From positions 124,001 through 188,000 of the forward strand of contig NZ_CP109149.1 of the NCBI RefSeq assembly GCF_035920345.1: a stretch of 64,000 nt of DNA, written 5' to 3'. A program made the position numbers and the translations under genes. This document shows positions 1-64,000 of the stretch, piece by piece (within the stretch, counting starts at the first letter, position 1; each line of letters begins with the position of its first letter). Below the pieces are notes generated by a model that worked only from the letters and a program-made list of their open reading frames with translations, did no database searches and had not been told where the DNA came from. Source of the DNA: Nocardia vinacea. Its GTDB lineage: Bacteria > Actinomycetota > Actinomycetes > Mycobacteriales > Mycobacteriaceae.

Positions 1-378
1 GGAGCTGCGCGGGGCCCGGGTCGTGCTCTATCTGTTCTCGCTGCGAATGTCCTGCTCCGGCCGTTCGGTTCAGTGGGTGTTCGCCTCCGGCGGGCAGGAA
101 GCGTTCCTGGAGGGGCACGTGCACGCGTTCACGCAGCTGGGCGGGGTCCCACACGGCAAGATCCGTTATGACAATCTGAAACCCGCGGTTGCCAAGGTCC
201 TCGGGTTGGGGAGGCCAGAACCGAATCTGAGCGCTGGACCGCGTTCCCCAGCCACTACGGCATCGACGACCCGTTCTACTGCATCCCCGGCATCGAGGGG
301 GCGCACGAGAAGGGCGGTGTCGAGGGCCAGATCGGCTACTACCGACGCAATCACTTCGTCCCCGTCCCTTCTCTGAAC
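1..378 (+). pseudogene. istA: IstA transposase, 5' part (frameshifted, split)
   Basis: This is the DDE integrase core of an IS21 IstA transposase. The frame open from position 2 reads YLFSLRMS, then FASGGQEAFLEGHVHAF and GGVPHGKIRYDNLKPAV. Near 205-225 the reading moves to another frame, which gives HYGIDDPFYCIPGIEGAHEKG, GVEGQIGYYRRNHFVPVP, SLN. The last codon before the break is AAC at 376-378. The remaining C-terminal half is at 4230-5054. The N-terminus lies outside the window. Two independent lesions, a frameshift and an insertion, make it a pseudogene. Confidence 0.85.
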
Positions 379-421
379 TATGGAATTGCCGGATTTGCCT
401 GATAGTCACGAGAATTCACTG

Positions 422-2914
422 TTAGTCGGTCTGATGCCGGTGGGCTGTTGTTCGTCCGACGAGATCGTGGAAGCCGGGCATGCCGAGGGCGGTTGTGCTG
501 GTTCGCCGCTCAAGGGTGTGGTCGGCTTGGGCGAGTTTGTCTCGGGCGGCGGTGAGGCTGACCCTGAGTCCGTCAGCCTCACCGGTCCAGCCCTCCCGTT
601 CGGCTTCGGCGATGCGGGCGATGAGGTTGTCCCGGATGTCGATGAGACGTTGCCGCTGGTGGGGGTCGACGCGAAGTAGTGGGCAACGGACGCAACTGTG
701 TTCATGGACGCAGCTGGTTCCCCATGCTCGCCCACAGTCGCCGAGAGCAAGTTTGCGGCGTTCGAAGTGGCCGAGGAATTCATTCCATTCGTCGTCGGTA
801 GGTTGTCGGTATTCTTCGGTCGGACGGAGTTGTCGTCGCCGAGCGATAAACGCCCGGTGGCCGTTGATGGCTTCCTCTGGATAAACGGCTTTGTATCCCA
901 TAGTGGTGTTGATGTCCTTGTGCCCCAATAGAATTTGGGCGATATGGGGTGGCATGCCGTTCATGATGGCCTCCGTAGTGAAGACCCTCCGGAAGTCGTG
1001 CGGAGCCCATTCCAGCGGGGATCCGTCATTATCGATGATGCCGCTGCGGGCCAGCGCGCCGGTCACCAATCCGCGGATGCCACTGACCGGGATCGGTCGT
1101 GCTTCCAGGCTGACGGTGCGCTGGAACAACAGCGGCATGGGCGGATTCCAGATCTTCTCGTGCTGGTCGTAGGCGATCACGAGTGGGACACTGCCGTCGG
1201 TATTGCGGATGCGGCAGATCATCGCCGACAGCACGTCGGCCAGTTCCGGGGCGATCACGAGCAGCCGTTCCTGATCAGTCTTGGACGGTGGAACCTGAAG
1301 CAGCGGAACGAGTTCGCCGGTTTTCGGGGTGCGGTATTGAACGAGGCTGTGGTGGGTGAGCTCGCTGAGTTCCTCGACCCTGACGCCGGTCAGCCGCAGA
1401 ACTTCCACGGCCGCCCACGCCCAGAACGCGTTGTCCTCTTCCCGGGTGAGATCGCGGCGCAGGCCGGTGTCGCTTTCGTCGGCCCAGATTCGCGGCGATG
1501 GCCTCTTGAGCACTGGTCTCAGGAAGGTAGTGTCGTCAACGGTGAACTGTTGGCCTGGTTCGGTTTTCGCTGCTGCATCGAGCCGGGCCGCGGCGACGTT
1601 GCGTTCGCGGTCGACGGATTCGATGAGAACAGGAAGAACGGGTAACCGCTGGCGCGTGCGCTGGTCCATGCGGGCTTTGCGGCGCGAGACCATTTTGCGG
1701 TGCTGGACGTCGTCGGCGCGGATCGGGCAGGGAACCGCCCAGCGGCCCCAGCGGGCGGGGTCGTCGAAGGCCCACTGCGCCAGGTCGAGATAGAAACTGC
1801 GCACGGTGATCAGGACATCGGCCGCGGTGTCTCGTTCGACAGTGGTTTCTGTGACGACGCCCGCTGGGGTGGTCGAGCGGATAGTGCGGGTTCGGATCCG
1901 TTGCTTCCAGGCGGCGGCGGTGGCGGGGCTCAACTTCAGGGAGTCGACGCCAGGATGATGGCGTTCGATGTCCTTCCAGAAGGTGAGGGCCAACGTGATC
2001 GCCAGGCCGGACAAGGTGCTGTAGTCGATGCCTGGCTGGCGTTCACGCAAGTAGTCGACCAGCAAGTCCCGGATCGGGCGGCTGGTGATCTCGTATCGGT
2101 CGACGAGTTGTTCGACGGTGAGCCGACCACCGAACATCCGGCTGAACATCCGCACCGTTGCCGGGGCGTCGGCCGGGAAGGTCCCGACCGAGTGCAGCAG
2201 TTGATAGAAGGCCGGACTGTGACGGCTGGCCCGCATTTGGCCGGGGAACTCCTCCCGCGCGATCCGTAGTACTTCCAGGCAGTCCCCGACGGTGATGCCG
2301 GCGACCCGGCCGCCCTTGGCGGCCATGATGACTGCGACCTTTTCGATAGCGGGGATCATCGTCGCGTCACCGAGCGAGTTGGCTGCTCTGACCGCCTCCA
2401 GTTCGGCGAACCCGCCCGGATCACGAACGCGCGCCATCTCGTTGGCGATCCGCAGCGGGCATGAGGTCGTGAGCAGCCACCGCAACGACGGGCGGACGTA
2501 ATCACCGCATATCAGTTGAACAATTCCGTGTCCCAACGCTTTTCGCACATAGTCACGGTGCTGGTCCATCAAGCCCGCCGCAGTGAGGTCGGCGACCAGT
2601 TGTTCACGCCAGTCGAGGCGGCCGTCTCGTCCAGCGCCGCTGACTTCCCAGCGCTCCTGCCAGGACGCGCCGGGAAACAGTTCGAGCCAGTCCAGCACCG
2701 CCTGCAGGGTCTTGGTCCGGTGGCAGCGGTTTGCCCCTTTAGCCACCAGATATGGCCATTTCAGCAACCGGGCCTCGACCGCAGCGCGGGTTTGGCGGCT
2801 GCGCGGCCAGCTCACCGGAACAGAACGGGCCGGAAACCTCAGCGCCAAGGCTTTCGCCTCGCCGCTGAGCTCGCCGGCCCGAGATACCTTCCCGGCAGCG
2901 GTCAGCACGGTCAC
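422..2914 (-). CDS. Large tyrosine recombinase, TnpB-like
   Basis: This 830-residue protein is a site-specific recombinase of the phage-integrase fold, the larger partner of a Tn554-type TnpA/TnpB pair. The C-terminal catalytic domain shows the first Arg in LTGVRVEELSELTHHS, the HxxR box as PHDFRRVFTTEAI, the second His in LLGHKDINTTMGY, and the Tyr nucleophile in that last motif. A Cys-rich segment (GDCGRAWGTSCVHEHSCVRC) follows, possibly metal-binding. The reading frame is open up to 3268, but I chose GTG at 2914 because it overlaps the stop of the upstream recombinase gene as GTGA, which implies translational coupling. The protein is longer than Tn554 TnpB (about 630 residues). Confidence 0.85.
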   Translation of the reverse strand: MTVLTAAGKVSRAGELSGEAKALALRFPARSVPVSWPRSRQTRAAVEARLLKWPYLVAKGANRCHRTKTLQAVLDWLELFPGASWQERWEVSGAGRDGRLDWREQLVADLTAAGLMDQHRDYVRKALGHGIVQLICGDYVRPSLRWLLTTSCPLRIANEMARVRDPGGFAELEAVRAANSLGDATMIPAIEKVAVIMAAKGGRVAGITVGDCLEVLRIAREEFPGQMRASRHSPAFYQLLHSVGTFPADAPATVRMFSRMFGGRLTVEQLVDRYEITSRPIRDLLVDYLRERQPGIDYSTLSGLAITLALTFWKDIERHHPGVDSLKLSPATAAAWKQRIRTRTIRSTTPAGVVTETTVERDTAADVLITVRSFYLDLAQWAFDDPARWGRWAVPCPIRADDVQHRKMVSRRKARMDQRTRQRLPVLPVLIESVDRERNVAAARLDAAAKTEPGQQFTVDDTTFLRPVLKRPSPRIWADESDTGLRRDLTREEDNAFWAWAAVEVLRLTGVRVEELSELTHHSLVQYRTPKTGELVPLLQVPPSKTDQERLLVIAPELADVLSAMICRIRNTDGSVPLVIAYDQHEKIWNPPMPLLFQRTVSLEARPIPVSGIRGLVTGALARSGIIDNDGSPLEWAPHDFRRVFTTEAIMNGMPPHIAQILLGHKDINTTMGYKAVYPEEAINGHRAFIARRRQLRPTEEYRQPTDDEWNEFLGHFERRKLALGDCGRAWGTSCVHEHSCVRCPLLRVDPHQRQRLIDIRDNLIARIAEAEREGWTGEADGLRVSLTAARDKLAQADHTLERRTSTTALGMPGFHDLVGRTTAHRHQTD

Positions 2915-4161
2915 GACAGCCTCCGACCGAACAACACATCCAAGCTTTCCTGCCGATACCGCAACACCGGCGGTTCCGGCCGCTGCTCCAGCGTCTGGCC
3001 TCGACGCTGATGGTGGGCAAGCACCGCATCGATGACGTCGGCCGGCGTCGGGGTCGTATAGATCTGGGTCGTGGTCAGCGCGGCATGGCCGAGGACCCAC
3101 TGGACGTCGGTGATCGGCATGTCCGGGTCGCGAGCCAGCCGATAAGCCGCAGTATGCCGCAGATCGTGCAGCGAATAATTCGCTCCGAGTTGCTCGTTGG
3201 CGCGGCCGAACATTGCCCGGGCGGCGTGATAGTTCAGCGGCCGTAACGGGCGCCGCAGCGTCCACCACAACGGGTCATCCGCCCCGGCCGGGACAAGATC
3301 GTGGATCTGATGCTGATAGAGCCGCAACCACACGAACGCATCCGGCGAGGCCGGTAACTGCTGCATCGCCCGAGAACCTTTACGCACCACGGTGATCAGC
3401 TGCTGTCCCGGATCCGCGCCGCCACGCAGCACTCCGAGCAGTTCGCAGGCGCGGGCTCCGGTCGACACCCACAACGCCACCAACGCCCGGTCGCGGTCGC
3501 TGGACAGGCGCGCGAACAGCTCGTTGAACACCTCGTCAGGGATCTGTCGCGGAATCCGCTGCGGCTGACGAGGACGATACAAACCGGAACGCTGCCGAGG
3601 AAACTGGTCCATCGGGTTGTGGTGCGCATGCTCCCGCCGGGCCCTTGCCAGCGGGAACGGGTTCACCAGCGGACCCGTGCCTGCTTCAAGATGAACCGCA
3701 TAGAAGCCGCGCAGCACCGTCTCGCAGTGAGCGACCGTCGCGGGAGCGTAGTTGCGGCCCGGGGAGCGCTTGCCCGTGACCGGATTGGTCACCGCCGGTT
3801 TCACCACCGGCGGCTTGCTCGGCGAACGCCAATGCGGCCGAACCGGTTTCGGGCTCAACTGGATCCACCGTGAGAAATCCCGCGCCTCGATCCGAGTCGC
3901 TCGCTCCCACCCGACGTCGACCGACCACAAGAACCGGAACCATCGCAACAAGTCCATCGCATACGACCGTCGCGTCGCCGCCGACCGGCCGCCGGCCTGC
4001 AACTCGGCCAGATACGTCGCTATCGCGGCAATCGGTTCACCGGCCGGATCGAGGACCCGATACGGCTCCCACGGATCGCCGGTCGCGGCGACCGAACCGA
4101 TTCGGGCGACCACAAGCACATCCAAATCCCTTGGCGTTTCCCCTGCTTCAGACACGAGCAC
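2911..4161 (-). CDS. Tyrosine recombinase, TnpA-like
   Basis: This 416-residue integrase has an N-terminal SAM-like core-binding domain (YLAELQAGGRSAATRRSYAMDLLRW, about residues 50-75) and a C-terminal catalytic domain. The visible motifs are Arg in WVSTGARACELLGV, HDLRHTAAYRLA, and LGHAALTTTQIYTTP with the Tyr nucleophile. It is the first gene of a two-gene operon: its TGA overlaps the GTG of the larger recombinase by four bases. Both genes read away from the istA C-terminal half. The start is GTG at 4161, with no strong ribosome-binding site. The family normally recombines without target duplication, which agrees with the clean junctions in istA. Confidence 0.87.
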   Translation of the reverse strand: MLVSEAGETPRDLDVLVVARIGSVAATGDPWEPYRVLDPAGEPIAAIATYLAELQAGGRSAATRRSYAMDLLRWFRFLWSVDVGWERATRIEARDFSRWIQLSPKPVRPHWRSPSKPPVVKPAVTNPVTGKRSPGRNYAPATVAHCETVLRGFYAVHLEAGTGPLVNPFPLARARREHAHHNPMDQFPRQRSGLYRPRQPQRIPRQIPDEVFNELFARLSSDRDRALVALWVSTGARACELLGVLRGGADPGQQLITVVRKGSRAMQQLPASPDAFVWLRLYQHQIHDLVPAGADDPLWWTLRRPLRPLNYHAARAMFGRANEQLGANYSLHDLRHTAAYRLARDPDMPITDVQWVLGHAALTTTQIYTTPTPADVIDAVLAHHQRRGQTLEQRPEPPVLRYRQESLDVLFGRRLS

Positions 4162-4229
4162 GGAACATAGCCGCGCGGTCGCAGTTACGGTGGCGGATCG
4201 GAGCGAGCCGGTCGGGTAGTTCAGTCAAC

Positions 4230-5054
4230 AGGACGCGCGTCGAGTCGATCGAGGAGCTGAACGCGCGTGTCGAGCAATGGGACACCGAGGATCTCGGTCG
4301 GAGGACTGGGGCGCGGGCCCGCACGATCGGGGAGCTCTTCGAGGTCGAGGTGCCGACGCTGAAACGGTTGCCGGTCGAGGAGTTCGAGACCGGGGCGTGG
4401 CTGGCCACCCGGGTCGACCGCTACTCGATGGTTGCGGCGAGGACGGACAAATACAGTGTCCCGATCCGTTTCATCGGCCGCTCGGTCCGGATCCTTTTGC
4501 ACGCGTCCTGGCTGGTCGTCTACGACGGCCGCACCGAGATCGCCCGCCACGAACGCCTGATCGGCAAAGCATTGACCTGCGTCGAACTCGACCACTACCT
4601 CGAGGCGCTGATCCGCAAGCCCGGCGCGATGGCCGGGGCCACCGCCCCCGAACAAGCCCGCCAGACTGGGAAGTTCACCAAGAGCCACGACGCCTGGTGG
4701 GCCGCGGTCCGCAAAGCCCACGGCGAACGCGACGGCACCCGCGCGATCATCGAAGTGCTTCTGCTGCACCGAAATATGCCCCACGATCAGGTCGTCGCCG
4801 GCCTCGACGCCGCCCTGCGGGCGCGGGCGCTGACCGCGGACGCGATCGCGTTGGAGGCCCGCAAGGCCACGGAAGCCGCACCGAAGTTGACCGGCGTGGT
4901 CGATCTCGACGAGCCCGACCCGGATCCGGTCCCGTCGCTGACCGCCCGGCGGATCGCGCAACTACCCCCGGACACCAGACCATTGCCTTCTGTCGCGATC
5001 TATGACCAGTTGCTCCGCATCACCAAACCGAGAACCACCGAAGGGAATTCCTGA
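4230..5054 (+). pseudogene. istA: IstA transposase, 3' part
   Basis: This is the C-terminal half of the IS21 IstA interrupted after position 378. It reads RTRVESIEELNARVEQWD, then RYSMVAARTDKYSVPIRFIG, LLHASWLVVYDGRTEIARHE, LDHYLEALIRKPGAM, and the conserved tail GLDAALRARALTADAIALEA. This part has no stop and ends at TGA 5052-5054. The frame is open further upstream (to 3870), but that stretch is antisense to the recombinase gene and is not IstA. Joined to 1-378 it would form one protein but for the earlier frameshift. Confidence 0.85.
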
Positions 5055-5603
5055 TGACCAGCCCGCTCCCACGCCGTCATGGCATGACAGACCAGGCCGC
5101 CGACACCGCCATCGACCAAGCCTGCCGGATGCTGCGCCTGCCCACCATCCGCTCGCAGTTCAACGACATCGTCGGCACCGCGACCCGCGACCAGATGACC
5201 TACCGGGCGTTCCTGGCCGAACTGCTGCTGGTCGAATGCGACGACCGGGCGCGGCGCCGGTCCGAACGCCGCATCCGCGCCGCCGGGTTCGCGCGCGAAA
5301 AGTCGTTGAGGGCGTTCGACTTCGACACCAACCCGAACATCGACCCGGCCGTGGTCAACACCCTCGCGGCCTGTGATTGGGTCAAGAAAGGCACCCCGCT
5401 CTGCCTGATTGGTGACTCCGGCACCGGCAAGAGCCACCTGCTGATTCGCCATCGCATCGAATGAGGCGTTCTCCGGCTGGTCGAACACGTTCCCCGAACC
5501 GCGGCTCTGCGCCGCGATCGTCGACCGGCTGACCTTCGGCGGACAGATCATCGAGACCGGCCCCCAGTCCCACCGACTCACTCGCACTGCCCTGGGCAAC
5601 ACT
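5054..5603 (+). pseudogene. istB: IstB helper ATPase, internally deleted
   Basis: The N-terminal part (ATG 5054) is a normal IstB start: AIDQACRMLRLPTIRSQF, ending with the Walker A motif in LIGDSGTGKSHLL. Immediately after, at about 5446, the sequence jumps in another frame to the IstB C-terminus: IASNEAFSGWSNTFPEPRL, then AAIVDRLTFGGQIIETG. The middle of the AAA+ domain, including Walker B, is missing, and the junction is out of frame, so the ORF stops at 5464. IstB normally assists IstA in strand transfer. This copy cannot act. Confidence 0.85.
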
Positions 5604-5882
5604 GGCGGCACCTCTGCTACACCCGCACCGCAACCAGCCGGTATTCATCGACGCCCCGCCGCAGCAGCCACTGGAAATGGCACTCTGACCACCTGCCTAT
5701 CCGCGAATTACGAGACCACCTCCGACGCTCCGAGCGCGACCCCGCACTCCGAAGGCGCGATCCGTGACCACACCCGACAGCTTGGTGGGACGCGGAAGGA
5801 GCCGTGCACAATGCCGGGTTGGCGCTGGCAGTGGCGCGGGAACCGGCCGAATTCGCGCGCGAGGTCATCGCGCGAGCGGCGT

Positions 5883-6998
5883 CTACCCCACGGCGGCGGG
5901 GCCGTTGGGTGGGGGTGCGTGTCGGGCGGCGGCATCGAGCTGATCGCGGAGGGTCGATATCACCGTGTCTCGGGACGTATTTTCGAGGTCGGCGACGCGG
6001 GCGGTGAGTACATTGATCAAAACAATGGCAGGCGTGAGAATCGGCGAAACATCAACTCCGACAATGACATCCGCTGGCTTTGTCACGATTACCGGTTCCA
6101 GATCCGTGAGGCCGGCAAGTACGTGATTGAGCGCCTGCCCTGGATTGTCGGGGTCATCGAGTGCTGTTGCCGTTTCCAGGAGGAGGTTGCCGACGCGGCT
6201 CGCGTGTTCGGTGAGACCGACTTGGGCGGGGGCCCCGGTAGCGAGTCGGGTGTCGTCCGCGAGCACGCGGTCGGCTCGGATCTGAAGCGCCCCAGCGTGG
6301 CCGGACCGGGTGGTTATCGAGACATTGATTCCCACTGGCCTACCCGCTTCGTCCCACAGGGGTACGTCGTCATCGTCGGATTGCGGGTCGGCGACGAGGT
6401 CTTGGACTGCGGATCGGTCGACGATGCCGCCGACGAGTGGCATCCAGATGGACGTTACGTCGTGCGGTGCACTCCCGTGCAGCACGACGGTCCATTTGCC
6501 CGCCGTGACAGCTATCCGGCCGAAGATGTCGTAGTCGACGGATACCTCTGACATATCGCCGGAAGCCAGGGGCGCGATAGCCCGAATGGCGTCGGCGAGG
6601 CCACTGGGACTGAATGTGTCGACGATGTCAACCGCGAACGCGCCGCCCTGGTCCGGGTTGGTCCAGTCGATGTCCCGGTCGAGGCGAATCCACCTGTCTG
6701 CGAGCTGACTGATCTGACGGGACGCTCGTCGCGCCCACCAGTCGACGTCGCCGCGCACAGCGCTGATGGTCGGCGACGCAAGAAATTCCGCTTGGTCCCA
6801 GCCATAGTTGTCTTTGATCGTGCCGGTCGCGTACCCACTCGCGGTGAGGACGAAATCGCCGGTGACAGTGCCGAATGTGGTGGAGTATGCCGCCGAGACT
6901 CCGACGACCCCGCTCTCCGTGAGCCGGTCCGCAGCCTTGAGGAGTGCTTCCGATGGAGAGTTGACGATGGATTGCCACTCCGGAACATCCTTGGACAC
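5883..6998 (-). CDS. Hypothetical protein, 371 aa
   Basis: I do not recognise a family. The protein is acidic, with no obvious signal peptide and no clear membrane span. It contains Trp-rich stretches (DWWARRASRQISQLADRW around residue 85) and an acidic run (PQSDDDDVPLWDEAG around residue 205). The C-terminal third (DVSPILTPAIVLINVLTARV, then ADLENTSRDTVISTLRDQLD) looks helical and could form a coiled coil. The start is ATG 6998. It stands alone between IS21 debris and IS256 debris, so it may be cargo or a surviving chromosomal gene. Codon use and GC skew are normal for the window. Confidence 0.6.
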   Translation of the reverse strand: MSKDVPEWQSIVNSPSEALLKAADRLTESGVVGVSAAYSTTFGTVTGDFVLTASGYATGTIKDNYGWDQAEFLASPTISAVRGDVDWWARRASRQISQLADRWIRLDRDIDWTNPDQGGAFAVDIVDTFSPSGLADAIRAIAPLASGDMSEVSVDYDIFGRIAVTAGKWTVVLHGSAPHDVTSIWMPLVGGIVDRSAVQDLVADPQSDDDDVPLWDEAGRPVGINVSITTRSGHAGALQIRADRVLADDTRLATGAPAQVGLTEHASRVGNLLLETATALDDPDNPGQALNHVLAGLTDLEPVIVTKPADVIVGVDVSPILTPAIVLINVLTARVADLENTSRDTVISTLRDQLDAAARHAPPPNGPAAVG

Positions 6999-7364
6999 GC
7001 AGTCTCCTCATCGGTCTACGTTGCACTGTGCCTGAGCCTAGGACGGATACTCACATACCTGTTCCATGTGATGGGAAACGATGGCTTGCCGACGATGACA
7101 TCGGCCGCGGACAGGATGTACCTGGTGCGTTGTCCACGAACGTTTGCCGGTTCGGAGGGCCCATCATGCCAACTGGCTAACCGACAGCCACCTGGTTGCC
7201 GTGCAGTCCCTCCACGCCTTCCTCGCCGCGGACGGCTACATGCTCACCGACCTGCGGGCCGACCTGAACCGGTTCGTCACCGTTGTTCAGAACATCACGA
7301 TCCCGCGGAAGACCTTCACACGCCACCGTTCTGACACACCCGACGACCGGACGCGCCGACCGGC
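6999..7364. other. Non-coding or remnant DNA between unknown gene and IS debris
   Basis: No convincing gene. A short plus-strand open stretch (7144-7368) contains SLHAFLAADGYMLTDLRADL, which looks protein-like but has no ribosome-binding site and no recognisable family. It could be the tail of a lost gene. Confidence 0.3.
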
Positions 7365-7455
7365 GTGACGTCGAAATTCATGGACACGCCTGCCCCGGAT
7401 CGGCCCCGAGTGACGTCAGGATTCGTGGATAGGCGGTCTTGGAATTCGTGTTTAC
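7365..7455. repeat. Direct repeats resembling an IS21 terminal region
   Basis: A 22-bp sequence at 7365-7386 (GTGACGTCGAAATTCATGG...) recurs at 7410-7431 (GTGACGTCAGGATTCGTGG...) with 17 of 22 matches. A weaker third copy of its core (GGAATTCGTG) lies at 7441-7450. IS21 elements carry several such repeats at each end where IstA binds. That this is an IS21 end is an inference from the spacing and neighbourhood. Confidence 0.4.
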
Positions 7456-7685
7456 GGCCACACCTCGGCATCCCACACTTCACCCACCTAGTCGGACGCA
7501 CCCTCACCTGACCGAAACCTCTCTGCCCCAACAAGTTCAGAGAACAAATGGATGAGACAGGTTTGGACCGTGGCCAGCGGCCACACGTTCCCCACCGCAT
7601 CGAGCAGCCCTTTGAGCCCGTCGCAGACCAGGAAGAACACGTCCTTGCAGCCGCGGTTTCGGATGTCGGTGAGCACGCTCATCCA

Positions 7686-9424
7686 GCTGTTCTGGAGTGC
7701 TTGTCAAGTGGTGATGGGCGTGTTGGATCGACTCGCGGTGAGGCGCGAGTTTTCGATCTCCGCCTCGCAACGAATGGATGTCCCTGCGGCGCTTACTCAT
7801 ATAGGCGCGACTCCGATTTGGGCGCTGGCTGTTGTGCGCGCTCGCGTGATGGGACAGGGGCCGCACGTCATGCTGGCTGCGCAGTCCGGTCGGTACCGGC
7901 GTGCTGGAACTTGTCGACGTCGCTGCGGCCCCCGCCACCGTCACCTTCCGGACGAGCCGGAAGGAGCCTGTTGTGGTGGGCGGTAAGGTTGTCGGCAGGG
8001 TCGGTTACGTCGTTCCGGTCGCTTTCTCGGTGACCGTGACGGACCGGCCCGCCCGGTGTGATTTGGCCGCTGAAGCGGCCCATTGTGTTGCGACGTAAGG
8101 TTTTTGGGATCGCATGATCGCACAGGCCAGACGATGCGCGCGGTGGGCGACGGCGATGGTGGCGACGATGGGTTTCTTCCCGGCGGCGCGCAGTCGTTGT
8201 TTGTAGGCGGCGAAGTCGGGGTGGTGCAGGGCGATGCTGGTGCCGAGTGTGATCATGGCCTGCCGCAGCTGCACCGACCCGATCTTGCTGATTCGTACCG
8301 TGCCGGCCCGGCGGCCGGCGGATTCGTAACTGGTCGGGGTCAGTCCCGAGTATCGGTAGGCGGCATCGGCGTTGCGGAACCGCCACGGATCACCAAGGGC
8401 AGCACCGTAGTACGAGGCGGTGATGACACCGATGCCGGGGACGCTCAGCAGCACTCCGGCGGGGGTGTGTGGCAGTATCTCGGCCAGGTGTTGCTCGCAG
8501 TCGCCCAGCTCATGCTGCAGGATGTCGAATGCCGCGATCTCCGAGGCCAGCATGCGCGCCGCGGTCGTGCGCTGAGCGTCGGGCACGCATAATGCATCGC
8601 CAGCGGCGGCAATGACCTGCGCGGCTTTCGGTCGCAGCATGCGCACGTTGTGGTCGGCAGCATGCCGCACCAGTTCCGTCGGTGTCATGGTCGCGACCTG
8701 GGCCGGATCGGACGCGGTCGCCAGCAGCATCCGCAGGGTTCGCGATTCCAATCCACTGGCGAAACAACCGGTCAGTCCAGGAAACGCAAGGTCGGCCAGG
8801 GCGTGGATCTGGCTGCCCAGGACCTGGGCGGCATCCAGTTTCCGGCACCGCTGCGCAACCCACATCGCCTGCTCGGCCAGCGGGCCGTCATGGCGATGCA
8901 GCGGCCAGCCCTGCCCCACGAACCAGCAACTCCACCATGGCCAAACAGTCCTGACGATCGGTCTTCACGCGGGCCTGGCCGAGCTGCACACGAGCTGTCT
9001 TGACCTGAAACGGGTTGAGCTCGACTACATCGAAACCATTGCGCGCCAGCGATGTTGCCACCGCACGGTGATAGTGCCCCGCCGCCTCCACCCCGATCCG
9101 AACACTCTGGGCACCGGCCCGCCGCTCGGCGTCGGCGACCACCGTCACGAATCGGGCCAGTCCGGAGACGGTTTGGTCGAACTCGAACAGGTCCGCGACG
9201 ACCTGACCATGATGATCGGCGACCAAGGCCGCTGCCGACCGTTTGCCGACATCGACCGCGACGACCAGGCACCGCTCCGGATCCAGACCACGAATGCGGG
9301 CCACATAACTGGCCTGCGCCGCACCACCAGCGAACCTGACCAAGACGAACCTCCCCGCAGACAACCGAGTTTGGGTTCGTCCACCCTGCATAAGTAGTAG
9401 TCCCCGAACCAGGACTTACTATGA
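7686..9424 (-). mobile_element. IS110-family element inserted in the IS256 transposase
   Basis: The boundaries are deduced from the host gene: ...EGAKF (codon ending at 9425) continues directly as WMSVL (codon starting at 7685), giving an insertion of about 1739 bp without visible target duplication. The transposase occupies 8005-9391. The non-coding part is strongly lopsided: about 320 bp downstream of the transposase (7686-8004) and only about 33 bp upstream. IS110-family elements encode a bridge RNA in their long non-coding end. If that holds here, it should lie at 7686-8004, as in the IS1111-like arrangement. I did not fold it. Confidence 0.75.
8005..9391 (-). pseudogene. IS110-family transposase, frameshifted
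   Basis: The N-terminal RuvC-like DEDD domain shows Asp in VVAVDVGKRSAAALVADHH, Glu in IGVEAAGHYHRAVA, and the Asp pair in ARVKTDRQDCLAMVELL. The frame then shifts near 8905-8920: one frame ends ...VRGAGLAAASP, while the other goes on as GWPLHRHDGPLAEQAMW. The C-terminal Tnp domain follows with SVPGIGVITASYYGAALGD (including the candidate Ser nucleophile) and YRYSGLTPTSYESAGRRAG. All key residues are present, so only one base separates it from an intact gene. A sequencing error is possible. Confidence 0.85.
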
Positions 9425-10130
9425 GAACTTCGCGCCCTCGCCACCGTCTCCGACCCACAATCCGAATGTCGCGTTCACCGCCGATGGTGACGCCCAGGAC
9501 CACGTAGATCGGGCGGTTCGCGACCTTGCCTTCCCGGATCTTCACGTGAATGCAGTCGATGAACAGAACCGGATACACCCGGTCCAGAGGCCGACTGCAC
9601 CAGCCGGTCATCTCCGCGACCACCTTGTCCGTGATCGCCGAGACCGTGTCCTTGGACACCGACGCCCCGTAGATTTCGGCGAAGTGCGCCGAAATCTCGC
9701 CTGTGGTCAGTCCTTTCGCCGACAGCGACAACACGATCTCATCGACCCCGGACAGGCGCCGCTGGCGTTTACGCACGATCTTCGGCTCAAACGTCGAGCT
9801 CGTGTCGCGGGGCACGTCGATCTCGACCGGCCCGGTCTAGGTGACCACCGTCTTGGACCGAGTTCCGTTGCGGGAGTTACCCGTTCCCCGGCCAGCGGGA
9901 TCATGTTTCTCATACCCGACGTGCTCGGTCATCTCCGCTTCCAACGCGGTTTCCAGCACGGTCTTGGTCAGCTCGTTGAGCAGACCACCCGGCCCGACCA
10001 GGTCGATGCCCTGTTCCTTGGCTTGGGCCAGCAACTGCTCGGCCAGCCTCTTCGTCTCCGCCGCGTCCTTGTTCACCACGGCCTCGAGTGTCTCCGACAT
10101 CAGTCGGTCCTTCCTGCCGAACCTTCAGGT

Positions 10131-10775
10131 TCAGCTCATCGGACCGAGATCAGATCCGCCGTCTTTCCGACAGTCCCCCCGCAGGCCTGTCAGTAGTTTG
10201 GTGAGGATGGCGAGGGTTTGTTCTCGGGTTGTGTCGGTGTCTGTGTCGGCGATTGTGAGTGCTGCTTCGCCGATGAGTGCGCAGCATAGGCGTGCGAGCA
10301 GGTGGGCTGGATAGTGTGGCAGGACTTGCTTGTTCATGAGTTCGGTGAGGACTTGTTCGAGGAGGTGGCCGGCGTATTGCTGGTCGAGTTCGCGCCATTT
10401 CGACCAGCCGAGTACTGCTGGGCCTTCTTCGAGGACGATGCGTCGGTATCGGGTCTGGGTGCACGCTTGCAGATATTTCGCGATGGCGTTCAGGCCCCAT
10501 TGCCAGGCGTCGTCGGTGATGGGGATGTCTGTGAGCAGGGTGGTTGCAGTGTCGGTTTGGACTCGTATGAAGACGGCTTCGAACAGTGATTGCTTGTCCT
10601 TGAAGTGCCGGTACACCGCGCCTTTGGTGAACCTGGCTGCGGCGCCGACTGCGTCCAGTGAGGTTCGGTGGTAGCCGTTCTCGGCGAACAGCCGCTCGGC
10701 CGCGTCGACGAGCGCTTGGCGGGTCTGCTCGACGTAGTCCAGGCGTTGGGGCTTGACATCGCTCACGATGCTCAT
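10131..10775 (-). CDS. TetR-family transcriptional regulator (copy 1)
   Basis: This 214-residue repressor has the N-terminal helix-turn-helix at about residues 14-60: QALVDAAERLFAENGYHRTS, then AVGAAARFTKGAVYRHFKDK, followed by a helical ligand-binding domain (WQWGLNAIAKYLQACTQTRY, IVLEEGPAVLGWSKWRELDQ). The start is ATG 10775; the frame is open upstream, but that DNA holds the operator. It is a close paralogue of the gene at 17390-17998 (nearly the same sequence through residue 200), with a different tail (GDCRKDGGSDLGPMS). An operator shared with that paralogue lies at 10794-10820, so autoregulation and cross-regulation are likely. It is divergent from the gene at 10887. Confidence 0.9.
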   Translation of the reverse strand: MSIVSDVKPQRLDYVEQTRQALVDAAERLFAENGYHRTSLDAVGAAARFTKGAVYRHFKDKQSLFEAVFIRVQTDTATTLLTDIPITDDAWQWGLNAIAKYLQACTQTRYRRIVLEEGPAVLGWSKWRELDQQYAGHLLEQVLTELMNKQVLPHYPAHLLARLCCALIGEAALTIADTDTDTTREQTLAILTKLLTGLRGDCRKDGGSDLGPMS

Positions 10776-10793
10776 AGTAAGGTTAGATCCCTT

Positions 10794-10820
10794 CAGTATC
10801 CATGATACTGACGGTATCAT
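10794..10820. promoter_or_regulatory. TetR operator, two overlapping dyads
   Basis: ATGATACTGACGGTATCAT (10802-10820) is a perfect 7-bp inverted repeat with a 5-bp spacer. CAGTATC-CAT-GATACTG (10794-10810) is a second perfect dyad overlapping it. The core TGATACTGACGGTATCA matches TGATTCTGACAGTATCA at 17365-17381, upstream of the paralogous TetR gene, at 15 of 17 positions. It lies in the divergent intergenic region, so it can control both flanking genes. Confidence 0.8.
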
Positions 10821-10886
10821 CGTGATTGAGCTGACTACCGGATTGCGCCCATTGCTGAATTGATGCCAGTTTCCGAAGGAGTTGCC

Positions 10887-11375
10887 ATGACACACCGCAT
10901 CCCGATTGGCCACGGACTGGGTATCGCACGGCTCGCCGCGGAAGTCGACTACCCGCCTCTCACCGGAGATGTGCAACGCGACATCATCGGCATCCTGGAA
11001 CAGTTACGCGCCCTGTACCGATGCCACCCACGGGCACCGGAGGTCGAATCGCCGACCCTCTGCCCGCATACCATGCGATACCTCGACCACATGGCCGGCG
11101 CATTGGCGCCGACCGGCCTCGACGCCACCGCTACGCTAACGGTCATCGGCCTGCTCACAGGGTGGGTGCGCGCCCTCGCCGCACAAGAAGAAGCCGGACT
11201 CTCCGCGCGCGCAAACATGGCCGACCACATCTCAGCGATGCTGTCCCACGGCGACTACCCACAGTTGACTGCGCTATTCGCCACCCTCGAATCCGCCACC
11301 CCACCCGACACCGAAACAGCATTCCGAACATGCATCGAAGCGCTACTGTTCGGCATCATTCCGTTGGAACCGTGA
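10887..11375 (+). CDS. TetR C-terminal-domain protein lacking the DNA-binding domain
   Basis: This 162-residue protein looks like the ligand-binding half of a TetR regulator (TetR_C_1 style): an N-terminal LEQLRALYRCHPRAPEVESP, LDHMAGALAPTGLDATATLT, VIGLLTGWVRALAAQEEAG, and the closing FRTCIEALLFGIIPLEP. No helix-turn-helix precedes it. The start is ATG 10887, six bases after AAGGAG; an ATG at 10863 has no such site. It is transcribed divergently from tetR copy 1 across the shared operator. It could be a ligand-sensing partner or a truncated regulator. Family assignment is moderate. Confidence 0.65.
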   Translation: MTHRIPIGHGLGIARLAAEVDYPPLTGDVQRDIIGILEQLRALYRCHPRAPEVESPTLCPHTMRYLDHMAGALAPTGLDATATLTVIGLLTGWVRALAAQEEAGLSARANMADHISAMLSHGDYPQLTALFATLESATPPDTETAFRTCIEALLFGIIPLEP

Positions 11376-11894
11376 GTCGCCCAGTGCAATAGGTGTCCCG
11401 CATTGCCATGCGCCGATGGCCATCGCAGCAACCCTGGCGCGCTCGACCACCCGAGTCAATTCTCCCTCGCACCAGAATGCATCGGTACGTCGATCAACCG
11501 CCTCTCAGATCGAGCGACCTGAGTGCGGCTGGTACGTCGAGAGATCAACCATAGTGATCCGATTATTAAGGACACCACGGTCATAAATATCTCGGTAAGA
11601 ATAATCATCTCGCAGACAACGAATACTGTATTCATGGCGAGCCCCTTCTATTCAGGCTGTGTGCGCGGATGACTCCCCCACAAAGTTAATTCTGGGCCGA
11701 ACTTCCATCGGCCGTATTCTGGCCGCGCAAGGGAAGATTGCAACTCGCCGAATTATCGAGTACTGCGGATTGTCGGGCCGTGAAGTGACGTCGATGTTGG
11801 TGGCCTTCAGATCTTCGGGATTTCTTGATGCCCTGAACTGCAGTCTTCCATCGCATATGCCGACCATCCGATCGGAATAGCTATCACCGGTGTC
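11376..11894. other. Gene-poor stretch with an AT-rich dyad
   Basis: No confident gene. The part from about 11540 to 11640 is unusually AT-rich for the window and contains a perfect dyad, GAATAC-T-GTATTC, at 11621-11633. A 73-codon plus-strand ORF from GTG 11659 to 11880 follows. Its middle (RRIIEYCGLSGREVTSMLV, AFRSSGFL) vaguely resembles a winged helix-turn-helix, but there is no clear ribosome-binding site, so I do not call it a gene. Confidence 0.35.
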
Positions 11895-11930
11895 GTGCGG
11901 CCCTTGGAGCCAACGCTCCAAGGGCCGCAC
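11895..11930. terminator. Strong bidirectional hairpin terminator
   Basis: GTGCGGCCCTTGGAGC, the loop CAAC, and the exact reverse complement form a perfect 16-bp stem ending 12 bp beyond the stop of the leftward ABC permease gene. There is no clear U-tract, which is usual in actinobacteria. Confidence 0.85.
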
Positions 11931-11942
11931 CCGGGATACTAC

Positions 11943-13601
11943 TCAGCGCAGGTCGCGGCGACGGAAGCCGAAAAGCCCCACTGTGACAGCCATTGCTGCA
12001 ATCGCCGCCAGGATCATCACCGGGGCGGCGGCGAATGATGCCGCGGGCAGCTTCGGCAGGTGGCTGTATGGGTCGAGGTTCAGAACCCATTGCGGCATAC
12101 CGGAGATGGATCCGAGCAGGAACAGGGCGAGCCCGCCGGTGAACACGCCCCACGCCACTGGTGTCCACCGGGGCAGCAGCCCGAACAGCAGCACAGTCGC
12201 TGCGGTGAACAGCCAGATAGCCGGAAGTTGTACCAACGCCGCGCCGAGCACCCGCGGGAGTTTGCCGCCGACATCATGGGCCGCCAAGCCGTAGGCGAGG
12301 CCACCGACGCAACCCGAAACCAACAGCAGCACTATCGGTCCCCCGAGCGCGAATACCAGATGTGAAGCGGCCCAGCGGATCCGGCCGATCGCTCCAGTGA
12401 GCACGGCCTCGGCACGGTCGGCGGTTTCTTCCGAATGCAACCGCAGCGCAGCCGAAATCGAGTACGCGGCCGCGGCGAGGCCGAGCATGGTGTACACCAT
12501 GGTGACCACCGAATCCTCGAGCACCTGCGAGCCGCCCATTCGGGCGATCATGTCGCGCATGGTCTGATTGGAACCCAGCTCGTCTCCGATGCCGTTGATC
12601 ACGCTGCCGAACATCAGAGCGTACAAACTGAGCCCCACGCACCAAGCCGCCAGCGTGCCACGCTGCATCCGCCATGCCAGCCCGAGCGGCCCCGCCAGCG
12701 CGGAACCCGCCACAGGTGCGCCGGACCGCTCGGCGATCAGCCCCGCCCCGAGATCGCGCCGGGACAGCAGAAGATAGGCTGTGACGATCAGCACCGCAGT
12801 GGTCGCCGCGTGCAGCAGCAGAATCCACCAGTGATCGCCGGCGAACGGCCGTACCTGCAACGACCAGCCCAGCGGTGACAGCCAGGTGAGCACGTTTGTG
12901 GGGCCATCAGCGGCGCGCGCATCACCGATCGCACGCAGCGTGTATGTGCCCGCCAGCACGGCGAAGGCGATACCGCGCGCGGTCCTGGCACCGGCGCTGA
13001 GCTGTGCGGCCACCGCGGCGACGGCGGCGAACACGATGCCCGAGGCAGCCTCGGCGAGCCCGAACGCCAGGGCACCATTACCGGGGACTCCGGCGCCCTT
13101 GATGCTGGCAGCACCGATCAGCCCGGTGGCCAGCGCACCTCCGCAAGCTACCGTCAACGCGGCAGTAAGGCTCGCGAACCGCCCGACCTGGGTCGAGGCG
13201 AGCAGTTCCCCGCGTCCCGTCTCCTCCTCAGCTCGAGTGTGGCGGATAACGGTGAGAATCGTGGCGATCGCGATGAGCGTGTGAAACAGCCCAGCCTTCC
13301 ACACACCCGCCGCACCGAGCGTGGTGTTGTAGATCGGTCCGTACATGGCCAACTGCGCCGGGCTGGACAGGATCGAGTTCGCGAGGTCGGCCAGATCGGC
13401 GGGGGTGTTGATCAGCTTCTCGACACTCTTGACGTAGACGCTGCCCAGTGGGACCGACAGCAGCAGCACCCACAGCGGCAGCACGATGCGGTCGCGCCGC
13501 AGATACAGCCGCAGCAGTTGCACGGTTCCGGCGAAAGCTGAGGCGCCGCGCGCGGATTCGGCGAATCCGTAGTGCGGGCGCGTGGCAGTGGCGGTTGTCA
13601 T
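11943..13601 (-). CDS. ABC transporter permease, polyketide-antibiotic exporter type
   Basis: This 552-residue integral membrane protein has about 12 predicted spans, for example [20 protein letters not shown] near residue 38 and [14 protein letters not shown] near 105. A cytoplasmic [20 protein letters not shown] loop is typical of two-domain exporters of polyketide antibiotics, in which one polypeptide carries both 6-helix halves. It is the partner of the ATPase gene just upstream: its ATG lies within the ATGA overlap at 13598-13601, which implies translational coupling. The likely role is drug or metabolite efflux. The TetR gene at 14587 heads the operon and probably controls it. Confidence 0.88.
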
Positions 13602-14536
13602 TTCGATGCCTCCGCGTAGTGGCGGCCCGAATCATTCCTGCCGGCGTCGTGCCCGTCGAGCGAATAGTGGCGCAGGAAAAGCTCTTCCAGTGTCGGCGGC
13701 TGGCTGACGAGGCTGCGCACACCGGCATCACCGAGGATTCGGATGAACTCACCCAGATGTTCGCTGTCGACCTGGCAGCGCAGCGTGTGGTCGTCGATGC
13801 TGACGTCCTCGACTCCCGCGATCCGGCCGAGATCGCCCGGATCACCGATCATTTCGGCCTTGATCGAGGTGCGACTCAAATGCCGCATCGACGCGAGTGT
13901 GCCGCTCTCCACCGTCGCGCCGGCCCGGATGATGGTGACGCGGTCACACAGCGTCTCTACCTCGGACAGGATGTGGCTGGACAGCAGCACCGTCACCCCC
14001 CGATCAGTAGCCTCCTGGACGCATTCCCCGAAAACCTGTTCCATCAACGGATCCAGCCCCGAGGTGGGTTCGTCGAGCATCAGCAGATTCGCGTTCGAGG
14101 AAAACGCCGACACCAGGGCGACCTTCTGCCGGTTGCCCTTAGAATAGGTGCGGGCCTTTTTTCGCGGATCCAGCTCGAAACGCTCGATCAATTCCTCGCG
14201 ACGATCGGGATCCAGGCCGCCGCGCATACGAGCCAGCAGATCGATCGTCTCACCGCCGGACAGCGTCGGCCATAGCGTGACATCACCTGGAACATAAGCG
14301 ATTTCGCTGTGCAGACCAACCGCGTCGGCCCACGGATCGCGGCCGAGCACACGCACCTCACCCGAGGTGCGGGCCAGGATTCCCAGCAGAATACGGATGG
14401 TGGTCGACTTGCCCGCCCCGTTGGGGCCCAGGAAGCCGTGCACTTCCCCTTCGACGACCTCGAGGTCGAGACCGTCGAGAGCGTGTACCTGTCCGAAATG
14501 CTTGCGCAGTTCGCGGACGACAATTGCCGATGACAT
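13598..14536 (-). CDS. ABC transporter ATP-binding protein (DrrA-like)
   Basis: This 312-residue ATPase has Walker [10 protein letters not shown] at residues 37-45, a Q-loop region around [20 protein letters not shown], the signature [11 protein letters not shown], Walker [14 protein letters not shown] and the H-loop [13 protein letters not shown]. The signature motif is SKGN rather than SGGQ, as is common in this exporter subfamily. A C-terminal domain of about 90 residues follows ([20 protein letters not shown]), as in drug exporters of the DrrA group. It energises the permease encoded by the overlapping downstream gene. The start is ATG 14536, about 50 bp after the TetR stop. Confidence 0.92.
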
Positions 14537-14586
14537 CGAATCTCCTTGAGAGACTGAGGATCAATATTTGTATGTAGAAATTGGGA

Positions 14587-15243
14587 TCACTGGTCGGCGA
14601 GCAGGGCGTCCAGCACCGTCGAATCGGTGAACAGGCCGTGCGTGCTCATCTCGACCGCTGGCAGCATCATCTGGTCGGCGAACTCGCGAAGCGCCTTTCG
14701 ATAATCGAGCTCCCCGTCATGCCTAGCCGCGTGCAGCTGCAGGAAGAAGAAGAACCCACCGCCGCTTTGGGTCGCCAGATAGCGGGCCATTGACTTGAGA
14801 TCCGTTGGTGAGCGCAAGGTCCCAGCCTCGATGCCGATCGCCAGATACGCCTCGACGTCGGCCACCATCTGCTCGAACCACGTCACCAGGAGGGCACCGC
14901 CCGCCTGAAAGGTCCGCATCAGGTAGGCAATGAGCGGCGCGTACTCCTCGATCTCCGTGAGCGCTTGCAGCGTCGCAGTCGGCGAAGGCTCCTGCACGTA
15001 CTCCGTCTTCGCTGTCCGGATGAGCGAACGAACATACTCGTCGCACTCCGCTCGAAGTCCATCCTTGGACCCGAAGTGATGATTCACCAACCCGGGCGAC
15101 ACACCCGCCGCCCGCGCGATCGCTCGAACACCGACTCCGAACCCCTCTTCGCCGAATACGACGATCGCGGCATCCCGGATACGGGCCCGAGTATTCAGAT
15201 CCGCGGGCGGATCCTTCCGGTACGGTTGCTCTCTTAAACGCAT
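14587..15243 (-). CDS. TetR-family regulator of the ABC exporter operon
   Basis: This 218-residue protein has the N-terminal helix-turn-helix ARIRDAAIVVFGEEGFGVGV, then AIARAAGVSPGLVNHHFGSK, and a C-terminal sensor domain with an odd run of six aromatic residues (GGGFFFFLQLHAA). I start it at ATG 15243 rather than 15273, because the ten extra codons would run through the inverted repeat at 15243-15260. There is no ribosome-binding site at 15243, so the mRNA may be leaderless. It is the first gene of an operon with the ATPase and permease. Autorepression of the whole operon is likely. Confidence 0.85.
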   Translation of the reverse strand: MRLREQPYRKDPPADLNTRARIRDAAIVVFGEEGFGVGVRAIARAAGVSPGLVNHHFGSKDGLRAECDEYVRSLIRTAKTEYVQEPSPTATLQALTEIEEYAPLIAYLMRTFQAGGALLVTWFEQMVADVEAYLAIGIEAGTLRSPTDLKSMARYLATQSGGGFFFFLQLHAARHDGELDYRKALREFADQMMLPAVEMSTHGLFTDSTVLDALLADQ

Positions 15244-15260
15244 GTTTAATATGCTAAACA
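15243..15260. promoter_or_regulatory. Putative operator of the TetR-ABC operon
   Basis: TGTTTA-N6-TAAACA is a perfect dyad directly at the proposed start codon. The surrounding DNA also holds a direct repeat (ATGTTTAA / ATGTTCAA) and is AT-rich. It is a probable autoregulatory site. Confidence 0.6.
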
Positions 15261-15336
15261 CATGTTCAATCATCGCGCAAGTGTCAAATCCAGGAGGCGG
15301 AGCCGTCGAAGATCAGCAGCGACTGCCGACGCATTA

Positions 15337-15435
15337 CTACGGCAGGCGCAGGCCTGCCAGCAGTTTGGTGAGGATCGCGAGAGTCTGTTTCCGGACCGCG
15401 TCGGGGGCCTGGGCGTCGGCGACGGTGAGTGCGCC
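15337..15435 (-). pseudogene. 3' stub of a third TetR paralogue
   Basis: Read leftward, this gives ALTVADAQAPDAVRKQTLAI, LTKLLAGLRLP and a stop at 15337-15339. That is almost identical to the C-terminus of the TetR at 17390-17998 (ALTIADAADPEGVRKQTLAI, LTKLLAGLRLP). No matching upstream part is present, so it is a remnant of a duplicated copy. Confidence 0.8.
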
Positions 15436-15607
15436 TATCCGGTGTTGGGGAGGGGTGGTCGTGTTAGCGGGCATTCGTGGCGTGCAGGGAAGCGTGGTGG
15501 CGGCCGAGTCCGATGGTGCGTGCCTCGTGCGCTTCCGGTGCGTTGAATGGTCGTGGGCGCCACAGAATTTCGTCTCCGGCGCCCGCGACCTCGCCGATCA
15601 TCGCTGG

Positions 15608-16030
15608 TTACTTCGAGTGCGCTCCGTTGGTGAGCATTCCGACGCTCACCCAGCCCCAGTAGACGCGGTGGTGGGCGATGAGGCCGTCTCGGATTTCCAT
15701 CACCTCCACGATGTCCATTTGGTCACCGTCCGGGGACTTGCGGGGGTATTCCCAGGTGAGTCGGCTTCCGTCGGTCAAGAAGCCGACGCGGTACCGGCGC
15801 CGTTCAGCGGGTTGGTGGGCGAACACCTTGTCCACGAATCGCCGCAGGTTATCTCGGCCGCGCACCACACCCTCCTCGGTGCCCAGCAGATGGCAGACCA
15901 ACGGACTTTCCAACGTCGCGTCGGGCTGATAGAGCGCCATTGCGGCGTCGAGGTCCTTGGCGCCCAACGCATCATCCCAGGCGGTGAAGATGTACTCGAT
16001 CTGCTCGGCGGTCGTCGTCGACTCGGTCAT
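15608..16030 (-). CDS. SnoaL-like / NTF2-fold protein
   Basis: This 140-residue protein has the SnoaL/NTF2-like pattern: an N-terminal helix pair (EQIEYIFTAWDDALGAKDLD, AAMALYQPDATLESPLVCHL), an RGRDNLRRFVDKVF helix, and beta strands ending in MDIVEVMEIRDGLIAHHRVY, WGWVSVGML. The family includes polyketide cyclases, isomerases and many uncharacterised ligand-binding proteins, so the substrate is unknown. The start is ATG 16030, preceded by GAAAGGG. The frame is open to 16306, but that part overlaps the divergent ArsR gene and is not needed. The divergent pairing suggests that regulator controls it. Confidence 0.82.
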   Translation of the reverse strand: MTESTTTAEQIEYIFTAWDDALGAKDLDAAMALYQPDATLESPLVCHLLGTEEGVVRGRDNLRRFVDKVFAHQPAERRRYRVGFLTDGSRLTWEYPRKSPDGDQMDIVEVMEIRDGLIAHHRVYWGWVSVGMLTNGAHSK

Positions 16031-16129
16031 GGCCGTCTGGCCCTTTCTGTGCTGGTGGTTGTGACGGTGCGACGGTAGGTCGGCGATGTTTTGGTCGGGA
16101 GCTAATCGTGGTTGTGGCACGGTTGCGGC

Positions 16130-16840
16130 ATGACCAGTGAACCGGACGAACAGCGGATGCTCGATCGCGATCTCGCGCCGGTGGCAGCGCTGATCGGCGA
16201 TCAGACCCGGGTCGCCATCCTCGCCGCGCTGGCCGAGGGGCACGCACTGCCGGCGGGTGAGCTCGCCCGCCGCGCCGGAGTGCAACCGGCGACTGCGGCC
16301 GCTCATTTGCGACGGTTGGTCGAGGGAGGCCTCGTACTAGTCCGCGCGCAGGGCAGGCATCGTTACCATGAGCTGGCCGGACCGCAGGTCGCCGCCGTAC
16401 TCGAAGCTCTGGCGCAGCTGGCCCCGGCGACACCGGTGCGTTCGCTGCGCACCGATCGTGCTGCCAGGACTCTCACCGAGGCCAGGACCTGCTACGACCA
16501 TCTCGCCGGTCGGCGCGGCGTCGAGTTACGCGACCGCTTGGTGGCCGCTGACGCCCTACGGTTGATCGATGACCGAGACCACCAGCTCACACCGGTTGGG
16601 TGGCGGCTGGCCGGAGCGTTGGGAATTGATCTGCGGGCGCTGAACAGCACTCGGCGAGTGTTCGCGCGGATCTGTGTGGATTGGACACAGCGGCGGCCCC
16701 ATCTGGCCGGTGCACTGCCCGCGGCGCTCACCGACCGATTCCTCGAGCTGGGATGGTTGGCCCGGACAACGGGGCGGAGCCTGCGCGTCGCGCCCGATTA
16801 CGATCAGCGGCTCGACACCTGGTTATCCAGATCGAGCTGA
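16130..16840 (+). CDS. ArsR-type winged-helix regulator
   Basis: This 236-residue protein has an N-terminal ArsR/HTH_20 domain (LAPVAALIGDQTRVAILAAL, GELARRAGVQPATAAAHLRR, LVEGGLVLVRAQGRHRYHEL) and a longer C-terminal helical region (ARTLTEARTCYDHLAGRRGV, DWTQRRPHLAGALPAALTD) found in a subgroup of actinobacterial ArsR proteins. The usual metal-binding CxC is absent, so it is probably not a metal sensor. The start is ATG 16130. It is divergent from the SnoaL-like gene with 99 bp between, the likely shared control region. Confidence 0.87.
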   Translation: MTSEPDEQRMLDRDLAPVAALIGDQTRVAILAALAEGHALPAGELARRAGVQPATAAAHLRRLVEGGLVLVRAQGRHRYHELAGPQVAAVLEALAQLAPATPVRSLRTDRAARTLTEARTCYDHLAGRRGVELRDRLVAADALRLIDDRDHQLTPVGWRLAGALGIDLRALNSTRRVFARICVDWTQRRPHLAGALPAALTDRFLELGWLARTTGRSLRVAPDYDQRLDTWLSRSS

Positions 16841-16895
16841 CCGCCGACCCGCCCACCCGCGAGGTTCCTCAACCGTCGTTGTCGACGTGGACGTA

Positions 16896-17276
16896 TCACC
16901 GGATCGGTGGCCGGGCTCGCTTCGGAAGCGCTGCCAGTCCAGCGAGGGCGAACAATGCGGCGCCGCCGCCGACCACGGTTGCACCGCTGGCAGTGACACC
17001 ACCTCGGCGGCCGAGCAGTACCGCAGCGGTGTCGGCCGCGTCGGCGAGCACACCGAGTTGCAGCCCGACACGTTGAACGGCCGGGTCGGAGCTCAGTGTT
17101 GCCAGACCGAGCGCGGCATCTCGAATGCCGAACATTCGTGCGACGACACCGCCATCGGCGTCCTGCCCTGCGACGCCGAGCGATCGGCGGGTCATCGCCG
17201 GCTGCGCGAACGCAGACAGGCCGATCGCAAGCCGTGCGATCCCCAGCCCGCGGATGAGCATGGCGCGTTGTGTCAT
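16896..17276 (-). CDS. Small membrane protein, DUF4267-like
   Basis: This 126-residue protein has about three hydrophobic segments. The text RGLGIARLAIGLSAFAQPAM, FGIRDAALGLATL and GVLADAADTAAVLLGRRGG resembles DUF4267 membrane proteins, whose function is unknown. The start is ATG 17276, preceded by TTAGGAG at the right distance. It is divergent from the TetR gene at 17390, and the shared operator at 17365-17381 lies between them, so it is a probable target of that regulator. Confidence 0.72.
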   Translation of the reverse strand: MTQRAMLIRGLGIARLAIGLSAFAQPAMTRRSLGVAGQDADGGVVARMFGIRDAALGLATLSSDPAVQRVGLQLGVLADAADTAAVLLGRRGGVTASGATVVGGGAALFALAGLAALPKRARPPIR

Positions 17277-17364
17277 GGCGACTCCTAAGTTCGGAAACCG
17301 GGTGGCGATTCAGCAATGGCCCAGTTCTAGCGTCTGCGCAATCCTACGATACCATCGGCATCTA

Positions 17365-17381
17365 TGATTCTGACAGTATCA
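17365..17381. promoter_or_regulatory. TetR operator (copy 2)
   Basis: TGATTCTGACAGTATCA is the same imperfect palindrome as at 10803-10819. It sits 9 bp before the start of the TetR gene and about 90 bp upstream of the divergent DUF4267-like gene. Confidence 0.8.
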
Positions 17382-17389
17382 GATGTACT

Positions 17390-17998
17390 ATGCGTACCGT
17401 GAATGACGTCAAGCCCCAACGCCTGGAATATGTCGAGCAGACTCGTCAGGCGGTGGTCGAGGCAGCCGAACGGCTGTTCGTCGAGAACGGCTACTATCAG
17501 ACCTCACAGGATGCGGTCGGGGCCGCCGCGCGATTCACCAAGGGCGCGGTATACCGGCACTTCAAGGACAAGCAGTCGTTGTTCGAAGCCGTATTCGAGC
17601 GGGTCCAGACCGAGACGGTAACCGCGCTACTTGCGGGCGCCCCCACGGTCGGCGACGATTGGCAGTGGGGTTTGGAAGCGATCGCGAAGTACCTGCAGGC
17701 ATGCACCGAGACGCGGTACCGGCGGATAGTGCTCGAGGAAGGCCCGGCGGTCCTCGGCTGGTCGAGGTGGCGCGAACTGGACCAGCGATACGCCGGTCGC
17801 CTTCTGGAGCAGGTCCTCGATGAACTCATGGACAAGCAGGTGTTGCCGCGCTATCCGGCCGACCTGCTGGCACGTCTGTGCTGCGCCCTCATCGGCGAGG
17901 GCGCGCTGACCATCGCGGACGCCGCGGACCCCGAAGGCGTCCGGAAACAAACTCTCGCGATTCTCACCAAGCTGCTGGCCGGCCTACGCCTGCCGTAG
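17390..17998 (+). CDS. TetR-family transcriptional regulator (copy 2)
   Basis: This 202-residue paralogue of the gene at 10131-10775 has the same helix-turn-helix (AVGAAARFTKGAVYRHFKDK) and the same sensor text (WQWGLEAIAKYLQACTETRY, IVLEEGPAVLGWSRWRELDQ). It ends in LTKLLAGLRLP. I start it at ATG 17390, where similarity to copy 1 begins (NDVKPQRLEYVEQTRQA against SDVKPQRLDYVEQTRQA). No ribosome-binding site is visible, because the operator occupies that space. Both copies probably bind both operators, giving linked control of two divergent gene pairs. Confidence 0.9.
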   Translation: MRTVNDVKPQRLEYVEQTRQAVVEAAERLFVENGYYQTSQDAVGAAARFTKGAVYRHFKDKQSLFEAVFERVQTETVTALLAGAPTVGDDWQWGLEAIAKYLQACTETRYRRIVLEEGPAVLGWSRWRELDQRYAGRLLEQVLDELMDKQVLPRYPADLLARLCCALIGEGALTIADAADPEGVRKQTLAILTKLLAGLRLP

Positions 17999-18304
17999 TG
18001 ACGAGCCGCCAATCGCCTGCCCAGAACCGGACATACACATCGCCACCAATCGACAACCGCCGATGCCGTCCGGCCCCGCAGCGATCTGCTCGGATGTCCC
18101 GGCGGACGGCAGCAAGATTGTCACGCTGGGACGGTTCGCGGACAGCGCCGCCCGCGATGTCCGCTGCAACAAGTGCTGATCGTGGTCGAGCATGAGAATC
18201 GTGACGCGTTCGATAAATATCGCAACGATCCGGCCTAACAATGAAACTCATTGAAAGACAATAGATTTGATGCTAGTAGATCGGAATCAGACAGGGTGCG
18301 GAGC
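17999..18304. other. Intergenic stretch, nothing recognised
   Basis: No supported gene, RNA or repeat. It ends in an AT-rich part (about 18210-18290) that probably holds the promoter of the hydrolase gene. Confidence 0.4.
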
Positions 18305-19024
18305 ATGAGCGAACCAGACGATATCCAGGTTGAACGGCAGGACGACTTCGACGTTTATCGGCCACAGAACGCAATAGGGCCGTTACCTCTCGTGATACTG
18401 GTGCACGGGCCAGCTCCTGCCGGCAGGCGACCGCGTGACTCTCCGTTCTTCGGCGGCTATGGCAGATTGCTCGCCGGGCGAGGTGTCGCTGCTGTGGTCG
18501 TGGATGTGCGATACCAGGGAGTGGACGACTGGGCGCCGGGCACGGTGTGGCCACCGCATGCGGACTGGACCGGAACCGCGATATGGCTGACGGCCGTTGT
18601 GGATCGCGTACGCGGCGTGCCCGGAATCGACCCTGACCGAGTGGCGATCTGGGCGTTCTCTGGTGGTGGGATGCTCACCGGCTCGTGGCTGACCGAATCA
18701 CCGTCGTGGCTACGCTGCCTGGCCCTGACCTACCCGGTGCTGGCTGATCCGTTCTCCGGCTCGACCACCCCCGCTGCATGTGACATGGTGCGTCCTGGTC
18801 GGCCGATCGTGCTCACCAGAGTCGGACGTGAGCGGCCAGAATTCCAGGCGACCGTGGACCGCCTTCTGGCCCGTGCTGAGGAGGTCGGCGCCACCATAGC
18901 CGTGATCGACGTACCCGACGGTGAACACGGCTTCGACGCCTTCGTGCCCGAGTTGGCATCGTGTCAACCCGTGCTGACCGCGATCGCGACTGTTGCGAAA
19001 CACTTCAACCCGGAAGATCTGTAG
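18305..19024 (+). CDS. Alpha/beta hydrolase (dienelactone-hydrolase/BAAT-like)
   Basis: This 239-residue protein has the alpha/beta-hydrolase fold: the oxyanion-hole strand LPLVILVHGPAPAG near residue 32, a nucleophile elbow VAIWAFSGGGMLTGSWL (Ser in FSGGG), and the catalytic His in DVPDGEHGFDAFVPEL. There is no signal peptide, so it is cytoplasmic, and the substrate is unknown. The start is ATG 18305 behind GGTGCGGAG. The frame is open to 18251, but those codons lack a site. It stands alone, with an istB remnant downstream. Confidence 0.85.
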   Translation: MSEPDDIQVERQDDFDVYRPQNAIGPLPLVILVHGPAPAGRRPRDSPFFGGYGRLLAGRGVAAVVVDVRYQGVDDWAPGTVWPPHADWTGTAIWLTAVVDRVRGVPGIDPDRVAIWAFSGGGMLTGSWLTESPSWLRCLALTYPVLADPFSGSTTPAACDMVRPGRPIVLTRVGRERPEFQATVDRLLARAEEVGATIAVIDVPDGEHGFDAFVPELASCQPVLTAIATVAKHFNPEDL

Positions 19025-19336
19025 TCGCACCGTCGGCCTGCCTCCGCAGTCGAACAGCGATCCCGTCTCGGCGATCGAGGGCGGAGGACGGATGATCAGG
19101 TCGACCTGACCGACGCCTCCGTCCGCTGGTGGCTGGAATCGCCACTGCACCAGCGAGCATCTCATCGACCGGCTGACCACACCTGCTCCCTGGTTACCGA
19201 CCGGCTCGACAGTCTGTCGACGTTCATGAAAATACCGTGCTGAGATCGGGTGTCGTTCACGGAATTCCGCAGGGTCGCGTTAACGTAATTCCCAGTGGGA
19301 AGGCGGTCGGCGGCGGGTCCTCACAGGTAAGAGAGG
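19025..19336. other. Intergenic DNA before an IstB remnant
   Basis: No supported gene. It probably contains further decayed insertion-sequence DNA belonging to the IstB remnant that follows, but I recognise no motif. Confidence 0.3.
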
Positions 19337-19603
19337 CTGTGCTCCCATCCGAGAAGGCCGACAATCTCTACGAGCTGGTGTCCGAACGCACCGCGGCTGG
19401 CGGATCGATGATCCTGACCTCCAACAGGTCTCCGGTCGACTGGTATCCACTGTTCCCGAATCCCGTTGTCGCCGAATCACTTCTGGACCGGCTCATCAAC
19501 ACCAGCCACCAAGTGTTCATGAACGGACCTCATACCGGCCCAACAAACGCCCCGGCGCCTCGAACGAACCGGTGTGGCGCAAACCCGCTACCGGACAATA
19601 GCT
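19337..19603 (+). pseudogene. IstB C-terminal remnant
   Basis: The text KADNLYELVSERTAAGGSMI, LTSNRSPVDWYPLFPNPVVA, ESLLDRLINTSHQVFMNGP is the C-terminus of an IS21-type IstB ATPase (sensor region and last helices). Near 19532 the frame shifts by one and continues SYRPNKRPGASNEPVWRKPA up to TAG at 19601-19603. There is no Walker A part, so it is a fragment of a different IstB subtype from the copy at 5054. Confidence 0.75.
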
Positions 19604-19614
19604 GGCAGCACGAC

Positions 19615-19646
19615 CTGGGGCCTGGCCAAGCCAGGTCAGGCCCCAG
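19615..19646. terminator. Hairpin overlapping the stop of the 19636 gene
   Basis: CTGGGGCCTGGCC pairs with GGTCAGGCCCCAG around a short loop, with one mismatch. It overlaps the last codons of the leftward gene and is probably its terminator. Confidence 0.6.
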
Positions 19647-20463
19647 CCCCGTCGAGGCTCGTGCCGAAATGGTTCAGGAATTCCTCGTCGGCGCAGGTAG
19701 TCCAGTCGTCGCTGGCCCAGAACGTCCAGCCGTCATCAGGGCCTGTGCCCATGCGGATCGAGGTCTCGACCGGCTTGTTCCGCCAGCACACCTCGACACG
19801 ATGCAACTGTGAATCGTGGGCGGCGATGTAGTCGGTGATCGCGGTGGGAAGCCCGATGTCCGGCCAGTAGTAGCTGAGCCAATCCTCGCTGATCAGCCAA
19901 TTCGTCTGAGCGTCGGTGGTCGAGGTCGTAGTCGGCACTCCCGGATCGACAAGCAGTGAGAACCAGTCGCGGTTGTTGTCGGCAAACCGGCGGCATGGCC
20001 TGGTGGCCGAGTGCCAGCCGGTGGGAGTCACCGACCATCCCGGCGGCGCAGGTAGTGCAGGCATTGGGTCGAAAGCCGGGGTCAGCCGGATCTCGTCGAA
20101 CCAATAAGGACACCGACGGGGTATGGGGTCGGCTGTGTCGGCGGTGCGGCACATGAGAACGTCGCCATCGGGCAAGACGCAATCGTAGTTCCAGCTGATA
20201 TGGCCTCCGGTCCAGCGGACCCAGACCGAACTCAGCTGGTCCCCGAACTGTTCCCACAGTTCCTCGACTGCCCAGCTGGCGCCCCATCTGGCACCGAACT
20301 GCACGTCGATCGAGGTGGTGGTTGTGCGATCCCACAGCGGTACGTTGTAGGTCTCACCGCGATTCATCTGCAAGAGCACCTTGAACAGGTCGGCACTAGT
20401 AAGGTCGCGTTCGCGTTCGGGTCGTTGTTCGACCCGAACGAACACCGTCGATATGTTGGCCAT
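19636..20463 (-). CDS. Hypothetical protein, 275 aa
   Basis: I do not recognise a family. The protein is soluble, rich in Trp and Asp, without a signal peptide. Distinct stretches are FGARWGASWAVEELWEQFGD, SSVWVRWTGGHISWNYDCVL, RCPYWFDEIRLTPAFDPMP, and a Trp-rich end (GTGPDDGWTFWASDDWTTCA). The start is ATG 20463, preceded by AAAGGGGTGAG, a good ribosome-binding site. It is transcribed alone and ends at a hairpin. The beta-rich, Trp-rich composition would suit a binding protein, but that is only an impression. Confidence 0.65.
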   Translation of the reverse strand: MANISTVFVRVEQRPERERDLTSADLFKVLLQMNRGETYNVPLWDRTTTTSIDVQFGARWGASWAVEELWEQFGDQLSSVWVRWTGGHISWNYDCVLPDGDVLMCRTADTADPIPRRCPYWFDEIRLTPAFDPMPALPAPPGWSVTPTGWHSATRPCRRFADNNRDWFSLLVDPGVPTTTSTTDAQTNWLISEDWLSYYWPDIGLPTAITDYIAAHDSQLHRVEVCWRNKPVETSIRMGTGPDDGWTFWASDDWTTCADEEFLNHFGTSLDGAGA

Positions 20464-20753
20464 CGCTCACCCCTTTCGGGTCCGTCGCCTTGCACCAACT
20501 AGATTGCCAAATCCTCACGCCGGCGTGGACATCAAACCCGATGGACGCTTCCGGCTCGACATGACCACTCGCCTGGACCTGACCCGGGAACGGGTTGCGG
20601 GCTGAGAAACTTCCGGGTTGCGGCGGGTGTCGCGATGTAGCGGTAGTCCGCGAATCCGTGTGTTCGGTTTGGCGGTACACGACCTTCTCCAGGCGCGGGA
20701 AGGCGTTAAAACTGAGTTCACAACGGGATTTCGCGGCAGACAGGATCCAGAAC

Positions 20754-21083
20754 ATGACCTCGATAAGCAAGCTGGCGGTCGTCCTTGTGGCTGCTGCCGT
20801 CTCAGTGGGGGCGGTCGCCGGCTCCGCGTACGGCGGGCAGGAGACGGCAGTGAACAGGCATGAAGGTGTGGCAGGCTGCATCCGGTGGTGGTGGACCGAC
20901 AACGGCACGTCGACGACCACCATCCAGTGGCACAACCTATGTCCGAGCAGACAGAATCTGATGGTCTCGTGGCGGAACAATCGGACGAATATGGATCCAG
21001 ACAATGTGATGTACGGAATTCCGGGCGGTGACGAGGGCTCCGACACGTGGGCGGGCCTTCCGATCTCCTTCAGGCAATTATGA
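20754..21083 (+). CDS. Small secreted protein
   Basis: This 109-residue protein has a Sec signal peptide: ISKLAVVLVAAAVSVGAVAG with probable cleavage after AGSAYG (about residue 27). The mature part of about 80 residues contains two Cys (AGCIRWWWTD, HNLCPSRQN), which could form one disulfide, and is rich in Trp, Asn and Thr. I do not recognise a family. The start is ATG 20754. The frame is open earlier (20595), but the signal peptide fixes the start. The neighbours give no functional hint. Confidence 0.65.
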   Translation: MTSISKLAVVLVAAAVSVGAVAGSAYGGQETAVNRHEGVAGCIRWWWTDNGTSTTTIQWHNLCPSRQNLMVSWRNNRTNMDPDNVMYGIPGGDEGSDTWAGLPISFRQL

Positions 21084-21119
21084 AACACATCCACCGCCCG
21101 CCCACAGTGCGATTCACTC

Positions 21120-22079
21120 CTACTGCCTTGCACGGTTCAGGCGGATCTGCGCTACCAGGGCGCGGTGGTCTGCGCCTGGTAGGTCCACTGTCTCCACCGC
21201 GACCGTTCGCCCCTCGGCGACGAGGATATGGTCGATACTGACCAGGGGCGGGCACCGTTTGTCGGTGGGATAGGTGACCAGATGTCCGGCGCCGGCCTGG
21301 ACGGCGGCATCGCCGAAACGTCCTGACAACATCGCGCGGTACTGCCAGTGATTGTAGGTCGCGTTGAAGTCACCACCGACGATTACCGGCCGATCCGATG
21401 GTGACCGCTCGAGGATTTCGCGCAAACGGGACAACTCGTCGGCCCACACCCGGGTGCCGAACACCGGTGGTACCGGATGGAAGGCGTACAGCGTGACCGG
21501 TCCAGCGCCCGGAATGTCTCCGGTCGCCGAGAGCTGGTTCAGCACGAACCCGTCATACTCAACAGTTTCCGACAGCGGGTAGCTGCTCCAGATTCCCGTC
21601 CCGGCCGCGGTCCTTCCCGGGGAGAGATACCGGTGCGGCAACACTTGGTCGAGCCCTGCACGGCCAAGACCCTCAACCGCCGCCGGAGTGAGTTCGTTGA
21701 CGGTGAGCACACCGATGTTTCGTGCGCGCACCTGATCGACCAGCGTCGCTGGATCCGCTCCGTCGAACAGAAGATTGGCCTGCATCACCATCACCGCAGG
21801 TCCTTCGACGCCACCTGAGCGATGGACGTACAGCGGAGCTTGAGTCCACACCGCGGCGGCCACGACAACGACCGCCGCCCCCACACTGATCCAGCGTCGC
21901 ATGGCTACAAATGCCACAGTCCCAACGAGCGCGGCACCCATCAAATACGGCGCACCCGAAGCCGCCAAGACCAACACTCGAGACCCCGACCAACTGAAGT
22001 GCAACGCGACCCCCGCAGCTCCCGCCAGGGTCGCAATCCACGCGAGCACGCCGCCACCGACCCGAACCAACTTCGACAT
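21120..22079 (-). CDS. Membrane-anchored endonuclease/exonuclease/phosphatase family protein
   Basis: This protein of about 319 residues has three N-terminal membrane spans (VLAWIATLAGAAGVALHFSW, LMGAALVGTVAFVAMRRW, VGAAVVVVAAAVW) and an extracytoplasmic EEP domain. The motifs are VMVMQANLLFDGADPATL, NELTPAAVEGL (Glu metal ligand), VIVGGDFNATYNHWQYRAML, SIDHILVAEG and the closing GADHRALVAQI (Asp-His). The EEP family covers nucleases and phosphoesterases; the substrate is unknown. I start it at ATG 22079, but TTG 22127 and ATG 22115 are in frame. All catalytic residues appear present. Confidence 0.85.
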   Translation of the reverse strand: MSKLVRVGGGVLAWIATLAGAAGVALHFSWSGSRVLVLAASGAPYLMGAALVGTVAFVAMRRWISVGAAVVVVAAAVWTQAPLYVHRSGGVEGPAVMVMQANLLFDGADPATLVDQVRARNIGVLTVNELTPAAVEGLGRAGLDQVLPHRYLSPGRTAAGTGIWSSYPLSETVEYDGFVLNQLSATGDIPGAGPVTLYAFHPVPPVFGTRVWADELSRLREILERSPSDRPVIVGGDFNATYNHWQYRAMLSGRFGDAAVQAGAGHLVTYPTDKRCPPLVSIDHILVAEGRTVAVETVDLPGADHRALVAQIRLNRARQ

Positions 22080-22219
22080 CACACCCAACAGACAAACACA
22101 AGTCCCACAACACATGTCGATGGCCAACCGGAGACAGGAGACCAGGACGGGCGAAAACGCGACTTACTCCGCACCGGCCCTTGGTCAGGATCTGGTCCGC
22201 TGAGCCGGTGCCAGATGTA

Positions 22220-22504
22220 TTACCCGCGGTGAGGGCGTAACGCTGCGAAGAGACCGAGTACGGCGACGACCACCAGCCACACTGTTGCTCCGAAGCCCGC
22301 GGTGCCGACCGTTCCCCACAGCATGATGAACGGCCCGTATTCCGCCACGCGGGCCCAGTATCCGCAGGGGCCCACATCTTCCGGGATGGTCGCGCATTCG
22401 GGGTGGCCGATGGCCGCGAAGGCCAGGGTCGCGAGCATCGGAATCGCAACGGCCACACCGAGTACGATCGCCAGGCTTGCGATGGGGCGGGAGAGGACTG
22501 CCAT
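22220..22504 (-). CDS. Small membrane protein
   Basis: This protein of about 94 residues has two hydrophobic segments (IASLAIVLGVAVAIPMLATL near residue 8 and VGTAGFGATVWLVVVAVLGL near 63) separated by a short loop with two Cys (HPECATIPEDVGPCGYW), possibly disulfide-linked outside. No family is recognised. The frame is open to 22549, and the start at ATG 22504 is a guess. It lies between the EEP gene and a small hypothetical gene, all on the minus strand. Confidence 0.5.
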   Translation of the reverse strand: MAVLSRPIASLAIVLGVAVAIPMLATLAFAAIGHPECATIPEDVGPCGYWARVAEYGPFIMLWGTVGTAGFGATVWLVVVAVLGLFAALRPHRG

Positions 22505-22558
22505 GCGGTCAGACCCTAATGCGCGGCCGGGGGCGATTTCCACGCGCACCCGCAGCCA

Positions 22559-22912
22559 TCAAGGGGCGGCCAGTTCCTCGTACCAGTAACCCAAGTCGGT
22601 CAGCAGTGTGTCCAGGCGTACCAGCACATCGTGGCGCAGCTGCTCAACCGAGTCGTCGCCGGAGACCATGCACCCAGTCCGGTTGATGACATCCACCGGG
22701 AAGATGGCGACCTGGCCGGTCTCGGCCAGGTCGCCGGTGAACATCACGTCCGCGTTGGGGAAGGCGGCCATTTGATCGCCTCTGCTGTGGGCGCGGCTGG
22801 TGGGACGCAGCACCACTGATCGGCCGTCCAGGTCGGTTTCGTGGGAATCGTCGTAGGCGATGTCCGGTGCGGGGATCTGGACGTCGTGGAGTTCGCGGGC
22901 GTGAAAGATCAA
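22559..22912 (-). CDS. Hypothetical protein, about 117 aa
   Basis: This soluble small protein has TTG 22912 as the only start that keeps the full length. Text such as YDDSHETDLDGRSVVLRPTS and FTGDLAETGQVAIFPVDVIN suggests a beta-rich domain. It ends with a helix (EQLRHDVLVRLDTLLTDLGY). I do not recognise a family. It is divergent from the DUF3885-like gene, with the two starts about 20 bp apart, so regulation could be shared. Confidence 0.5.
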   Translation of the reverse strand: MIFHARELHDVQIPAPDIAYDDSHETDLDGRSVVLRPTSRAHSRGDQMAAFPNADVMFTGDLAETGQVAIFPVDVINRTGCMVSGDDSVEQLRHDVLVRLDTLLTDLGYWYEELAAP

Positions 22913-22930
22913 GTGGTGTACCGTAACTCG

Positions 22931-23506
22931 GTGCGTGAGAACGATCTGCTACGCCGCTGGGAAGAACTCTGGCCCGCATGCCCACCGATCGCCGATGCGC
23001 TGAAAATGGCCTATCCGGATCGGTGGGTACGGTTTCACAGTCTGCCGGAATCCAAGCGGTATGCCGACAGCGCGGACGACTACGCGATCGTGCTGGACCG
23101 ATACAACACGATCCTGGACGAACTCTTCAGCGGCGAGGACATTTACATCATCACGGCAGACGGGTCCGAAACCCCCACTCCGGCACGGCGTTCCCACACA
23201 GCCGCCAGCTTGCACCCGGGAGCCCGGTATTGGACATCCGTGCTCGAGGATCCGGATCCCGACGCCCCTTGGTACTGGCACCTGTACGTCAGCGAGAAAC
23301 CTTGGGAGCGTGGTTGTCTCGATGAGCTGCTATGTGCCGCCGCCGACGAGGTCACCGTCGGACTGCTGATCACCGACACCGCGCTACAGCAGCTGCACCA
23401 TCCCTACGACGGTGGCGCCGACGTCATCCTGGCCACGACCGACGAACGCGATCGGCTGCGCTGCAGGCACGCCGAATGGCTGTCATCGGAACCGTCAGGA
23501 CTCTGA
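22931..23506 (+). CDS. DUF3885-like protein
   Basis: This protein of about 191 residues opens with the DUF3885 signature: RRWEELWPACPPIADALKMA, then YPDRWVRFHSLPESKRYADS and YAIVLDRYNTILDELFSGED. The domain is of unknown function and is widespread as single small proteins, often near toxin or immunity genes. After it comes a second, Trp-rich part (ARYWTSVLEDPDPDAPWYWH, GLLITDTALQQLHHPYDGGA). The start is GTG 22931; the frame is open back to 22841, but that DNA overlaps the divergent gene. There is no signal peptide, so it is cytoplasmic. Confidence 0.72.
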   Translation: MRENDLLRRWEELWPACPPIADALKMAYPDRWVRFHSLPESKRYADSADDYAIVLDRYNTILDELFSGEDIYIITADGSETPTPARRSHTAASLHPGARYWTSVLEDPDPDAPWYWHLYVSEKPWERGCLDELLCAAADEVTVGLLITDTALQQLHHPYDGGADVILATTDERDRLRCRHAEWLSSEPSGL

Positions 23507-23529
23507 ACTCGAGGCCCCGGAGCACGGCG

Positions 23530-24871
23530 TCACTGGTGCCCTGCGGCGGTCCAGTGGTGACGCACCACGGCCCGTGCGCCTCTACCCGGCGTCAGTGAAA
23601 TGTTGTGGGGTAGGGCTCGTTCTGGTTCGGGATCCGCCGGAGCGAGGTCCAGGTGGCTGAATACGGTGCGGAGCACCGCCGTCATCTCGACGAGGACGAG
23701 TCCTTCGCCTATGCACCGGCGCTGTCCGCCGCCGAACGGTATCCAGGTGTGGCGTCCGGGCGGCCCGCTCAGGAAGCGCTCGGGCCGAAAGGCGCGCGGT
23801 TGGTGGTGCCACTGTTCAGAGTTGTGTACCAGGCCGGCCACCGCAGCCACCGAGATTCCTGCTGGCAGAAGGTATCCGGCGAGTTCGACCGGCTCGGCCA
23901 GCTTGCGGCCAGCGGCGAGCAGCGGTGGGCGCTGACGTAGTACCTCGTGAGCGACCGCATTGAGGTAGCCGTTGTCGCCGGCGTGCACGGCCGAGCGCAC
24001 CCGGGCCGGCATGCCTGGTTCGTGGAGAATCCGTTCGAACATCCACGACAAGGCATCGGCGGTCGGCGCGTATCCACCCAGAAACAGGTCCACCACCTCA
24101 TCGCGCAGCTGCCGGTCGGTGGATGCGTTTCCCTCATCGGAATCGACCAGCGTCGACAGCACGTCGGTACGCTCGTCCAAGGTCGATGCCCGGCGGCGCC
24201 GTGCAATTTCCGCGAGAATCGGCTTGTCTGCCCGGTCCAGGTGACCTCGGAACCATTGCAGCGGACCCACCCGGCGGAGCCCCGGTACGAGAAGCAGAGG
24301 GTTCGGATCGGCGAGGGCAGGCAGTACTTCCCGCAACTCGGACAGCCGCGCCGGTTCGGCCGCGCCGAAGAGGACATCCAAAGATGACCTCTCGGGCAAT
24401 CACCTGCATGTGCGGATGCAGAGCGAATGGCCGTCCAATCGGCCACTGACGCAACTCTTTCGCGGTGACCGCTTCGATCATCTCCGCATGCCCGGCCACT
24501 GATCTCGCTCGGAACGACGGCGACAACAACCGCTTCATCCGACGATGCTCGTCCCCGTCCCGAAGGCCGAGGGCGGCGCGGCCGAGGATGAGGCCGAGCC
24601 CTGCGACGGCGTTGAACTCACCGGCGCGGAAGACCGCGGGATCGCCGGTGAGCATCTGCTCGATGGCGGATGGCTCGGAGACGAGGACGATTGTCCCGAA
24701 TGGGGCGATCCGCAGAGTGAAGCAGCCACCGTAGCGGCGCCGGCAGGCATCGAGAAAGGGCTGCCGGCGTCGCCAGGCCAGCATGGTCTGCACGGCCGGC
24801 GGCAGCTGCGGGCCCGGTGGAAGCCCGGTTGCGGCGGGCGCGGCGTCGGCGGGCTGAGAAGTCATCGTCAC
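23530..24871 (-). pseudogene. Cytochrome P450, single frameshift
   Basis: Two overlapping frames form one P450 of about 447 residues. The N-terminal part is ATG 24871 (GLPPGPQLPPAVQTMLAWRR, C-helix text DEHRRMKRLLSPSFRA). Near 24375-24390 the frame shifts; the rest reads LDVLFGAAEPARLSELREVL and so on. It has the ExxR as EVLRQRP and the heme loop WIPFGGGQRRCIGEGLVLVE with its Cys. The I-helix reads LFLGGYAPTADALSW, where the usual acid-Thr pair is replaced by Ala-Pro, which is odd for an oxygen-activating P450. It is a monooxygenase of unknown substrate. A sequencing error could explain the shift. It is divergent from the ATPase regulator at 24989. Confidence 0.83.
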
Positions 24872-24988
24872 ACTCCGATGTCGGGCGACCTGGTGAGCAG
24901 TCGCATCTGCAGCACACGATGACTCGGCCGATTGTTCATGTGCCAGATCAATTCCTGCTCATTGTGGGCGGCCAGCTAGCCTGGAGGT

Positions 24989-27127
24989 GTGTCCCGTATC
25001 GCGGACCGGATACAGCAGGTCCGGAGGCAGCGGTTCGTCGGCCGGACTGCCGAGACGGCGTTTTTCCGTGCCGCACTGACCACCGAAAGTCCCTTGTTCT
25101 CAGCTGTTTTTGTCCACGGAGAGGGCGGTGTGGGAAAGACTGCGCTGTTGCGCGTGTGGGGAGAGATCGCCGAGGCGGCGGGAGCCGTCGCCGTTCGAGT
25201 GGATGCCCGAAGCGTGGAGCCGTCGCCCGTGGCATTACTGGCCGTACTTGCCGCGTCGCTGGGGCTCGAGCAGGGGTGTTCGCCGATCGATGCGTTGGCG
25301 CGCGGGCCGCGGCATGTCCTGTTACTTGACCCCTACGACTCGCTGGCGCCGATCGACGAATGGATCCGTGAACGGTTCCTGCCGGAACTGCCCGGTACCG
25401 CACTGGTCGTCATTGCGAGCCGAAATCCGCCGTCACCGGAATGGATCTCCGATCCTGGATGGCGGGAATCCCTCCGATCGGTCCCGCTGCGAAATCTGCC
25501 GCCGGAGGACGCGCGATCGTATCTGCGCGTCGAGAAGGTTCCCGAACCCCTGCACGACCAGGTACTAGCGGCCACACATGGGCATCCGCTGGCGTTGTCC
25601 CTGCTGGTAGACGTGATACGGCAGCACGACCGGGATCACCGAACGATCGCCGAGGTCGACCTGCGTGACACACCCGACGTGGTGCGGGTTCTGATGGAGC
25701 GCATCATCGCGGCTGTTCCGAGCCCGCGGCACCGGAGGGCACTGGAGGTCTGCGCCCACACGAGAGTCACCACCGAAGAGACCCTGCGCGCGGTCCTCGG
25801 TGGTGACGATGCCGGTGAGCTTTTCGGCTGGCTGCGCAGGTTGTCTTTCGTCGAGGAGGGTGAGACAGGGGTGTTCCCGCACGAGCTGGCCCGCGACGTC
25901 ATCGACGCGGACCTGCAGTGGCGTGATCGGGCGAGCTACACGGCCATGCACCGCAGGGTGCGCCGTCATGTTCTCGGGCACCTGAAGCACGATGCCGGAA
26001 GGGTGCAGCAGCAGGCGGTCGCAGATCTGGTTTTTCTGCAGCGGGTTCATCCGCCCATCCGCGCCTTCATGGACTGGTCGAGCCTCGGCTGGCATTATCC
26101 GGACACACTGGTACCGGGTGATCGCGAGGCTCTGCTGGACATGACGCGGCGGTGGCAAGGGTCGGAATCCGCCGAGCTGGTGGCGTATTGGCTGGACCGC
26201 CAGCCGCATGCCTTCGTTATCGTTCGCGGCCACAGCGGTCCACCCCTCGGGTTCGGGGCCCGGCTGCGCCTGCACGAGGCCACCGCAGCGGACCTGTCCG
26301 CCGACCCCGGTGCGAACGCGATGTGGGAGTACGCCCAGCGGCACGGTCCGCCCCAGCCGGGTGAGGAGGTTCTCGCGAGCCGCTTCTTCATGGATCGCGA
26401 TCTCTACCAACAGCCTTCACCGTCGTTCACCGTCATCACCATCGGCTACATGCAACGCAGTTTGGCCAACCCCCATGTGCGGTGGGATTTTCTCGGCGGT
26501 TACGAGAGCGTGGATCCGTTGTCGCCACTGTTTTCCTATGTCGACTATCACCGTGCGCCGGAAGCCGACTACCGAGTGGGCGACCGGCACTACCAGGTGG
26601 TCGCCCGCGACTGCCGGCACGGCTTGGAAGCGTGGCTCGATCTGCTGGCCGAACGAGAGGTCAGCGGCTACGACCCGTCGACATCGCCGGTGGCCCATCC
26701 CGTTCCGGCAATCACGTGGTCGCGGCCGGAATTCCGCGAGGCGGTGCGTCAAGCGCTTCGTGACCTGCACCGGATCGACAAGCTGGCGCAGAATCCACTG
26801 CTTCGAACCCGGCAGGTGCAGAATCAGAGCGGCGCCACATCCGCCGCAACCGCATTGGCCGGGATCGTTCGCCAGGCGGCGGAGACGCTCCGCGAAGATC
26901 CGCGCGACGCCAAGCTGTTTCGGGCGATAGACCGAACGTACCTGCGACCGGCAGTCACACAGGAGCGGGCCGCCGAGGTACTGGGTCTGCCGTTCAGCAC
27001 CTACCGGCGGCATCTCACTGCCGGTGTGGCGCGGATCGTCGACCTGCTGTGGCAACGCGAAGTCCACAGGAGCCGGGAGCCAGGGCTACACCTGCGGCAC
27101 CCGGCTACCCGGTCACCGGGCCGCTGA
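24989..27127 (+). CDS. STAND-type ATPase regulator with C-terminal HTH
   Basis: This 712-residue protein has an N-terminal helix with RFVGRTAETAFFRAAL, Walker A GEGGVGKT at residues 44-51, a Walker-B-like HVLLLDPYDSLAP near residue 110, and a winged/arm region (PLRNLPPEDARSYLRVEKVP). The middle (residues 330-560) is an unrecognised sensor-like domain with a GNAT-like flavour (HAFVIVRGHSGPPLGFGARL). The C-terminus (ERAAEVLGLPFSTYRRHLTA) is a sigma-r4/HTH-like DNA-binding helix pair, so it is probably a signal-responsive transcription regulator. The start is GTG 24989; GGAGG lies only one base before it, so the true start is uncertain. It is divergent from the P450 gene, its likely target. Confidence 0.75.
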   Translation: MSRIADRIQQVRRQRFVGRTAETAFFRAALTTESPLFSAVFVHGEGGVGKTALLRVWGEIAEAAGAVAVRVDARSVEPSPVALLAVLAASLGLEQGCSPIDALARGPRHVLLLDPYDSLAPIDEWIRERFLPELPGTALVVIASRNPPSPEWISDPGWRESLRSVPLRNLPPEDARSYLRVEKVPEPLHDQVLAATHGHPLALSLLVDVIRQHDRDHRTIAEVDLRDTPDVVRVLMERIIAAVPSPRHRRALEVCAHTRVTTEETLRAVLGGDDAGELFGWLRRLSFVEEGETGVFPHELARDVIDADLQWRDRASYTAMHRRVRRHVLGHLKHDAGRVQQQAVADLVFLQRVHPPIRAFMDWSSLGWHYPDTLVPGDREALLDMTRRWQGSESAELVAYWLDRQPHAFVIVRGHSGPPLGFGARLRLHEATAADLSADPGANAMWEYAQRHGPPQPGEEVLASRFFMDRDLYQQPSPSFTVITIGYMQRSLANPHVRWDFLGGYESVDPLSPLFSYVDYHRAPEADYRVGDRHYQVVARDCRHGLEAWLDLLAEREVSGYDPSTSPVAHPVPAITWSRPEFREAVRQALRDLHRIDKLAQNPLLRTRQVQNQSGATSAATALAGIVRQAAETLREDPRDAKLFRAIDRTYLRPAVTQERAAEVLGLPFSTYRRHLTAGVARIVDLLWQREVHRSREPGLHLRHPATRSPGR

Positions 27128-27536
27128 GCAGACTACGACCGCCCGGCCACCGAACTGACATGGCAACGCACAACCGAGTTTCGCGCCGAATCCGGACCGA
27201 GCTGAGCCGTCGCGAACTCTGTCCGGGCCGGTGAACGGACCGCAGCACGACGAATTGGGCCGCGAGGTCAAGCTGTACGGAATAACGGCGTACGGGCTGG
27301 CCAAAGGTGTTGCATCGGCTGGTGGTCAAGTTTGCGCGCGGGCGGGTCTGGCTCGCAGTGACCGCCTCCGTCGTGTCGGCGCCGAGAGGAGATCACCGGT
27401 TGGATCGCCGGGGATATGCTCGACGGCGGCCCTGCTGTCTCGTGGCGGATACGCGCACGCACGGGCATTCGACGCAACCTCAACCTCGCACCGGGCCGAA
27501 CCGTTCCGTGCAGCGACAGCGATAGTGTCTGTTTAT
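27128..27536. other. Intergenic stretch, nothing recognised
   Basis: No supported gene, RNA gene or repeat. The open frames here have no start signal and no protein-like text. Confidence 0.4.
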
Positions 27537-28010
27537 TCAGCGCTCATTCGCCCATCTGCGGAACAGTGCGCTCAATTCTTCCCGTGAAATGCCCGGCCGA
27601 GGTTCGGAAAGTACAGACAACCACTCATGGTAGAAGTCGACCCAATACTCGAAGCGGCTCGGTTCCGTAGCAATGCTTTCCAGCATCTCCTCAAAACACA
27701 GCATCATTCTTCTCCAGGCCTCGAAACGGCCATACATGGTAAAGACTGCTTTGATATCGACGGCAGGATTCACATACGATATCCGCGCGATCCATATTGC
27801 AGCAGCCCGAGCTCAATTCGCCTCATCCGGCAAACTAACTATCGCACGCTCAAAGAAGAATATTGCGTTCCAGAGTGGATCACTAGGTCCGGCCAGGTCC
27901 CCGTCGACGGTCCATACTTCGTTTCGATAGAGCAGCAGGTTGGGTCGACAGACGTCGTTGTGGTTGAAGCGCCCGCTGAGTCGACCGGCATCGCTCCCAC
28001 CTCACGCGTC
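27537..28010 (-). pseudogene. Phosphotransferase (APH-fold) remnant with internal TGA
   Basis: Read leftward in the frame of the 27537 stop, the DNA gives LSGRFNHNDVCRPNLLLYRN, EVWTVDGDLAGPSDPLWNAI, FFFERAIVSLPDEAN, a TGA at 27813-27815, then ARAAAIWIARISYVNPAVDI and a helical end EELSALFRRWANER. HNDVCRPN fits the catalytic HxDxxxxN of aminoglycoside/choline-type phosphotransferases, and VDGD, 19 residues after the His, fits the second metal-binding Asp. The TGA may replace a TGG Trp codon. An upstream in-frame stop and the missing N-lobe show it is truncated. It lies directly downstream of the giant gene. Confidence 0.6.
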
Positions 28011-28153
28011 GTGGGCTGATGTGAGTCCGGCGCCGTGGCGGCGGATGGAGAACCTGGATCCCTTGCCGACGGCGGCTCGCCGAAGTCTGCGGCATCGCGG
28101 TGAACTGTCTGCCCACCGGTGGAGATCTCTGCCATCTCGATTACGGTGCGCTT

Positions 28154-31100
28154 TTAGATAGCCGGAGCAGTCGGCCCTGTATTCGTACCTGCAGCGCCGC
28201 CGGACTCACGGTTGCCACCGTTGTTGCGCTCGGGCATGAGCTTTCGCCGGAAAAAGGCATAGACGAGCGCCTCCTCGAATGCTGCTTGGCGGTTGTCCCC
28301 TGTGTCTTCATGCCCGCCCTCGGTGCTTTCGTAGTACCAAACCTCGTAGCCCAGTTCTTCCAGCCGCGCCGCCATCTTCCGGGCGTGGCCGGGATGCACA
28401 CGGTCATCATTTGTGGAGGTCCGTAGCAGGATCGGTGGGTACTGCCGGTTCAGGACGGCCTCGTGATAGGGGGAAATGATGTGGGCTGCCTCGTCGGGAT
28501 TGTCGGGGTGCCCGTATTCGGCGGCCCAGGGCGCACCTTGTAGCAGCAGGTGAAAACGCTGCATATCCATCAGCGGAACCTCCGCTACAAGAGCGCCGAA
28601 CAGGTCGGGATAGCGGGTGAGCATCCCGCCCATCAACAGGCCGCCGTTGCTCGCGCCGATCGCTCCGAGTTGTTCGGGGGTGGTGATGCCTCGTGTGACG
28701 AGGTCCATCGCTACCGCGGCGAAGTCCTCGAACACTTTGTAGCGGCTGGCCTTCACGGCGCTGGTATGCCATCGCGGCCCGTACTCACCGCCACCGCGAA
28801 TGTTGGCCACCACCGAAATTCCGCCGTCCTCCAGCCAGGCCAAACCTTCGGCACCGTCGTAGGCAGGAGTCTGCGAGTCGCTGAACCCACCGTAGCCGTG
28901 CACGATGGTCGGACCGACGGCGCCACGGCGACGGGTGACGAAGTACGGAATCCGAGTGCCGTCCGCCGATGTGGCGAAGAACTGCTCGGTGACCACGTCG
29001 GTGGCATCGAAGACGGCCGGCTCCTGCTCGACCCCCCGCCCCTCGCCGTCCATTGAGCCAGCCAGCACCATGGGGGGAATAGTGAATCCGCTGACAGACA
29101 GCAGGAATTCGTCATCACCCGCCAGCCGGTCGAGGCCGATGACCGACGCCGTCGCCATCTTCGGGACGGCATCAAGGGACCGGCGGGTCCAGCCCACGGG
29201 AGTTGGAGTCAGAGCTTCGATCTTGGTCTGAACGTCGGACAGCAGCGTCAGCAGCAGGTGATTCGCCGTCCACCCCCAGTCGTGCAGAACAGTATGCGCA
29301 TCCGGTTCGAACAGCATCTCGAACTTACGGTCTCCGGCGAGGAAAGCATCGATATCCGCAACCAGCAATGAACCGGCAGGATACTCACGGCCGTTGATAT
29401 TCCACGGACTTCCCGGCTCCACCATCAACCGATTCTTGACCCACCGCACCTGTGCGTCGGGCGGAACGTCGAGCCGCTGTAGCGAACCGTCGGGCTGCAC
29501 CAGGTAGTACTCGCGGTTGCCGAAGCCGATGAACCGGATGACGTGGTGCGGACCCATACCGGGCCACTCTCCGTGCGCCACCACGCCGTCGGTGAATTCA
29601 CCCTCGAGAATTGTTTCGGCCTCGCTCAGCGGTGTTCCGCGACGCCAGCGTTTGGAGAAACGGGGATAGCCGGCCTGGGTAAGGGAATTCGGTCCGAAAT
29701 CCGTTCCGACACAGACCGTGTTTTCATCTACCCACATGAACCGGTTCAGTGCCAAAGGAAGAGAGAATCCTCCTTCTTCCGGGCTTACGAATCGCTTTGT
29801 ACGGAGATCGAATTCGTGCACTTCATTACGGTCGCCGCCGCCCTCGGACATGCTGATCAATGCGCGATGCTGCCCGTCACGCAGCACCTTCGCCTCTCCC
29901 CACACCCAGTTCTTGCCTTCGGTGTCGGCCAGCGCGTCCAGATCCAGCAGGACCTCCCACGCCGACTCACCATTGCGGTAGTCCGCGGCGGTTATGCGTC
30001 GCCATACGCCCTTCGGGTGCTCCTTGTCGCGGCGGAAGTCATAGAGCCAGTCACCATAACGGTCTGGGTGCGCCACGCGGTCCGCGCTGTCGAGCGTGGC
30101 AAGAATCCGCTCCCGCAGATCGTGGAATTCCCGGGAGAGCGTGAACTTCTCGATCGTCCACTGGTTGTGCGCGTTGACCCAAGCCTGAGTGTGCGGGCCT
30201 TCCTTCTCGAGCCACAAATACCGATCGCCGTGCAACTCGTCTAGCTTGCGTAGCAGTTCGGTGAGCTGTTCGGTTGCTCCGTCGATGCGAGCGAACGCGG
30301 TGGCCTTCCGTTCTGCTTCGGCGAGGCGATATCCACGCTGGAATGCGGTCTCTGTCGGCTTCGGTTCGGTCGCGGTCACCGCGATGGGTTCGATGGTCGG
30401 TCCGTGTTCGCCGGCGATGTGGTCGGCCATGCGGCGGAGGGCGCCGTGAGCCATGTGTTCGATCGTGGGTTGGTCGAGCGGCATTATCTCCGCCATGCGG
30501 TCGGGAGGTATCCCTTGGCTGAAGAGGCCGACGATGATTTTCTTCTGGTCGGTCCCGAGTTGTTTGAGTGCGGCCTGCAGCTGCCATGGGGCTGCCTCGG
30601 CCAACGCCGCGGTCTGTGTGGTGAGCCTCTGGTGTGCGGGACTGTCATGCACGAGTGACTCGATCACGCGGTCGGCGGCCTGGTTTGCCAGGTGGATCAC
30701 TTCATCCCAGCTGGAGGTGAGGTCCTGGACTATTCGGTCGGTCGGATGCTCTGCTTGCAGGTGCCGCAGGATGTTGACTTGGTTGGGAACGAGCCGGCCG
30801 AGCGCCGCCTGCATCTGCTGTATGGTGGCATTGGCGAGTACCTCCCGGACATCGGGCTCCGCGGTGCCCTCTGCCAGGGCAGCACAGAGCGCGGCGCGGA
30901 ACTCTTCGAACCCGGCTGGTGCCCGCTTGATCGGGGGTTCCGTTGCCGCAGGCTGCTCGGGTGATGGTGCTTTGCCCGAATTCGCGTGCGCGGCGTTGTC
31001 GACCCCGGGGGCGTTGGCGAAACCCAGCCACGGGTGACCGATACCAGGCTTACCGATCGGCGCATCAGCAGCGTCCCTCGCCTGCTTCCAGTGCAGAGCG

Positions 31101-34100
31101 AATGTATCCGCGGGGTTGGGCGGGACGCCTGCCGGTGCCGGCCCCGGACGACCGGGCGACTCCGAATTCGCCGCAACCGAAAACGATTGGTTCCACTGTG
31201 GGCGATCGCCCAGCCTCCTGTCCCCGCGATGGACATGTGGATCCACCCACCCCGGTCGAGCCGCAGCCGATACATCCTCACCGGGATCCCCGTCGCCACT
31301 CCCACTGCCCGTAGCCGATTCGGGACCGGTCGGCGGACTCTCAGGGGCACTCCGCGTCCGGGGTGCAGATCCCTGCTGCTCCGGTGCGGTTGTCTGGGCC
31401 GTGCGGTCGATCGCGATTGCTGAGTCAGTCTGCTGAGCTAGGGGCCGCACGTCGCTCCAGGGCGTCTCGCCTCTGTTTTCCGAGGTGGCTCCGTCCTCGA
31501 TGACGTGGACTTCGATGTGCCGTCCAGCGGAGGCTGGATCGGCTTGTTGTCGCCCGAACGGCCATTTCCACCGAGGCTTTCCTGGGTTGCGATCGCTATT
31601 GGTATTGGTGGGTGAGGTTCGAGGTTTTCCTCTTTTGCGTGGGGTTGGTTGGTTGGGTTGCTGGGGTTGGAGGCTGGTGAGGTTGCCGTCGGTGCCGCGG
31701 GTGCAGTACCAGACGAGTAATTCGGCGTCTTCAATGTTGGATATGTCGGGTTGTTGCCATTCGCTGCTAATACGGACGCAGGGATTACCGGCGGGGTCGG
31801 GGTTGGTGATGGTGGTGTCGAAGACGATGCTCTGGCCATAGGTTCCGGTATCGGTGATGACATAGCGGCGGTCGTCGAAAAACACGACGGCAGTGTCGAT
31901 GTCGCTATCTGTCTCCACACGGTCGATGACTTGACCGAAGAGGTTGTCGGCATCAGGGTCGAGGTGGATTTTGACGAGTTGGGTGGCGATGGCGTCTCTG
32001 AGGTGAGTCCATTTCTTCTGCCATGGTTTGCACTTGGGTTCGTTGAGACCGAGTGTCCACACGACTTCGGCTGTTCGGTTGATGCCGTCGAGCAGCTTCC
32101 GGGCGCGGGCGGCGACAGCCGGGTCCTGCAGTGCCTTATCTTCTCCGAAGATTCGGCGGATGACGGACACGAACGCGATGGAGCCGAATGCCGCGGCCAT
32201 ACCTATGGCTGTGGCCGCGGGTCCCCATGCCCCGATTGCGCTGGCGGTGCCGAAGGCGCCCAGCCCTCCTGTGGCCATAGATGTCATATTGCGGAGGGCA
32301 CCCACACGTCCGCTCACTTCATCCGGGACCGTCCGGTCCACATGGGAGTTGATAGCAGTATTGCTCGGATAGAAGACCATCCAGGCGCCTGCAAGTATCC
32401 CCGAGGCCGCCCAGGGGCCGGGGGCGGTTGCCATCGCGATGGCCGCCCCTCCCGCGACGACCAATTTGGCGGTGAGTAGCCTGCTGATTCTGACTGCTTG
32501 CGCCCGCTCGTCCTCCAACCGCTTGATGCGTACCGCGTTCGAGAGAAAGATCGCGATAGGAGCGATCGTCGCCGCCAGTCCCTTCTGCCCCGGTGAAAGC
32601 CCGGAGTCGGCGACCAGCCACGTGACCTGAGCCGTTTGCGCACCTAGAAAGAGCCAGGTGATACCCCAGTTGGCGTTGATTTCTCGAAGCAGGCGATCGT
32701 CCTGGAACGTGTGCACACCTTCACGGATCGACTTGATGAAGCTTTTCCAGGCACTTTCCGATTCTGAAGTTTTCGGCGCGGCCGGGGTGTCCGGCACCAG
32801 CGGCATGGTCACAGCGCTCAGGAAGTTCGTCCCGAGATTGATGGCCGGAGGGAAAGCGGCGCCGAGTGCCAGCATCGGAGGCCCGAGCCATTTTGCGACG
32901 AGTGTTATACCGGCCCCTGAGACGGAATGGAAGCGGTTCAGTCCATCCCGTGCGTCCTTGCCGACCTCCTCTCGGAGGTACTTGAACATCGCTGCCCTAT
33001 AGAGCTGGTTTGAGACTACTTCCAGCATTATTGCTGCGAGGAGCCCGGGGATGGTGAATGAATTTTGAGCCTCCGCCGCGGCAATCGCTAGCAGTGCTCC
33101 TGCCGAGCCTATGCCCAGACCCCACAGCATTACCTCCCTACGCGAACCGCGGTCGGCCCGATCTCCCGCGAACAGTGAAACGCCGATCGGTAGCACGCTG
33201 GTGATCAGCTCACTGACACCCAACGCCTCAGGTCCGACCTCCGCCATGTAAAAGCTCATCGCAGTTGACGCCAGTACCATTCCGCCCGTGTGGATTTCCT
33301 CGGCGGCGATGCGTATGCCGATAGCGGGGTTGGCGCGAATCACGCTCAGCAGGGATACGGTATTTTTAGCTTTTTCGTTGTCATCCGACGGCTCAGTTTC
33401 TCGGGAGGGCTCGGATCCGTTCGGCTCGATACTGGAATCATTCGCCGCGGCGGATAGCTCCAGATAATCAGGTATAGTCTCGGGCAATAGGTCTTCGCGC
33501 GGCAAAGCAAGCATTTCGGGCAGCAGTGCTTCTAGATCAGCTCTTCGTTGCAAGGCTTCCGCTATTTGGGCAGAGGTGAGGCCCGGGGTAGCGATGATGG
33601 CTTGATTGGCGTTCCAGCTGGCGATCCAAAGCCTGAGCTTCGGTACCATCTCTTCACTGGCGACATGATTCAGCGCTGCGTCATCCCGCTCCCGGTCGCC
33701 ACCAACCGAGGGCATCGCATCGTCCTCGGCAGCCGCTACCTGCCCGCTGCGTTCATGCACACCAACCGCCAATCCATCTCGGTCGGAGCCGTCGGGTTCG
33801 GGTTGTGTGTGTTGGTCGGCTGTGATGCTGGTGGGCTGTTGTGTGGGTTCGTGGTCGCTTTCGGTGGTTCGGTCCGCGGATCGGTTTCCCGGTGCGCGGG
33901 AGGTTGTTTTCGGCGCGGGCTCGGGCGCATCCTGCTGCTTGGATGCGTCGTCGTGCGGTTGCGGGTTCTCCGGTGTATCCCGTTGTTTTCGTTTACTGAA
34001 ACGCAGTGCCCACGGCTGTCCGGTTCTGGGATTGAGAATGAAATCCTGTGGTCCGCCTTCGGGAAGATTGGTGGCCTTCGCTTCCCTGCGCCTCTGATTG

Positions 34101-37100
34101 CCGAGTTCATCGACATCGCCGAAGTCGCCGAAGTCTTCGGCCTTGCCGGGTGCATTTTTGCCTATGTCGTGCGCATTCGTCTGCTGCCACAGTGTTGGCC
34201 TGCTGGGCTCTTTCTGATTCTGCTCTCCTGCCGCGGGTGGCTGCTTCGTGCTCCCTGGTGTCGACCCAGCTGCTGCGCTCGACCGGGTCGTTGCCTGGCG
34301 GTCGTCGGATTCGGAGCGTTCGGCTATTTCCGGCTGGTGTCTGCCCTTTGCCATGGTGTTCTGGTGCGGCTGGGCTCGTGCGGGTCCTGATGGTGGTGTG
34401 GTACCGCGGTGCCCGCCGGGTGGTTTGCCGAGGAAGCCATAAGCAGTTGTCTTTTGGTCGTCTACGACGGCGTTGGTTGTCTCTTTGTCGTCTACGACGA
34501 CGCGGGTCACCCTCATGACGTTTGGGGTAAGTACCAGGCGCGGGTTCCCAGTAACCGGATCGTCCTCGGCTCGCGTGACCAGGGTGCCTGCTGGGGCGAG
34601 CGCGACTCCGATGTTGTTGTCGGGCAACCGGTTCCAGGGCGAGGTAACGATCACGACGGTCGAGTTGCCGGTTATCGGCAGGAGCGCGCCCGGCAGGCTC
34701 TCGGGGGTGCCGGCGTCGAGCTGGTCGAGTTGGAGCGCAAACGTGACGACCACGTGCCGGGGAAGTCGACGGCTCTGTGACGTCCAGTCGACCGGACCCC
34801 GTTCCGATACCGCGGTTACGGGATCGCCGAGGTGCGCAACAAATTCGGCTGCTTCCGCGTTGCTATCGAAAGTGAGGGCATTGTAGTCGATTTCCCTCAT
34901 GGCGTACGCATGTTGGTCTGACGGTGACAGGCTTGCGAAGTCCGCGGAAGTAAAACCACGAGCATGCATCACCTTGCCCTCGCCCTTGCCCCGGCCCTGG
35001 CCGGTGGGCACCGGTTTCCGATCTTTCGCGGTATCGGTGGTTTCAAGTCCCCGCGGTGCTGCGACGATATTGTCGGTGTCGGCGAGTGCGTCGAGCCGCT
35101 GCGCCTCGGCGTTGTATTCGTCGAACCGGCGGGCGTTCTCGACTAGTTCGTGGAGTTCGAGCCACTGTGAGCCGAGGGCGACCCGGTGGTCGGCGTCGGC
35201 TGGGCGCTGTGGGTCGCCGACCGGCCGCCGCGCCATCACCAGGACGTCCTCGACCCGGTCCACATCCAGTTCGTCGGGTTCGACTTCGATCAGATCCGCC
35301 AGCTGAGCGTGGAGGTCGTCGAATTCGCGTTCCGACTGTTCCCGTCGGGGACTATCCGGTGCCAGATCTTTGTATGGCACCCGCAGTTCCGCAGCGGCTT
35401 CGTCTCGCAGTATTCGTGCCTGTTCCCGCTTGTTGTAGGCGTAGGCCGCCGCGGCCAGTAGTTCGACCTGCCGGGCGCGCTGGTCGCGTTCTGCGATCTG
35501 CCTGACCAGGGTGTCCAGCAGCGGAAACTGTTCGGCGAACTCGACAAGGTGGCCGTCGCCGCCCTCGGTGCGCACCGCCTCCGCACGAGCCGCGGCCTGC
35601 TCCGGGTCGTCGTCGGCCGCGATCGCGAGCGCGGTCCGCATTTTGTTGTGAAGCTTCCGCCACCGTTCTTCCCGGGCGGCATCCAGTGGCCCTGGCTCTT
35701 CATCCCACAGTTCCGCGGTCTGCGCGACCAGTCCTTCTAGCCGTTCTCGCTGGCGCTTGGCGACCGCCAACGCTTCACGTACCCGCTCCAGACGTTCCGG
35801 CGCGGTGCGTTCCAGATGCCCGGGTGGCGCGGCCGGGTCGGTCCCGCCCGGCTGCCGTGGTTTGTTCGCAGAGGGCCCGGAGGCTGATGTCCCGACGCGC
35901 GGTACATCATCACGCGAGGTTGCCGTGGTGTTCTGGTTATCGGGTTGAGACGGGTTCTGTTCGGGGTTCCAGCGGAACCACATGTCCGGTCGGCCGATCC
36001 CCGAGGTGGGATTGGGTGCCTGCAATGTGCCGGGAGTTGGGACGCCGGGGCGGACATCGAGTACTTCGCGGGGACCGGCGTGCGGGTGGAAAGACAGTCC
36101 TGGGCCGAGAGGTGGTGCACCGCCTCCGGATTTCGCGGTCGAGTAACCGGTCGTGGTGGCGGGTGGTGTGTGGTTTATCAGTACGCCGGTGATGTTGTCG
36201 CGCTCCTTTTCCCGCAGTGCGTTCTGTTGGAAGGCGCGCAGTGCGGCGGGCAGGTCGCCGGGAGATTGTTCCTGCGTGTGCCGGAGGACGTCCGCGAGGG
36301 ACTCGGCGGCGAAGGTCTTCCCCCACAGTCCGTCGGTGCACAACAGCAGGTGCCCTTTGCGGGGAAGAGGAATCGTCTTAGCATGGGATGGCTGTTCACT
36401 TCCCGGGGGCATTCCCAGGTAGCGGAAAATGCGGTGAGCGTAGGCACCTTCGAGTGCTTCGGCTTCAGGGATGCCGGCGTCGACCAGTAGCGGAACAATC
36501 GAGTCGTCCGTGGTCAAACTCTCGGAGTTGGGGGCATTCTCGTCCAGCCAATATGCCCGGCTGTCGCCTTCCCAGTCCAAGGTGACTTGATCGTGCTCGA
36601 CCAGTGCCAGCACGATTGTGCACGCTGGGGGATGGGGCAGTCCACGGTATTCTGGCAGTTCGGCCAGGGCGCGGACCGCCTGTTGTGCTGTTTCAGTAGC
36701 TCCCTGCACCATCGACACACGATCGAATTGCCCGTCGGAGCCGACTTCGGCCAGGGCCGCTACCAGATAGTCGCGGGCGGTATCGGCTGCCGCGCGTGCG
36801 GCGAGTTCACCATCGCGCGAACTGGAGACACCGTCGCAGACGACGGCCACCTGGATGGGCTTCCCCGCGACGTCGAGCTTCGCGATCGCGAACGCGTCTT
36901 GATTGTTGTGATGCCCGCGGCCCGTGGGCCCGACACCGATATCGCTGTATCCAGCAATCGAACCCAGGTCCTGCTGCACCGGAGGAGGGAGATGGTGGTG
37001 CTGTTCCGGCGCTCGCTGCCCGGACTCGGACTGCGCCTCTTGCTGGGGGCGAGGCACTTCAGTTTGTTCTCGCTCGGCAGGCGACACCTCTGCTCGGGAT

Positions 37101-40100
37101 TCCGCCTTTTCCTCGGACCGCGATTCGGGCTGCCGCGCGGACCCGTCACTGTGCTCGTCGGTACGGAACGCCGCGTGGAGTTGGCGGACTCGTTGATCGG
37201 CCTCGCTGTAGCGGTCGACGGCTTGTCGGGCGTGTTCGATTCGCTGGCGGAGGGTCGGTTGCGTTCGGCCGGCGAGGTCGGTGTCGGCGAGGTCGGTGGG
37301 GAGCCCGGCGGTGGCGTTGTCGGCGTCGGTGAGGGCGGCCAGCCACTCTATGGTCGCGTGGTAGTGGTGGACGAGGCGCTGGATGCGTTGAGGTGTGGTG
37401 TTGTCGGGTTGTTGGATGGCGGTGTGTAGTTCGTCGAGCCGTGCGGCGATGTCGGTGAGTTTCCGCAGACGGTCGGCGTCGGTGTGTTCGATGGTGTCGG
37501 TGCGTGGATCGTAGGTGGCGGTCTCGAGTTCGGCGGCGATTCCCTCGCGGATCAGCCGCAGTTGCTGCGCGTCGATCGCTCCCAAGAGACTCGCGACATC
37601 GATGCCTGCAGTTTCTCCCTGACCGACCGGTTCAGCACCCGAAGCCGGTGACCCTGGCGCGACCGGATCGTCTGCTGCCGGGTCGACTCCGTGGACAGCG
37701 GCGAGCCCGGCGGGGGCGAAATCTGGTCCGGATTCATCGAATTCGAACCACGTCACCGTAGTGCCTTCGGATTCCTCATGTCCGTACCGGTGCGTCAGTA
37801 GCTGAAGTCTCTCCAGCGAAAGGCTGACGAAGTACGCGGGCAGCGTGGACGGTGCCTCTCCGATGTCGGAGATGACGACACGCAGCACACGGTGGCCAGG
37901 TTCGCCTGCTTTCGACACCGACATTTCGGCGCCGTTTCCGAGGTGGACGTGCATGCTGGCCAGTTCGGTGGCCAGGTATGCGGTTGCGACGGCTTGTTCG
38001 GTGTTAGCCCAGTCGTGTGTTAGGGCTCCCACATCGGCGTGGACTGTGGCCAGTTTCTCGGAATCGACCGAAATGTCTCCGCTGCGAGGTACCGCCAGCT
38101 GTACGTTGTCGGGCACTTCTATGGACGTCGGCGCTGGTTTACGCGATGCCGCAGTCTTGCCTCCAGTGTGCTGGATTCGCCGGGCCTGGCCGGATGTGGA
38201 CGGAGCGGGATCGTGTGTGGGCGCGCTCTGGGAGGTGGCAGGACCCGATTCGGTATGCCAGGACCCCGATCCGCCCACATGGAGCATCACGTCGGATGCC
38301 CAATTGAGTCGCAGTAGGTCGGTCTGTTGGAGACTGCGAAGATCGGCGATGAAGGTTTCGTCATGGATGCCGATACGCTCCGCGTGCCAACGGATGGGTT
38401 CGTGCTGCCCCGCCTCGCTTCCCCACATCGAGACCGACGTGGTTGTATGACCGGCGGCCGTGAGCCGAGCGCTTACCGCGGGCATAAGACATCCGGTCTT
38501 CAACGACCACTTCTTCTTATCCTGGATCAGGTGATCCCTTCCGATGAGGACAGCGATCTTGGCCGCCGGGTTGTCCTGAGCAACTCGGGCGATTGTCTTG
38601 GCCATGTGGGATTCTCGAATGTCCCGCAACGGAGAGCCATGCGGCGAACTTGGATGTAGCACATCGAAGGGGACGATCTGTATCCCCTCCGCCGCCATTG
38701 CCGCCACCACCTCGGCCCAGCCACCCTCCCAGCCCGGACCGGCCATAACCCCGGACAAGTCCGCTTCTTGCCCGGCGTTCAACGCGTCGAACGCCGGGTG
38801 CGGCGGCGCCTCGATGCAGTAGTGAGTGACCCCTGCCGCGCGTAGCGCTGCCGCTTGGGTCGCTAGATACGCGCGCACGGAATCGTGCCCGTGATCCTCC
38901 CCGAGCAGCAGGATCTGCGTGCCCTGAACCAGCTCCTTCCAGTTCACCGGCTTCCGGTTTCCGATAGCGGCCCCGAGCAGCTGTTCGTCGGGCGTGAGGC
39001 CGGACAGATCGGCCGGCGGCATCCCGGCTTCCTCGTTGTCGCCCGCCCCGGTCGAACGCTCGGCGCGTTGCCGGTTTCTGCGCGCGACGTCGCGCGGGTC
39101 GTCCCACTCTTGGCCGTTCGGGTGGTTGTGGAAGGTGACCGGGCCGGAGGGATATCCCGTGGCGGTGTTGGGGTCGGTGAACAGCCGGTGTTGCTTGCGG
39201 GCCGGGAGACCCGCTGCCTCGGCGGGATCGGCAGGATGGAACTGTAGCGTCATCGATCCCCGGAGCTTCCGGCTCCACGGGGTGGTGGCTTCAGGGGCGC
39301 CGGGTTCTGGTTTCGCGGGACTAGGACACTGGTCGGCTCGGCTATCATCCACTGGCGCGCGTGGGTCGCCGGGTTCAGCGGCTCTATCTGTATGGTGGCC
39401 GGTGTCTTGTGCAGTGTCGGACGGGTTTGTGTCTGGTACGGGTGTGCGCTGCGATTCCGTTGATGGCTTCACGGCGTCGACGGCAGGGGTGTTTGGCTGG
39501 GTTGGCGCAGATCCCGATGGCAATGTGGTACCGCGGCGCCAGTCGGGTGGTTTGCCGAGGAAGCCATAAGCAGTCGTTTGGTCGCCGTCTACGACGCTGG
39601 TCACCGTCATGACGTGGTCGTCGAGAAGTACCAGGCGCGGGTTCCCAGTAACCGTGTCGTCCTCGGCTCGCGTGACCAGGGTGCCTGCTGGGGCGAGCGC
39701 GACACCGATGTTGTTGTCGGGCAATCGGTTCCAGGGCGAGGTAACGATCACGACGGTCGAGTTGCCGGTTATCGGCAGGAGCGCGCCCGGCAGGCTCTCG
39801 GGGTTGTCGGCGTCGACCTCGTCGAGTTCGAGCGCAAACATGACGACCAGGTGCTGGGGGAGTGGACGGCTCTGTGGCGTCCAGTCGACTGGACCCCGTT
39901 CCGATACTGCGGTTACGGGATCGCCGAGGTGCGCACGCGCAAATTCGGCTGCTTCCGCGTTGCTCTCGAAAGTGAGGGCACTGGAGGCGATTTCCCGCAT
40001 GGCGTTCACATGTCGGCCAATGTCGAAGATGGTGGTGTTGGCGGCGGCTGGACCCCGTCCGTGAGGCGGCACGCTGGCGAATAGAGCGGCGAGTTGGGCT

Positions 40101-43100
40101 TCGACGGCCGGGAGCAGGTCGAACGCGGCCCATGTGGTCCACCCATCCCCCCAGAAATACTCACCCGCCCTGGTGGCGCCCTCCCAACCTGCACCCGCTC
40201 TGGTGGCGTCTTCCGAACCGTCCATCCGCGCACGCGGAGACCGATAGGTCACCGCCACCCGGCATTCCAGGCCCCGCACCCCCATCCCGATGGTCCACGT
40301 GACCACACCATCCCGACCCGGGACCAACAGCCGCTCGTCGATCATCGTCTCGACCAGCGTGCAGGCCCGGGCCATCACGCCGCGCATGAACGGCAAGTCT
40401 GGTCGCGGCTCTGGTAGTCGGACCAGTTTGTCGGCCGAAAACAACACCGCATCCCGATCGGCACCCGCGCTGACAAGCCACTCCGCGCGCTCGTCGGTCA
40501 CCGCGACCGGGCTAGTCGCTTTCCTGCCCGGCTCGACCCCGGCAGACCGGTGCAGAAGGGCCAACCACCAGTGTTCGGAGAAGAACTGTATCGCCGCACC
40601 AGGAGTCAGATCCGACGGCCGGGGCCGCTGCCAGAGTTCGATCACCGCCGGGAAGTCCTCAGAGCGGTCACCCGGAGAGTGCAGCTCGACTGTCAGGATT
40701 TTGTCGCCCTGCTCCCCGAATACCGAAGCGTCCAATCGTAGGGGCCGATCAATCCGATCTTCGGTCAACATGCTGTGCAGCCGCCGCGACACCACGTTTG
40801 CGGCAGTGCTGAGGTCGTCCGCGTCGGTCCAGTGGTTGCCCAGCATCTCGTCACGTGCCCGTCGGCTCGCCTCCTTCGCTACCGCGTCGACAGAGTCGAA
40901 GACGGTTTGTTGATGCGTCGACCGTCCGGTCTGCGGGTCGCACACGGCGAGGTCGATGCGATCGCGGCGAGCGGTGAACCGTAGCCCGGAAGCCATCACC
41001 GGATCGTCATGTTCGGCGGCATCGGCCCGGAGCAACCGTTCTGCCGCATCTCCCAGGCTATTCGCACGGCCCGCAGGCCGACCCGCCGTCAACTCTCGAG
41101 CCACGCCCCGCACGCCGGCGATCACGCTGTCCGGATCCTGCTCCGGATCGGGCCACATCGTGAGGGTCAGCTCCGCATCGGCCAACTCACCGCCCTCGGG
41201 CACCTCCAGCTCCAGCTTGGCGGTTGCACCCACTCCGTGCCTGCCGAACTCGGCGGACAACTCGCAGTCACCGTCGGAGCCCCGATACATCGTGACCTGC
41301 AACCAGCCCGCGCCGGTCGCGCCGAGCTGGGCGGCCAGCTCTTCCAGCACTGCCCCCACGACCATCTGGTAGTCACCAGCCGAACCGCGGCCGAACATGT
41401 CATCTATCCACGACCGCAGCACGCCCTGCCGGTACACAAACTCTCGCACCACCAGACTGAATCCGTTGAGCGGTATTCCTGGAATAGAATCCGCCTTCAA
41501 CGACGCCAACTGCCTATCGCCCTCGGAGCTATCGAGCGTCAGTAACGGGCCGACGTCGTCGTCTGTTGGTTGCACCACATCTTTCCCTTGTTCGACCTTG
41601 GTGAGATCGAACAACAACCGCACAAGGCGCTTGCCCGCCTCCCGCGCCTCTAGGGACCAGCCGGATCGATCGATCTTGTCGGCTGCGTCACGGAACCGGG
41701 ACTCGACGGGACCGGTCGGCGTTGTTGACGCTGTGGTCTGCGGTGGAGTGGCATCGGGAGGTGTTTCCATGCTGTCAGCAGAATCGTGACGGCCGACATT
41801 GGGGGATGCGTCGCCCCAATTCTGGCCGTCGGGGTCCCGGGCGAACACGAACGCCTGTTCCGGGACACCTCGGCCTGGGTTCGCCACCCGTGGCTCGGCT
41901 TCCCGGCGGTGGCGGGGGAGGTCTAGGGCTTCATCGACTTTCGGAGCTTTGTCGAGGTCTGCCTGGTGGGCGGCAGGATGGTGTGTACTCGGTTTCCGGC
42001 CCACGCGATCAACCGGTCGATCTGCCGCACCGGGCTGGTCGACATCCGGTACACGCTCGCCGGGTGCCCGATTGCCGCCATTGTTACGGGACCGGGGAGT
42101 CGGCGACGGGTGTGGCACTCGGGTAGGGACGTCCGCCGGTGCGGACCTCCGCCGAGCGAAGGTCTGCTGGTTGCTCCATGGCGTCCGCGCCGCACTCCTT
42201 TCCGGAGTGGCCCTTCCGGGAGGCGGTTCGAGCAGCGTGCTGATGAAAGGCACTTGTCCGATGGCTTCGGGCGGGTGATGGCGACCGACGGTTCGCCGGA
42301 TGTCTTCGACGAATGCCTGCGTTTCCGGAAGTCCGCGGTGGTGCAGGTATCGGCCGAAATCGGTGTGTCCGGACAGCAATTCGCTCACTGTTGTGGCGAA
42401 CTGCTGGACTGCCCGGTCCTGGGCGGACATCCCGGCGTGGAGGGCTTGGCGCAGTAGCTGAGGGGCCGCTTCGGGGGGTGCGTCCAGCATGCTCGTCACG
42501 GTCGTCGCGAACCATTGGCTGATCCGGTCTTCGGCGGACAGGGTGCGGCCGACGTAGCTGTCCAGGAGTTGATGGGCCTCGCGCCGCTGGTAGGGCGCGA
42601 CGACGTCGTTCATCAGGTACTCGCAGAACGTTCGCGAGCCGATCTGGCGGAGCAGGACGTCGGCGAGGGGGCGCGTGCGTAGGTAGTCCGGTGACCGGTT
42701 CGGCAACGAACGGCAGCCCGGGTAATGCGCCGTGTACACCCCGTCCCTGGGCACCCGAACGAAGCGTGGCCGCTCGGCGGGCTTCAGCATCCGAATCGTC
42801 AGATCGAGGTCGGCTTGGAGCAGTGGTCTCGCCCCGACCGGCGAGATATACGCATGCTGCAGCAGCTCGTCGAGGGAGAACCGACGAGCGAGCAGGCCGA
42901 TGACGCTGGCCTGGTCTGGATCTTTCCCTGGCAGCGTCCGAAGCTTCCAGATGGGCAGCATCTCACCGGGCAACCGTGGCCGCTCTTGCACGATCAACAG
43001 CGGGTCCGGCCTCGTATTGGGCAGGCCGAGCAGGATTTCCGCCTCCAACGAGGCCAACGTCATCGCGGCAAGAGCCCCGAGGCTGGGACCGTTCTCGATG

Positions 43101-46100
43101 AGCCAAGCGCGCTCCCAGGCGTAGCGCTGCGGGCTGTTGAACCAGGCCTCGCCGGTCAGCTCCCCGGGCGCGGCGTCGGGCCGCTCGGTGAGGTAGGCGA
43201 AGCTGGAGTAGCGCATCAGCTCTGCCTCGTCGGCGGTGTCCGGATGGAGAGCGTCCTGCCGTGTGACGCCTTCCACGTCTGGCTTGGAGCCGGCCTTATC
43301 CGGCTCAGCATTGTCACGTTCGCGCGTCAATTGCGCCGGATCGGCCGGGTCGACCTCCGACAGCTCGGCGTATCCATCGCGCTGCGCCTGTTCGCGGCGC
43401 GCCTCCTCCGGCGGCTCGGTTTCGTCCAGATGCTGCGCTGCTTCAGCTTTCGTCTCGTTTGCGTTTGGATTCGGGTATCCGGTGGTCGTCCGGGTTCTCC
43501 GAACTGCTGTGGTCGTCGTCTCGGGTCGGATGTGCGGTCCCTCAGGCTTACCGAACCGCACATCGACCTCGGTGAATTCGCCGTAGGAACGAAGACCTTC
43601 TACTGCACGCTCACCACCGCGGCCTTCGAGTGTGATGAATCGAACTCGGGTGTAGCCGTATTCGGCTGCCATCTTGCCAGTGAAGGTGTTCCGTGCCGCA
43701 TCCTCCGGAGATAGGAACAGGTCCTGCATGAGGGCATTGAAGGTTTCAAGGTTGTCACCCAGCCAGCGGGGCTCGTTCTCGGCAGTCACCTCATGTGGGC
43801 GGACCAAGCCGGCCCCAGGACCATAGAAATCCCAATGCCCATGGATCTCATGCACCGGACGGGGAATGGAATCCATGAGCTGGCGGAACATCACGCGCCC
43901 TGTGGGGGTTCCGCGGCCAGCTTTTATGGTGAATCGGAGAACGCCCTCCTCGATCTCCGCTGTGACTCCGTAATGCTCACTCCCATAGCTGTTCGAATAA
44001 TCGGCAGCTTGTTGCTCCGGATAATCCGTCCACAATCCATGCTGCCTCGAAGTTTCCCACGGCCGGAAACCAAGTCCCACGCTGGTTTGGTCCTGCTGCG
44101 AGGTTGTTGCGGGGTTGGCTGTTTCGGTCTGATCTGCTCTGTCCCACTCCTCTTGCCGTTGGAACCATTCTCTGCGGCTGTCGGGCGTATAGTCGGCGGC
44201 CTGCGCCTCGATCCTGTTGAGCCGCCGCTGTTGGAGTTTCTCAACGATGGCGCTGGCGAACTTGTCGAGCGGGACCGTCCGGCCTTCTCGTCCGGTCAGA
44301 TCAAACGCCCGCAATCCGTCCTTGAATTGCTGGTCCCGGAACGAGTAGATATTCAGTTCCACCACCGAGTCCCCGAACCGGAGCTCGATGTTCTCGGCCT
44401 CGACGTCGGATCGGGAATCGAGCAGGCGTCCCCGGTTGACAGTCGACCGATGCCGCACGCCGTGCTCGATGTTGTCCTGTACTACCTCCACTGGGCCGCC
44501 GAGCTTGTCGAAGGAGGCGAGAGTCTTTGCGATCTGCGGGATTTGGGCATATCCCACAGCAATGGCCAGCTCACCCGGGACGTTCAACCGGACGTGGCGC
44601 ACGGGCGCGATCGCGTCAGCCAGCCACCGCGGCAACTCGTACGCCTCACCGAATTCGAAGCTGGAATCGCCGACCGTGACGCGTGCATGGCGCTCGCCCG
44701 GCTCACCCATCTCCTCCAGCGCCACTCGTACTGTGCCGTCGTCGCTGTTCTCCAGAGCCGTCGTCACACGGTCGGCAAGTTCCAGGCCCGCATCATCGAT
44801 CTTGCCGGCCGGCCAGTCGAACAGCTGCTCGTCCAGCCAATCCCAGGCCTGTGAGGCCGCACGCATCCGCGCCTGTTCGTCACTCGGATCATGCCCCTGC
44901 ACGCGCACCACGAACTCGCTCCGCGACGATTCCGAAGCGGGCGCTACTCGCGGTCCCTCTATGCCGATTGCGCCGACGGCCGCTCCCTGCGCACGGACCA
45001 CGAATTGCTCTCGTGCCAGCGGAGTCTGCTGCGTGCTCGCACGGGAGAACGTCGAGGGGCTGGACCGTGGACCGTGCGGCGCGTCGTCGCGCACACCCAA
45101 CTTTTCCTGCATGGCGGCGGTGTGGCGGCGGATTTGCTCGAGTGCTTGGGTGGCAGTGATTTCGCGGTCGGCGAGTTTCTGGCTGAGCTCTCGTGCTTTC
45201 TTGCTGAGCGCGGCGCGGAGCTGGGGGTTGTCGAGGGTCCAGGTCGGCGGGTACCGGTGGCCGGTGACGGGGTCGCGGAAGCCCGCGTCACCGGCGAGCC
45301 GGTTTGCGACGGCGTCCATCACATCCCGGTCGGAGGGGACGCCGTCGATGGTGGGCCGGTAGCCGGCGTATTCGTCGATGATCGCCTGTGCTTCTTCGGT
45401 GGAGCGGATGCGCAGGCCGTGGTCGACTATGGTGCGGCCGAGGATGCGGTCGCGTGAGTGGCGTTCCGCGGTCAGGTCCTCGGGTATCAGGTCGAACGTG
45501 TCTTCCAGGGATGAGGGTTGCGCCAATGTTTGCAGGTCGATGCCGGCGATGGCTTGCACGAGGGGGTCGGGGTCATGTTTGCCCGCTTGAGCTTTGGTTC
45601 GTTCGTCGAAAGCCGTTCCCATGATCATGCGGTGGATGCGGTTGGCGCGGTCGGGTTCGTATCCGAGGGACAGCGCGTGGGCGCGGGCGAGGTCGGCCGA
45701 GCGCAGCTCGTCGTACCCTTCCGGGTTGTTGCTGCGGCGGCCGTTGCCGTAGACGGCGTCGCTGTAGGTGTCCGCTGCGGCAGCATCGAGCCGCTCATGC
45801 GGGCGGGCGGCGATATTGCCCAGGTGTTCTTGGAGCAGGCGCCCGTCTTCGACGAGACCGAAACCGTTGTGGTATGTCGCCGGGACGCGGTATTCGGCCA
45901 GCTCGAGATCGCCGATGATCTGGTTGGCCCGCCCGATGGCGGGATCGCCGTAGAGCGTGGAGCAAATATGCATCCCGTTCGCGCCGAGCCGGACCGCGAC
46001 CTCGGCATCGGGATGATCGAGCGCTACCTCCGGCAAAACCGAACGCAGAGCGTCGATCTCACGCGCAAGCACGTGCTCCGGCAGCGGCGGTCGCGTCGGG

Positions 46101-49100
46101 TCGAGCAGCTTGCGTCGGATAGCCGCGGTGTCGCGGAGATCTTGCGGTAAGCCGCGCTCCTGGAGTACGGCATAGACGTCGGGAAGGCTCGCGACATGGA
46201 TGCCTGCGGGAGTCTTCCAGGAACGGCGCAACAGCTCACCATGTGACGGACCCGCATTCCACCCCATACCGATCGACATCTCGGCGTTGACCAAGCGAGC
46301 AGTACCGTCGGCTGCCGGTGTCTCCGTCCACTCCGCCTGCCCGCGCAGATACCGGTACGCCTCTTCGGGGACTGACACCTCCAGCCTGGACCCCAAACGC
46401 ATCCTTTCCCCGAAGACAGCGTCCACCGCATCGCGGCCGAGCAGCATCGAATCCCCGGCCACCCGATCACCGAGCCGCCCCACAGCAGCCTCCGGCGGAA
46501 CATCGCCCACCAGACTCCGAGCCACGGCGTGCACCGGACGATGGGTGACCTCCATCCGCGCTGGCCGCTGGCCGACCGATGGGGTGGGGAACAACTTGTC
46601 TAGCCTGCGTAGCAGATCGGAGAGTGGCGCGGTTGCTCCATCGATGCGACCGAACGCGGCGGCTTTCCGCTGCGCTTCGGCGAGGCGATATCCACGCTGG
46701 AACGCGTTTTCTGTTGGCTCCGGCTCGGCCGTAAGCATCGCGACGGGTTCGACGGTCAGTCCGCGTTTGCGGGCGATATGGTCGGCCATGCGGCGGACGG
46801 CACCGTCAGCTATGAGCTTGATCGTGGGTTGCCCGAGCGGCATGATCGCCGCCATGTCGGCGGGCGATTTTCCTTGACTGAACAGGCCGACGACGATTCT
46901 CTTCTGATCGGTCCCGAGCTGTTCGAGCGCGTCCCGCAACTGCGAAGGAGTCCCCTCCGCCAACGCCGCGGTCAGCGTGGTGAACCTCTGGTGTTGGAGA
47001 CTGTCGCGCACGAGTGACTCGATCACTCGGTCGGCGGCCTGGTTCGCCAGGTCGATCACTTCATCCCAGCTGTGGGTCAGGTCCTGGACTATTCGGTCGG
47101 CCGGGTGCTCTGCTTGTAGGTGCCGCAGGATGTTCACTTGGTCGGGAACGAGTTGGCCGAGCGCCGCATGCATTTGTTCTGCGGTCGCATTGGCGAGTAC
47201 CTCCCGCGCATCGGGCTTCGCGGTGCCCTCTGACAGGGCCACACAGAGCGCGGCGCGGAACTCTTCGAACCCGGCTGGGCCCCGTTTGATCGGGGGTTCT
47301 GTTGCCGCAGGCTGCTCGGGTGATGGTGCTTTGCCCGAATTCGCGTGCGCGGCGTTGTCGACCCCGGGGGCGTTGGCGAAACCCAGCCACGGGTCGCCGG
47401 TACCGGCCTGCTCTGCGATCGGCTCACCGGCAGCGTACCTCGCCCGCTTCGGGGGCAGGTCGAATGTTTCTGCGGGGTTGGGAGGGACGCCCGCCGGAGC
47501 AGACCGCTGGTTGGTCCATGGCGTCGGCCCCGCTTTCGTGTTCGAGGTGCTCGAGGAGGGACCAAGAGAGTCTGGTATGTGTGGTGTTACTACCGACTGG
47601 CCGCCTGTCGGGGGAGGCGCCGTGGATTCGCCGGATGTTGTTGTTGCCGAATCATTTTCGCTCTGTGCCGGTGTCACGGTATTCGCTGGAGCGACGGCCG
47701 ACTGCTCGTCGGCGGCGGAACCGATTTCGTGGCGGAAGCGTTCCAGCCATTCTTCATCGGATTCGCTGCGCAGGGCAGGATATTGCGCGCCCTCCTCGAG
47801 ATCAGCTAGGCGCTGTGCCAGAGCCGCCAAGTACTCGTCCGTCAGTTCTGGCCACGTGCCGTCGAGCTCATCGGCACTCACCTCGTTCATCTGTGCATGC
47901 AGGTGCAGTTGGGTGAGTCTTTTCAGAATGGTGATGTCGCGGTGCGTGTGCGGATCGGGGTAGCCGTCGAACCGTTGTTCCAGATACGCGACCACCCGAG
48001 GCCAGTCACGCCACGTCCAGTCTTTCCTGGATCCAACGATGCGGGGTCCATCCATCAGTTCGGCGTAGTACCGGAGTACGAGCCTGTCGCGGAGCTGTTC
48101 CAGCGCGAGCACCACATCGGTGTGTTCAGCGCTCGGTGGTGCAGGGCTTTCGGCCGCGTGCTCCTCGACCTCGGTGAAAATTCTCAATACGCCCTCATAC
48201 CAGGACGGTCGGTGCAAGCGCTCGAATTTCGGTTCCGCCGCAATGATTCGCTGCCGAATCGCCCCAAGTTCCGCACGTGGGACGTGGTGCTGCACCCACG
48301 TCCACACGCCGTCGCGGAAAGTCGCGAAATGTTCGTGGAATCCAGTGCGCGCCCAATCCTCATCTCCGGTGAATCCGGCACCCGGCCAATCCTCGGTGAA
48401 ATCGAGGGCGTTGTCGATCGGCACGATATGCACACCGTGACCGAGTATCCAGTTTTGGCCCTCGTGGCGGTCCGGTGGGCGAAGTAGTGTGTCGCCCAAA
48501 CCCTGACGCCGCGCAGCCGGGGTGCGGAAGAAGTAATGCCACGGATCCTTGCCGTTGCCAGAGAGATCTCGCGCGACAACCCCCGGTATGTACTCCATGG
48601 CGAGTACGCGCTCGCTGATCTCGCTGAGGCGAATTACCTTCGGTGGCCGTGCCCCGATGGCCTCGAGAATTATCGCTCCGAGTTCCTCGGCATCGGCCTG
48701 GTCCACGTCCCGGACCGTCTTCACGATCACCTTGAAGCCATTTTTGTAGGAAATGAGAACGACGCTCTCGGACATTGTGTGATCACCCGAGCCGTCCTTG
48801 AGGATCTCACGGAAACTTTCACCCGAGTCATTCGCCTCGGCCAACTTCTCCGCAAAAGGACGTTCATCTGTGAGGCTGTTGATCCAGGCGACGGTGTCGC
48901 GGTCCTCATAGAGGCGATCGATAGGTTCCGGCTCGTCGTGCTGGCCGGAGATCGGCTCGACGGTTACTTGGCCGTCCTCGTCGACCAACACCAGCCGATA
49001 GTCGATCTGCACCCCTCGTGCCGCCAATTCGCTGCTGCCCTCGACCATGAAGTCCAGCAGAGCCTGCTGGCCACGCAGCGGTGACGCGACCACGACCCTG

Positions 49101-52100
49101 CCTGGCGCCACTCCGATGCCCTCGACTAGACGCCCGTTGTCGTCGATGAATGGCTCGGCGCCCTCCGCGGCGAGTACGTCTCGGGCGGCCAGTATCGCCA
49201 TGGCGGTGCGTACCTCGTGCGCGTAGCGGCGGTAGCTTTCGATGTGCTCGGCCAGGGACCGGTACTGCGCACGGATATCGGGCATCGCCCCTGCGATCGC
49301 CATTACCTCGGCCAGCGTGCGTGCCGCCTGCTCGTCGACCACCAGCCGCCGCAGCAACGCATCGAATCGAACCCCCTGCCGGGCTCGGAGAATTTCGATC
49401 GATCGCTCGATCGCCGCGGCTTCCTTCCGGTACAGGCTCGTGACATCCACGCCGAGATCGCGAACCGGTCGCAGCGCTTCGGCTGCGACTTCCTCGACGT
49501 CGGCCATTGCCGCGTCCAGCACTCGGCGTGCACTCGGCGAGAGTTCAACCGCCGTGTTCTCGCTGGGCGACGAGTCGGGTTCGTCCGGTTGTCCGGTAGA
49601 CGACCGGTCGGCGGTGTCGTCGGTGTGAATCGGTGCACCGAGATCGTTGGGATTGCGGCGGGGTGCTGCGGACCGATCCCGGCCCCCGGGGTCGTAGCGA
49701 GACACCGACTCTTGTACTGGCACTCCCCGTCTCGGCTCCGTCGACCACCCACCACGCGCTGGGATGCCGCCGTTGTTGCGGGACCAGGGGGTCGGCGGCA
49801 GCGCGTGTACCGAGTGACTACCACCCGGCGCGTAACGGGTGCCGGGGTCCGCCGCCGTGTCCGTCGCGGGCGCCCACCTCATGGTCACTGCCCGGTGCAA
49901 TACCCACTGAGGAGTGTATTCCTTACCTCCGTGGATTTCGATATCAGCGAATGCCACCGCGACGGCTTCCCGCGTGTTCGTGAGCCCATATACGGGAAAT
50001 TGAAAAAGCCACGCCGCCTTGCCCATCTGGATCTCGATATCAGCGAATGCCTCCGCGACGGCTTCCCATGTGTTTTTAGGCCCGAACTCGGGGAATTCGT
50101 CTAGCCATGTCCTCTTGTCCGTGTGGATCTTTCCGGCAGCGCGACCCTCTTGGTAGCCGGCATCAAGGATGGCAATTACAGCCGCAGCTTGCTCCGCAAA
50201 CTCCGCCACTCGGTTTATTTCGATATCGGCGAATGCCTCCGCTACGACTTCCCTTGTTTTTTTACGCCCGAACTCGGTGAATTGGTCCAGCCATGTCGCC
50301 TTGCCGGTGAACTTTCCAGCCTTGCGAGCTTCCTTGTAACCGGCATCAAGGATGGCGTTTACCGCGACAGCTTGCTCCGCGGGCTCTGAGGCAGGATAGA
50401 CTGGACGTTCCAGAAAATGACCCATTTCGTGGTATGTAGCATCGAACAGTGGGCGTCCGGTACCGCGGGGGTGAAAGCGCGCTTTGACGGCTCGGCGATA
50501 TAGCTCACTCCAGCTCTCTTCCTTATCCAGCACCCGATCTTCCAGACGCTCGGCGAGCCACGTCATGCGAATTACTTGAACCCCGTCCAGTAACGGGTCG
50601 TTGACGAAAGCATCGGAATTCGCGAGTCTGGGCCCCTTGGTCGCGTGGACATGTGCAGTTGGTTCAATCCGTATCTGCAGCCGATTATCCAGCGGGTACC
50701 TCGTCAGTACGGTGCTGATGGCTCGAAAAATGTCGCGGACCGCGCCGACCCCGATCCGGCGTGGCGCGCTACCCCCGGGACCGAGCCATTCCGATTCGAT
50801 CAGATCGACTTGCGGATGACGCTGCGTCAGCATTGTCAGCAGCTCGCGCTTGGCCAACTCGGCCTCGTCGCTGCCCAGCCGCGGATCCAGCGCCGGACCT
50901 CCCCGCCAGAGTGCGTCGCGCCAATCCCGTCCCCTCTCGGGGTTGTCTCCACCGAAGCGCTCTGCCAAAGCGTCGGCTACCGCTTGCCGCCGCCGAGCTT
51001 CCTCTTCTCGACGAGCAGACTCCTCTTCTCGACGAGCAGACTCCTCTTCTCGACGAGCAGACTCCTCTTCTCGACGAGCACGCTCTTGTTCTCGGAGGGC
51101 GGCCGCCAGTTCCTGGCGGACAACCTCGGGTTCCGCGGGAAGAACTCTCTTCCACGCATTACTCAATGCCTTGTACACGACAGCTTGTGGAGTATACGGC
51201 TTATCTCCGTTGATCTCGATGTCGGCGAATGACACCGCAACGAGATTACCGCCGCCGCAGGGGATCTGTTCCTCCCACACTTCCCGGTCGATATCGACAT
51301 GTCCGGCGGAACGCAGCTCCTCGTAACCAGCGCTCAGAATGTCTTCCTCATTGCTGCTGATTTCGCCACCAGTCGCGATATCAATGGCGGCACCGAACAG
51401 AATTATCATGAGGTCGTACATCGGGTCGCCGGTACCCTGCGGAAAAAATTCGCCATCGAATTCATCGCGAAAGTCCTCCGGACTGATGATGAAGCCGCGA
51501 CTCACCCCGATTTCGTGCACTCGCCCGGTGTCGGGGTTTCCAATCGCCGCACCGCCAACGAGTGGATTGATGTCATCTCTGATTCGGATAATCGGGACGT
51601 CGATATGCGGGTATTTCGTTAGGACATAATCGGCTGCGCGGGCGATGTCGCGAACGGCGCCGACGCCGATGTCCCGGTCGTCGATACCGATGACTTCGAA
51701 ACCGATCTCCGTAAGGCGCGGATGGCGAGATCGCAGCAGGTCCACGAGCGTGCGTTTAGCCAGTTCGCACTCCGCTGTCCGTGTCGGCGGATCCGGCTCC
51801 TCGCCTCGCCAGAGTGCGTCATTTCGGTCCAGCGCGGCTCCGTCTGCGCCAGCAGACTGTTCGCTGGCCCCCACACGCTGCTCGGTCTCCGCCGAGGCAG
51901 GTGACTGCCCTTCCACGCGCGCGGTGTTGGAGCTCCGCGGCGATACTTGGGCCGGTTGGTTACCGTGGCTTGCACCGTTCCCAACGCCTGCGTCGTCGAG
52001 TCCGCGAGCATCGGCCTGGACCGCCCGTTCTGTCGGTGCGTCCGAGGCGGAGTGTGGTGGGTTCGCACCGACACCCGGAGTATCACTCGGCGGTGTGTGG

Positions 52101-55100
52101 AAGACCAGGGGGCCTTCGACCGACTCTCCCCTCTTAGTCCACGGTGTTGCGACCATCGCAGCGCCATCGGAGCGGCGCACGCGGCCCGGGGCGACGTCGA
52201 GCGTGTCGTCCAGGGATGCCGGGTAGCTCCTTGGGGGGGGTTTGTATTCGACCCAGACTGTTTTGCCGTGTTGGGTTACGTCGGTGCCGATGGCGAGGGC
52301 GGTGTCGGTCATGATGCGTGCGCCGCGTCCGTGCTCGCCGTCGGCGTGGTTCCCGAGTTCGTTCGGGTTGGTTGGGTCGGAACTTGTTGTGCTGGAATCG
52401 CCTTCGCCTGTGTTCGCGGAGCTCGATGTCTGCGCGGGTGTCGCATCGGTGGTCGATGCTGCGGCGGTGTTAGGTGTCGATGGCTGCTGGCTCGCAGTGT
52501 CGTCGTCAGCCGATTGTGGTGCCGCAGGGGACGGCGGGTCGCTGGGGTGTCCAGTAGCGTCCTGCGGCGCGCTGTTCGAATTCTGTGATGAACCGCTTCC
52601 CTGTGCGGCGTCACTCTCTTGTTCGCTCGGTGTGGTCTCGGGCGGTGCTCCCGAAGTCGGTGCGTTGTTCGGCTTCTGCGGACCGGGATTGACCGGGCCG
52701 AAGTTGTTGAGCACCCAGTTCGCCTCGACCTTGCGCCTCTTGAATAATCCGTGATCGACCGCGGGATCGGCGTCGTTGTAGAACTGGGTTTCTGGGCCCG
52801 GGGCCTGCCCACCGCCCCCACCTCGCTCCGGCTGCTGTGAGAGGTCGCGTGCGGCGCGGTCGGTGTCGGAGTCGTGGACGTGTGTGATCGGGCCGGGGGG
52901 TGGTGCGTCGGTTGCGGATCCGCCTCGGTTGTGTGGGGTGTGTCCCTGCTCGCCCACCAGAGCGTTAGTATCCTCAACGGTAACTGGTCCGCCGATGCTC
53001 GGTCCGTTCGAGCCGAATCCACCGCCGTGGCCCGAATCTGCGCTGGCAGGAACTCCGGTATTCAGGACGATCCCCCGGTCGAGTGCGGCCTCAACCATCG
53101 CTGTCCGATCGTGCGCTCGAAGCTTGAATCCGATACGGAGCAGCAGCGACCTGACGGTAGCCGGTGACATAGCCCGCGCCTCGCCGATCTGCCTGTTCGT
53201 CAGCCCCTCTGCGACCAGGCTGAGTATCTCGAATTCCGTCTCGGACAGCACGTCACGACCGGGCATCGGAGCGGGTTCTTCAGCCACTGGGTCGGCGAGT
53301 GGGAGGATGCCCGCGCGCAGCGCCCGCCCAACCATTCCCGCGCGTTCGCGGATACCGAGCTTGTCACCGATCCGGTTCAGTTGTTCTTTCACATCGTCGG
53401 GTGACCGCACGACGTCAGCGGACACGACGACGCCTATCTCCTTATTCGTCATGCCCTCCGCAACGAGGGCGAGCATCTCGATCTCCGCCTCGGTCAGCAC
53501 GTTGTGGCCGAGGGCATGACCGGAATGGGTGACAGGGAGGATGCGCGCGTGCAGCGCACGTGCCACCATTCCGGCTCGATCGCCTGTCCCGAGTTTGCCG
53601 CCGATGCGGGCCAAGTGGGCCTTCACTGTGAGCCAGGACAAACCCATGGCTACCCCAATGTCCTTGTTGGACATGCCATCAGCGACCAGGTCGAGTACCT
53701 TGACCTCTTGTTCGGTCAAAATGCCACTCGGCATCTCCTGGAATGACTCAGCGATATCTTCGTCGCCGACGATGCCGCTGGCTCGGGCTGCGTTCACGAT
53801 CCCGTGCCGACCATGGATCCCCAATTTGTCGCCGATCGCCTTGAGATAGAACTTCACCCTGCTCTCGGATCGGTCCAAGCGGTCCGCGATGGCTTTGTTG
53901 GACATTCCCGACGCGACCATTCGAACCACTTCGACCTCTTGATCGGTCAGACCATGATTCGACGGCTCCGACTCCGAGCTGCTCGGCTCGGGTCGCTTAT
54001 CAGCGTCATCAGTTGTGTGCGGGGTGGTTTCGGTGTCGATCTCCGGGACGCCGGTCCGCGGTTCGGGGTCGGGGGTGGTGGTCAGCTTGTTGGAAGTCTG
54101 CAGCGGCGCTGCTTTGAGTCTGCGCTCCAACATGTTCCGCGCCATGCGCTGCAATGCTCCGGTGACATCATCCCCCTCTACGAAGACCCATTGCTGCCGC
54201 TCGGCGTTGGTGAACACGGCGCGATTGACTGCCTGCGCGAGATTGATCGCCTGTGCGAACAGCACAGACTGGGCCGGAGCATCGCCCTTGGCCGGTCGAA
54301 CCCCTAACTGTTCGAGAACGAATTCCAGAATTTCCCGCCCGTGCCGGTTACGCAGCTTTTGGAAGGCTGCAGGATCACCCTGCTTGGCCCGCTGCAACAC
54401 CGGGTCGGTGGCCTGCTCACCGTCGGTCGGGGGTCGGCCGTCTCCGGCATTGTCGCATTGATCGTCGGGGGTTGCTGGAGTGGTGTCGGCTCTGGGATCG
54501 CTCGCCGCGGCTGGCGTCGGTTCGCCGGGTGTGGATTGGGGAGCTGGTGGTGTAGCGGAGTAGTTCCCGTCGACGTCGGCAGGACCCGTCGTCCCGAAGT
54601 CGAACCAAATCGTCTTGCCCCTAGCGCGTTCCAGGTTGACGCCCCATGTGTTGGCAAGCTGACCCACCATCTCCTGGAAGAAGCGGCCGTGGGTGCCGGG
54701 CAACAACGCGCCCAATGCCCACTCATCGGCTTCCCCATCGGAGAACGCGTCGGTATCACTGTCTTTCGGCGGCTGTGGCAAATTTTGGCTGTTGTCGCCG
54801 ATTTCGACTCGCCCGGTTCGCCAAACCCGTACTCGTGCATCCGAGTCGGGCACGTGTCGAGCAACGTTCTGCATTGCGTCCGAAACCACCGACACCACAT
54901 CATCGATTCGTTCGTCCGGCAACCCGGCTTGCCGCAGCCGGTCGCGGACCTCCCGCCGTGCTTGCGAGGCCCCACGCTTGACGGTGCCCGGGGCGAAAAT
55001 CAGGTCGACATCCGGATCGGGCATCGCCTGCTGCGATGGATCACCGTCGCCCGCCGCTTCGAAGAGCTTGAACCACACCGTCTTTCCCGCACCCTGAGGC

Positions 55101-58100
55101 AACTCGTAGCCCGACGTCTCTGTTTTCTCGATCATCGAGTCGATGGCAGGCCACCCAGGTTTGCCGCCCTGGGAGCGAGTAGGCATGTCGCCGTTACCGT
55201 CTGATACCTCGACCAGAGCCCACCGATTGCCCGGCTCCCCATGAATCGACGCCGACACGCGCGGATCGCGATCCCTGCTGGGATCGAAATCAGGCCGGGT
55301 GAGCGCCTGCAGCGCCAACGCCACCGCGAGCGCCGCGGCGGTATCGACCTGTTCGGCATGCGGCCACTCTCGCAGTGCCGTGCGAACGGCTCGGTCGGCC
55401 GCGGCCTGTGCTTTTGACTGCTTGGGCTTCGATTGCTTGGGCGTGGAAGGCCCCGGCGCCGGTGCGGCGGGAGCCGCCGAGTCCTCTTGTGACGACTGGG
55501 GCGGCGGTGGCGGGGGTGGTGGTGTCTCCTCGGGAGGTTTGCGTTTCTTGCGCTTCTTCTCGTTGGGATCGTCGCCCATCGTTGCTTGGGCTCGGGTGGT
55601 CAGACGCTTGCGTTCCACCGGCTTTCGAGGCGATGCGGCGGGTTGCAGGTGTGGTACTCCGCCGATGGCCGGCACGCCGCTTTCTCGGGGGTTGTATTCG
55701 AGGCTGTGCGGGTTCAGTTGCGGACCAGCGGGTTTCTGCGGAGCGCCGGGAGTTTCGGGGTTGGGTTCGACGGCGTACTTGGTCCGCAGGATTGGTGTGT
55801 CGGGTTTTTCGGGGACAGCGTCCTGATGGGATGGGTGTGCGGTCGAATCACGTGGCAGGGGAGTGACTTCAGGAGGGCGTGTCGGTGTGGGGTTGGGGGT
55901 GTTGTCGTCGGGGTTTTGAGGTGCGGGGGTGAAGCGGGCGGAATCGGCGGGCAGGTCGATCGGGGTGAGGGCGGGTGTGTGCGGGATTATGGGTGTGGCG
56001 TTCTCAGGTACCTCGTTGTCGAGTGGGTAGGTGATGCTGGGGTTGGTGATGTAGTCCCCTGCTGGGGTCTTCTGCACGTTGTGGTCGCGGTGGTCTTGCC
56101 ACACATTGTGGTCGCGGGGGTCTTTCTGGACGTTGTGCTCCCATGGGTTGGGCACAGTGGTGCCCGGTGGGGTGGGGAACTCCTCGGGGTCGGCGTCGGG
56201 TTCGTCGTCGGTAGCTGGGCCACTGCTCGGCGCACCGAGTGGTTTGATCGAGCCTTCAGCTGCGGCGTCGGGATGATCGGCTTGGGTGACGGGTTGCCCG
56301 CCGGACGTTGCGGGCTGGGGTGCCGAAAGTCCAGTAACCGCATCTGGATTCGACGCCCCGTTCCCGCCCAGTGCCGCTGCACCAGCCAAGGCTGCTGGTG
56401 GGATCGCTTGGGCTGCGAGGTTGTTCGCAGCAGCGCCGGTGATCGGTGTGGCCATGTGCGGCTGCTGTGGTGAATTGGCTTGCGCGGCCTGCGGGTTGAT
56501 GTGCTGCTGTGGTGTGTTGGCTTGTGCGCCCGGTGGTGTGGCGTGGGTTTGAGGTGGGTGTGGGTTGGCGTGGGGTTGTTGGGGTAAGTTGGCTTGTGGT
56601 GTGGCGTGGGGCGTGTTTGCTACAGGTGTCGGAGCGGGTGTTGCCGGTGGGCTGGCGGGACCAGGCGTTGTACCCGCCTGCGCGGTTGGGCTCTTCGCCT
56701 CCGTCGGGGTGGCGGGCGGCGTCGGGTTGGCGGGCGGTGTCGGGCCGGTCCCGCTGCCCGGCACTGGTTCGACCGGTGCGGTGCCTGCGGCGTGTGGCAT
56801 CGCCGCGGGGGAGTTGCCGGTCGGTGTGACCGGTTCGTTGGGAACCGGCTCGTAGTCGAAGAAATCGAGGTCGAGGAGGATCTCCTCGTCGGACGGTGGT
56901 TTGCCAGGTCCTTCGCCACTCGCGGGCGGTCGCGGGCCCGATCCGCCTCCGGACGGTGAATCCCCGTGTGAGACAGGCGGTCTCGCTGTGACGCCCGGCT
57001 CATTGCCGCCGCCGGTGCCGCCGAGATCTTTGGCGGTGCCGATGTGGGTCTTGCTCTCCACATGGGTGTTGGCATTCATCGTCAGCACCGATCCCGGTGC
57101 GGCGCTGTTGGGTTGGCCGTCGGCGGCGGCGACTGGTCCGGCCAGGCTCATCTGCGGACTGCTCTCGGGTCGGCCGGTTTGGTATTGGGCGGTGCCGGGA
57201 GGGTTGGTCGACGACCAACTTCCCGATGCGGCCAAGGTAGGTTCGGCTCGTGCGGCTCCGAGGTTGCCGGCGATTAGGTCTTGCTGGCCATTTTCCCAAC
57301 GACTTGAGCCGTGGCTGGGGTCGGGCTTGTTTCCGGGGGAGGACGGCGGCGTGCCCGGGGGGGGATCCGATAACGGTGGCGTGTCGCCCTTATCGAGGTT
57401 GCGGAAGGCCTCCTCGTATGACTTACCCTCGAATTCTGACTTGCCGAGCTCGTTGATCGCGGCTTCCAATGACTTGATCTCGGCGATGGTCTCCTCGTGT
57501 GGCCGTGCAGCGGAACCGTCGTTGTTGCTGCGCTGGCTGACCCGCTCCGGTTCTGGTCGGACCGGGAGGGCTTCGCGCGACCTGTTGTGCTGGGATCCGC
57601 CGATCTCGGGGATGGTCTCCCCACGCGACCGAGGTGCGTCGGCGCTGATGCCCGGCCTGGTCGAGTCGGGCACTGATCGGATCGGGAGGCCGTCGCTACT
57701 GCCTCGGGATCCGCCGATCTCGGGGACGGTCCCCGTAGAGGGCCGGGCGGCGCTCATGGCTCCGGTGACGCGCACTGCCACGCCGATGCTCGTGATCGCG
57801 CCACTGGCGCCACCCATCACCATCATCTGGACAAGGAGTCGGCCGGTGAGTTCGGTGTCGGTGAGCTCGGATACGACAAGCGCGGCGCCGGCCCCACCCG
57901 CGGCTCCGCCGGCAACGCTGGCGAGCACGATGGCCACGGTGCGTCCCGTCGCGCGAGTGAGCGCGGGCAGTACCACGCGGGTAACCAGCGAGCCTGCCAG
58001 GCCGCCGCCGCCACCGGCGGCCGCCGCCACCCCCACCTGGCCCCAGTCCATGTGGGTGCGGCGTCCGGGTTTGCCTTGGCCCTGGATGATTTGAAGCTCT

Positions 58101-58660
58101 TGTGCACCGGCCACGACGCCGCCCATGGTGAGTGCGCCCATGATGGTCGCGCGAATGGCGAGCGCCATGGTGGGGAATCGCTCCATGAAGGCGGCGATGT
58201 TTTGGAATAGGGTGGTGATGGTGCCGCGGCGGGCGGCGGCGGCGGCGATATCGGCGGCGATGCGGTCGCTGGCGGCTTTCATCGGTACGGCGGTGTCGAT
58301 GAGGAGGTTGGCGAGCAGGACCGCCGCGATACCGATGACGATGTACTGCTCGAGTTCGATCGCGTTGGCGAAGTCGTAGAGCAGGGTGGCCATACCGTCG
58401 GCGTATTCGATTTGATTGCGCGTGTTGGCGATCTCGGTTTTCAGCTGTTTCTCGATCGCGTCGCCGGCCTCGCCCTGGATTGCTTCGGGTACTCGTTGTG
58501 CGAGGTGTTCGAGCTGCCCCAGGGTGACGGTGAGCCGTTCGGCCGAGCGTGCCCAGGCATCAGCGGTGTCGCGGATGCCAGCCGGATTACCGTTGGGGAT
58601 ATGGCCGACTATCCAGCGCGTCACCGAGTCCGGGAAGTCGGGCGGGATGGTGACACTCAT
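28154..58660 (-). CDS. Giant WXG100/CpnT-like polyvalent protein, 10,168 aa
   Basis: This is one uninterrupted frame of 30.5 kb encoding roughly a 1.1-MDa protein. It starts with a CpnT-type WXG100-like head plus membrane helices, which is the family reason to expect export by a type VII or related route, and continues through Pro-rich linkers into more than a dozen domains (see separate entries) to a C-terminal prolyl oligopeptidase. The domains are joined by linkers, six of which carry the motif TPWS or TPWT. Some modules are degenerate repeats of others. The long frame with normal codon use argues for selection. The start ATG 58660 has only a weak ribosome-binding site. It is the third gene after the small genes at 59530 and 59273. 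Toxin or effector function is inferred, not shown. Confidence 0.9.
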   Translation of the reverse strand: MSVTIPPDFPDSVTRWIVGHIPNGNPAGIRDTADAWARSAERLTVTLGQLEHLAQRVPEAIQGEAGDAIEKQLKTEIANTRNQIEYADGMATLLYDFANAIELEQYIVIGIAAVLLANLLIDTAVPMKAASDRIAADIAAAAARRGTITTLFQNIAAFMERFPTMALAIRATIMGALTMGGVVAGAQELQIIQGQGKPGRRTHMDWGQVGVAAAAGGGGGLAGSLVTRVVLPALTRATGRTVAIVLASVAGGAAGGAGAALVVSELTDTELTGRLLVQMMVMGGASGAITSIGVAVRVTGAMSAARPSTGTVPEIGGSRGSSDGLPIRSVPDSTRPGISADAPRSRGETIPEIGGSQHNRSREALPVRPEPERVSQRSNNDGSAARPHEETIAEIKSLEAAINELGKSEFEGKSYEEAFRNLDKGDTPPLSDPPPGTPPSSPGNKPDPSHGSSRWENGQQDLIAGNLGAARAEPTLAASGSWSSTNPPGTAQYQTGRPESSPQMSLAGPVAAADGQPNSAAPGSVLTMNANTHVESKTHIGTAKDLGGTGGGNEPGVTARPPVSHGDSPSGGGSGPRPPASGEGPGKPPSDEEILLDLDFFDYEPVPNEPVTPTGNSPAAMPHAAGTAPVEPVPGSGTGPTPPANPTPPATPTEAKSPTAQAGTTPGPASPPATPAPTPVANTPHATPQANLPQQPHANPHPPQTHATPPGAQANTPQQHINPQAAQANSPQQPHMATPITGAAANNLAAQAIPPAALAGAAALGGNGASNPDAVTGLSAPQPATSGGQPVTQADHPDAAAEGSIKPLGAPSSGPATDDEPDADPEEFPTPPGTTVPNPWEHNVQKDPRDHNVWQDHRDHNVQKTPAGDYITNPSITYPLDNEVPENATPIIPHTPALTPIDLPADSARFTPAPQNPDDNTPNPTPTRPPEVTPLPRDSTAHPSHQDAVPEKPDTPILRTKYAVEPNPETPGAPQKPAGPQLNPHSLEYNPRESGVPAIGGVPHLQPAASPRKPVERKRLTTRAQATMGDDPNEKKRKKRKPPEETPPPPPPPPQSSQEDSAAPAAPAPGPSTPKQSKPKQSKAQAAADRAVRTALREWPHAEQVDTAAALAVALALQALTRPDFDPSRDRDPRVSASIHGEPGNRWALVEVSDGNGDMPTRSQGGKPGWPAIDSMIEKTETSGYELPQGAGKTVWFKLFEAAGDGDPSQQAMPDPDVDLIFAPGTVKRGASQARREVRDRLRQAGLPDERIDDVVSVVSDAMQNVARHVPDSDARVRVWRTGRVEIGDNSQNLPQPPKDSDTDAFSDGEADEWALGALLPGTHGRFFQEMVGQLANTWGVNLERARGKTIWFDFGTTGPADVDGNYSATPPAPQSTPGEPTPAAASDPRADTTPATPDDQCDNAGDGRPPTDGEQATDPVLQRAKQGDPAAFQKLRNRHGREILEFVLEQLGVRPAKGDAPAQSVLFAQAINLAQAVNRAVFTNAERQQWVFVEGDDVTGALQRMARNMLERRLKAAPLQTSNKLTTTPDPEPRTGVPEIDTETTPHTTDDADKRPEPSSSESEPSNHGLTDQEVEVVRMVASGMSNKAIADRLDRSESRVKFYLKAIGDKLGIHGRHGIVNAARASGIVGDEDIAESFQEMPSGILTEQEVKVLDLVADGMSNKDIGVAMGLSWLTVKAHLARIGGKLGTGDRAGMVARALHARILPVTHSGHALGHNVLTEAEIEMLALVAEGMTNKEIGVVVSADVVRSPDDVKEQLNRIGDKLGIRERAGMVGRALRAGILPLADPVAEEPAPMPGRDVLSETEFEILSLVAEGLTNRQIGEARAMSPATVRSLLLRIGFKLRAHDRTAMVEAALDRGIVLNTGVPASADSGHGGGFGSNGPSIGGPVTVEDTNALVGEQGHTPHNRGGSATDAPPPGPITHVHDSDTDRAARDLSQQPERGGGGGQAPGPETQFYNDADPAVDHGLFKRRKVEANWVLNNFGPVNPGPQKPNNAPTSGAPPETTPSEQESDAAQGSGSSQNSNSAPQDATGHPSDPPSPAAPQSADDDTASQQPSTPNTAAASTTDATPAQTSSSANTGEGDSSTTSSDPTNPNELGNHADGEHGRGARIMTDTALAIGTDVTQHGKTVWVEYKPPPRSYPASLDDTLDVAPGRVRRSDGAAMVATPWTKRGESVEGPLVFHTPPSDTPGVGANPPHSASDAPTERAVQADARGLDDAGVGNGASHGNQPAQVSPRSSNTARVEGQSPASAETEQRVGASEQSAGADGAALDRNDALWRGEEPDPPTRTAECELAKRTLVDLLRSRHPRLTEIGFEVIGIDDRDIGVGAVRDIARAADYVLTKYPHIDVPIIRIRDDINPLVGGAAIGNPDTGRVHEIGVSRGFIISPEDFRDEFDGEFFPQGTGDPMYDLMIILFGAAIDIATGGEISSNEEDILSAGYEELRSAGHVDIDREVWEEQIPCGGGNLVAVSFADIEINGDKPYTPQAVVYKALSNAWKRVLPAEPEVVRQELAAALREQERARREEESARREEESARREEESARREEEARRRQAVADALAERFGGDNPERGRDWRDALWRGGPALDPRLGSDEAELAKRELLTMLTQRHPQVDLIESEWLGPGGSAPRRIGVGAVRDIFRAISTVLTRYPLDNRLQIRIEPTAHVHATKGPRLANSDAFVNDPLLDGVQVIRMTWLAERLEDRVLDKEESWSELYRRAVKARFHPRGTGRPLFDATYHEMGHFLERPVYPASEPAEQAVAVNAILDAGYKEARKAGKFTGKATWLDQFTEFGRKKTREVVAEAFADIEINRVAEFAEQAAAVIAILDAGYQEGRAAGKIHTDKRTWLDEFPEFGPKNTWEAVAEAFADIEIQMGKAAWLFQFPVYGLTNTREAVAVAFADIEIHGGKEYTPQWVLHRAVTMRWAPATDTAADPGTRYAPGGSHSVHALPPTPWSRNNGGIPARGGWSTEPRRGVPVQESVSRYDPGGRDRSAAPRRNPNDLGAPIHTDDTADRSSTGQPDEPDSSPSENTAVELSPSARRVLDAAMADVEEVAAEALRPVRDLGVDVTSLYRKEAAAIERSIEILRARQGVRFDALLRRLVVDEQAARTLAEVMAIAGAMPDIRAQYRSLAEHIESYRRYAHEVRTAMAILAARDVLAAEGAEPFIDDNGRLVEGIGVAPGRVVVASPLRGQQALLDFMVEGSSELAARGVQIDYRLVLVDEDGQVTVEPISGQHDEPEPIDRLYEDRDTVAWINSLTDERPFAEKLAEANDSGESFREILKDGSGDHTMSESVVLISYKNGFKVIVKTVRDVDQADAEELGAIILEAIGARPPKVIRLSEISERVLAMEYIPGVVARDLSGNGKDPWHYFFRTPAARRQGLGDTLLRPPDRHEGQNWILGHGVHIVPIDNALDFTEDWPGAGFTGDEDWARTGFHEHFATFRDGVWTWVQHHVPRAELGAIRQRIIAAEPKFERLHRPSWYEGVLRIFTEVEEHAAESPAPPSAEHTDVVLALEQLRDRLVLRYYAELMDGPRIVGSRKDWTWRDWPRVVAYLEQRFDGYPDPHTHRDITILKRLTQLHLHAQMNEVSADELDGTWPELTDEYLAALAQRLADLEEGAQYPALRSESDEEWLERFRHEIGSAADEQSAVAPANTVTPAQSENDSATTTSGESTAPPPTGGQSVVTPHIPDSLGPSSSTSNTKAGPTPWTNQRSAPAGVPPNPAETFDLPPKRARYAAGEPIAEQAGTGDPWLGFANAPGVDNAAHANSGKAPSPEQPAATEPPIKRGPAGFEEFRAALCVALSEGTAKPDAREVLANATAEQMHAALGQLVPDQVNILRHLQAEHPADRIVQDLTHSWDEVIDLANQAADRVIESLVRDSLQHQRFTTLTAALAEGTPSQLRDALEQLGTDQKRIVVGLFSQGKSPADMAAIMPLGQPTIKLIADGAVRRMADHIARKRGLTVEPVAMLTAEPEPTENAFQRGYRLAEAQRKAAAFGRIDGATAPLSDLLRRLDKLFPTPSVGQRPARMEVTHRPVHAVARSLVGDVPPEAAVGRLGDRVAGDSMLLGRDAVDAVFGERMRLGSRLEVSVPEEAYRYLRGQAEWTETPAADGTARLVNAEMSIGMGWNAGPSHGELLRRSWKTPAGIHVASLPDVYAVLQERGLPQDLRDTAAIRRKLLDPTRPPLPEHVLAREIDALRSVLPEVALDHPDAEVAVRLGANGMHICSTLYGDPAIGRANQIIGDLELAEYRVPATYHNGFGLVEDGRLLQEHLGNIAARPHERLDAAAADTYSDAVYGNGRRSNNPEGYDELRSADLARAHALSLGYEPDRANRIHRMIMGTAFDERTKAQAGKHDPDPLVQAIAGIDLQTLAQPSSLEDTFDLIPEDLTAERHSRDRILGRTIVDHGLRIRSTEEAQAIIDEYAGYRPTIDGVPSDRDVMDAVANRLAGDAGFRDPVTGHRYPPTWTLDNPQLRAALSKKARELSQKLADREITATQALEQIRRHTAAMQEKLGVRDDAPHGPRSSPSTFSRASTQQTPLAREQFVVRAQGAAVGAIGIEGPRVAPASESSRSEFVVRVQGHDPSDEQARMRAASQAWDWLDEQLFDWPAGKIDDAGLELADRVTTALENSDDGTVRVALEEMGEPGERHARVTVGDSSFEFGEAYELPRWLADAIAPVRHVRLNVPGELAIAVGYAQIPQIAKTLASFDKLGGPVEVVQDNIEHGVRHRSTVNRGRLLDSRSDVEAENIELRFGDSVVELNIYSFRDQQFKDGLRAFDLTGREGRTVPLDKFASAIVEKLQQRRLNRIEAQAADYTPDSRREWFQRQEEWDRADQTETANPATTSQQDQTSVGLGFRPWETSRQHGLWTDYPEQQAADYSNSYGSEHYGVTAEIEEGVLRFTIKAGRGTPTGRVMFRQLMDSIPRPVHEIHGHWDFYGPGAGLVRPHEVTAENEPRWLGDNLETFNALMQDLFLSPEDAARNTFTGKMAAEYGYTRVRFITLEGRGGERAVEGLRSYGEFTEVDVRFGKPEGPHIRPETTTTAVRRTRTTTGYPNPNANETKAEAAQHLDETEPPEEARREQAQRDGYAELSEVDPADPAQLTRERDNAEPDKAGSKPDVEGVTRQDALHPDTADEAELMRYSSFAYLTERPDAAPGELTGEAWFNSPQRYAWERAWLIENGPSLGALAAMTLASLEAEILLGLPNTRPDPLLIVQERPRLPGEMLPIWKLRTLPGKDPDQASVIGLLARRFSLDELLQHAYISPVGARPLLQADLDLTIRMLKPAERPRFVRVPRDGVYTAHYPGCRSLPNRSPDYLRTRPLADVLLRQIGSRTFCEYLMNDVVAPYQRREAHQLLDSYVGRTLSAEDRISQWFATTVTSMLDAPPEAAPQLLRQALHAGMSAQDRAVQQFATTVSELLSGHTDFGRYLHHRGLPETQAFVEDIRRTVGRHHPPEAIGQVPFISTLLEPPPGRATPERSAARTPWSNQQTFARRRSAPADVPTRVPHPSPTPRSRNNGGNRAPGERVPDVDQPGAADRPVDRVGRKPSTHHPAAHQADLDKAPKVDEALDLPRHRREAEPRVANPGRGVPEQAFVFARDPDGQNWGDASPNVGRHDSADSMETPPDATPPQTTASTTPTGPVESRFRDAADKIDRSGWSLEAREAGKRLVRLLFDLTKVEQGKDVVQPTDDDVGPLLTLDSSEGDRQLASLKADSIPGIPLNGFSLVVREFVYRQGVLRSWIDDMFGRGSAGDYQMVVGAVLEELAAQLGATGAGWLQVTMYRGSDGDCELSAEFGRHGVGATAKLELEVPEGGELADAELTLTMWPDPEQDPDSVIAGVRGVARELTAGRPAGRANSLGDAAERLLRADAAEHDDPVMASGLRFTARRDRIDLAVCDPQTGRSTHQQTVFDSVDAVAKEASRRARDEMLGNHWTDADDLSTAANVVSRRLHSMLTEDRIDRPLRLDASVFGEQGDKILTVELHSPGDRSEDFPAVIELWQRPRPSDLTPGAAIQFFSEHWWLALLHRSAGVEPGRKATSPVAVTDERAEWLVSAGADRDAVLFSADKLVRLPEPRPDLPFMRGVMARACTLVETMIDERLLVPGRDGVVTWTIGMGVRGLECRVAVTYRSPRARMDGSEDATRAGAGWEGATRAGEYFWGDGWTTWAAFDLLPAVEAQLAALFASVPPHGRGPAAANTTIFDIGRHVNAMREIASSALTFESNAEAAEFARAHLGDPVTAVSERGPVDWTPQSRPLPQHLVVMFALELDEVDADNPESLPGALLPITGNSTVVIVTSPWNRLPDNNIGVALAPAGTLVTRAEDDTVTGNPRLVLLDDHVMTVTSVVDGDQTTAYGFLGKPPDWRRGTTLPSGSAPTQPNTPAVDAVKPSTESQRTPVPDTNPSDTAQDTGHHTDRAAEPGDPRAPVDDSRADQCPSPAKPEPGAPEATTPWSRKLRGSMTLQFHPADPAEAAGLPARKQHRLFTDPNTATGYPSGPVTFHNHPNGQEWDDPRDVARRNRQRAERSTGAGDNEEAGMPPADLSGLTPDEQLLGAAIGNRKPVNWKELVQGTQILLLGEDHGHDSVRAYLATQAAALRAAGVTHYCIEAPPHPAFDALNAGQEADLSGVMAGPGWEGGWAEVVAAMAAEGIQIVPFDVLHPSSPHGSPLRDIRESHMAKTIARVAQDNPAAKIAVLIGRDHLIQDKKKWSLKTGCLMPAVSARLTAAGHTTTSVSMWGSEAGQHEPIRWHAERIGIHDETFIADLRSLQQTDLLRLNWASDVMLHVGGSGSWHTESGPATSQSAPTHDPAPSTSGQARRIQHTGGKTAASRKPAPTSIEVPDNVQLAVPRSGDISVDSEKLATVHADVGALTHDWANTEQAVATAYLATELASMHVHLGNGAEMSVSKAGEPGHRVLRVVISDIGEAPSTLPAYFVSLSLERLQLLTHRYGHEESEGTTVTWFEFDESGPDFAPAGLAAVHGVDPAADDPVAPGSPASGAEPVGQGETAGIDVASLLGAIDAQQLRLIREGIAAELETATYDPRTDTIEHTDADRLRKLTDIAARLDELHTAIQQPDNTTPQRIQRLVHHYHATIEWLAALTDADNATAGLPTDLADTDLAGRTQPTLRQRIEHARQAVDRYSEADQRVRQLHAAFRTDEHSDGSARQPESRSEEKAESRAEVSPAEREQTEVPRPQQEAQSESGQRAPEQHHHLPPPVQQDLGSIAGYSDIGVGPTGRGHHNNQDAFAIAKLDVAGKPIQVAVVCDGVSSSRDGELAARAAADTARDYLVAALAEVGSDGQFDRVSMVQGATETAQQAVRALAELPEYRGLPHPPACTIVLALVEHDQVTLDWEGDSRAYWLDENAPNSESLTTDDSIVPLLVDAGIPEAEALEGAYAHRIFRYLGMPPGSEQPSHAKTIPLPRKGHLLLCTDGLWGKTFAAESLADVLRHTQEQSPGDLPAALRAFQQNALREKERDNITGVLINHTPPATTTGYSTAKSGGGAPPLGPGLSFHPHAGPREVLDVRPGVPTPGTLQAPNPTSGIGRPDMWFRWNPEQNPSQPDNQNTTATSRDDVPRVGTSASGPSANKPRQPGGTDPAAPPGHLERTAPERLERVREALAVAKRQRERLEGLVAQTAELWDEEPGPLDAAREERWRKLHNKMRTALAIAADDDPEQAAARAEAVRTEGGDGHLVEFAEQFPLLDTLVRQIAERDQRARQVELLAAAAYAYNKREQARILRDEAAAELRVPYKDLAPDSPRREQSEREFDDLHAQLADLIEVEPDELDVDRVEDVLVMARRPVGDPQRPADADHRVALGSQWLELHELVENARRFDEYNAEAQRLDALADTDNIVAAPRGLETTDTAKDRKPVPTGQGRGKGEGKVMHARGFTSADFASLSPSDQHAYAMREIDYNALTFDSNAEAAEFVAHLGDPVTAVSERGPVDWTSQSRRLPRHVVVTFALQLDQLDAGTPESLPGALLPITGNSTVVIVTSPWNRLPDNNIGVALAPAGTLVTRAEDDPVTGNPRLVLTPNVMRVTRVVVDDKETTNAVVDDQKTTAYGFLGKPPGGHRGTTPPSGPARAQPHQNTMAKGRHQPEIAERSESDDRQATTRSSAAAGSTPGSTKQPPAAGEQNQKEPSRPTLWQQTNAHDIGKNAPGKAEDFGDFGDVDELGNQRRREAKATNLPEGGPQDFILNPRTGQPWALRFSKRKQRDTPENPQPHDDASKQQDAPEPAPKTTSRAPGNRSADRTTESDHEPTQQPTSITADQHTQPEPDGSDRDGLAVGVHERSGQVAAAEDDAMPSVGGDRERDDAALNHVASEEMVPKLRLWIASWNANQAIIATPGLTSAQIAEALQRRADLEALLPEMLALPREDLLPETIPDYLELSAAANDSSIEPNGSEPSRETEPSDDNEKAKNTVSLLSVIRANPAIGIRIAAEEIHTGGMVLASTAMSFYMAEVGPEALGVSELITSVLPIGVSLFAGDRADRGSRREVMLWGLGIGSAGALLAIAAAEAQNSFTIPGLLAAIMLEVVSNQLYRAAMFKYLREEVGKDARDGLNRFHSVSGAGITLVAKWLGPPMLALGAAFPPAINLGTNFLSAVTMPLVPDTPAAPKTSESESAWKSFIKSIREGVHTFQDDRLLREINANWGITWLFLGAQTAQVTWLVADSGLSPGQKGLAATIAPIAIFLSNAVRIKRLEDERAQAVRISRLLTAKLVVAGGAAIAMATAPGPWAASGILAGAWMVFYPSNTAINSHVDRTVPDEVSGRVGALRNMTSMATGGLGAFGTASAIGAWGPAATAIGMAAAFGSIAFVSVIRRIFGEDKALQDPAVAARARKLLDGINRTAEVVWTLGLNEPKCKPWQKKWTHLRDAIATQLVKIHLDPDADNLFGQVIDRVETDSDIDTAVVFFDDRRYVITDTGTYGQSIVFDTTITNPDPAGNPCVRISSEWQQPDISNIEDAELLVWYCTRGTDGNLTSLQPQQPNQPTPRKRGKPRTSPTNTNSDRNPGKPRWKWPFGRQQADPASAGRHIEVHVIEDGATSENRGETPWSDVRPLAQQTDSAIAIDRTAQTTAPEQQGSAPRTRSAPESPPTGPESATGSGSGDGDPGEDVSAAARPGWVDPHVHRGDRRLGDRPQWNQSFSVAANSESPGRPGPAPAGVPPNPADTFALHWKQARDAADAPIGKPGIGHPWLGFANAPGVDNAAHANSGKAPSPEQPAATEPPIKRAPAGFEEFRAALCAALAEGTAEPDVREVLANATIQQMQAALGRLVPNQVNILRHLQAEHPTDRIVQDLTSSWDEVIHLANQAADRVIESLVHDSPAHQRLTTQTAALAEAAPWQLQAALKQLGTDQKKIIVGLFSQGIPPDRMAEIMPLDQPTIEHMAHGALRRMADHIAGEHGPTIEPIAVTATEPKPTETAFQRGYRLAEAERKATAFARIDGATEQLTELLRKLDELHGDRYLWLEKEGPHTQAWVNAHNQWTIEKFTLSREFHDLRERILATLDSADRVAHPDRYGDWLYDFRRDKEHPKGVWRRITAADYRNGESAWEVLLDLDALADTEGKNWVWGEAKVLRDGQHRALISMSEGGGDRNEVHEFDLRTKRFVSPEEGGFSLPLALNRFMWVDENTVCVGTDFGPNSLTQAGYPRFSKRWRRGTPLSEAETILEGEFTDGVVAHGEWPGMGPHHVIRFIGFGNREYYLVQPDGSLQRLDVPPDAQVRWVKNRLMVEPGSPWNINGREYPAGSLLVADIDAFLAGDRKFEMLFEPDAHTVLHDWGWTANHLLLTLLSDVQTKIEALTPTPVGWTRRSLDAVPKMATASVIGLDRLAGDDEFLLSVSGFTIPPMVLAGSMDGEGRGVEQEPAVFDATDVVTEQFFATSADGTRIPYFVTRRRGAVGPTIVHGYGGFSDSQTPAYDGAEGLAWLEDGGISVVANIRGGGEYGPRWHTSAVKASRYKVFEDFAAVAMDLVTRGITTPEQLGAIGASNGGLLMGGMLTRYPDLFGALVAEVPLMDMQRFHLLLQGAPWAAEYGHPDNPDEAAHIISPYHEAVLNRQYPPILLRTSTNDDRVHPGHARKMAARLEELGYEVWYYESTEGGHEDTGDNRQAAFEEALVYAFFRRKLMPERNNGGNRESGGAAGTNTGPTAPAI
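28155..30270 (-). other. Giant protein: C-terminal prolyl oligopeptidase
   Basis: Residues about 9464-10168. The S9A start (DRYLWLEKEGPHTQAWVNAH) is followed by a beta-propeller and then the peptidase core (VHGYGGFSDSQTPAYDG, NIRGGGEYGPRWH). The catalytic triad is Ser10004 in GASNGGLLMGG, Asp10086 in TNDDRVHPGHA and His10117 in EGGHEDTGDN, in the right order. It looks active. Confidence 0.9.
30250..31040 (-). repeat. Duplicated HTH-like module, copy B
   Basis: The second copy of the same module, about 16.4 kb from copy A and directly before the prolyl oligopeptidase. Confidence 0.9.
32130..33365 (-). other. Giant protein: MFS-type membrane domain
   Basis: Residues about 8433-8844. Ten to twelve hydrophobic segments carry an MFS loop motif between helices 2 and 3 (FAGDRADRGSRREVMLWGLG) and a central cytoplasmic loop. 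The second half ends GAWMVFYPSNTAINSHVDRT. It resembles permeases of the DHA/TMS type. Confidence 0.75.
34420..34890 (-). repeat. Duplicated module of the giant gene, copy B
   Basis: Encodes ALTFDSNAEAAEFVAHLGDP and the same continuation as copy A, about 5.1 kb away. Confidence 0.9.
36165..36965 (-). other. Giant protein: complete PP2C phosphatase domain
   Basis: Residues about 7233-7500 hold all PP2C motifs in order: GRGHHNNQDAF (Asp7255), VAVVCDGVSSS (Asp7276), LDWEGDSRAYWL, HLLLCTDGLWG and RDNITGVLI. All four metal-binding Asp positions are kept, so activity is plausible. Confidence 0.85.
38270..38995 (-). other. Giant protein: TraB/ChaN/erythromycin-esterase-like domain
   Basis: Residues about 6556-6797 include ILLLGEDHGHDSVRAYLATQ (Glu6588 and two His) and IAVLIGRDHLIQDKK. 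This is the GExH...GxxH pattern of the EreA/ChaN/Tiki superfamily. Confidence 0.6.
39540..40010 (-). repeat. Duplicated module of the giant gene, copy A
   Basis: Encodes ALTFESNAEAAEFARAHLGD, PVTAVSERGPVDWT, LPDNNIGVALAPAGTLVTRA, AYGFLGKPP. It is nearly identical at DNA level to 34420-34890, including about 130 bp with only a few mismatches. Confidence 0.9.
42830..43050 (-). other. Giant protein: bacterial sugar-transferase-like segment
   Basis: Residues about 5205-5278: PDPLLIVQERPRLPGEMLPI, WKLRTLPG, VIGLLARRFSLDELLQHAYI, SPVGARPLLQADL. These match the order of motifs in phosphoglycosyl transferases (QER, KLRT, LRRxSLDELPQ, GPRP). The usual first membrane helix is not adjacent. Catalysis is doubtful. 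Confidence 0.55.
45060..46560 (-). other. Giant protein: HD-phosphohydrolase-like region
   Basis: Residues about 4034-4534. The second half (DLARAHALSLGYEPDRANRI, HRMIMGTAFDERTKAQAGKH, AIAGIDLQTLAQ) follows the H...H/D...D pattern of HD proteins, with a DVMDAVANRLAGDAGFRDPV tail. The front half is unrecognised. Confidence 0.4.
46600..47400 (-). repeat. Duplicated HTH-like module, copy A
   Basis: Encodes GFANAPGVDNAAHANSGKAP, VLANATAEQMHAALGQLVPD and a sigma-r4-like end (LGTDQKRIVVGLFSQGKSPA). Almost identical to 30250-31040. The first 110 bp differ at only a few sites. Confidence 0.9.
48130..49560 (-). other. Giant protein: kinase-like domain (PI3/4-kinase or HipA style)
   Basis: Residues about 3035-3510. 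A helical front is followed by GFKVIVKTVRDVDQADAEEL (Lys in the beta3 position), VLAMEYIPGVVARDL (hinge), then LLRPPDRHEGQNWILGHGVH with DRH and Asn, and IVPIDNALDF with an Asp-Asn in the metal-binding position. The order fits the lipid/actin-fragmin-like kinase fold. Confidence 0.55.
49860..51775 (-). other. Giant protein: duplicated zincin-like module
   Basis: Two copies share AKRxLxxxLxxRHP, IGVGAVRDI and a FADIEI motif. Copy 2 has the zinc-protease motif HEMGH at residues 2744-2748 (50417-50431). In copy 1 the same place reads LFGAAIDIATG, so its site is lost. Copy 2 ends in a ladder of about 60-residue repeats, each closing with AFADIEI. Confidence 0.65.
51001..51080 (-). repeat. 21-bp tandem repeat encoding RREEESA heptads
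   Basis: Four copies (three complete, one partial) of a 21-bp unit are essentially identical at the DNA level. They encode REEESAR repeats inside a charged coiled coil (residues about 2520-2555) that joins the two zincin-like copies. Confidence 0.9.
53060..53975 (-). other. Giant protein: four tandem LuxR-type HTH domains
   Basis: Residues about 1564-1865 carry four GerE/LuxR helix-turn-helix units: LTDQEVEVVRMVASGMSNKA, LTEQEVKVLDLVADGMSNKD, LTEAEIEMLALVAEGMTNKE and LSETEFEILSLVAEGLTNRQ, each followed by a recognition helix and a LG/LR..R.GMV-type end. The third has a short insertion. Confidence 0.85.
54105..54410 (-). other. Giant protein: sigma-factor-like region
   Basis: Residues about 1419-1517 open with DPVLQRAKQGDPAAFQKLRN and RHGREILEFVLEQLG, the pattern of sigma-70 region 2. 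No promoter-binding Trp/Tyr cluster is evident, so it may be decoy-like. It sits between the ATPase pair and the LuxR array. Confidence 0.5.
54600..55390 (-). other. Giant protein: two anti-sigma-type histidine-kinase-like ATPase domains
   Basis: Residues about 1090-1200 and 1213-1353 each look like a serine-kinase anti-sigma domain. Copy 1 has AAALAVALALQALTRPDFD and ends GAGKTVWFKLF. Copy 2 has DDVVSVVSDAMQNVARHVPD (N-box Asn) and ends ARGKTIWFDFG. A truncated third copy (residues about 2102-2142) ends HGKTVWVEYK, and a degenerate one (about 6851-6976) ends TTVTWFEFD. Confidence 0.7.
57720..58660 (-). other. Giant protein: WXG100/CpnT-like head with membrane helices
   Basis: Residues 1-100 are helical (WIVGHIPNGNPAGIRDTADA, WARSAERLTVTLGQLEHLAQ), as in the N-terminal domain of mycobacterial CpnT. 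Hydrophobic segments follow at about residues 106-125 (YIVIGIAAVLLANLLIDTAV), 165-185, 220-240 and 250-270 (Gly/Ala-rich). The motif TVPEIGGS/TIPEIGGS/TIAEI repeats three times just after, at residues about 315-400. Confidence 0.75.
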
Positions 58661-58958
58661 CGGGGCTTCGACCGCCCTCTCGCACCCTCCAGCACCTGTC
58701 GGCCCCCCGGTACGGCCTGCGACGCGGAATTCGCTCCGGCCCGGATGATGTCAGGATCGACCTGCAATGATTGCCCCCATATCCGACTCCCTTTTCAAAC
58801 CCTCAGCAGTGGAACCGAGCAGGAATTGGCTGCCGCTAGGTCTCGCTGAATCGACAACGCAGCCGTGTCGGCGACGCGAGACAGCGGGATCAGGTTCGTG
58901 GCGGTCTGTATCTGTTGGATTTGGCGATGGTGAGGTCAATGAGCGTTTCGTAGTCGCG

Positions 58959-59273
58959 TCATTCGAGTCGGTTTGTGTTGTCCAGGGGTTGCATGGTCGG
59001 CGACTTCGGCCCGCCCGAACCGCCTTCGTGCGATGCGGTGTCGGTGATCGTTCTTCTCGTCTGAGCCCAGGCAGGCCACCCGTAGTCGGGTCCCGGCGCA
59101 ACCCGGGCGGGGAAACCCAGTTGCTGGCCTGTGGTCCCTCCGCCGTCGTCTTGTTCGTTGCGCATACGCTCGTGCTCGGCGTCGAGCAGGTTTCCACGCT
59201 CGGGGGCCACGTCCTGGAGTTCGGTGGCGTCGGCCTCGGGCAGTGTGCCGGGTGAGTCGGGCTCGTTGTTCAT
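58959..59273 (-). CDS. Hypothetical acidic small protein, about 104 aa
   Basis: It starts at ATG 59273, which overlaps the stop of the upstream gene as ATGA, so it is translationally coupled. The text is hydrophilic and disordered-looking (NNEPDSPGTLPEADATELQD, HERMRNEQDDGGGTTGQQLG). No family is recognised. It lies 298 bp upstream of the giant gene on the same strand. A chaperone or partner role is only a guess from position. Confidence 0.55.
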   Translation of the reverse strand: MNNEPDSPGTLPEADATELQDVAPERGNLLDAEHERMRNEQDDGGGTTGQQLGFPARVAPGPDYGWPAWAQTRRTITDTASHEGGSGGPKSPTMQPLDNTNRLE

Positions 59274-59530
59274 GAACTGAGGGCCTTGTCCGCCGCGGTC
59301 TCGAGCCGATCCGCCACTGCGGCACACTTATTCGCCCAGTCCGACCAGCCGTTGGCGCTCCGCCGCATCGCAGCCGGGTTCTTGACCGAAAAATGCTCTA
59401 GCGCTATGCCCCTCAGCCGCGCGGGAAAGTACTGCGGAATATGCATCACCACTAGCGTCAGTCCTCTCGCGATCTCGACGACAAAGTCGGTACGGCCAGC
59501 CCCGTCGGGCCGGACGCGCTCCGACCACAT
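59270..59530 (-). CDS. Small helical protein, first gene of the giant-protein operon
   Basis: This 86-residue protein starts at ATG 59530, about 50 bases downstream of the promoter at 59564-59617. The end (AAMRRSANGWSDWANKCAAV, ADRLETAADKALSS) is a helix with a central Trp, similar in flavour to WXG100/EspC-type ESX substrates, though the WxG itself is absent. It is coupled by a 4-bp overlap to the next gene. Family is not proven. Confidence 0.55.
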   Translation of the reverse strand: MWSERVRPDGAGRTDFVVEIARGLTLVVMHIPQYFPARLRGIALEHFSVKNPAAMRRSANGWSDWANKCAAVADRLETAADKALSS

Positions 59531-59563
59531 AACTCAGCTCGGCGAAGCACCGAACTCCGTGAC

Positions 59564-59617
59564 TGTGAACCACGTTCGCAGTCATAGGATATGCATTTGC
59601 TAACGACGTTCGCAACT
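59564..59617 (-). promoter_or_regulatory. Promoter with two dyad operators (giant operon)
   Basis: On the minus strand: -35 TTGCGA (59610-59615), 18-bp spacer, -10 TATCCT (59586-59591). One dyad, GCGAAC-GTC-GTTAGC (59599-59613), overlaps the -35/spacer, and a second, GCGAAC-GTG-GTTCAC (59565-59579), lies around the expected transcription start. The same arrangement is at 62206-62260. Confidence 0.8.
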
Positions 59618-59789
59618 ATCCGGCCCGGGTGCTGATTTCTGGCGCGACGGGTGCATGACCGCTGAACCTGAGCCGCGCCGTCGAGATCGCGTCAGGACGG
59701 TCGAGTGCCTGACGGGATCTGTTTGCTGTGCTGAAAAGCTTGTCCGACAACGAGTTCGGGTCCGTTCCGATGTTTCGAGGAGGGTTCAG

Positions 59790-59867
59790 ATGGAGAAGGT
59801 CGCCTTCACCGAGGAAAAGGCGACCATGCTCGCCACGCTCTACAGCAAGGTGCTCGACTGGCGATGA
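59790..59867 (+). pseudogene. 5' stub of a class I SAM methyltransferase
   Basis: A strong ribosome-binding site (GAGGAGGG) precedes ATG 59790. The 25 codons read MEKVAFTEEKATMLATLYSK then VLDWR and stop. This matches the very start of LCM-type SAM methyltransferases (FTEEKETMLATLYGRALD). The rest of the gene is gone. Confidence 0.5.
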
Positions 59868-59958
59868 CCTGGCACATTCCGAGGTTGCGCGGGCTTGCCA
59901 CGATCGGCCGCTGGAGCTTCTGACCGCCTGCCAGAGCGGTCCGTAGCGGGAGCGAAGC

Positions 59959-60990
59959 ATGCCGCCGGGTTCGGAAGTCGCTGCCGCGCTGCGCCAAGTG
60001 CTCTACCGCCTCGAGGCGGCGTTCGGCAGCGCCGGTGCGAGCCTCAGCGGTACCGGACACCGGTTCGCGGATGCGGTGCGTGATGCTAGCCGCGCCTACC
60101 AGCTGTCCGATCAACAGATGCGTCGTATCTTCGACGAGAGGATCGTTCCGGAGCAGCTCGGTGGCGCATCGGGATCTGTCCGACGACCCGAGCTCGTTGT
60201 CGTTACCGGGCAACCCGCGTCCGGGAAGTCGACGGCCATCCGTGAGATCGCCGATTCCTTCCATGACCGCAACGCGGTCATTCTGATCGCCGACAACTAC
60301 ATGCCGTACCACCCGTGGTTTCACGAACTGCGGGCCCGCGACGACTTCACCGCCGGTGACCATATCTACCCGATTGCGGAAAAGTGGCTCGATATGGCCA
60401 TCGAGTACGTGATCGCCCTCCGCCGCAATGCCATTCTCGAAGAGGGAGTGGGCGATCTCACCCGCGCCACCGGCATCATCCGCCGCTTCGACCACAATGA
60501 CTACGGATCGCGAACCGAGGCGGTCGCCGTACGCCAAGAGCAGAGCCAGCTATCCAATCTCACCCGCTTTCTGGAGGAGCGCATGCGGCCCGGCACCGGT
60601 CGATACGTCCCCTCGAGGCGCAGAACGCGTGTTTCACCGGCTCCGCCGATCTGGTTCGTCTGTTCGAATCTCCCGGATCACTGGTATCGATGAACGGGCT
60701 TCGAGTGCGGTCGCACACCGATGTGCTGTTCGAGAACCACCGCCTGTCGTCGGGTGAATGGGCCAAGTCACCGCAGGGCTCGGAAGCCATGGAGCAGGAG
60801 CGCAATCGGCCGCTGACGCCCGTGGAGCAGCGTGCCTACGCCGACCAGATGCAGGATTTGCGCGACGGCATCGCCGCAGGCCGACAGCTGCGACCTAACG
60901 ACGAGCACATCTGGGTGCGCTTGTCCAGGGAGGCCGATGAGCTCGAAGCCCTGGCCAGCCCTTGCTCCGGCCCGGGCCATCCGGCGGTCC
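59959..60990 (+). pseudogene. Zeta-toxin-like kinase, frameshifted (copy 1)
   Basis: This is a zeta-toxin-type P-loop kinase. The N-terminal helix DERIVPEQLGG precedes Walker A as VVVTGQPASGKSTAIREI. AVILIADNYMPYHPWFHELR carries the substrate Asp, and RRNAILEEGVGDLTRATGII follows. ATG 59959 has GGGAG before it. Near 60605 the frame shifts: the open frame ends in PSRRRTRVSPAPP, while the other frame continues PLEAQNACFTGSADLVRLFE, MNGLRVRSHTDVLFENHRLS to the normal end. Zeta kinases phosphorylate UDP-sugars and act as toxins. No epsilon-type antitoxin was found next to it. Confidence 0.75.
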
Positions 60991-61005
60991 GTCATAATGG
61001 CCTGC

Positions 61006-61822
61006 ATGACCGCAGCAGCCGAGCTGCCCCCGCAGTGGGAGCGTGTGCTGCGCTACGAGGCCGCGGTCGACATCGTCACGAGCTTGATGGCGCAGTGCAC
61101 CGCAGTCGAGTGGCTGGCCGAGCGCGCCGACGAGGTTGTCGTGCGACAGAATATGCGTTCTTTGCGCCGGGCATATCTCGCCGAGCTGTCCGAGCTCGAC
61201 CCTCGGAACACCACGGCCGTGGCCAGGGTAATTCGCGGCTATGGCACAACACTGGCGGGGAAGGTCGAAGCACCACGGCTGCACCTGCCTTCCTGGAACG
61301 AACCAGCCGCCTGTCGACTCGACCGCGCGGCGCACGCGGCGGTATTCCGGGATCGGATCGCGCCGGAGACCCTCAGCACGCCACACCCTCGCGAGCGACC
61401 GATGGCGGTGATCCTCACCGGCCCACCCGGATCCGGAAAGACCACCGCGCTCCGCTGCCGGTATCACAGCTGGGACGATGCCGCCCCGGTGCTGATCGAT
61501 CCCGGTATCTACCCCGCATTTCACCCGCGCAGCTGGGATCTCGTCCGCGCCGACGATGCGCGCGCCGGCGCTGCCGTCGAGGCAGATGCGCTGGAGTGGG
61601 CCGCCATGGCGGTCGACTACACGATTGGCCACCGCAATGATGTGCTGCTCGCAGTCGGGGAGCAGACGCCCAGGCGACGCGGACGCCTACGCCGCCAGTT
61701 TCCGGAATGCCGGCTACCGAGTGGAGAGAGAGGCATTGGCGGTCCCTGAGCCGGTCAGCGATCATGCGCTCACGTTCCGCTACTACTGCCGCCGCGGCAA
61801 CTGGCCAGTGCTGAACGTGTAG
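61006..61822 (+). pseudogene. Zeta-toxin-like kinase, frameshifted (copy 2)
   Basis: ATG 61006 starts a protein with a helical front (QWERVLRYEAAVDIVTSLMA), then RDRIAPETLS, Walker A MAVILTGPPGSGKTTALRC and APVLIDPGIYPAFHPRSWDL. Near 61665 the frame breaks: the open frame ends at 61749, whereas the other frame gives PGDADAYAASFRNAGYRVER, EALAVPEPVSDHAL, a zeta-type end, up to 61822. It shares the zeta layout with copy 1 but is not closely similar. Both are decayed. Confidence 0.72.
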
Positions 61823-62205
61823 GAGCACCGCCTGGGTGGATCGTGCTCGAGTAAGCCCGCGCACGCCGACCACCGTTGCCGGTGGACGGTCCTCGGCGTA
61901 ATTGCGTTTGCCTCGGTAGTCGCGTGCATCTCGCGAGCCTTGATCAGCTGGAGTTCGGGTGAGGCCAGCGGGTCAGTGCCGACGCGGCAACGCGCTCAGG
62001 CGGATTGCACTCCTTCGCCAGCGCCTTGGCTGATGGGGTCGGCCGGCATCTCGTCGCGCGAATCATAAAGCGACTGCTCGGGAACCGGTCCGCGAAAGTC
62101 GCTCCGCCTCAGGTCTCGATCGTGTGAAGCCCAAGCTCAGCCACCTGTGCAGCCGATTCGGGCCTCCGTCTGCGGAGCGGAAGTGAAGGTCAAGTGCCCA
62201 CGAAC
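61823..62205. other. Intergenic stretch upstream of the plus-strand operon
   Basis: No supported gene. A plus-strand tail at about 62010-62123 (ALADGVGRHLVARIIKRLLG) reads like a protein end but has no start. The stretch precedes the promoter at 62206. Confidence 0.35.
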
Positions 62206-62260
62206 AGTTGCAAACACTGTTAGCAAACAAGTATCGTGCGAATTGCGAACAATGTTCACA
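62206..62260 (+). promoter_or_regulatory. Promoter with two dyad operators (membrane-protein operon)
   Basis: -35 TTGCAA (62208-62213), 18-bp spacer, -10 TATCGT (62232-62237). Dyads: GCAAAC-ACT-GTTAGC (62210-62224) and GCGAAC-AAT-GTTCAC (62245-62259). A good ribosome-binding site (AGGAGG, 62263-62268) follows just downstream. It is the twin of 59564-59617. Confidence 0.82.
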
Positions 62261-62273
62261 ATAGGAGGTCTTG

Positions 62274-62483
62274 GTGGGCTGTTGTCGACGATCCATGGTC
62301 GTCGTGGGAGGAGCCGGTTCCACTCACCTGGCCGTGCCCGCGGAGGCGCTCAGCCGCTGCGTCGTGGTCGATCCGCTCGGGCTGAGTTCGTGCGGAATGT
62401 CCGAACTGACTTGGTGGCCACGGAGCCGCAGGTGTTCTGAACCGGGTTCGCCTGGTCCACGACCTCTGGGTGGGCATCGATGA
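62274..62483 (+). CDS. Small hypothetical protein, first gene of the plus operon
   Basis: This 69-residue protein starts at GTG 62274, five bases after AGGAGG. It overlaps the next gene by ATGA (62480-62483), so the two are coupled. The text (MVVVGGAGSTHLAVPAEALS, CVVVDPLGLSSCGMSELTWW) has no recognised family. It is the first cistron behind the shared promoter. Confidence 0.6.
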   Translation: MGCCRRSMVVVGGAGSTHLAVPAEALSRCVVVDPLGLSSCGMSELTWWPRSRRCSEPGSPGPRPLGGHR

Positions 62484-63124
62484 GGTCGTGGATTTCGCGG
62501 TGCCGGCTTTCGTTGCCGACGTGGGAGTCGGTGTTGACGGCCCTTGCCGAGTGGCACCCCAGCATGCTCAGCCGACAGATTCCGGCGTGGGTTCGCGCCT
62601 CGCGGCGGCGGACCAGGATCGTGTGGTTCATCGTTTTGGCCTTCGTGCTGGTTGTTTGGCCCGGCTTACTCGGCGCGGTCGCCATGGCGCAAATCGATAC
62701 TGTGTCGGACGGACCGCCCGGGATCGCAGGAGTGGGCTGGATGAATGGTCTGCCGCCAGAGGAGACCGGTCTGCCGCCAGAGGATCGGGGGGCTCCGCAA
62801 GAAGTAACCGGTGAGCAAGGTTTGAGTGACCTCGGTTTGACTCCAGGAGATGTGGACACTGGCTCGTCGGATTCGACAACGCCATCCAACCCACTGGCGC
62901 CGCCTCCGCAGACGGGACAACCGGCAGCCGGTTCGGCGCCCCCTCCGAGTCAATCGGTTGTAGCCCCCAGCGGCACGTCCGCAGCGCCCGCGGACAACGG
63001 GATGTCGCCGCGGGCGCCTGGCACTGACGGGGCCGTCGACTGTATCTTCCCGGACGGGGAGACTCAGAAGGTCCCGGTGGTGGCAGCTCTGGGACTCACT
63101 GCTCCCGTATCGATCGACATATAG
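62480..63124 (+). CDS. Single-pass membrane protein with Pro-rich outer region
   Basis: This 214-residue protein starts at ATG 62480 inside the previous gene's stop. A basic cytoplasmic part (WVRASRRRTR) is followed by one membrane span (IVWFIVLAFVLVVWPGLLGA, about residues 46-66) and a Pro/Ser/Thr-rich extracytoplasmic tail (PLAPPPQTGQPAAGSAPPPS), closing DCIFPDGETQKVPVVAALG. No family is recognised. The layout and position resemble accessory membrane proteins of actinobacterial conjugation operons. Confidence 0.65.
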   Translation: MRSWISRCRLSLPTWESVLTALAEWHPSMLSRQIPAWVRASRRRTRIVWFIVLAFVLVVWPGLLGAVAMAQIDTVSDGPPGIAGVGWMNGLPPEETGLPPEDRGAPQEVTGEQGLSDLGLTPGDVDTGSSDSTTPSNPLAPPPQTGQPAAGSAPPPSQSVVAPSGTSAAPADNGMSPRAPGTDGAVDCIFPDGETQKVPVVAALGLTAPVSIDI

Positions 63125-63137
63125 GACGCGGGCGGCG

Positions 63138-64000
63138 ATGGCGATCTGGATACGGCGGGTGCGGTTTCGGCGGCCGCCCGCCGTGGTGCCGCCGAGTGGA
63201 TGTGGTCGGAAGCTGGTATGGACGGTGAGAGGGCCTCAGGGCAGGCGTAGGTGCTCGTCGGTATTGGAGCCGGAGGAGTTCTGGAATCCGGAGCGGTGGC
63301 GGCCGGGTGCCGTGGCAGGACGCTGCTTCGTATGGATCAATTCCGGTCGGCGTCGGCGTCGGGTGGTCTGGATCTTGATTGCTGTTGTTGTGTTCCTGGC
63401 TATACCAGGGATCTTTGATGGAATGGCACGCGGGCAGACCGGGACTGGGGGCGGTGGCGGCTCCGGCATCGACGTACTCGATTGGATGGATATCCGGGAC
63501 TCCGAGGGTGTGCCGGCGACGAGTTATCAGATCTCGACAGATGATGGAGGCCTTTTTCACCCGGGCGACACGGTGAGATCTGCCGTGCTCAATTTGGAGG
63601 TCCAGATCTGGCTGTTCCTGCAGATTCCCGCGTGCGAGTTCGTGGGCTTTTCGGCTGGTTACGAATGGCTGGACCCGTTTCATCGTGCTTTGACCGGTGT
63701 TGCGGAGAATCTTACCAGGCAGGTTGCCACACCGCAGGTGCTTTTCACTGCGGCAGCGATAGGCTCTTTAATTGTTGCACTGTTCGTTGTGCGGGGCTAT
63801 TTTGCTCGGGCTACGACGCAGGTGTGTTTCATGCTGTTGGTGGCAGTGTTGGGTCCGGTATTTCTTGCGGAGCCTCTAGCCGAAGTGCTGGCTCCGAACG
63901 GTCTCCTGGCTCAAGGGCGTGATCTCGGTATCTCGGTGGCGGCCGGTCTCAACGGTGATGCTGACCCGAATCCGGCCGATCAGGTGGAAGTCATGCAGGC
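63138..64000 (+). CDS. Integral membrane protein, conjugation-like (partial)
   Basis: ATG 63138 starts 13 bp after the previous stop. The frame stays open to the window end, so the 3' part is missing. There is a basic N-terminal region (MAIWIRRVRFRRPP, SGRRRRR), one membrane span (VVWILIAVVVFLAIPGIF, about residues 73-90), an extracytoplasmic part (IDVLDWMDIRDSEGVPATSY), then a second membrane group (FTAAAIGSLIVALFVVRGYF, FMLLVAVLGPVFLAEPLAEV). The end, GRDLGISVAAGLNGDADPNP, resembles TrbL/VirB6-type conjugation proteins of actinobacteria. Type IV secretion is an inference. Confidence 0.6.
   Translation, partial: MAIWIRRVRFRRPPAVVPPSGCGRKLVWTVRGPQGRRRCSSVLEPEEFWNPERWRPGAVAGRCFVWINSGRRRRRVVWILIAVVVFLAIPGIFDGMARGQTGTGGGGGSGIDVLDWMDIRDSEGVPATSYQISTDDGGLFHPGDTVRSAVLNLEVQIWLFLQIPACEFVGFSAGYEWLDPFHRALTGVAENLTRQVATPQVLFTAAAIGSLIVALFVVRGYFARATTQVCFMLLVAVLGPVFLAEPLAEVLAPNGLLAQGRDLGISVAAGLNGDADPNPADQVEVMQ

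Follow-up and report, generated by a model that had tools for sequence, protein, structure and literature searches.

CpnT of Mycobacterium tuberculosis combines one channel/WXG-type head with one C-terminal NAD-glycohydrolase toxin, MARTX toxins are exported chains with several effector domains each, and the polyvalent proteins of phages and conjugative elements join many enzymatic domains in one travelling chain. The 64,000-nucleotide stretch of Nocardia vinacea DNA analyzed here (the window) contains a giant gene, A, whose product can be compared with each of these. Like CpnT, A has an N-terminal PF25547-type domain followed by a hydrophobic/Gly-rich stretch, and a WXG-like gene lies upstream in relatives of A. 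Unlike CpnT, A has at least 20 further modules beyond the head rather than one, its C-terminus is a prolyl oligopeptidase, and the giants with the head in frame range from 10,168 to 40,805 residues. The likeness to MARTX toxins lies in several (in A, putative) effector domains on a single chain that in A would also have to be exported; neither RTX repeats nor the MARTX cysteine protease gave a Pfam match in the pieces of A. Polyvalent proteins and A both hold many domains per chain, whereas A has a type VII head.

Giant multi-toxin actinobacterial proteins are already known from a 2012 paper (PMC3482391). One of them, SACTE_5178 of Streptomyces (13,652 aa), is described as carrying ARTs, caspases, anthrax-lethal-factor-type peptidases and MCF1-SHE (PMC3482391). 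It resembles A in its great length, its actinobacterial origin and its several effector-type domains (candidate effectors in A) and differs in that A has transcription-factor arrays and anti-sigma-type domains and that the partner gene overlaps the giant in relatives. No Pfam match to ART, caspase, lethal-factor-type or MCF1-SHE domains was obtained in pieces of A. The largest protein in the literature compared is encoded by an Omnitrophota ORF of 39,678 aa from which peptides were seen; these giants have few annotated domains and a proposed role in the coat or in predation (PMC10066038). Their size range is similar, whereas in A many modules can be recognized and the head is of type VII. The main text of a survey of huge proteins makes no mention of Nocardia (PMC11573180), and no title on Nocardia and large genes among the matches listed names these proteins. 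The literature compared here mentions neither a coupled partner nor chains with as many as 22 LuxR domains, nor the size reached in this genus, nor the TPW[STN] linker motif.

The reading frame of gene A and its modules

The sequence-only reading of this DNA had proposed a single 10,168-codon gene with a CpnT/WXG100-like start, many unrelated modules and an intact prolyl oligopeptidase at its end. Coordinates and length proved exact (Table 1), the head gave a PF25547 match above cut-off, Pfam, profiles, motifs and fold matches bear out the modules between, and the terminal enzyme has Peptidase_S9 above cut-off with its triad residues in place. The gene has an ATG start and one stop on the minus strand, a strand that the sequence-only reading had left unstated, and its frame is stop-free upstream as far as 58750. 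Since the next longest frame in the window has only 950 codons, 30 kb without a stop is not a product of chance. Protein-level constraint acts on most of the blocks compared: Ka/Ks was 0.26–0.55 in 11 of 12 shared or duplicated block pairs, with 0.32–0.55 for the six pairs of A with a paralogue (0.32 for the linker part common to A and paralogue B), and third-position excess reached p < 0.05 for 8 of the 9 pairs examined. The internal duplicate (residues 6200–6399/7899–8110) has a Ka/Ks of 0.79, indicating near-absent constraint, and a third-position excess p of 0.35; a self-comparison of A first listed no internal duplicates, which were measured in later comparisons.

That gene A is an artefact of assembly or annotation is scarcely credible, and we rejected it. 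GC-rich DNA makes giant frames suspect, and in genome G088 the head sits in a different frame from its 51,851-codon giant, but gene A contains no N, its source genome is one 10.36 Mb contig, GC3 (0.61–0.80 over the whole length) and codon-position signals speak against an artefact, and at least 28 of the 148 Nocardia genomes have headed frames of at least 10,000 codons among the matches listed.

Table 1. Features of gene A and its immediate flanks, in window coordinates
Feature	Residues	Position	Strand	Remarks
Giant gene A		28154..58660	-	single ATG-started frame, 10,168 codons
Truncated second head		59285..59455	-	54% to G105 head, E 1.3e-13
Likely WXG-like partner stub		58662..58776	-	apparent first and last codons left; stop overlaps giant's ATG
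Head	1-300	57761..58660	-	WXG100_2, then hydrophobic and Gly-rich stretches
Pro/Ala/Thr/Ser-rich linker	310-1090	55391..57733	-	partly common to A and paralogue B
Two anti-sigma (RsbW-like) ATPase-type domains	1080-1199, 1226-1355	54596..55423	-
Four LuxR-type HTH domains	1571-1865	53066..53950	-	GerE E 1.1e-47, 4 stretches
Zincin-like module 1	2290-2510	51131..51793	-	without HExxH; zincin label by eye
Zincin-like module 2	2575-2935	49856..50938	-	HEMGH at 2744; label from motif
TPWS linker motif		49781..49792	-	after zincin module 2
Further TPW[ST] motifs		52136-52147, 47513-47524, 42173-42184, 39272-39283, 31454-31465
Kinase-like module K	3030-3655	47696..49573	-	invariant K285, E296, DRxEGxN, D387
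Sigma-region-4-like module, copy 1	3702-4023	46592..47557	-	E 0.0024, below cut-off
Anti-sigma-type ATPase-like domain	4597-4697	44570..44872	-
Module H	4870-5050	43511..44053	-	common to A and two other giants
Phosphoglycosyl-transferase-like module	5138-5490	42191..43249	-	SLDEL motif; PglC E 1.4e-06
Module X	5890-6205	40046..40993	-
Internal duplicate, copy 1	6200-6399	39464..40063	-
ChaN/erythromycin-esterase-like module	6540-6800	38261..39043	-	by motif
Anti-sigma-type ATPase-like domain	6865-6965	37766..38068	-
PP2C phosphatase module	7228-7500	36161..36979	-	conserved Asp residues retained
Internal duplicate, copy 2	7899-8110	34331..34966	-
MFS transporter-like module	8460-8802	32255..33283	-	E 6.9e-13
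Papain-like module	8850-9022	31595..32113	-	by alignment; relatives' Cys replaced by Gly in A
Sigma-region-4-like module, copy 2	9164-9476	30233..31171	-	E 0.005, below cut-off
Prolyl oligopeptidase	9480-10150	28211..30223	-	Ser (GASNGG), Asp, His present
Decayed C-terminal module behind A's stop		27552..27992	-	one internal stop; E 8e-18

The families found above the Pfam cut-off in A are WXG100_2 (PF25547, residues 11–145, E 6.7e-09), GerE in four copies at sites also matched by overlapping HTH models, PP2C_2, MFS_1, Peptidase_S9_N and Peptidase_S9. The kinase-, zincin-, anti-sigma- and sugar-transferase-like labels, which fall below this cut-off or have no Pfam match, are based on profiles, conserved motifs, PDB or fold matches. 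The N-terminal anti-sigma pair matches RsbA_anti_sig at E 7.2e-07, below cut-off; domain HMMs for the gene-control modules took their seeds from A, B and C and were refined iteratively on the same ten proteins. The PP2C module aligns with a PP2C in the PDB at E 7e-24, and the active-site-type residues of the PP2C, kinase-like and glycosyl-transferase-like modules do not vary among the five giants compared for each. Module K retrieved nothing related from the PDB by sequence; its predicted structure is poor (pLDDT 56), and of the best 50 of 522 Foldseek matches to this model, 46 were kinase or phosphotransferase folds, none with E < 0.001 and with low TM-scores.

Residues 2307–2377 of zincin-like module 1 resemble the C-terminal domain of the partner protein (iE 1.8e-4), for which 15 giants were searched with an unfiltered local HMM and which is also matched in G079 and G024; zincin-like module 2 contains a tandem 96-nt repeat. 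The module at residues 6540–6800, which we take to be ChaN/erythromycin-esterase-like, has weak matches only (HopBA1 E 0.21); a biotin-synthase match (E 0.003, far below cut-off) was taken as chance, as were Linocin, TipAS and Mitofilin matches elsewhere in A, and the predicted structure of module X (pLDDT 54) was set aside. The MFS-like module has only four strong TM-like segments. The papain-like label is in part our assumption; Gln_amidase is among the Pfam families of other giants. Over its whole length the oligopeptidase aligns with 4hvt (E 3.5e-89), and a stand-alone frame of the same genome shares 57% identity with it.

TM-like segments of the head lie at residues 107–125 and 244–262, and two linker pieces scanned separately (residues 421–1059 and 9021–9199) gave no Pfam match. 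Motifs were ranked among 4-mers with at least 12 occurrences. TPW[STN] was found 27 times across 15 giants against 2.04 expected, 26 times in linkers; it is missing from 6 of the 15, and TPW is present in all six partner proteins examined. Cysteine makes up 0.22% of A compared with 1.10% pooled over 73 ORFs of the same genome (bootstrap minimum 0.64%) and 0.11–0.31% of ten giants; 8 of the 73 ORFs likewise have at most 0.3%, and this baseline is a simple ORF choice (at least 250 codons, GC3 minus GC2 at least 0.2, greedy choice, ten 20-kb stretches). The matches that define the partner stub are short and individually non-significant (E 0.08–0.8, one 7.8), yet share one frame and sit where they would be expected. 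The decayed module behind the stop is 41% identical to the C-terminal 147 residues of a G079 giant, and a promoter scan upstream of gene A gave no match.

The giant family and its type VII connection

The view of A as a one-off giant is contradicted by the genus-wide count given above and by same-genome paralogues of 13,986 and 3,378 aa. Elsewhere in the genus, frames of 33,511 and 40,805 codons carry the head in frame. The PF25547 head is above cut-off in both G051 giants (40,805 and 10,820 aa), both G079 giants and G105, and below it in G089, G018 and G088. Short headed frames (1,138–1,680 codons) with a kinase match occur in nine genomes (G062, G071, G081, G003, G052, G145, G053, G086 and G089). 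A protein search for head-bearing giants gave a single relative, P0001 (6,861 aa), and a family-wide single-sequence search outside the genus reached six genomes, with a longest frame of 1,860 aa; a class-wide profile search, however, showed that other genera have headed frames of 12,978, 12,384, 9,927 and 8,442 codons, and restriction of the family to the genus was dropped.

Many modules of A reappear in other giants at different places along the chain, in a comparison that left out self hits and hits of at most 60 columns and a giant set that left out two antisense ORFs (1,006 and 1,043 aa). As in polymorphic toxin systems, a constant head is joined to variable, recombining cargo, with a displaced C-terminal module behind the stop of A. 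One giant chain holds up to 22 LuxR domains, and DNA-binding transcription-factor domains are the type recognized most often in the other giants (among the best 25 of 66 and the best 25 of 37 families in two scans), in counts for which the scanned pieces overlap and one site can match several HTH models.

A type VII connection of the family is supported by a partner gene before the giants and by ESX genes near one of them. A WXG-like gene directly precedes the giant in five relatives (B, G045, G024, G018 and G105), and in four of the five its TGA stop overlaps the start of the giant; the partner matches WXG100 at E 0.004 and WXG100_2 at E 0.012, both below cut-off. A YbaB match (E 1.1e-12) was found beside giants, and the small ORF before the YbaB gene in G088 gave no WXG match. 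PPE, EccE, EccB, EccA, EccD and EccC lie 11–26 kb behind the G088 giant, and the source genome of A has four EccC-type frames. The sequence-only reading had described a set of effectors and signaling parts in one exported polypeptide. Its multi-module chain stands and is joined by the link of the family to type VII secretion, but the export that it inferred is not supported for A, with no partner at E 1e-3 within 3.5 kb upstream and no ESX gene recognized among the window ORFs scanned. As only a likely partner stub is left, export of this copy is doubtful. Nor is the chain just a set of effectors, given the DNA-binding domains that prevail in other giants. Among seven window ORFs scanned with Pfam, no immunity family was found.

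Possible roles of the giants

Our preferred reading, held tentatively, is that A may well be a member of a family of giant type VII effectors with modules meant for delivery into other cells. This reading draws on the PF25547 heads, the same-genome paralogues, the modules shared at different positions, the invariant active-site-type residues, the partner gene overlapping the giant's start, the ESX genes near one giant and the EccC-type frames of the source genome, the short headed frames with a kinase match, the low cysteine content and the excess of TPW[STN]. Together with the head, the YbaB-family and WXG-like partner proteins would guide the chain to an ESX system, and the TPW[STN] linker tags are perhaps docking or cutting sites. 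The phosphatase, kinase-like, glycosyl-transferase-like and peptidase modules and the DNA-binding arrays would act in the cytosol of the recipient, because DNA and ATP occur there and not outside. Recombination, internal duplication and the capture of ordinary genes would lengthen and remodel the chains, the last suggested by the identity of the terminal oligopeptidase to the stand-alone frame. With its own partner seemingly lost, A would depend on the partner of paralogue B or be becoming an orphan. Against the effector reading are the partner stub at most and the lack of a nearby ESX gene at A, the papain-like module without its Cys and zincin-like module 1 without HExxH, the nearly unconstrained duplicate pair, the poor kinase model, the lack of an immunity family among the seven ORFs scanned, the low cysteine of some baseline ORFs, the different frames of head and giant in G088 and the TPW[STN] tags missing from 6 of 15 giants; the MFS-type membrane module fits a secreted chain poorly.

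The inactive papain-like and zincin-like modules, the truncated head and decayed C-terminal module on either side of A, the captured oligopeptidase and the duplicate pair with its Ka/Ks of 0.79 and no third-position excess would suit a stockpile of modules, in which nothing counts but the head and perhaps the final module, while the stretch between them expands through recombination and capture, tolerated because the frame stays open; length itself may then act as a stalk. We regard this as possible though rather unlikely, given the invariant active-site-type residues in three kinds of module, the Ka/Ks of 0.26–0.55 in nearly all pairs and the stop-free frames of 10,000 to 51,851 codons across many genomes. 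It also seems unlikely that the giants are retained in the producer as regulatory scaffolds with the head as membrane anchor, and equally so that their LuxR, sigma-like, anti-sigma-type ATPase and PP2C domains form the producer's own partner-switching control. A cargo rich in DNA-binding and anti-sigma-type domains, the MFS-type module and the missing partner of A agree with retention, but relatives have the overlapping WXG-like partner gene and one has nearby ESX genes, cysteine is depleted five-fold, and the architecture varies between species, unlike that of a core regulator.

A variant of the delivery reading, which we consider improbable, would make the giants secreted gene-control kits that rewire the transcription of a neighbor after type VII delivery. 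The assignment of parts within such a kit is just as improbable: DNA-binding arrays, sigma-like pieces, anti-sigma-type ATPases, phosphatase and kinase would share one chain, with the TPW[STN] tags marking its units.

The headed frames of 33,511 and 40,805 codons, together with a 51,851-codon frame 11 kb from ESX genes, place Nocardia among the holders of the largest frames known. If exported, the giants would set a new size scale for type VII cargo and raise the question of what a secretion substrate would need as many as 22 transcription-factor domains for. From its short headed frames to its giants, the family forms a natural series for testing how these chains are assembled, transported and cleaved.

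Reading frame and modules of the giant gene

The length that the sequence-only reading claimed for the giant gene, here called A, is borne out, with an ATG start and 10,168 codons. The genome is a single 10.36 Mb contig, on which the window occupies C1:124001-188000. A is free of any N, and its third-position GC is 0.61–0.80 along its length, with a mean of 0.72 that is slightly lower than the median of 0.78 in sampled genes of the same genome. The protein begins with a CpnT-type head containing WXG100_2 (PF25547, Pfam E 6.7e-09), then hydrophobic and Gly-rich stretches. The next part is a long linker rich in Pro, and after it come a pair of anti-sigma-type ATPase-like domains and four LuxR HTH domains (GerE, Pfam E 1.1e-47). 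Two modules of zincin-like, one of kinase-like, one of sigma-region-4-like and one of phosphoglycosyl-transferase-like type follow in that order, then modules of unknown function and one that we take from its motif to be ChaN-like. The chain continues with a further anti-sigma-type domain, the PP2C and MFS modules and a papain-like module; the sigma-like module then appears a second time, and a prolyl oligopeptidase closes the protein. The Ser, Asp and His of the oligopeptidase, the conserved Asp residues of PP2C and the HEMGH of zincin-like module 2 are all retained; zincin-like module 1 is without HExxH, and in the papain-like module the Cys seen in relatives is a Gly. The residues in these four kinds of module are presumably catalytic. 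At the edge of the window, the Phage-integrase family gene hints at a mobile region.

Features of the window and of related loci (G, other Nocardia genomes; L, fetched loci; B and C, paralogues of A)
Feature	Position	Strand	Remarks
Phage-integrase family protein, 948 aa	window 425-3268	minus	at the window's edge
AAA_16 ATPase gene	window 24989-27124	plus	convergent with A
Giant gene A	window 58660 down to 28154	minus
96-nt tandem repeat	window 49931-50309		within zincin-like module 2 of A
Zeta-toxin family gene	window 59959-60690	plus	PF06414, E 5e-27; upstream of A, opposite strand
Stretches of B, by eye	L007-L009		SecA-like, XRE, GntR, methyltransferase-like, alpha/beta-hydrolase-like, M3-peptidase-like
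Partner gene upstream of C	L010		stops early; C-terminal part in another frame
Three consecutive headed giants	G051:C1:1859999-2062104 (L067-L077)		head class diverged
Head and 51,851-codon giant	G088:C1:6935798-7093059 (L055-L063)		frames differ
ESX locus with EccA and PPE gene	G088:C1:7104332-7119317 (L064)

A family of giants, probably mosaic

The same genome encodes two paralogues of A, of 13,986 aa (B) and 3,378 aa (C), as well as other headed frames, which are 6,874, 1,174 and 790 codons long. The head is matched at E 1e-3 or better in 106 of the 148 genomes searched in the genus, that of A counted with them, and among the 150 matches listed in this search there are at least 32 headed frames of 10,000 codons or more, in at least 28 genomes. 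Beyond the genus, headed giants reach 12,978 and 12,384 codons. Giants translated from DNA, all without N, measure 20,950 aa (G018), 13,762 aa (G045) and 13,747 aa (G105); equally free of N are two adjoining giants in G079 (21,183 and 11,799 aa), an adjacent pair in G051 (40,805 and 10,820 aa) next to another giant that runs past the end of the fetched DNA and measures 14,817 aa or more, the G089 giant (33,511 aa) and a G088 frame of 51,851 codons. WXG100_2 scores above the Pfam cut-off at the N-terminus of the two complete giants of G051, the two of G079 and the one of G105, and below it in those of G089 and G018. In G088 the recognisable head scores E 3.7e-4, which is below cut-off, and sits just ahead of the giant in a different frame, so this giant may be interrupted between head and main frame; phase switching or a sequence error in a repetitive stretch is a possible cause.

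Relatives of many A modules occur in other giants at differing positions. Among the matches listed, other giants hold no relative of the oligopeptidase, ChaN-like, zincin-like or sigma-like modules or of the duplicate at residues 6200-6399; a relative of the sigma-like module is present in G088. Long frames, of 4,000 codons or more, account for 92 of the 119 kinase-like and 65 of the 72 glycosyl-transferase-like matches listed. Between A and B, Ks is 0.27 for the head, 0.43 for a linker and 0.79, 0.97 and 1.20 for three modules, and this uneven divergence within one pair is as a mosaic would give. A carries two internal duplications (75% and 72% amino acid identity). Downstream of its stop is a decayed sequence related to the C-terminus of another giant, and upstream is a second, truncated head. 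Its terminal oligopeptidase shares 57% identity, across almost its full length, with a stand-alone oligopeptidase of the same genome.

Larger predicted proteins have reportedly been described in a preprint. Giant multi-toxin proteins of actinobacteria were reported in 2012, the longest of 13,652 aa (PMC3482391), and ORFs of up to 39,678 aa, with peptide evidence, have been described in Omnitrophota (PMC10066038). Nocardia and WXG are both absent from the main text of a huge-protein survey (PMC11573180), and the genome paper on N. cyriacigeorgica lists an NRPS of 43,689 bp as the longest CDS (PMC3751702). The open-access titles and abstract openings among the matches listed name none of these giants.

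Gene-control cargo, cysteine content and linker motif

Counted from overlapping pieces, the commonest Pfam families in five other giants include GntR, GerE and sigma-70 region 4, with further matches to LacI, Crp, IclR, MarR and XRE-type HTH models; counts for B are pooled with two other giants. With local HMMs, LuxR domains are present in 8 of 10 giants: 22 in one G079 giant and 15 in its neighbour, 7 in B, 5 in G105, 4 each in A and G018, 3 in G024 and 2 in G045, with none in C or in P0001, a 6,861-aa relative from the protein search. Relative to their length, the largest chains carry few LuxR domains (40,805 aa, 4; 33,511 aa, 5; 51,851 codons, 5).

Cys makes up 0.22% of A and 0.11–0.31% of ten giants. 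The pooled value for 73 ORFs sampled from the genome is 1.10%, with a bootstrap minimum of 0.64%; 0.3% or less is found in 8 of these ORFs. The low Cys content of the giants fits life outside the cytosol and is no proof of it. TPWS is the most enriched 4-mer among those ranked, and TPW[STN] occurs 27 times in 15 giants where 2.04 occurrences would be expected, with 26 of the copies in linkers. Some copies may share descent. The motif is absent from the five giants of G051, G089 and G088, among which four aligned heads are only 14–20% identical to the A head, and from G024.

Partner gene, type VII link and proposed action

Upstream of the giant in B, G045, G024 and G018 lies a partner gene of 551–592 codons whose stop codon, TGA, overlaps the start of the giant; the aligned head of G105, whose start codon is tentative, has a TAG at its first base. 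The partner N-terminus is WXG-like, with Pfam matches below cut-off only (C, WXG100 E 0.004; B, WXG100_2 E 0.012). Each partner has two TPW motifs, three in C, and its C-terminal domain is similar to a portion of zincin-like module 1 in A and to stretches in G079 and G024. A YbaB-family gene precedes the partner in B and G024. No partner was found in the 3.5 kb upstream of A, where short matches to both partner ends lie in one frame; the sequence suggests that A retains a partner stub keeping the overlapping stop. In G088, PPE, EccE, EccB, EccA, EccD and EccC are located 11–26 kb behind the giant, and four EccC-type frames are present in the genome of A, one of them at a distance of about 55 kb from B. 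The EccA/PPE locus and these four frames contrast with the statement, in a review, that ESX-4 is the only type VII system in non-mycobacterial actinobacteria such as Nocardia (PMC11217815).

A serious alternative to delivery is that the middle of the giant chain is a tolerated stockpile. Ka/Ks is 0.26–0.55 in 11 of 12 block pairs, linkers included, and 0.79 in the remaining pair, an internal duplicate of A; a third-position excess at p <0.05 is seen in 8 of 9 pairs, and that duplicate shows none. Active-site-type residues are kept in the PP2C, kinase-like and glycosyl-transferase-like modules (five giants each). The missing partner at A, the two inactive modules and the membrane module count against the delivery mechanism that we infer. 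Under that mechanism, partner and head would guide the chain to an ESX system, and its modules would act within the recipient, because ATP and DNA are there. The DNA-binding arrays and anti-sigma-type domains would then disturb the recipient's transcription.
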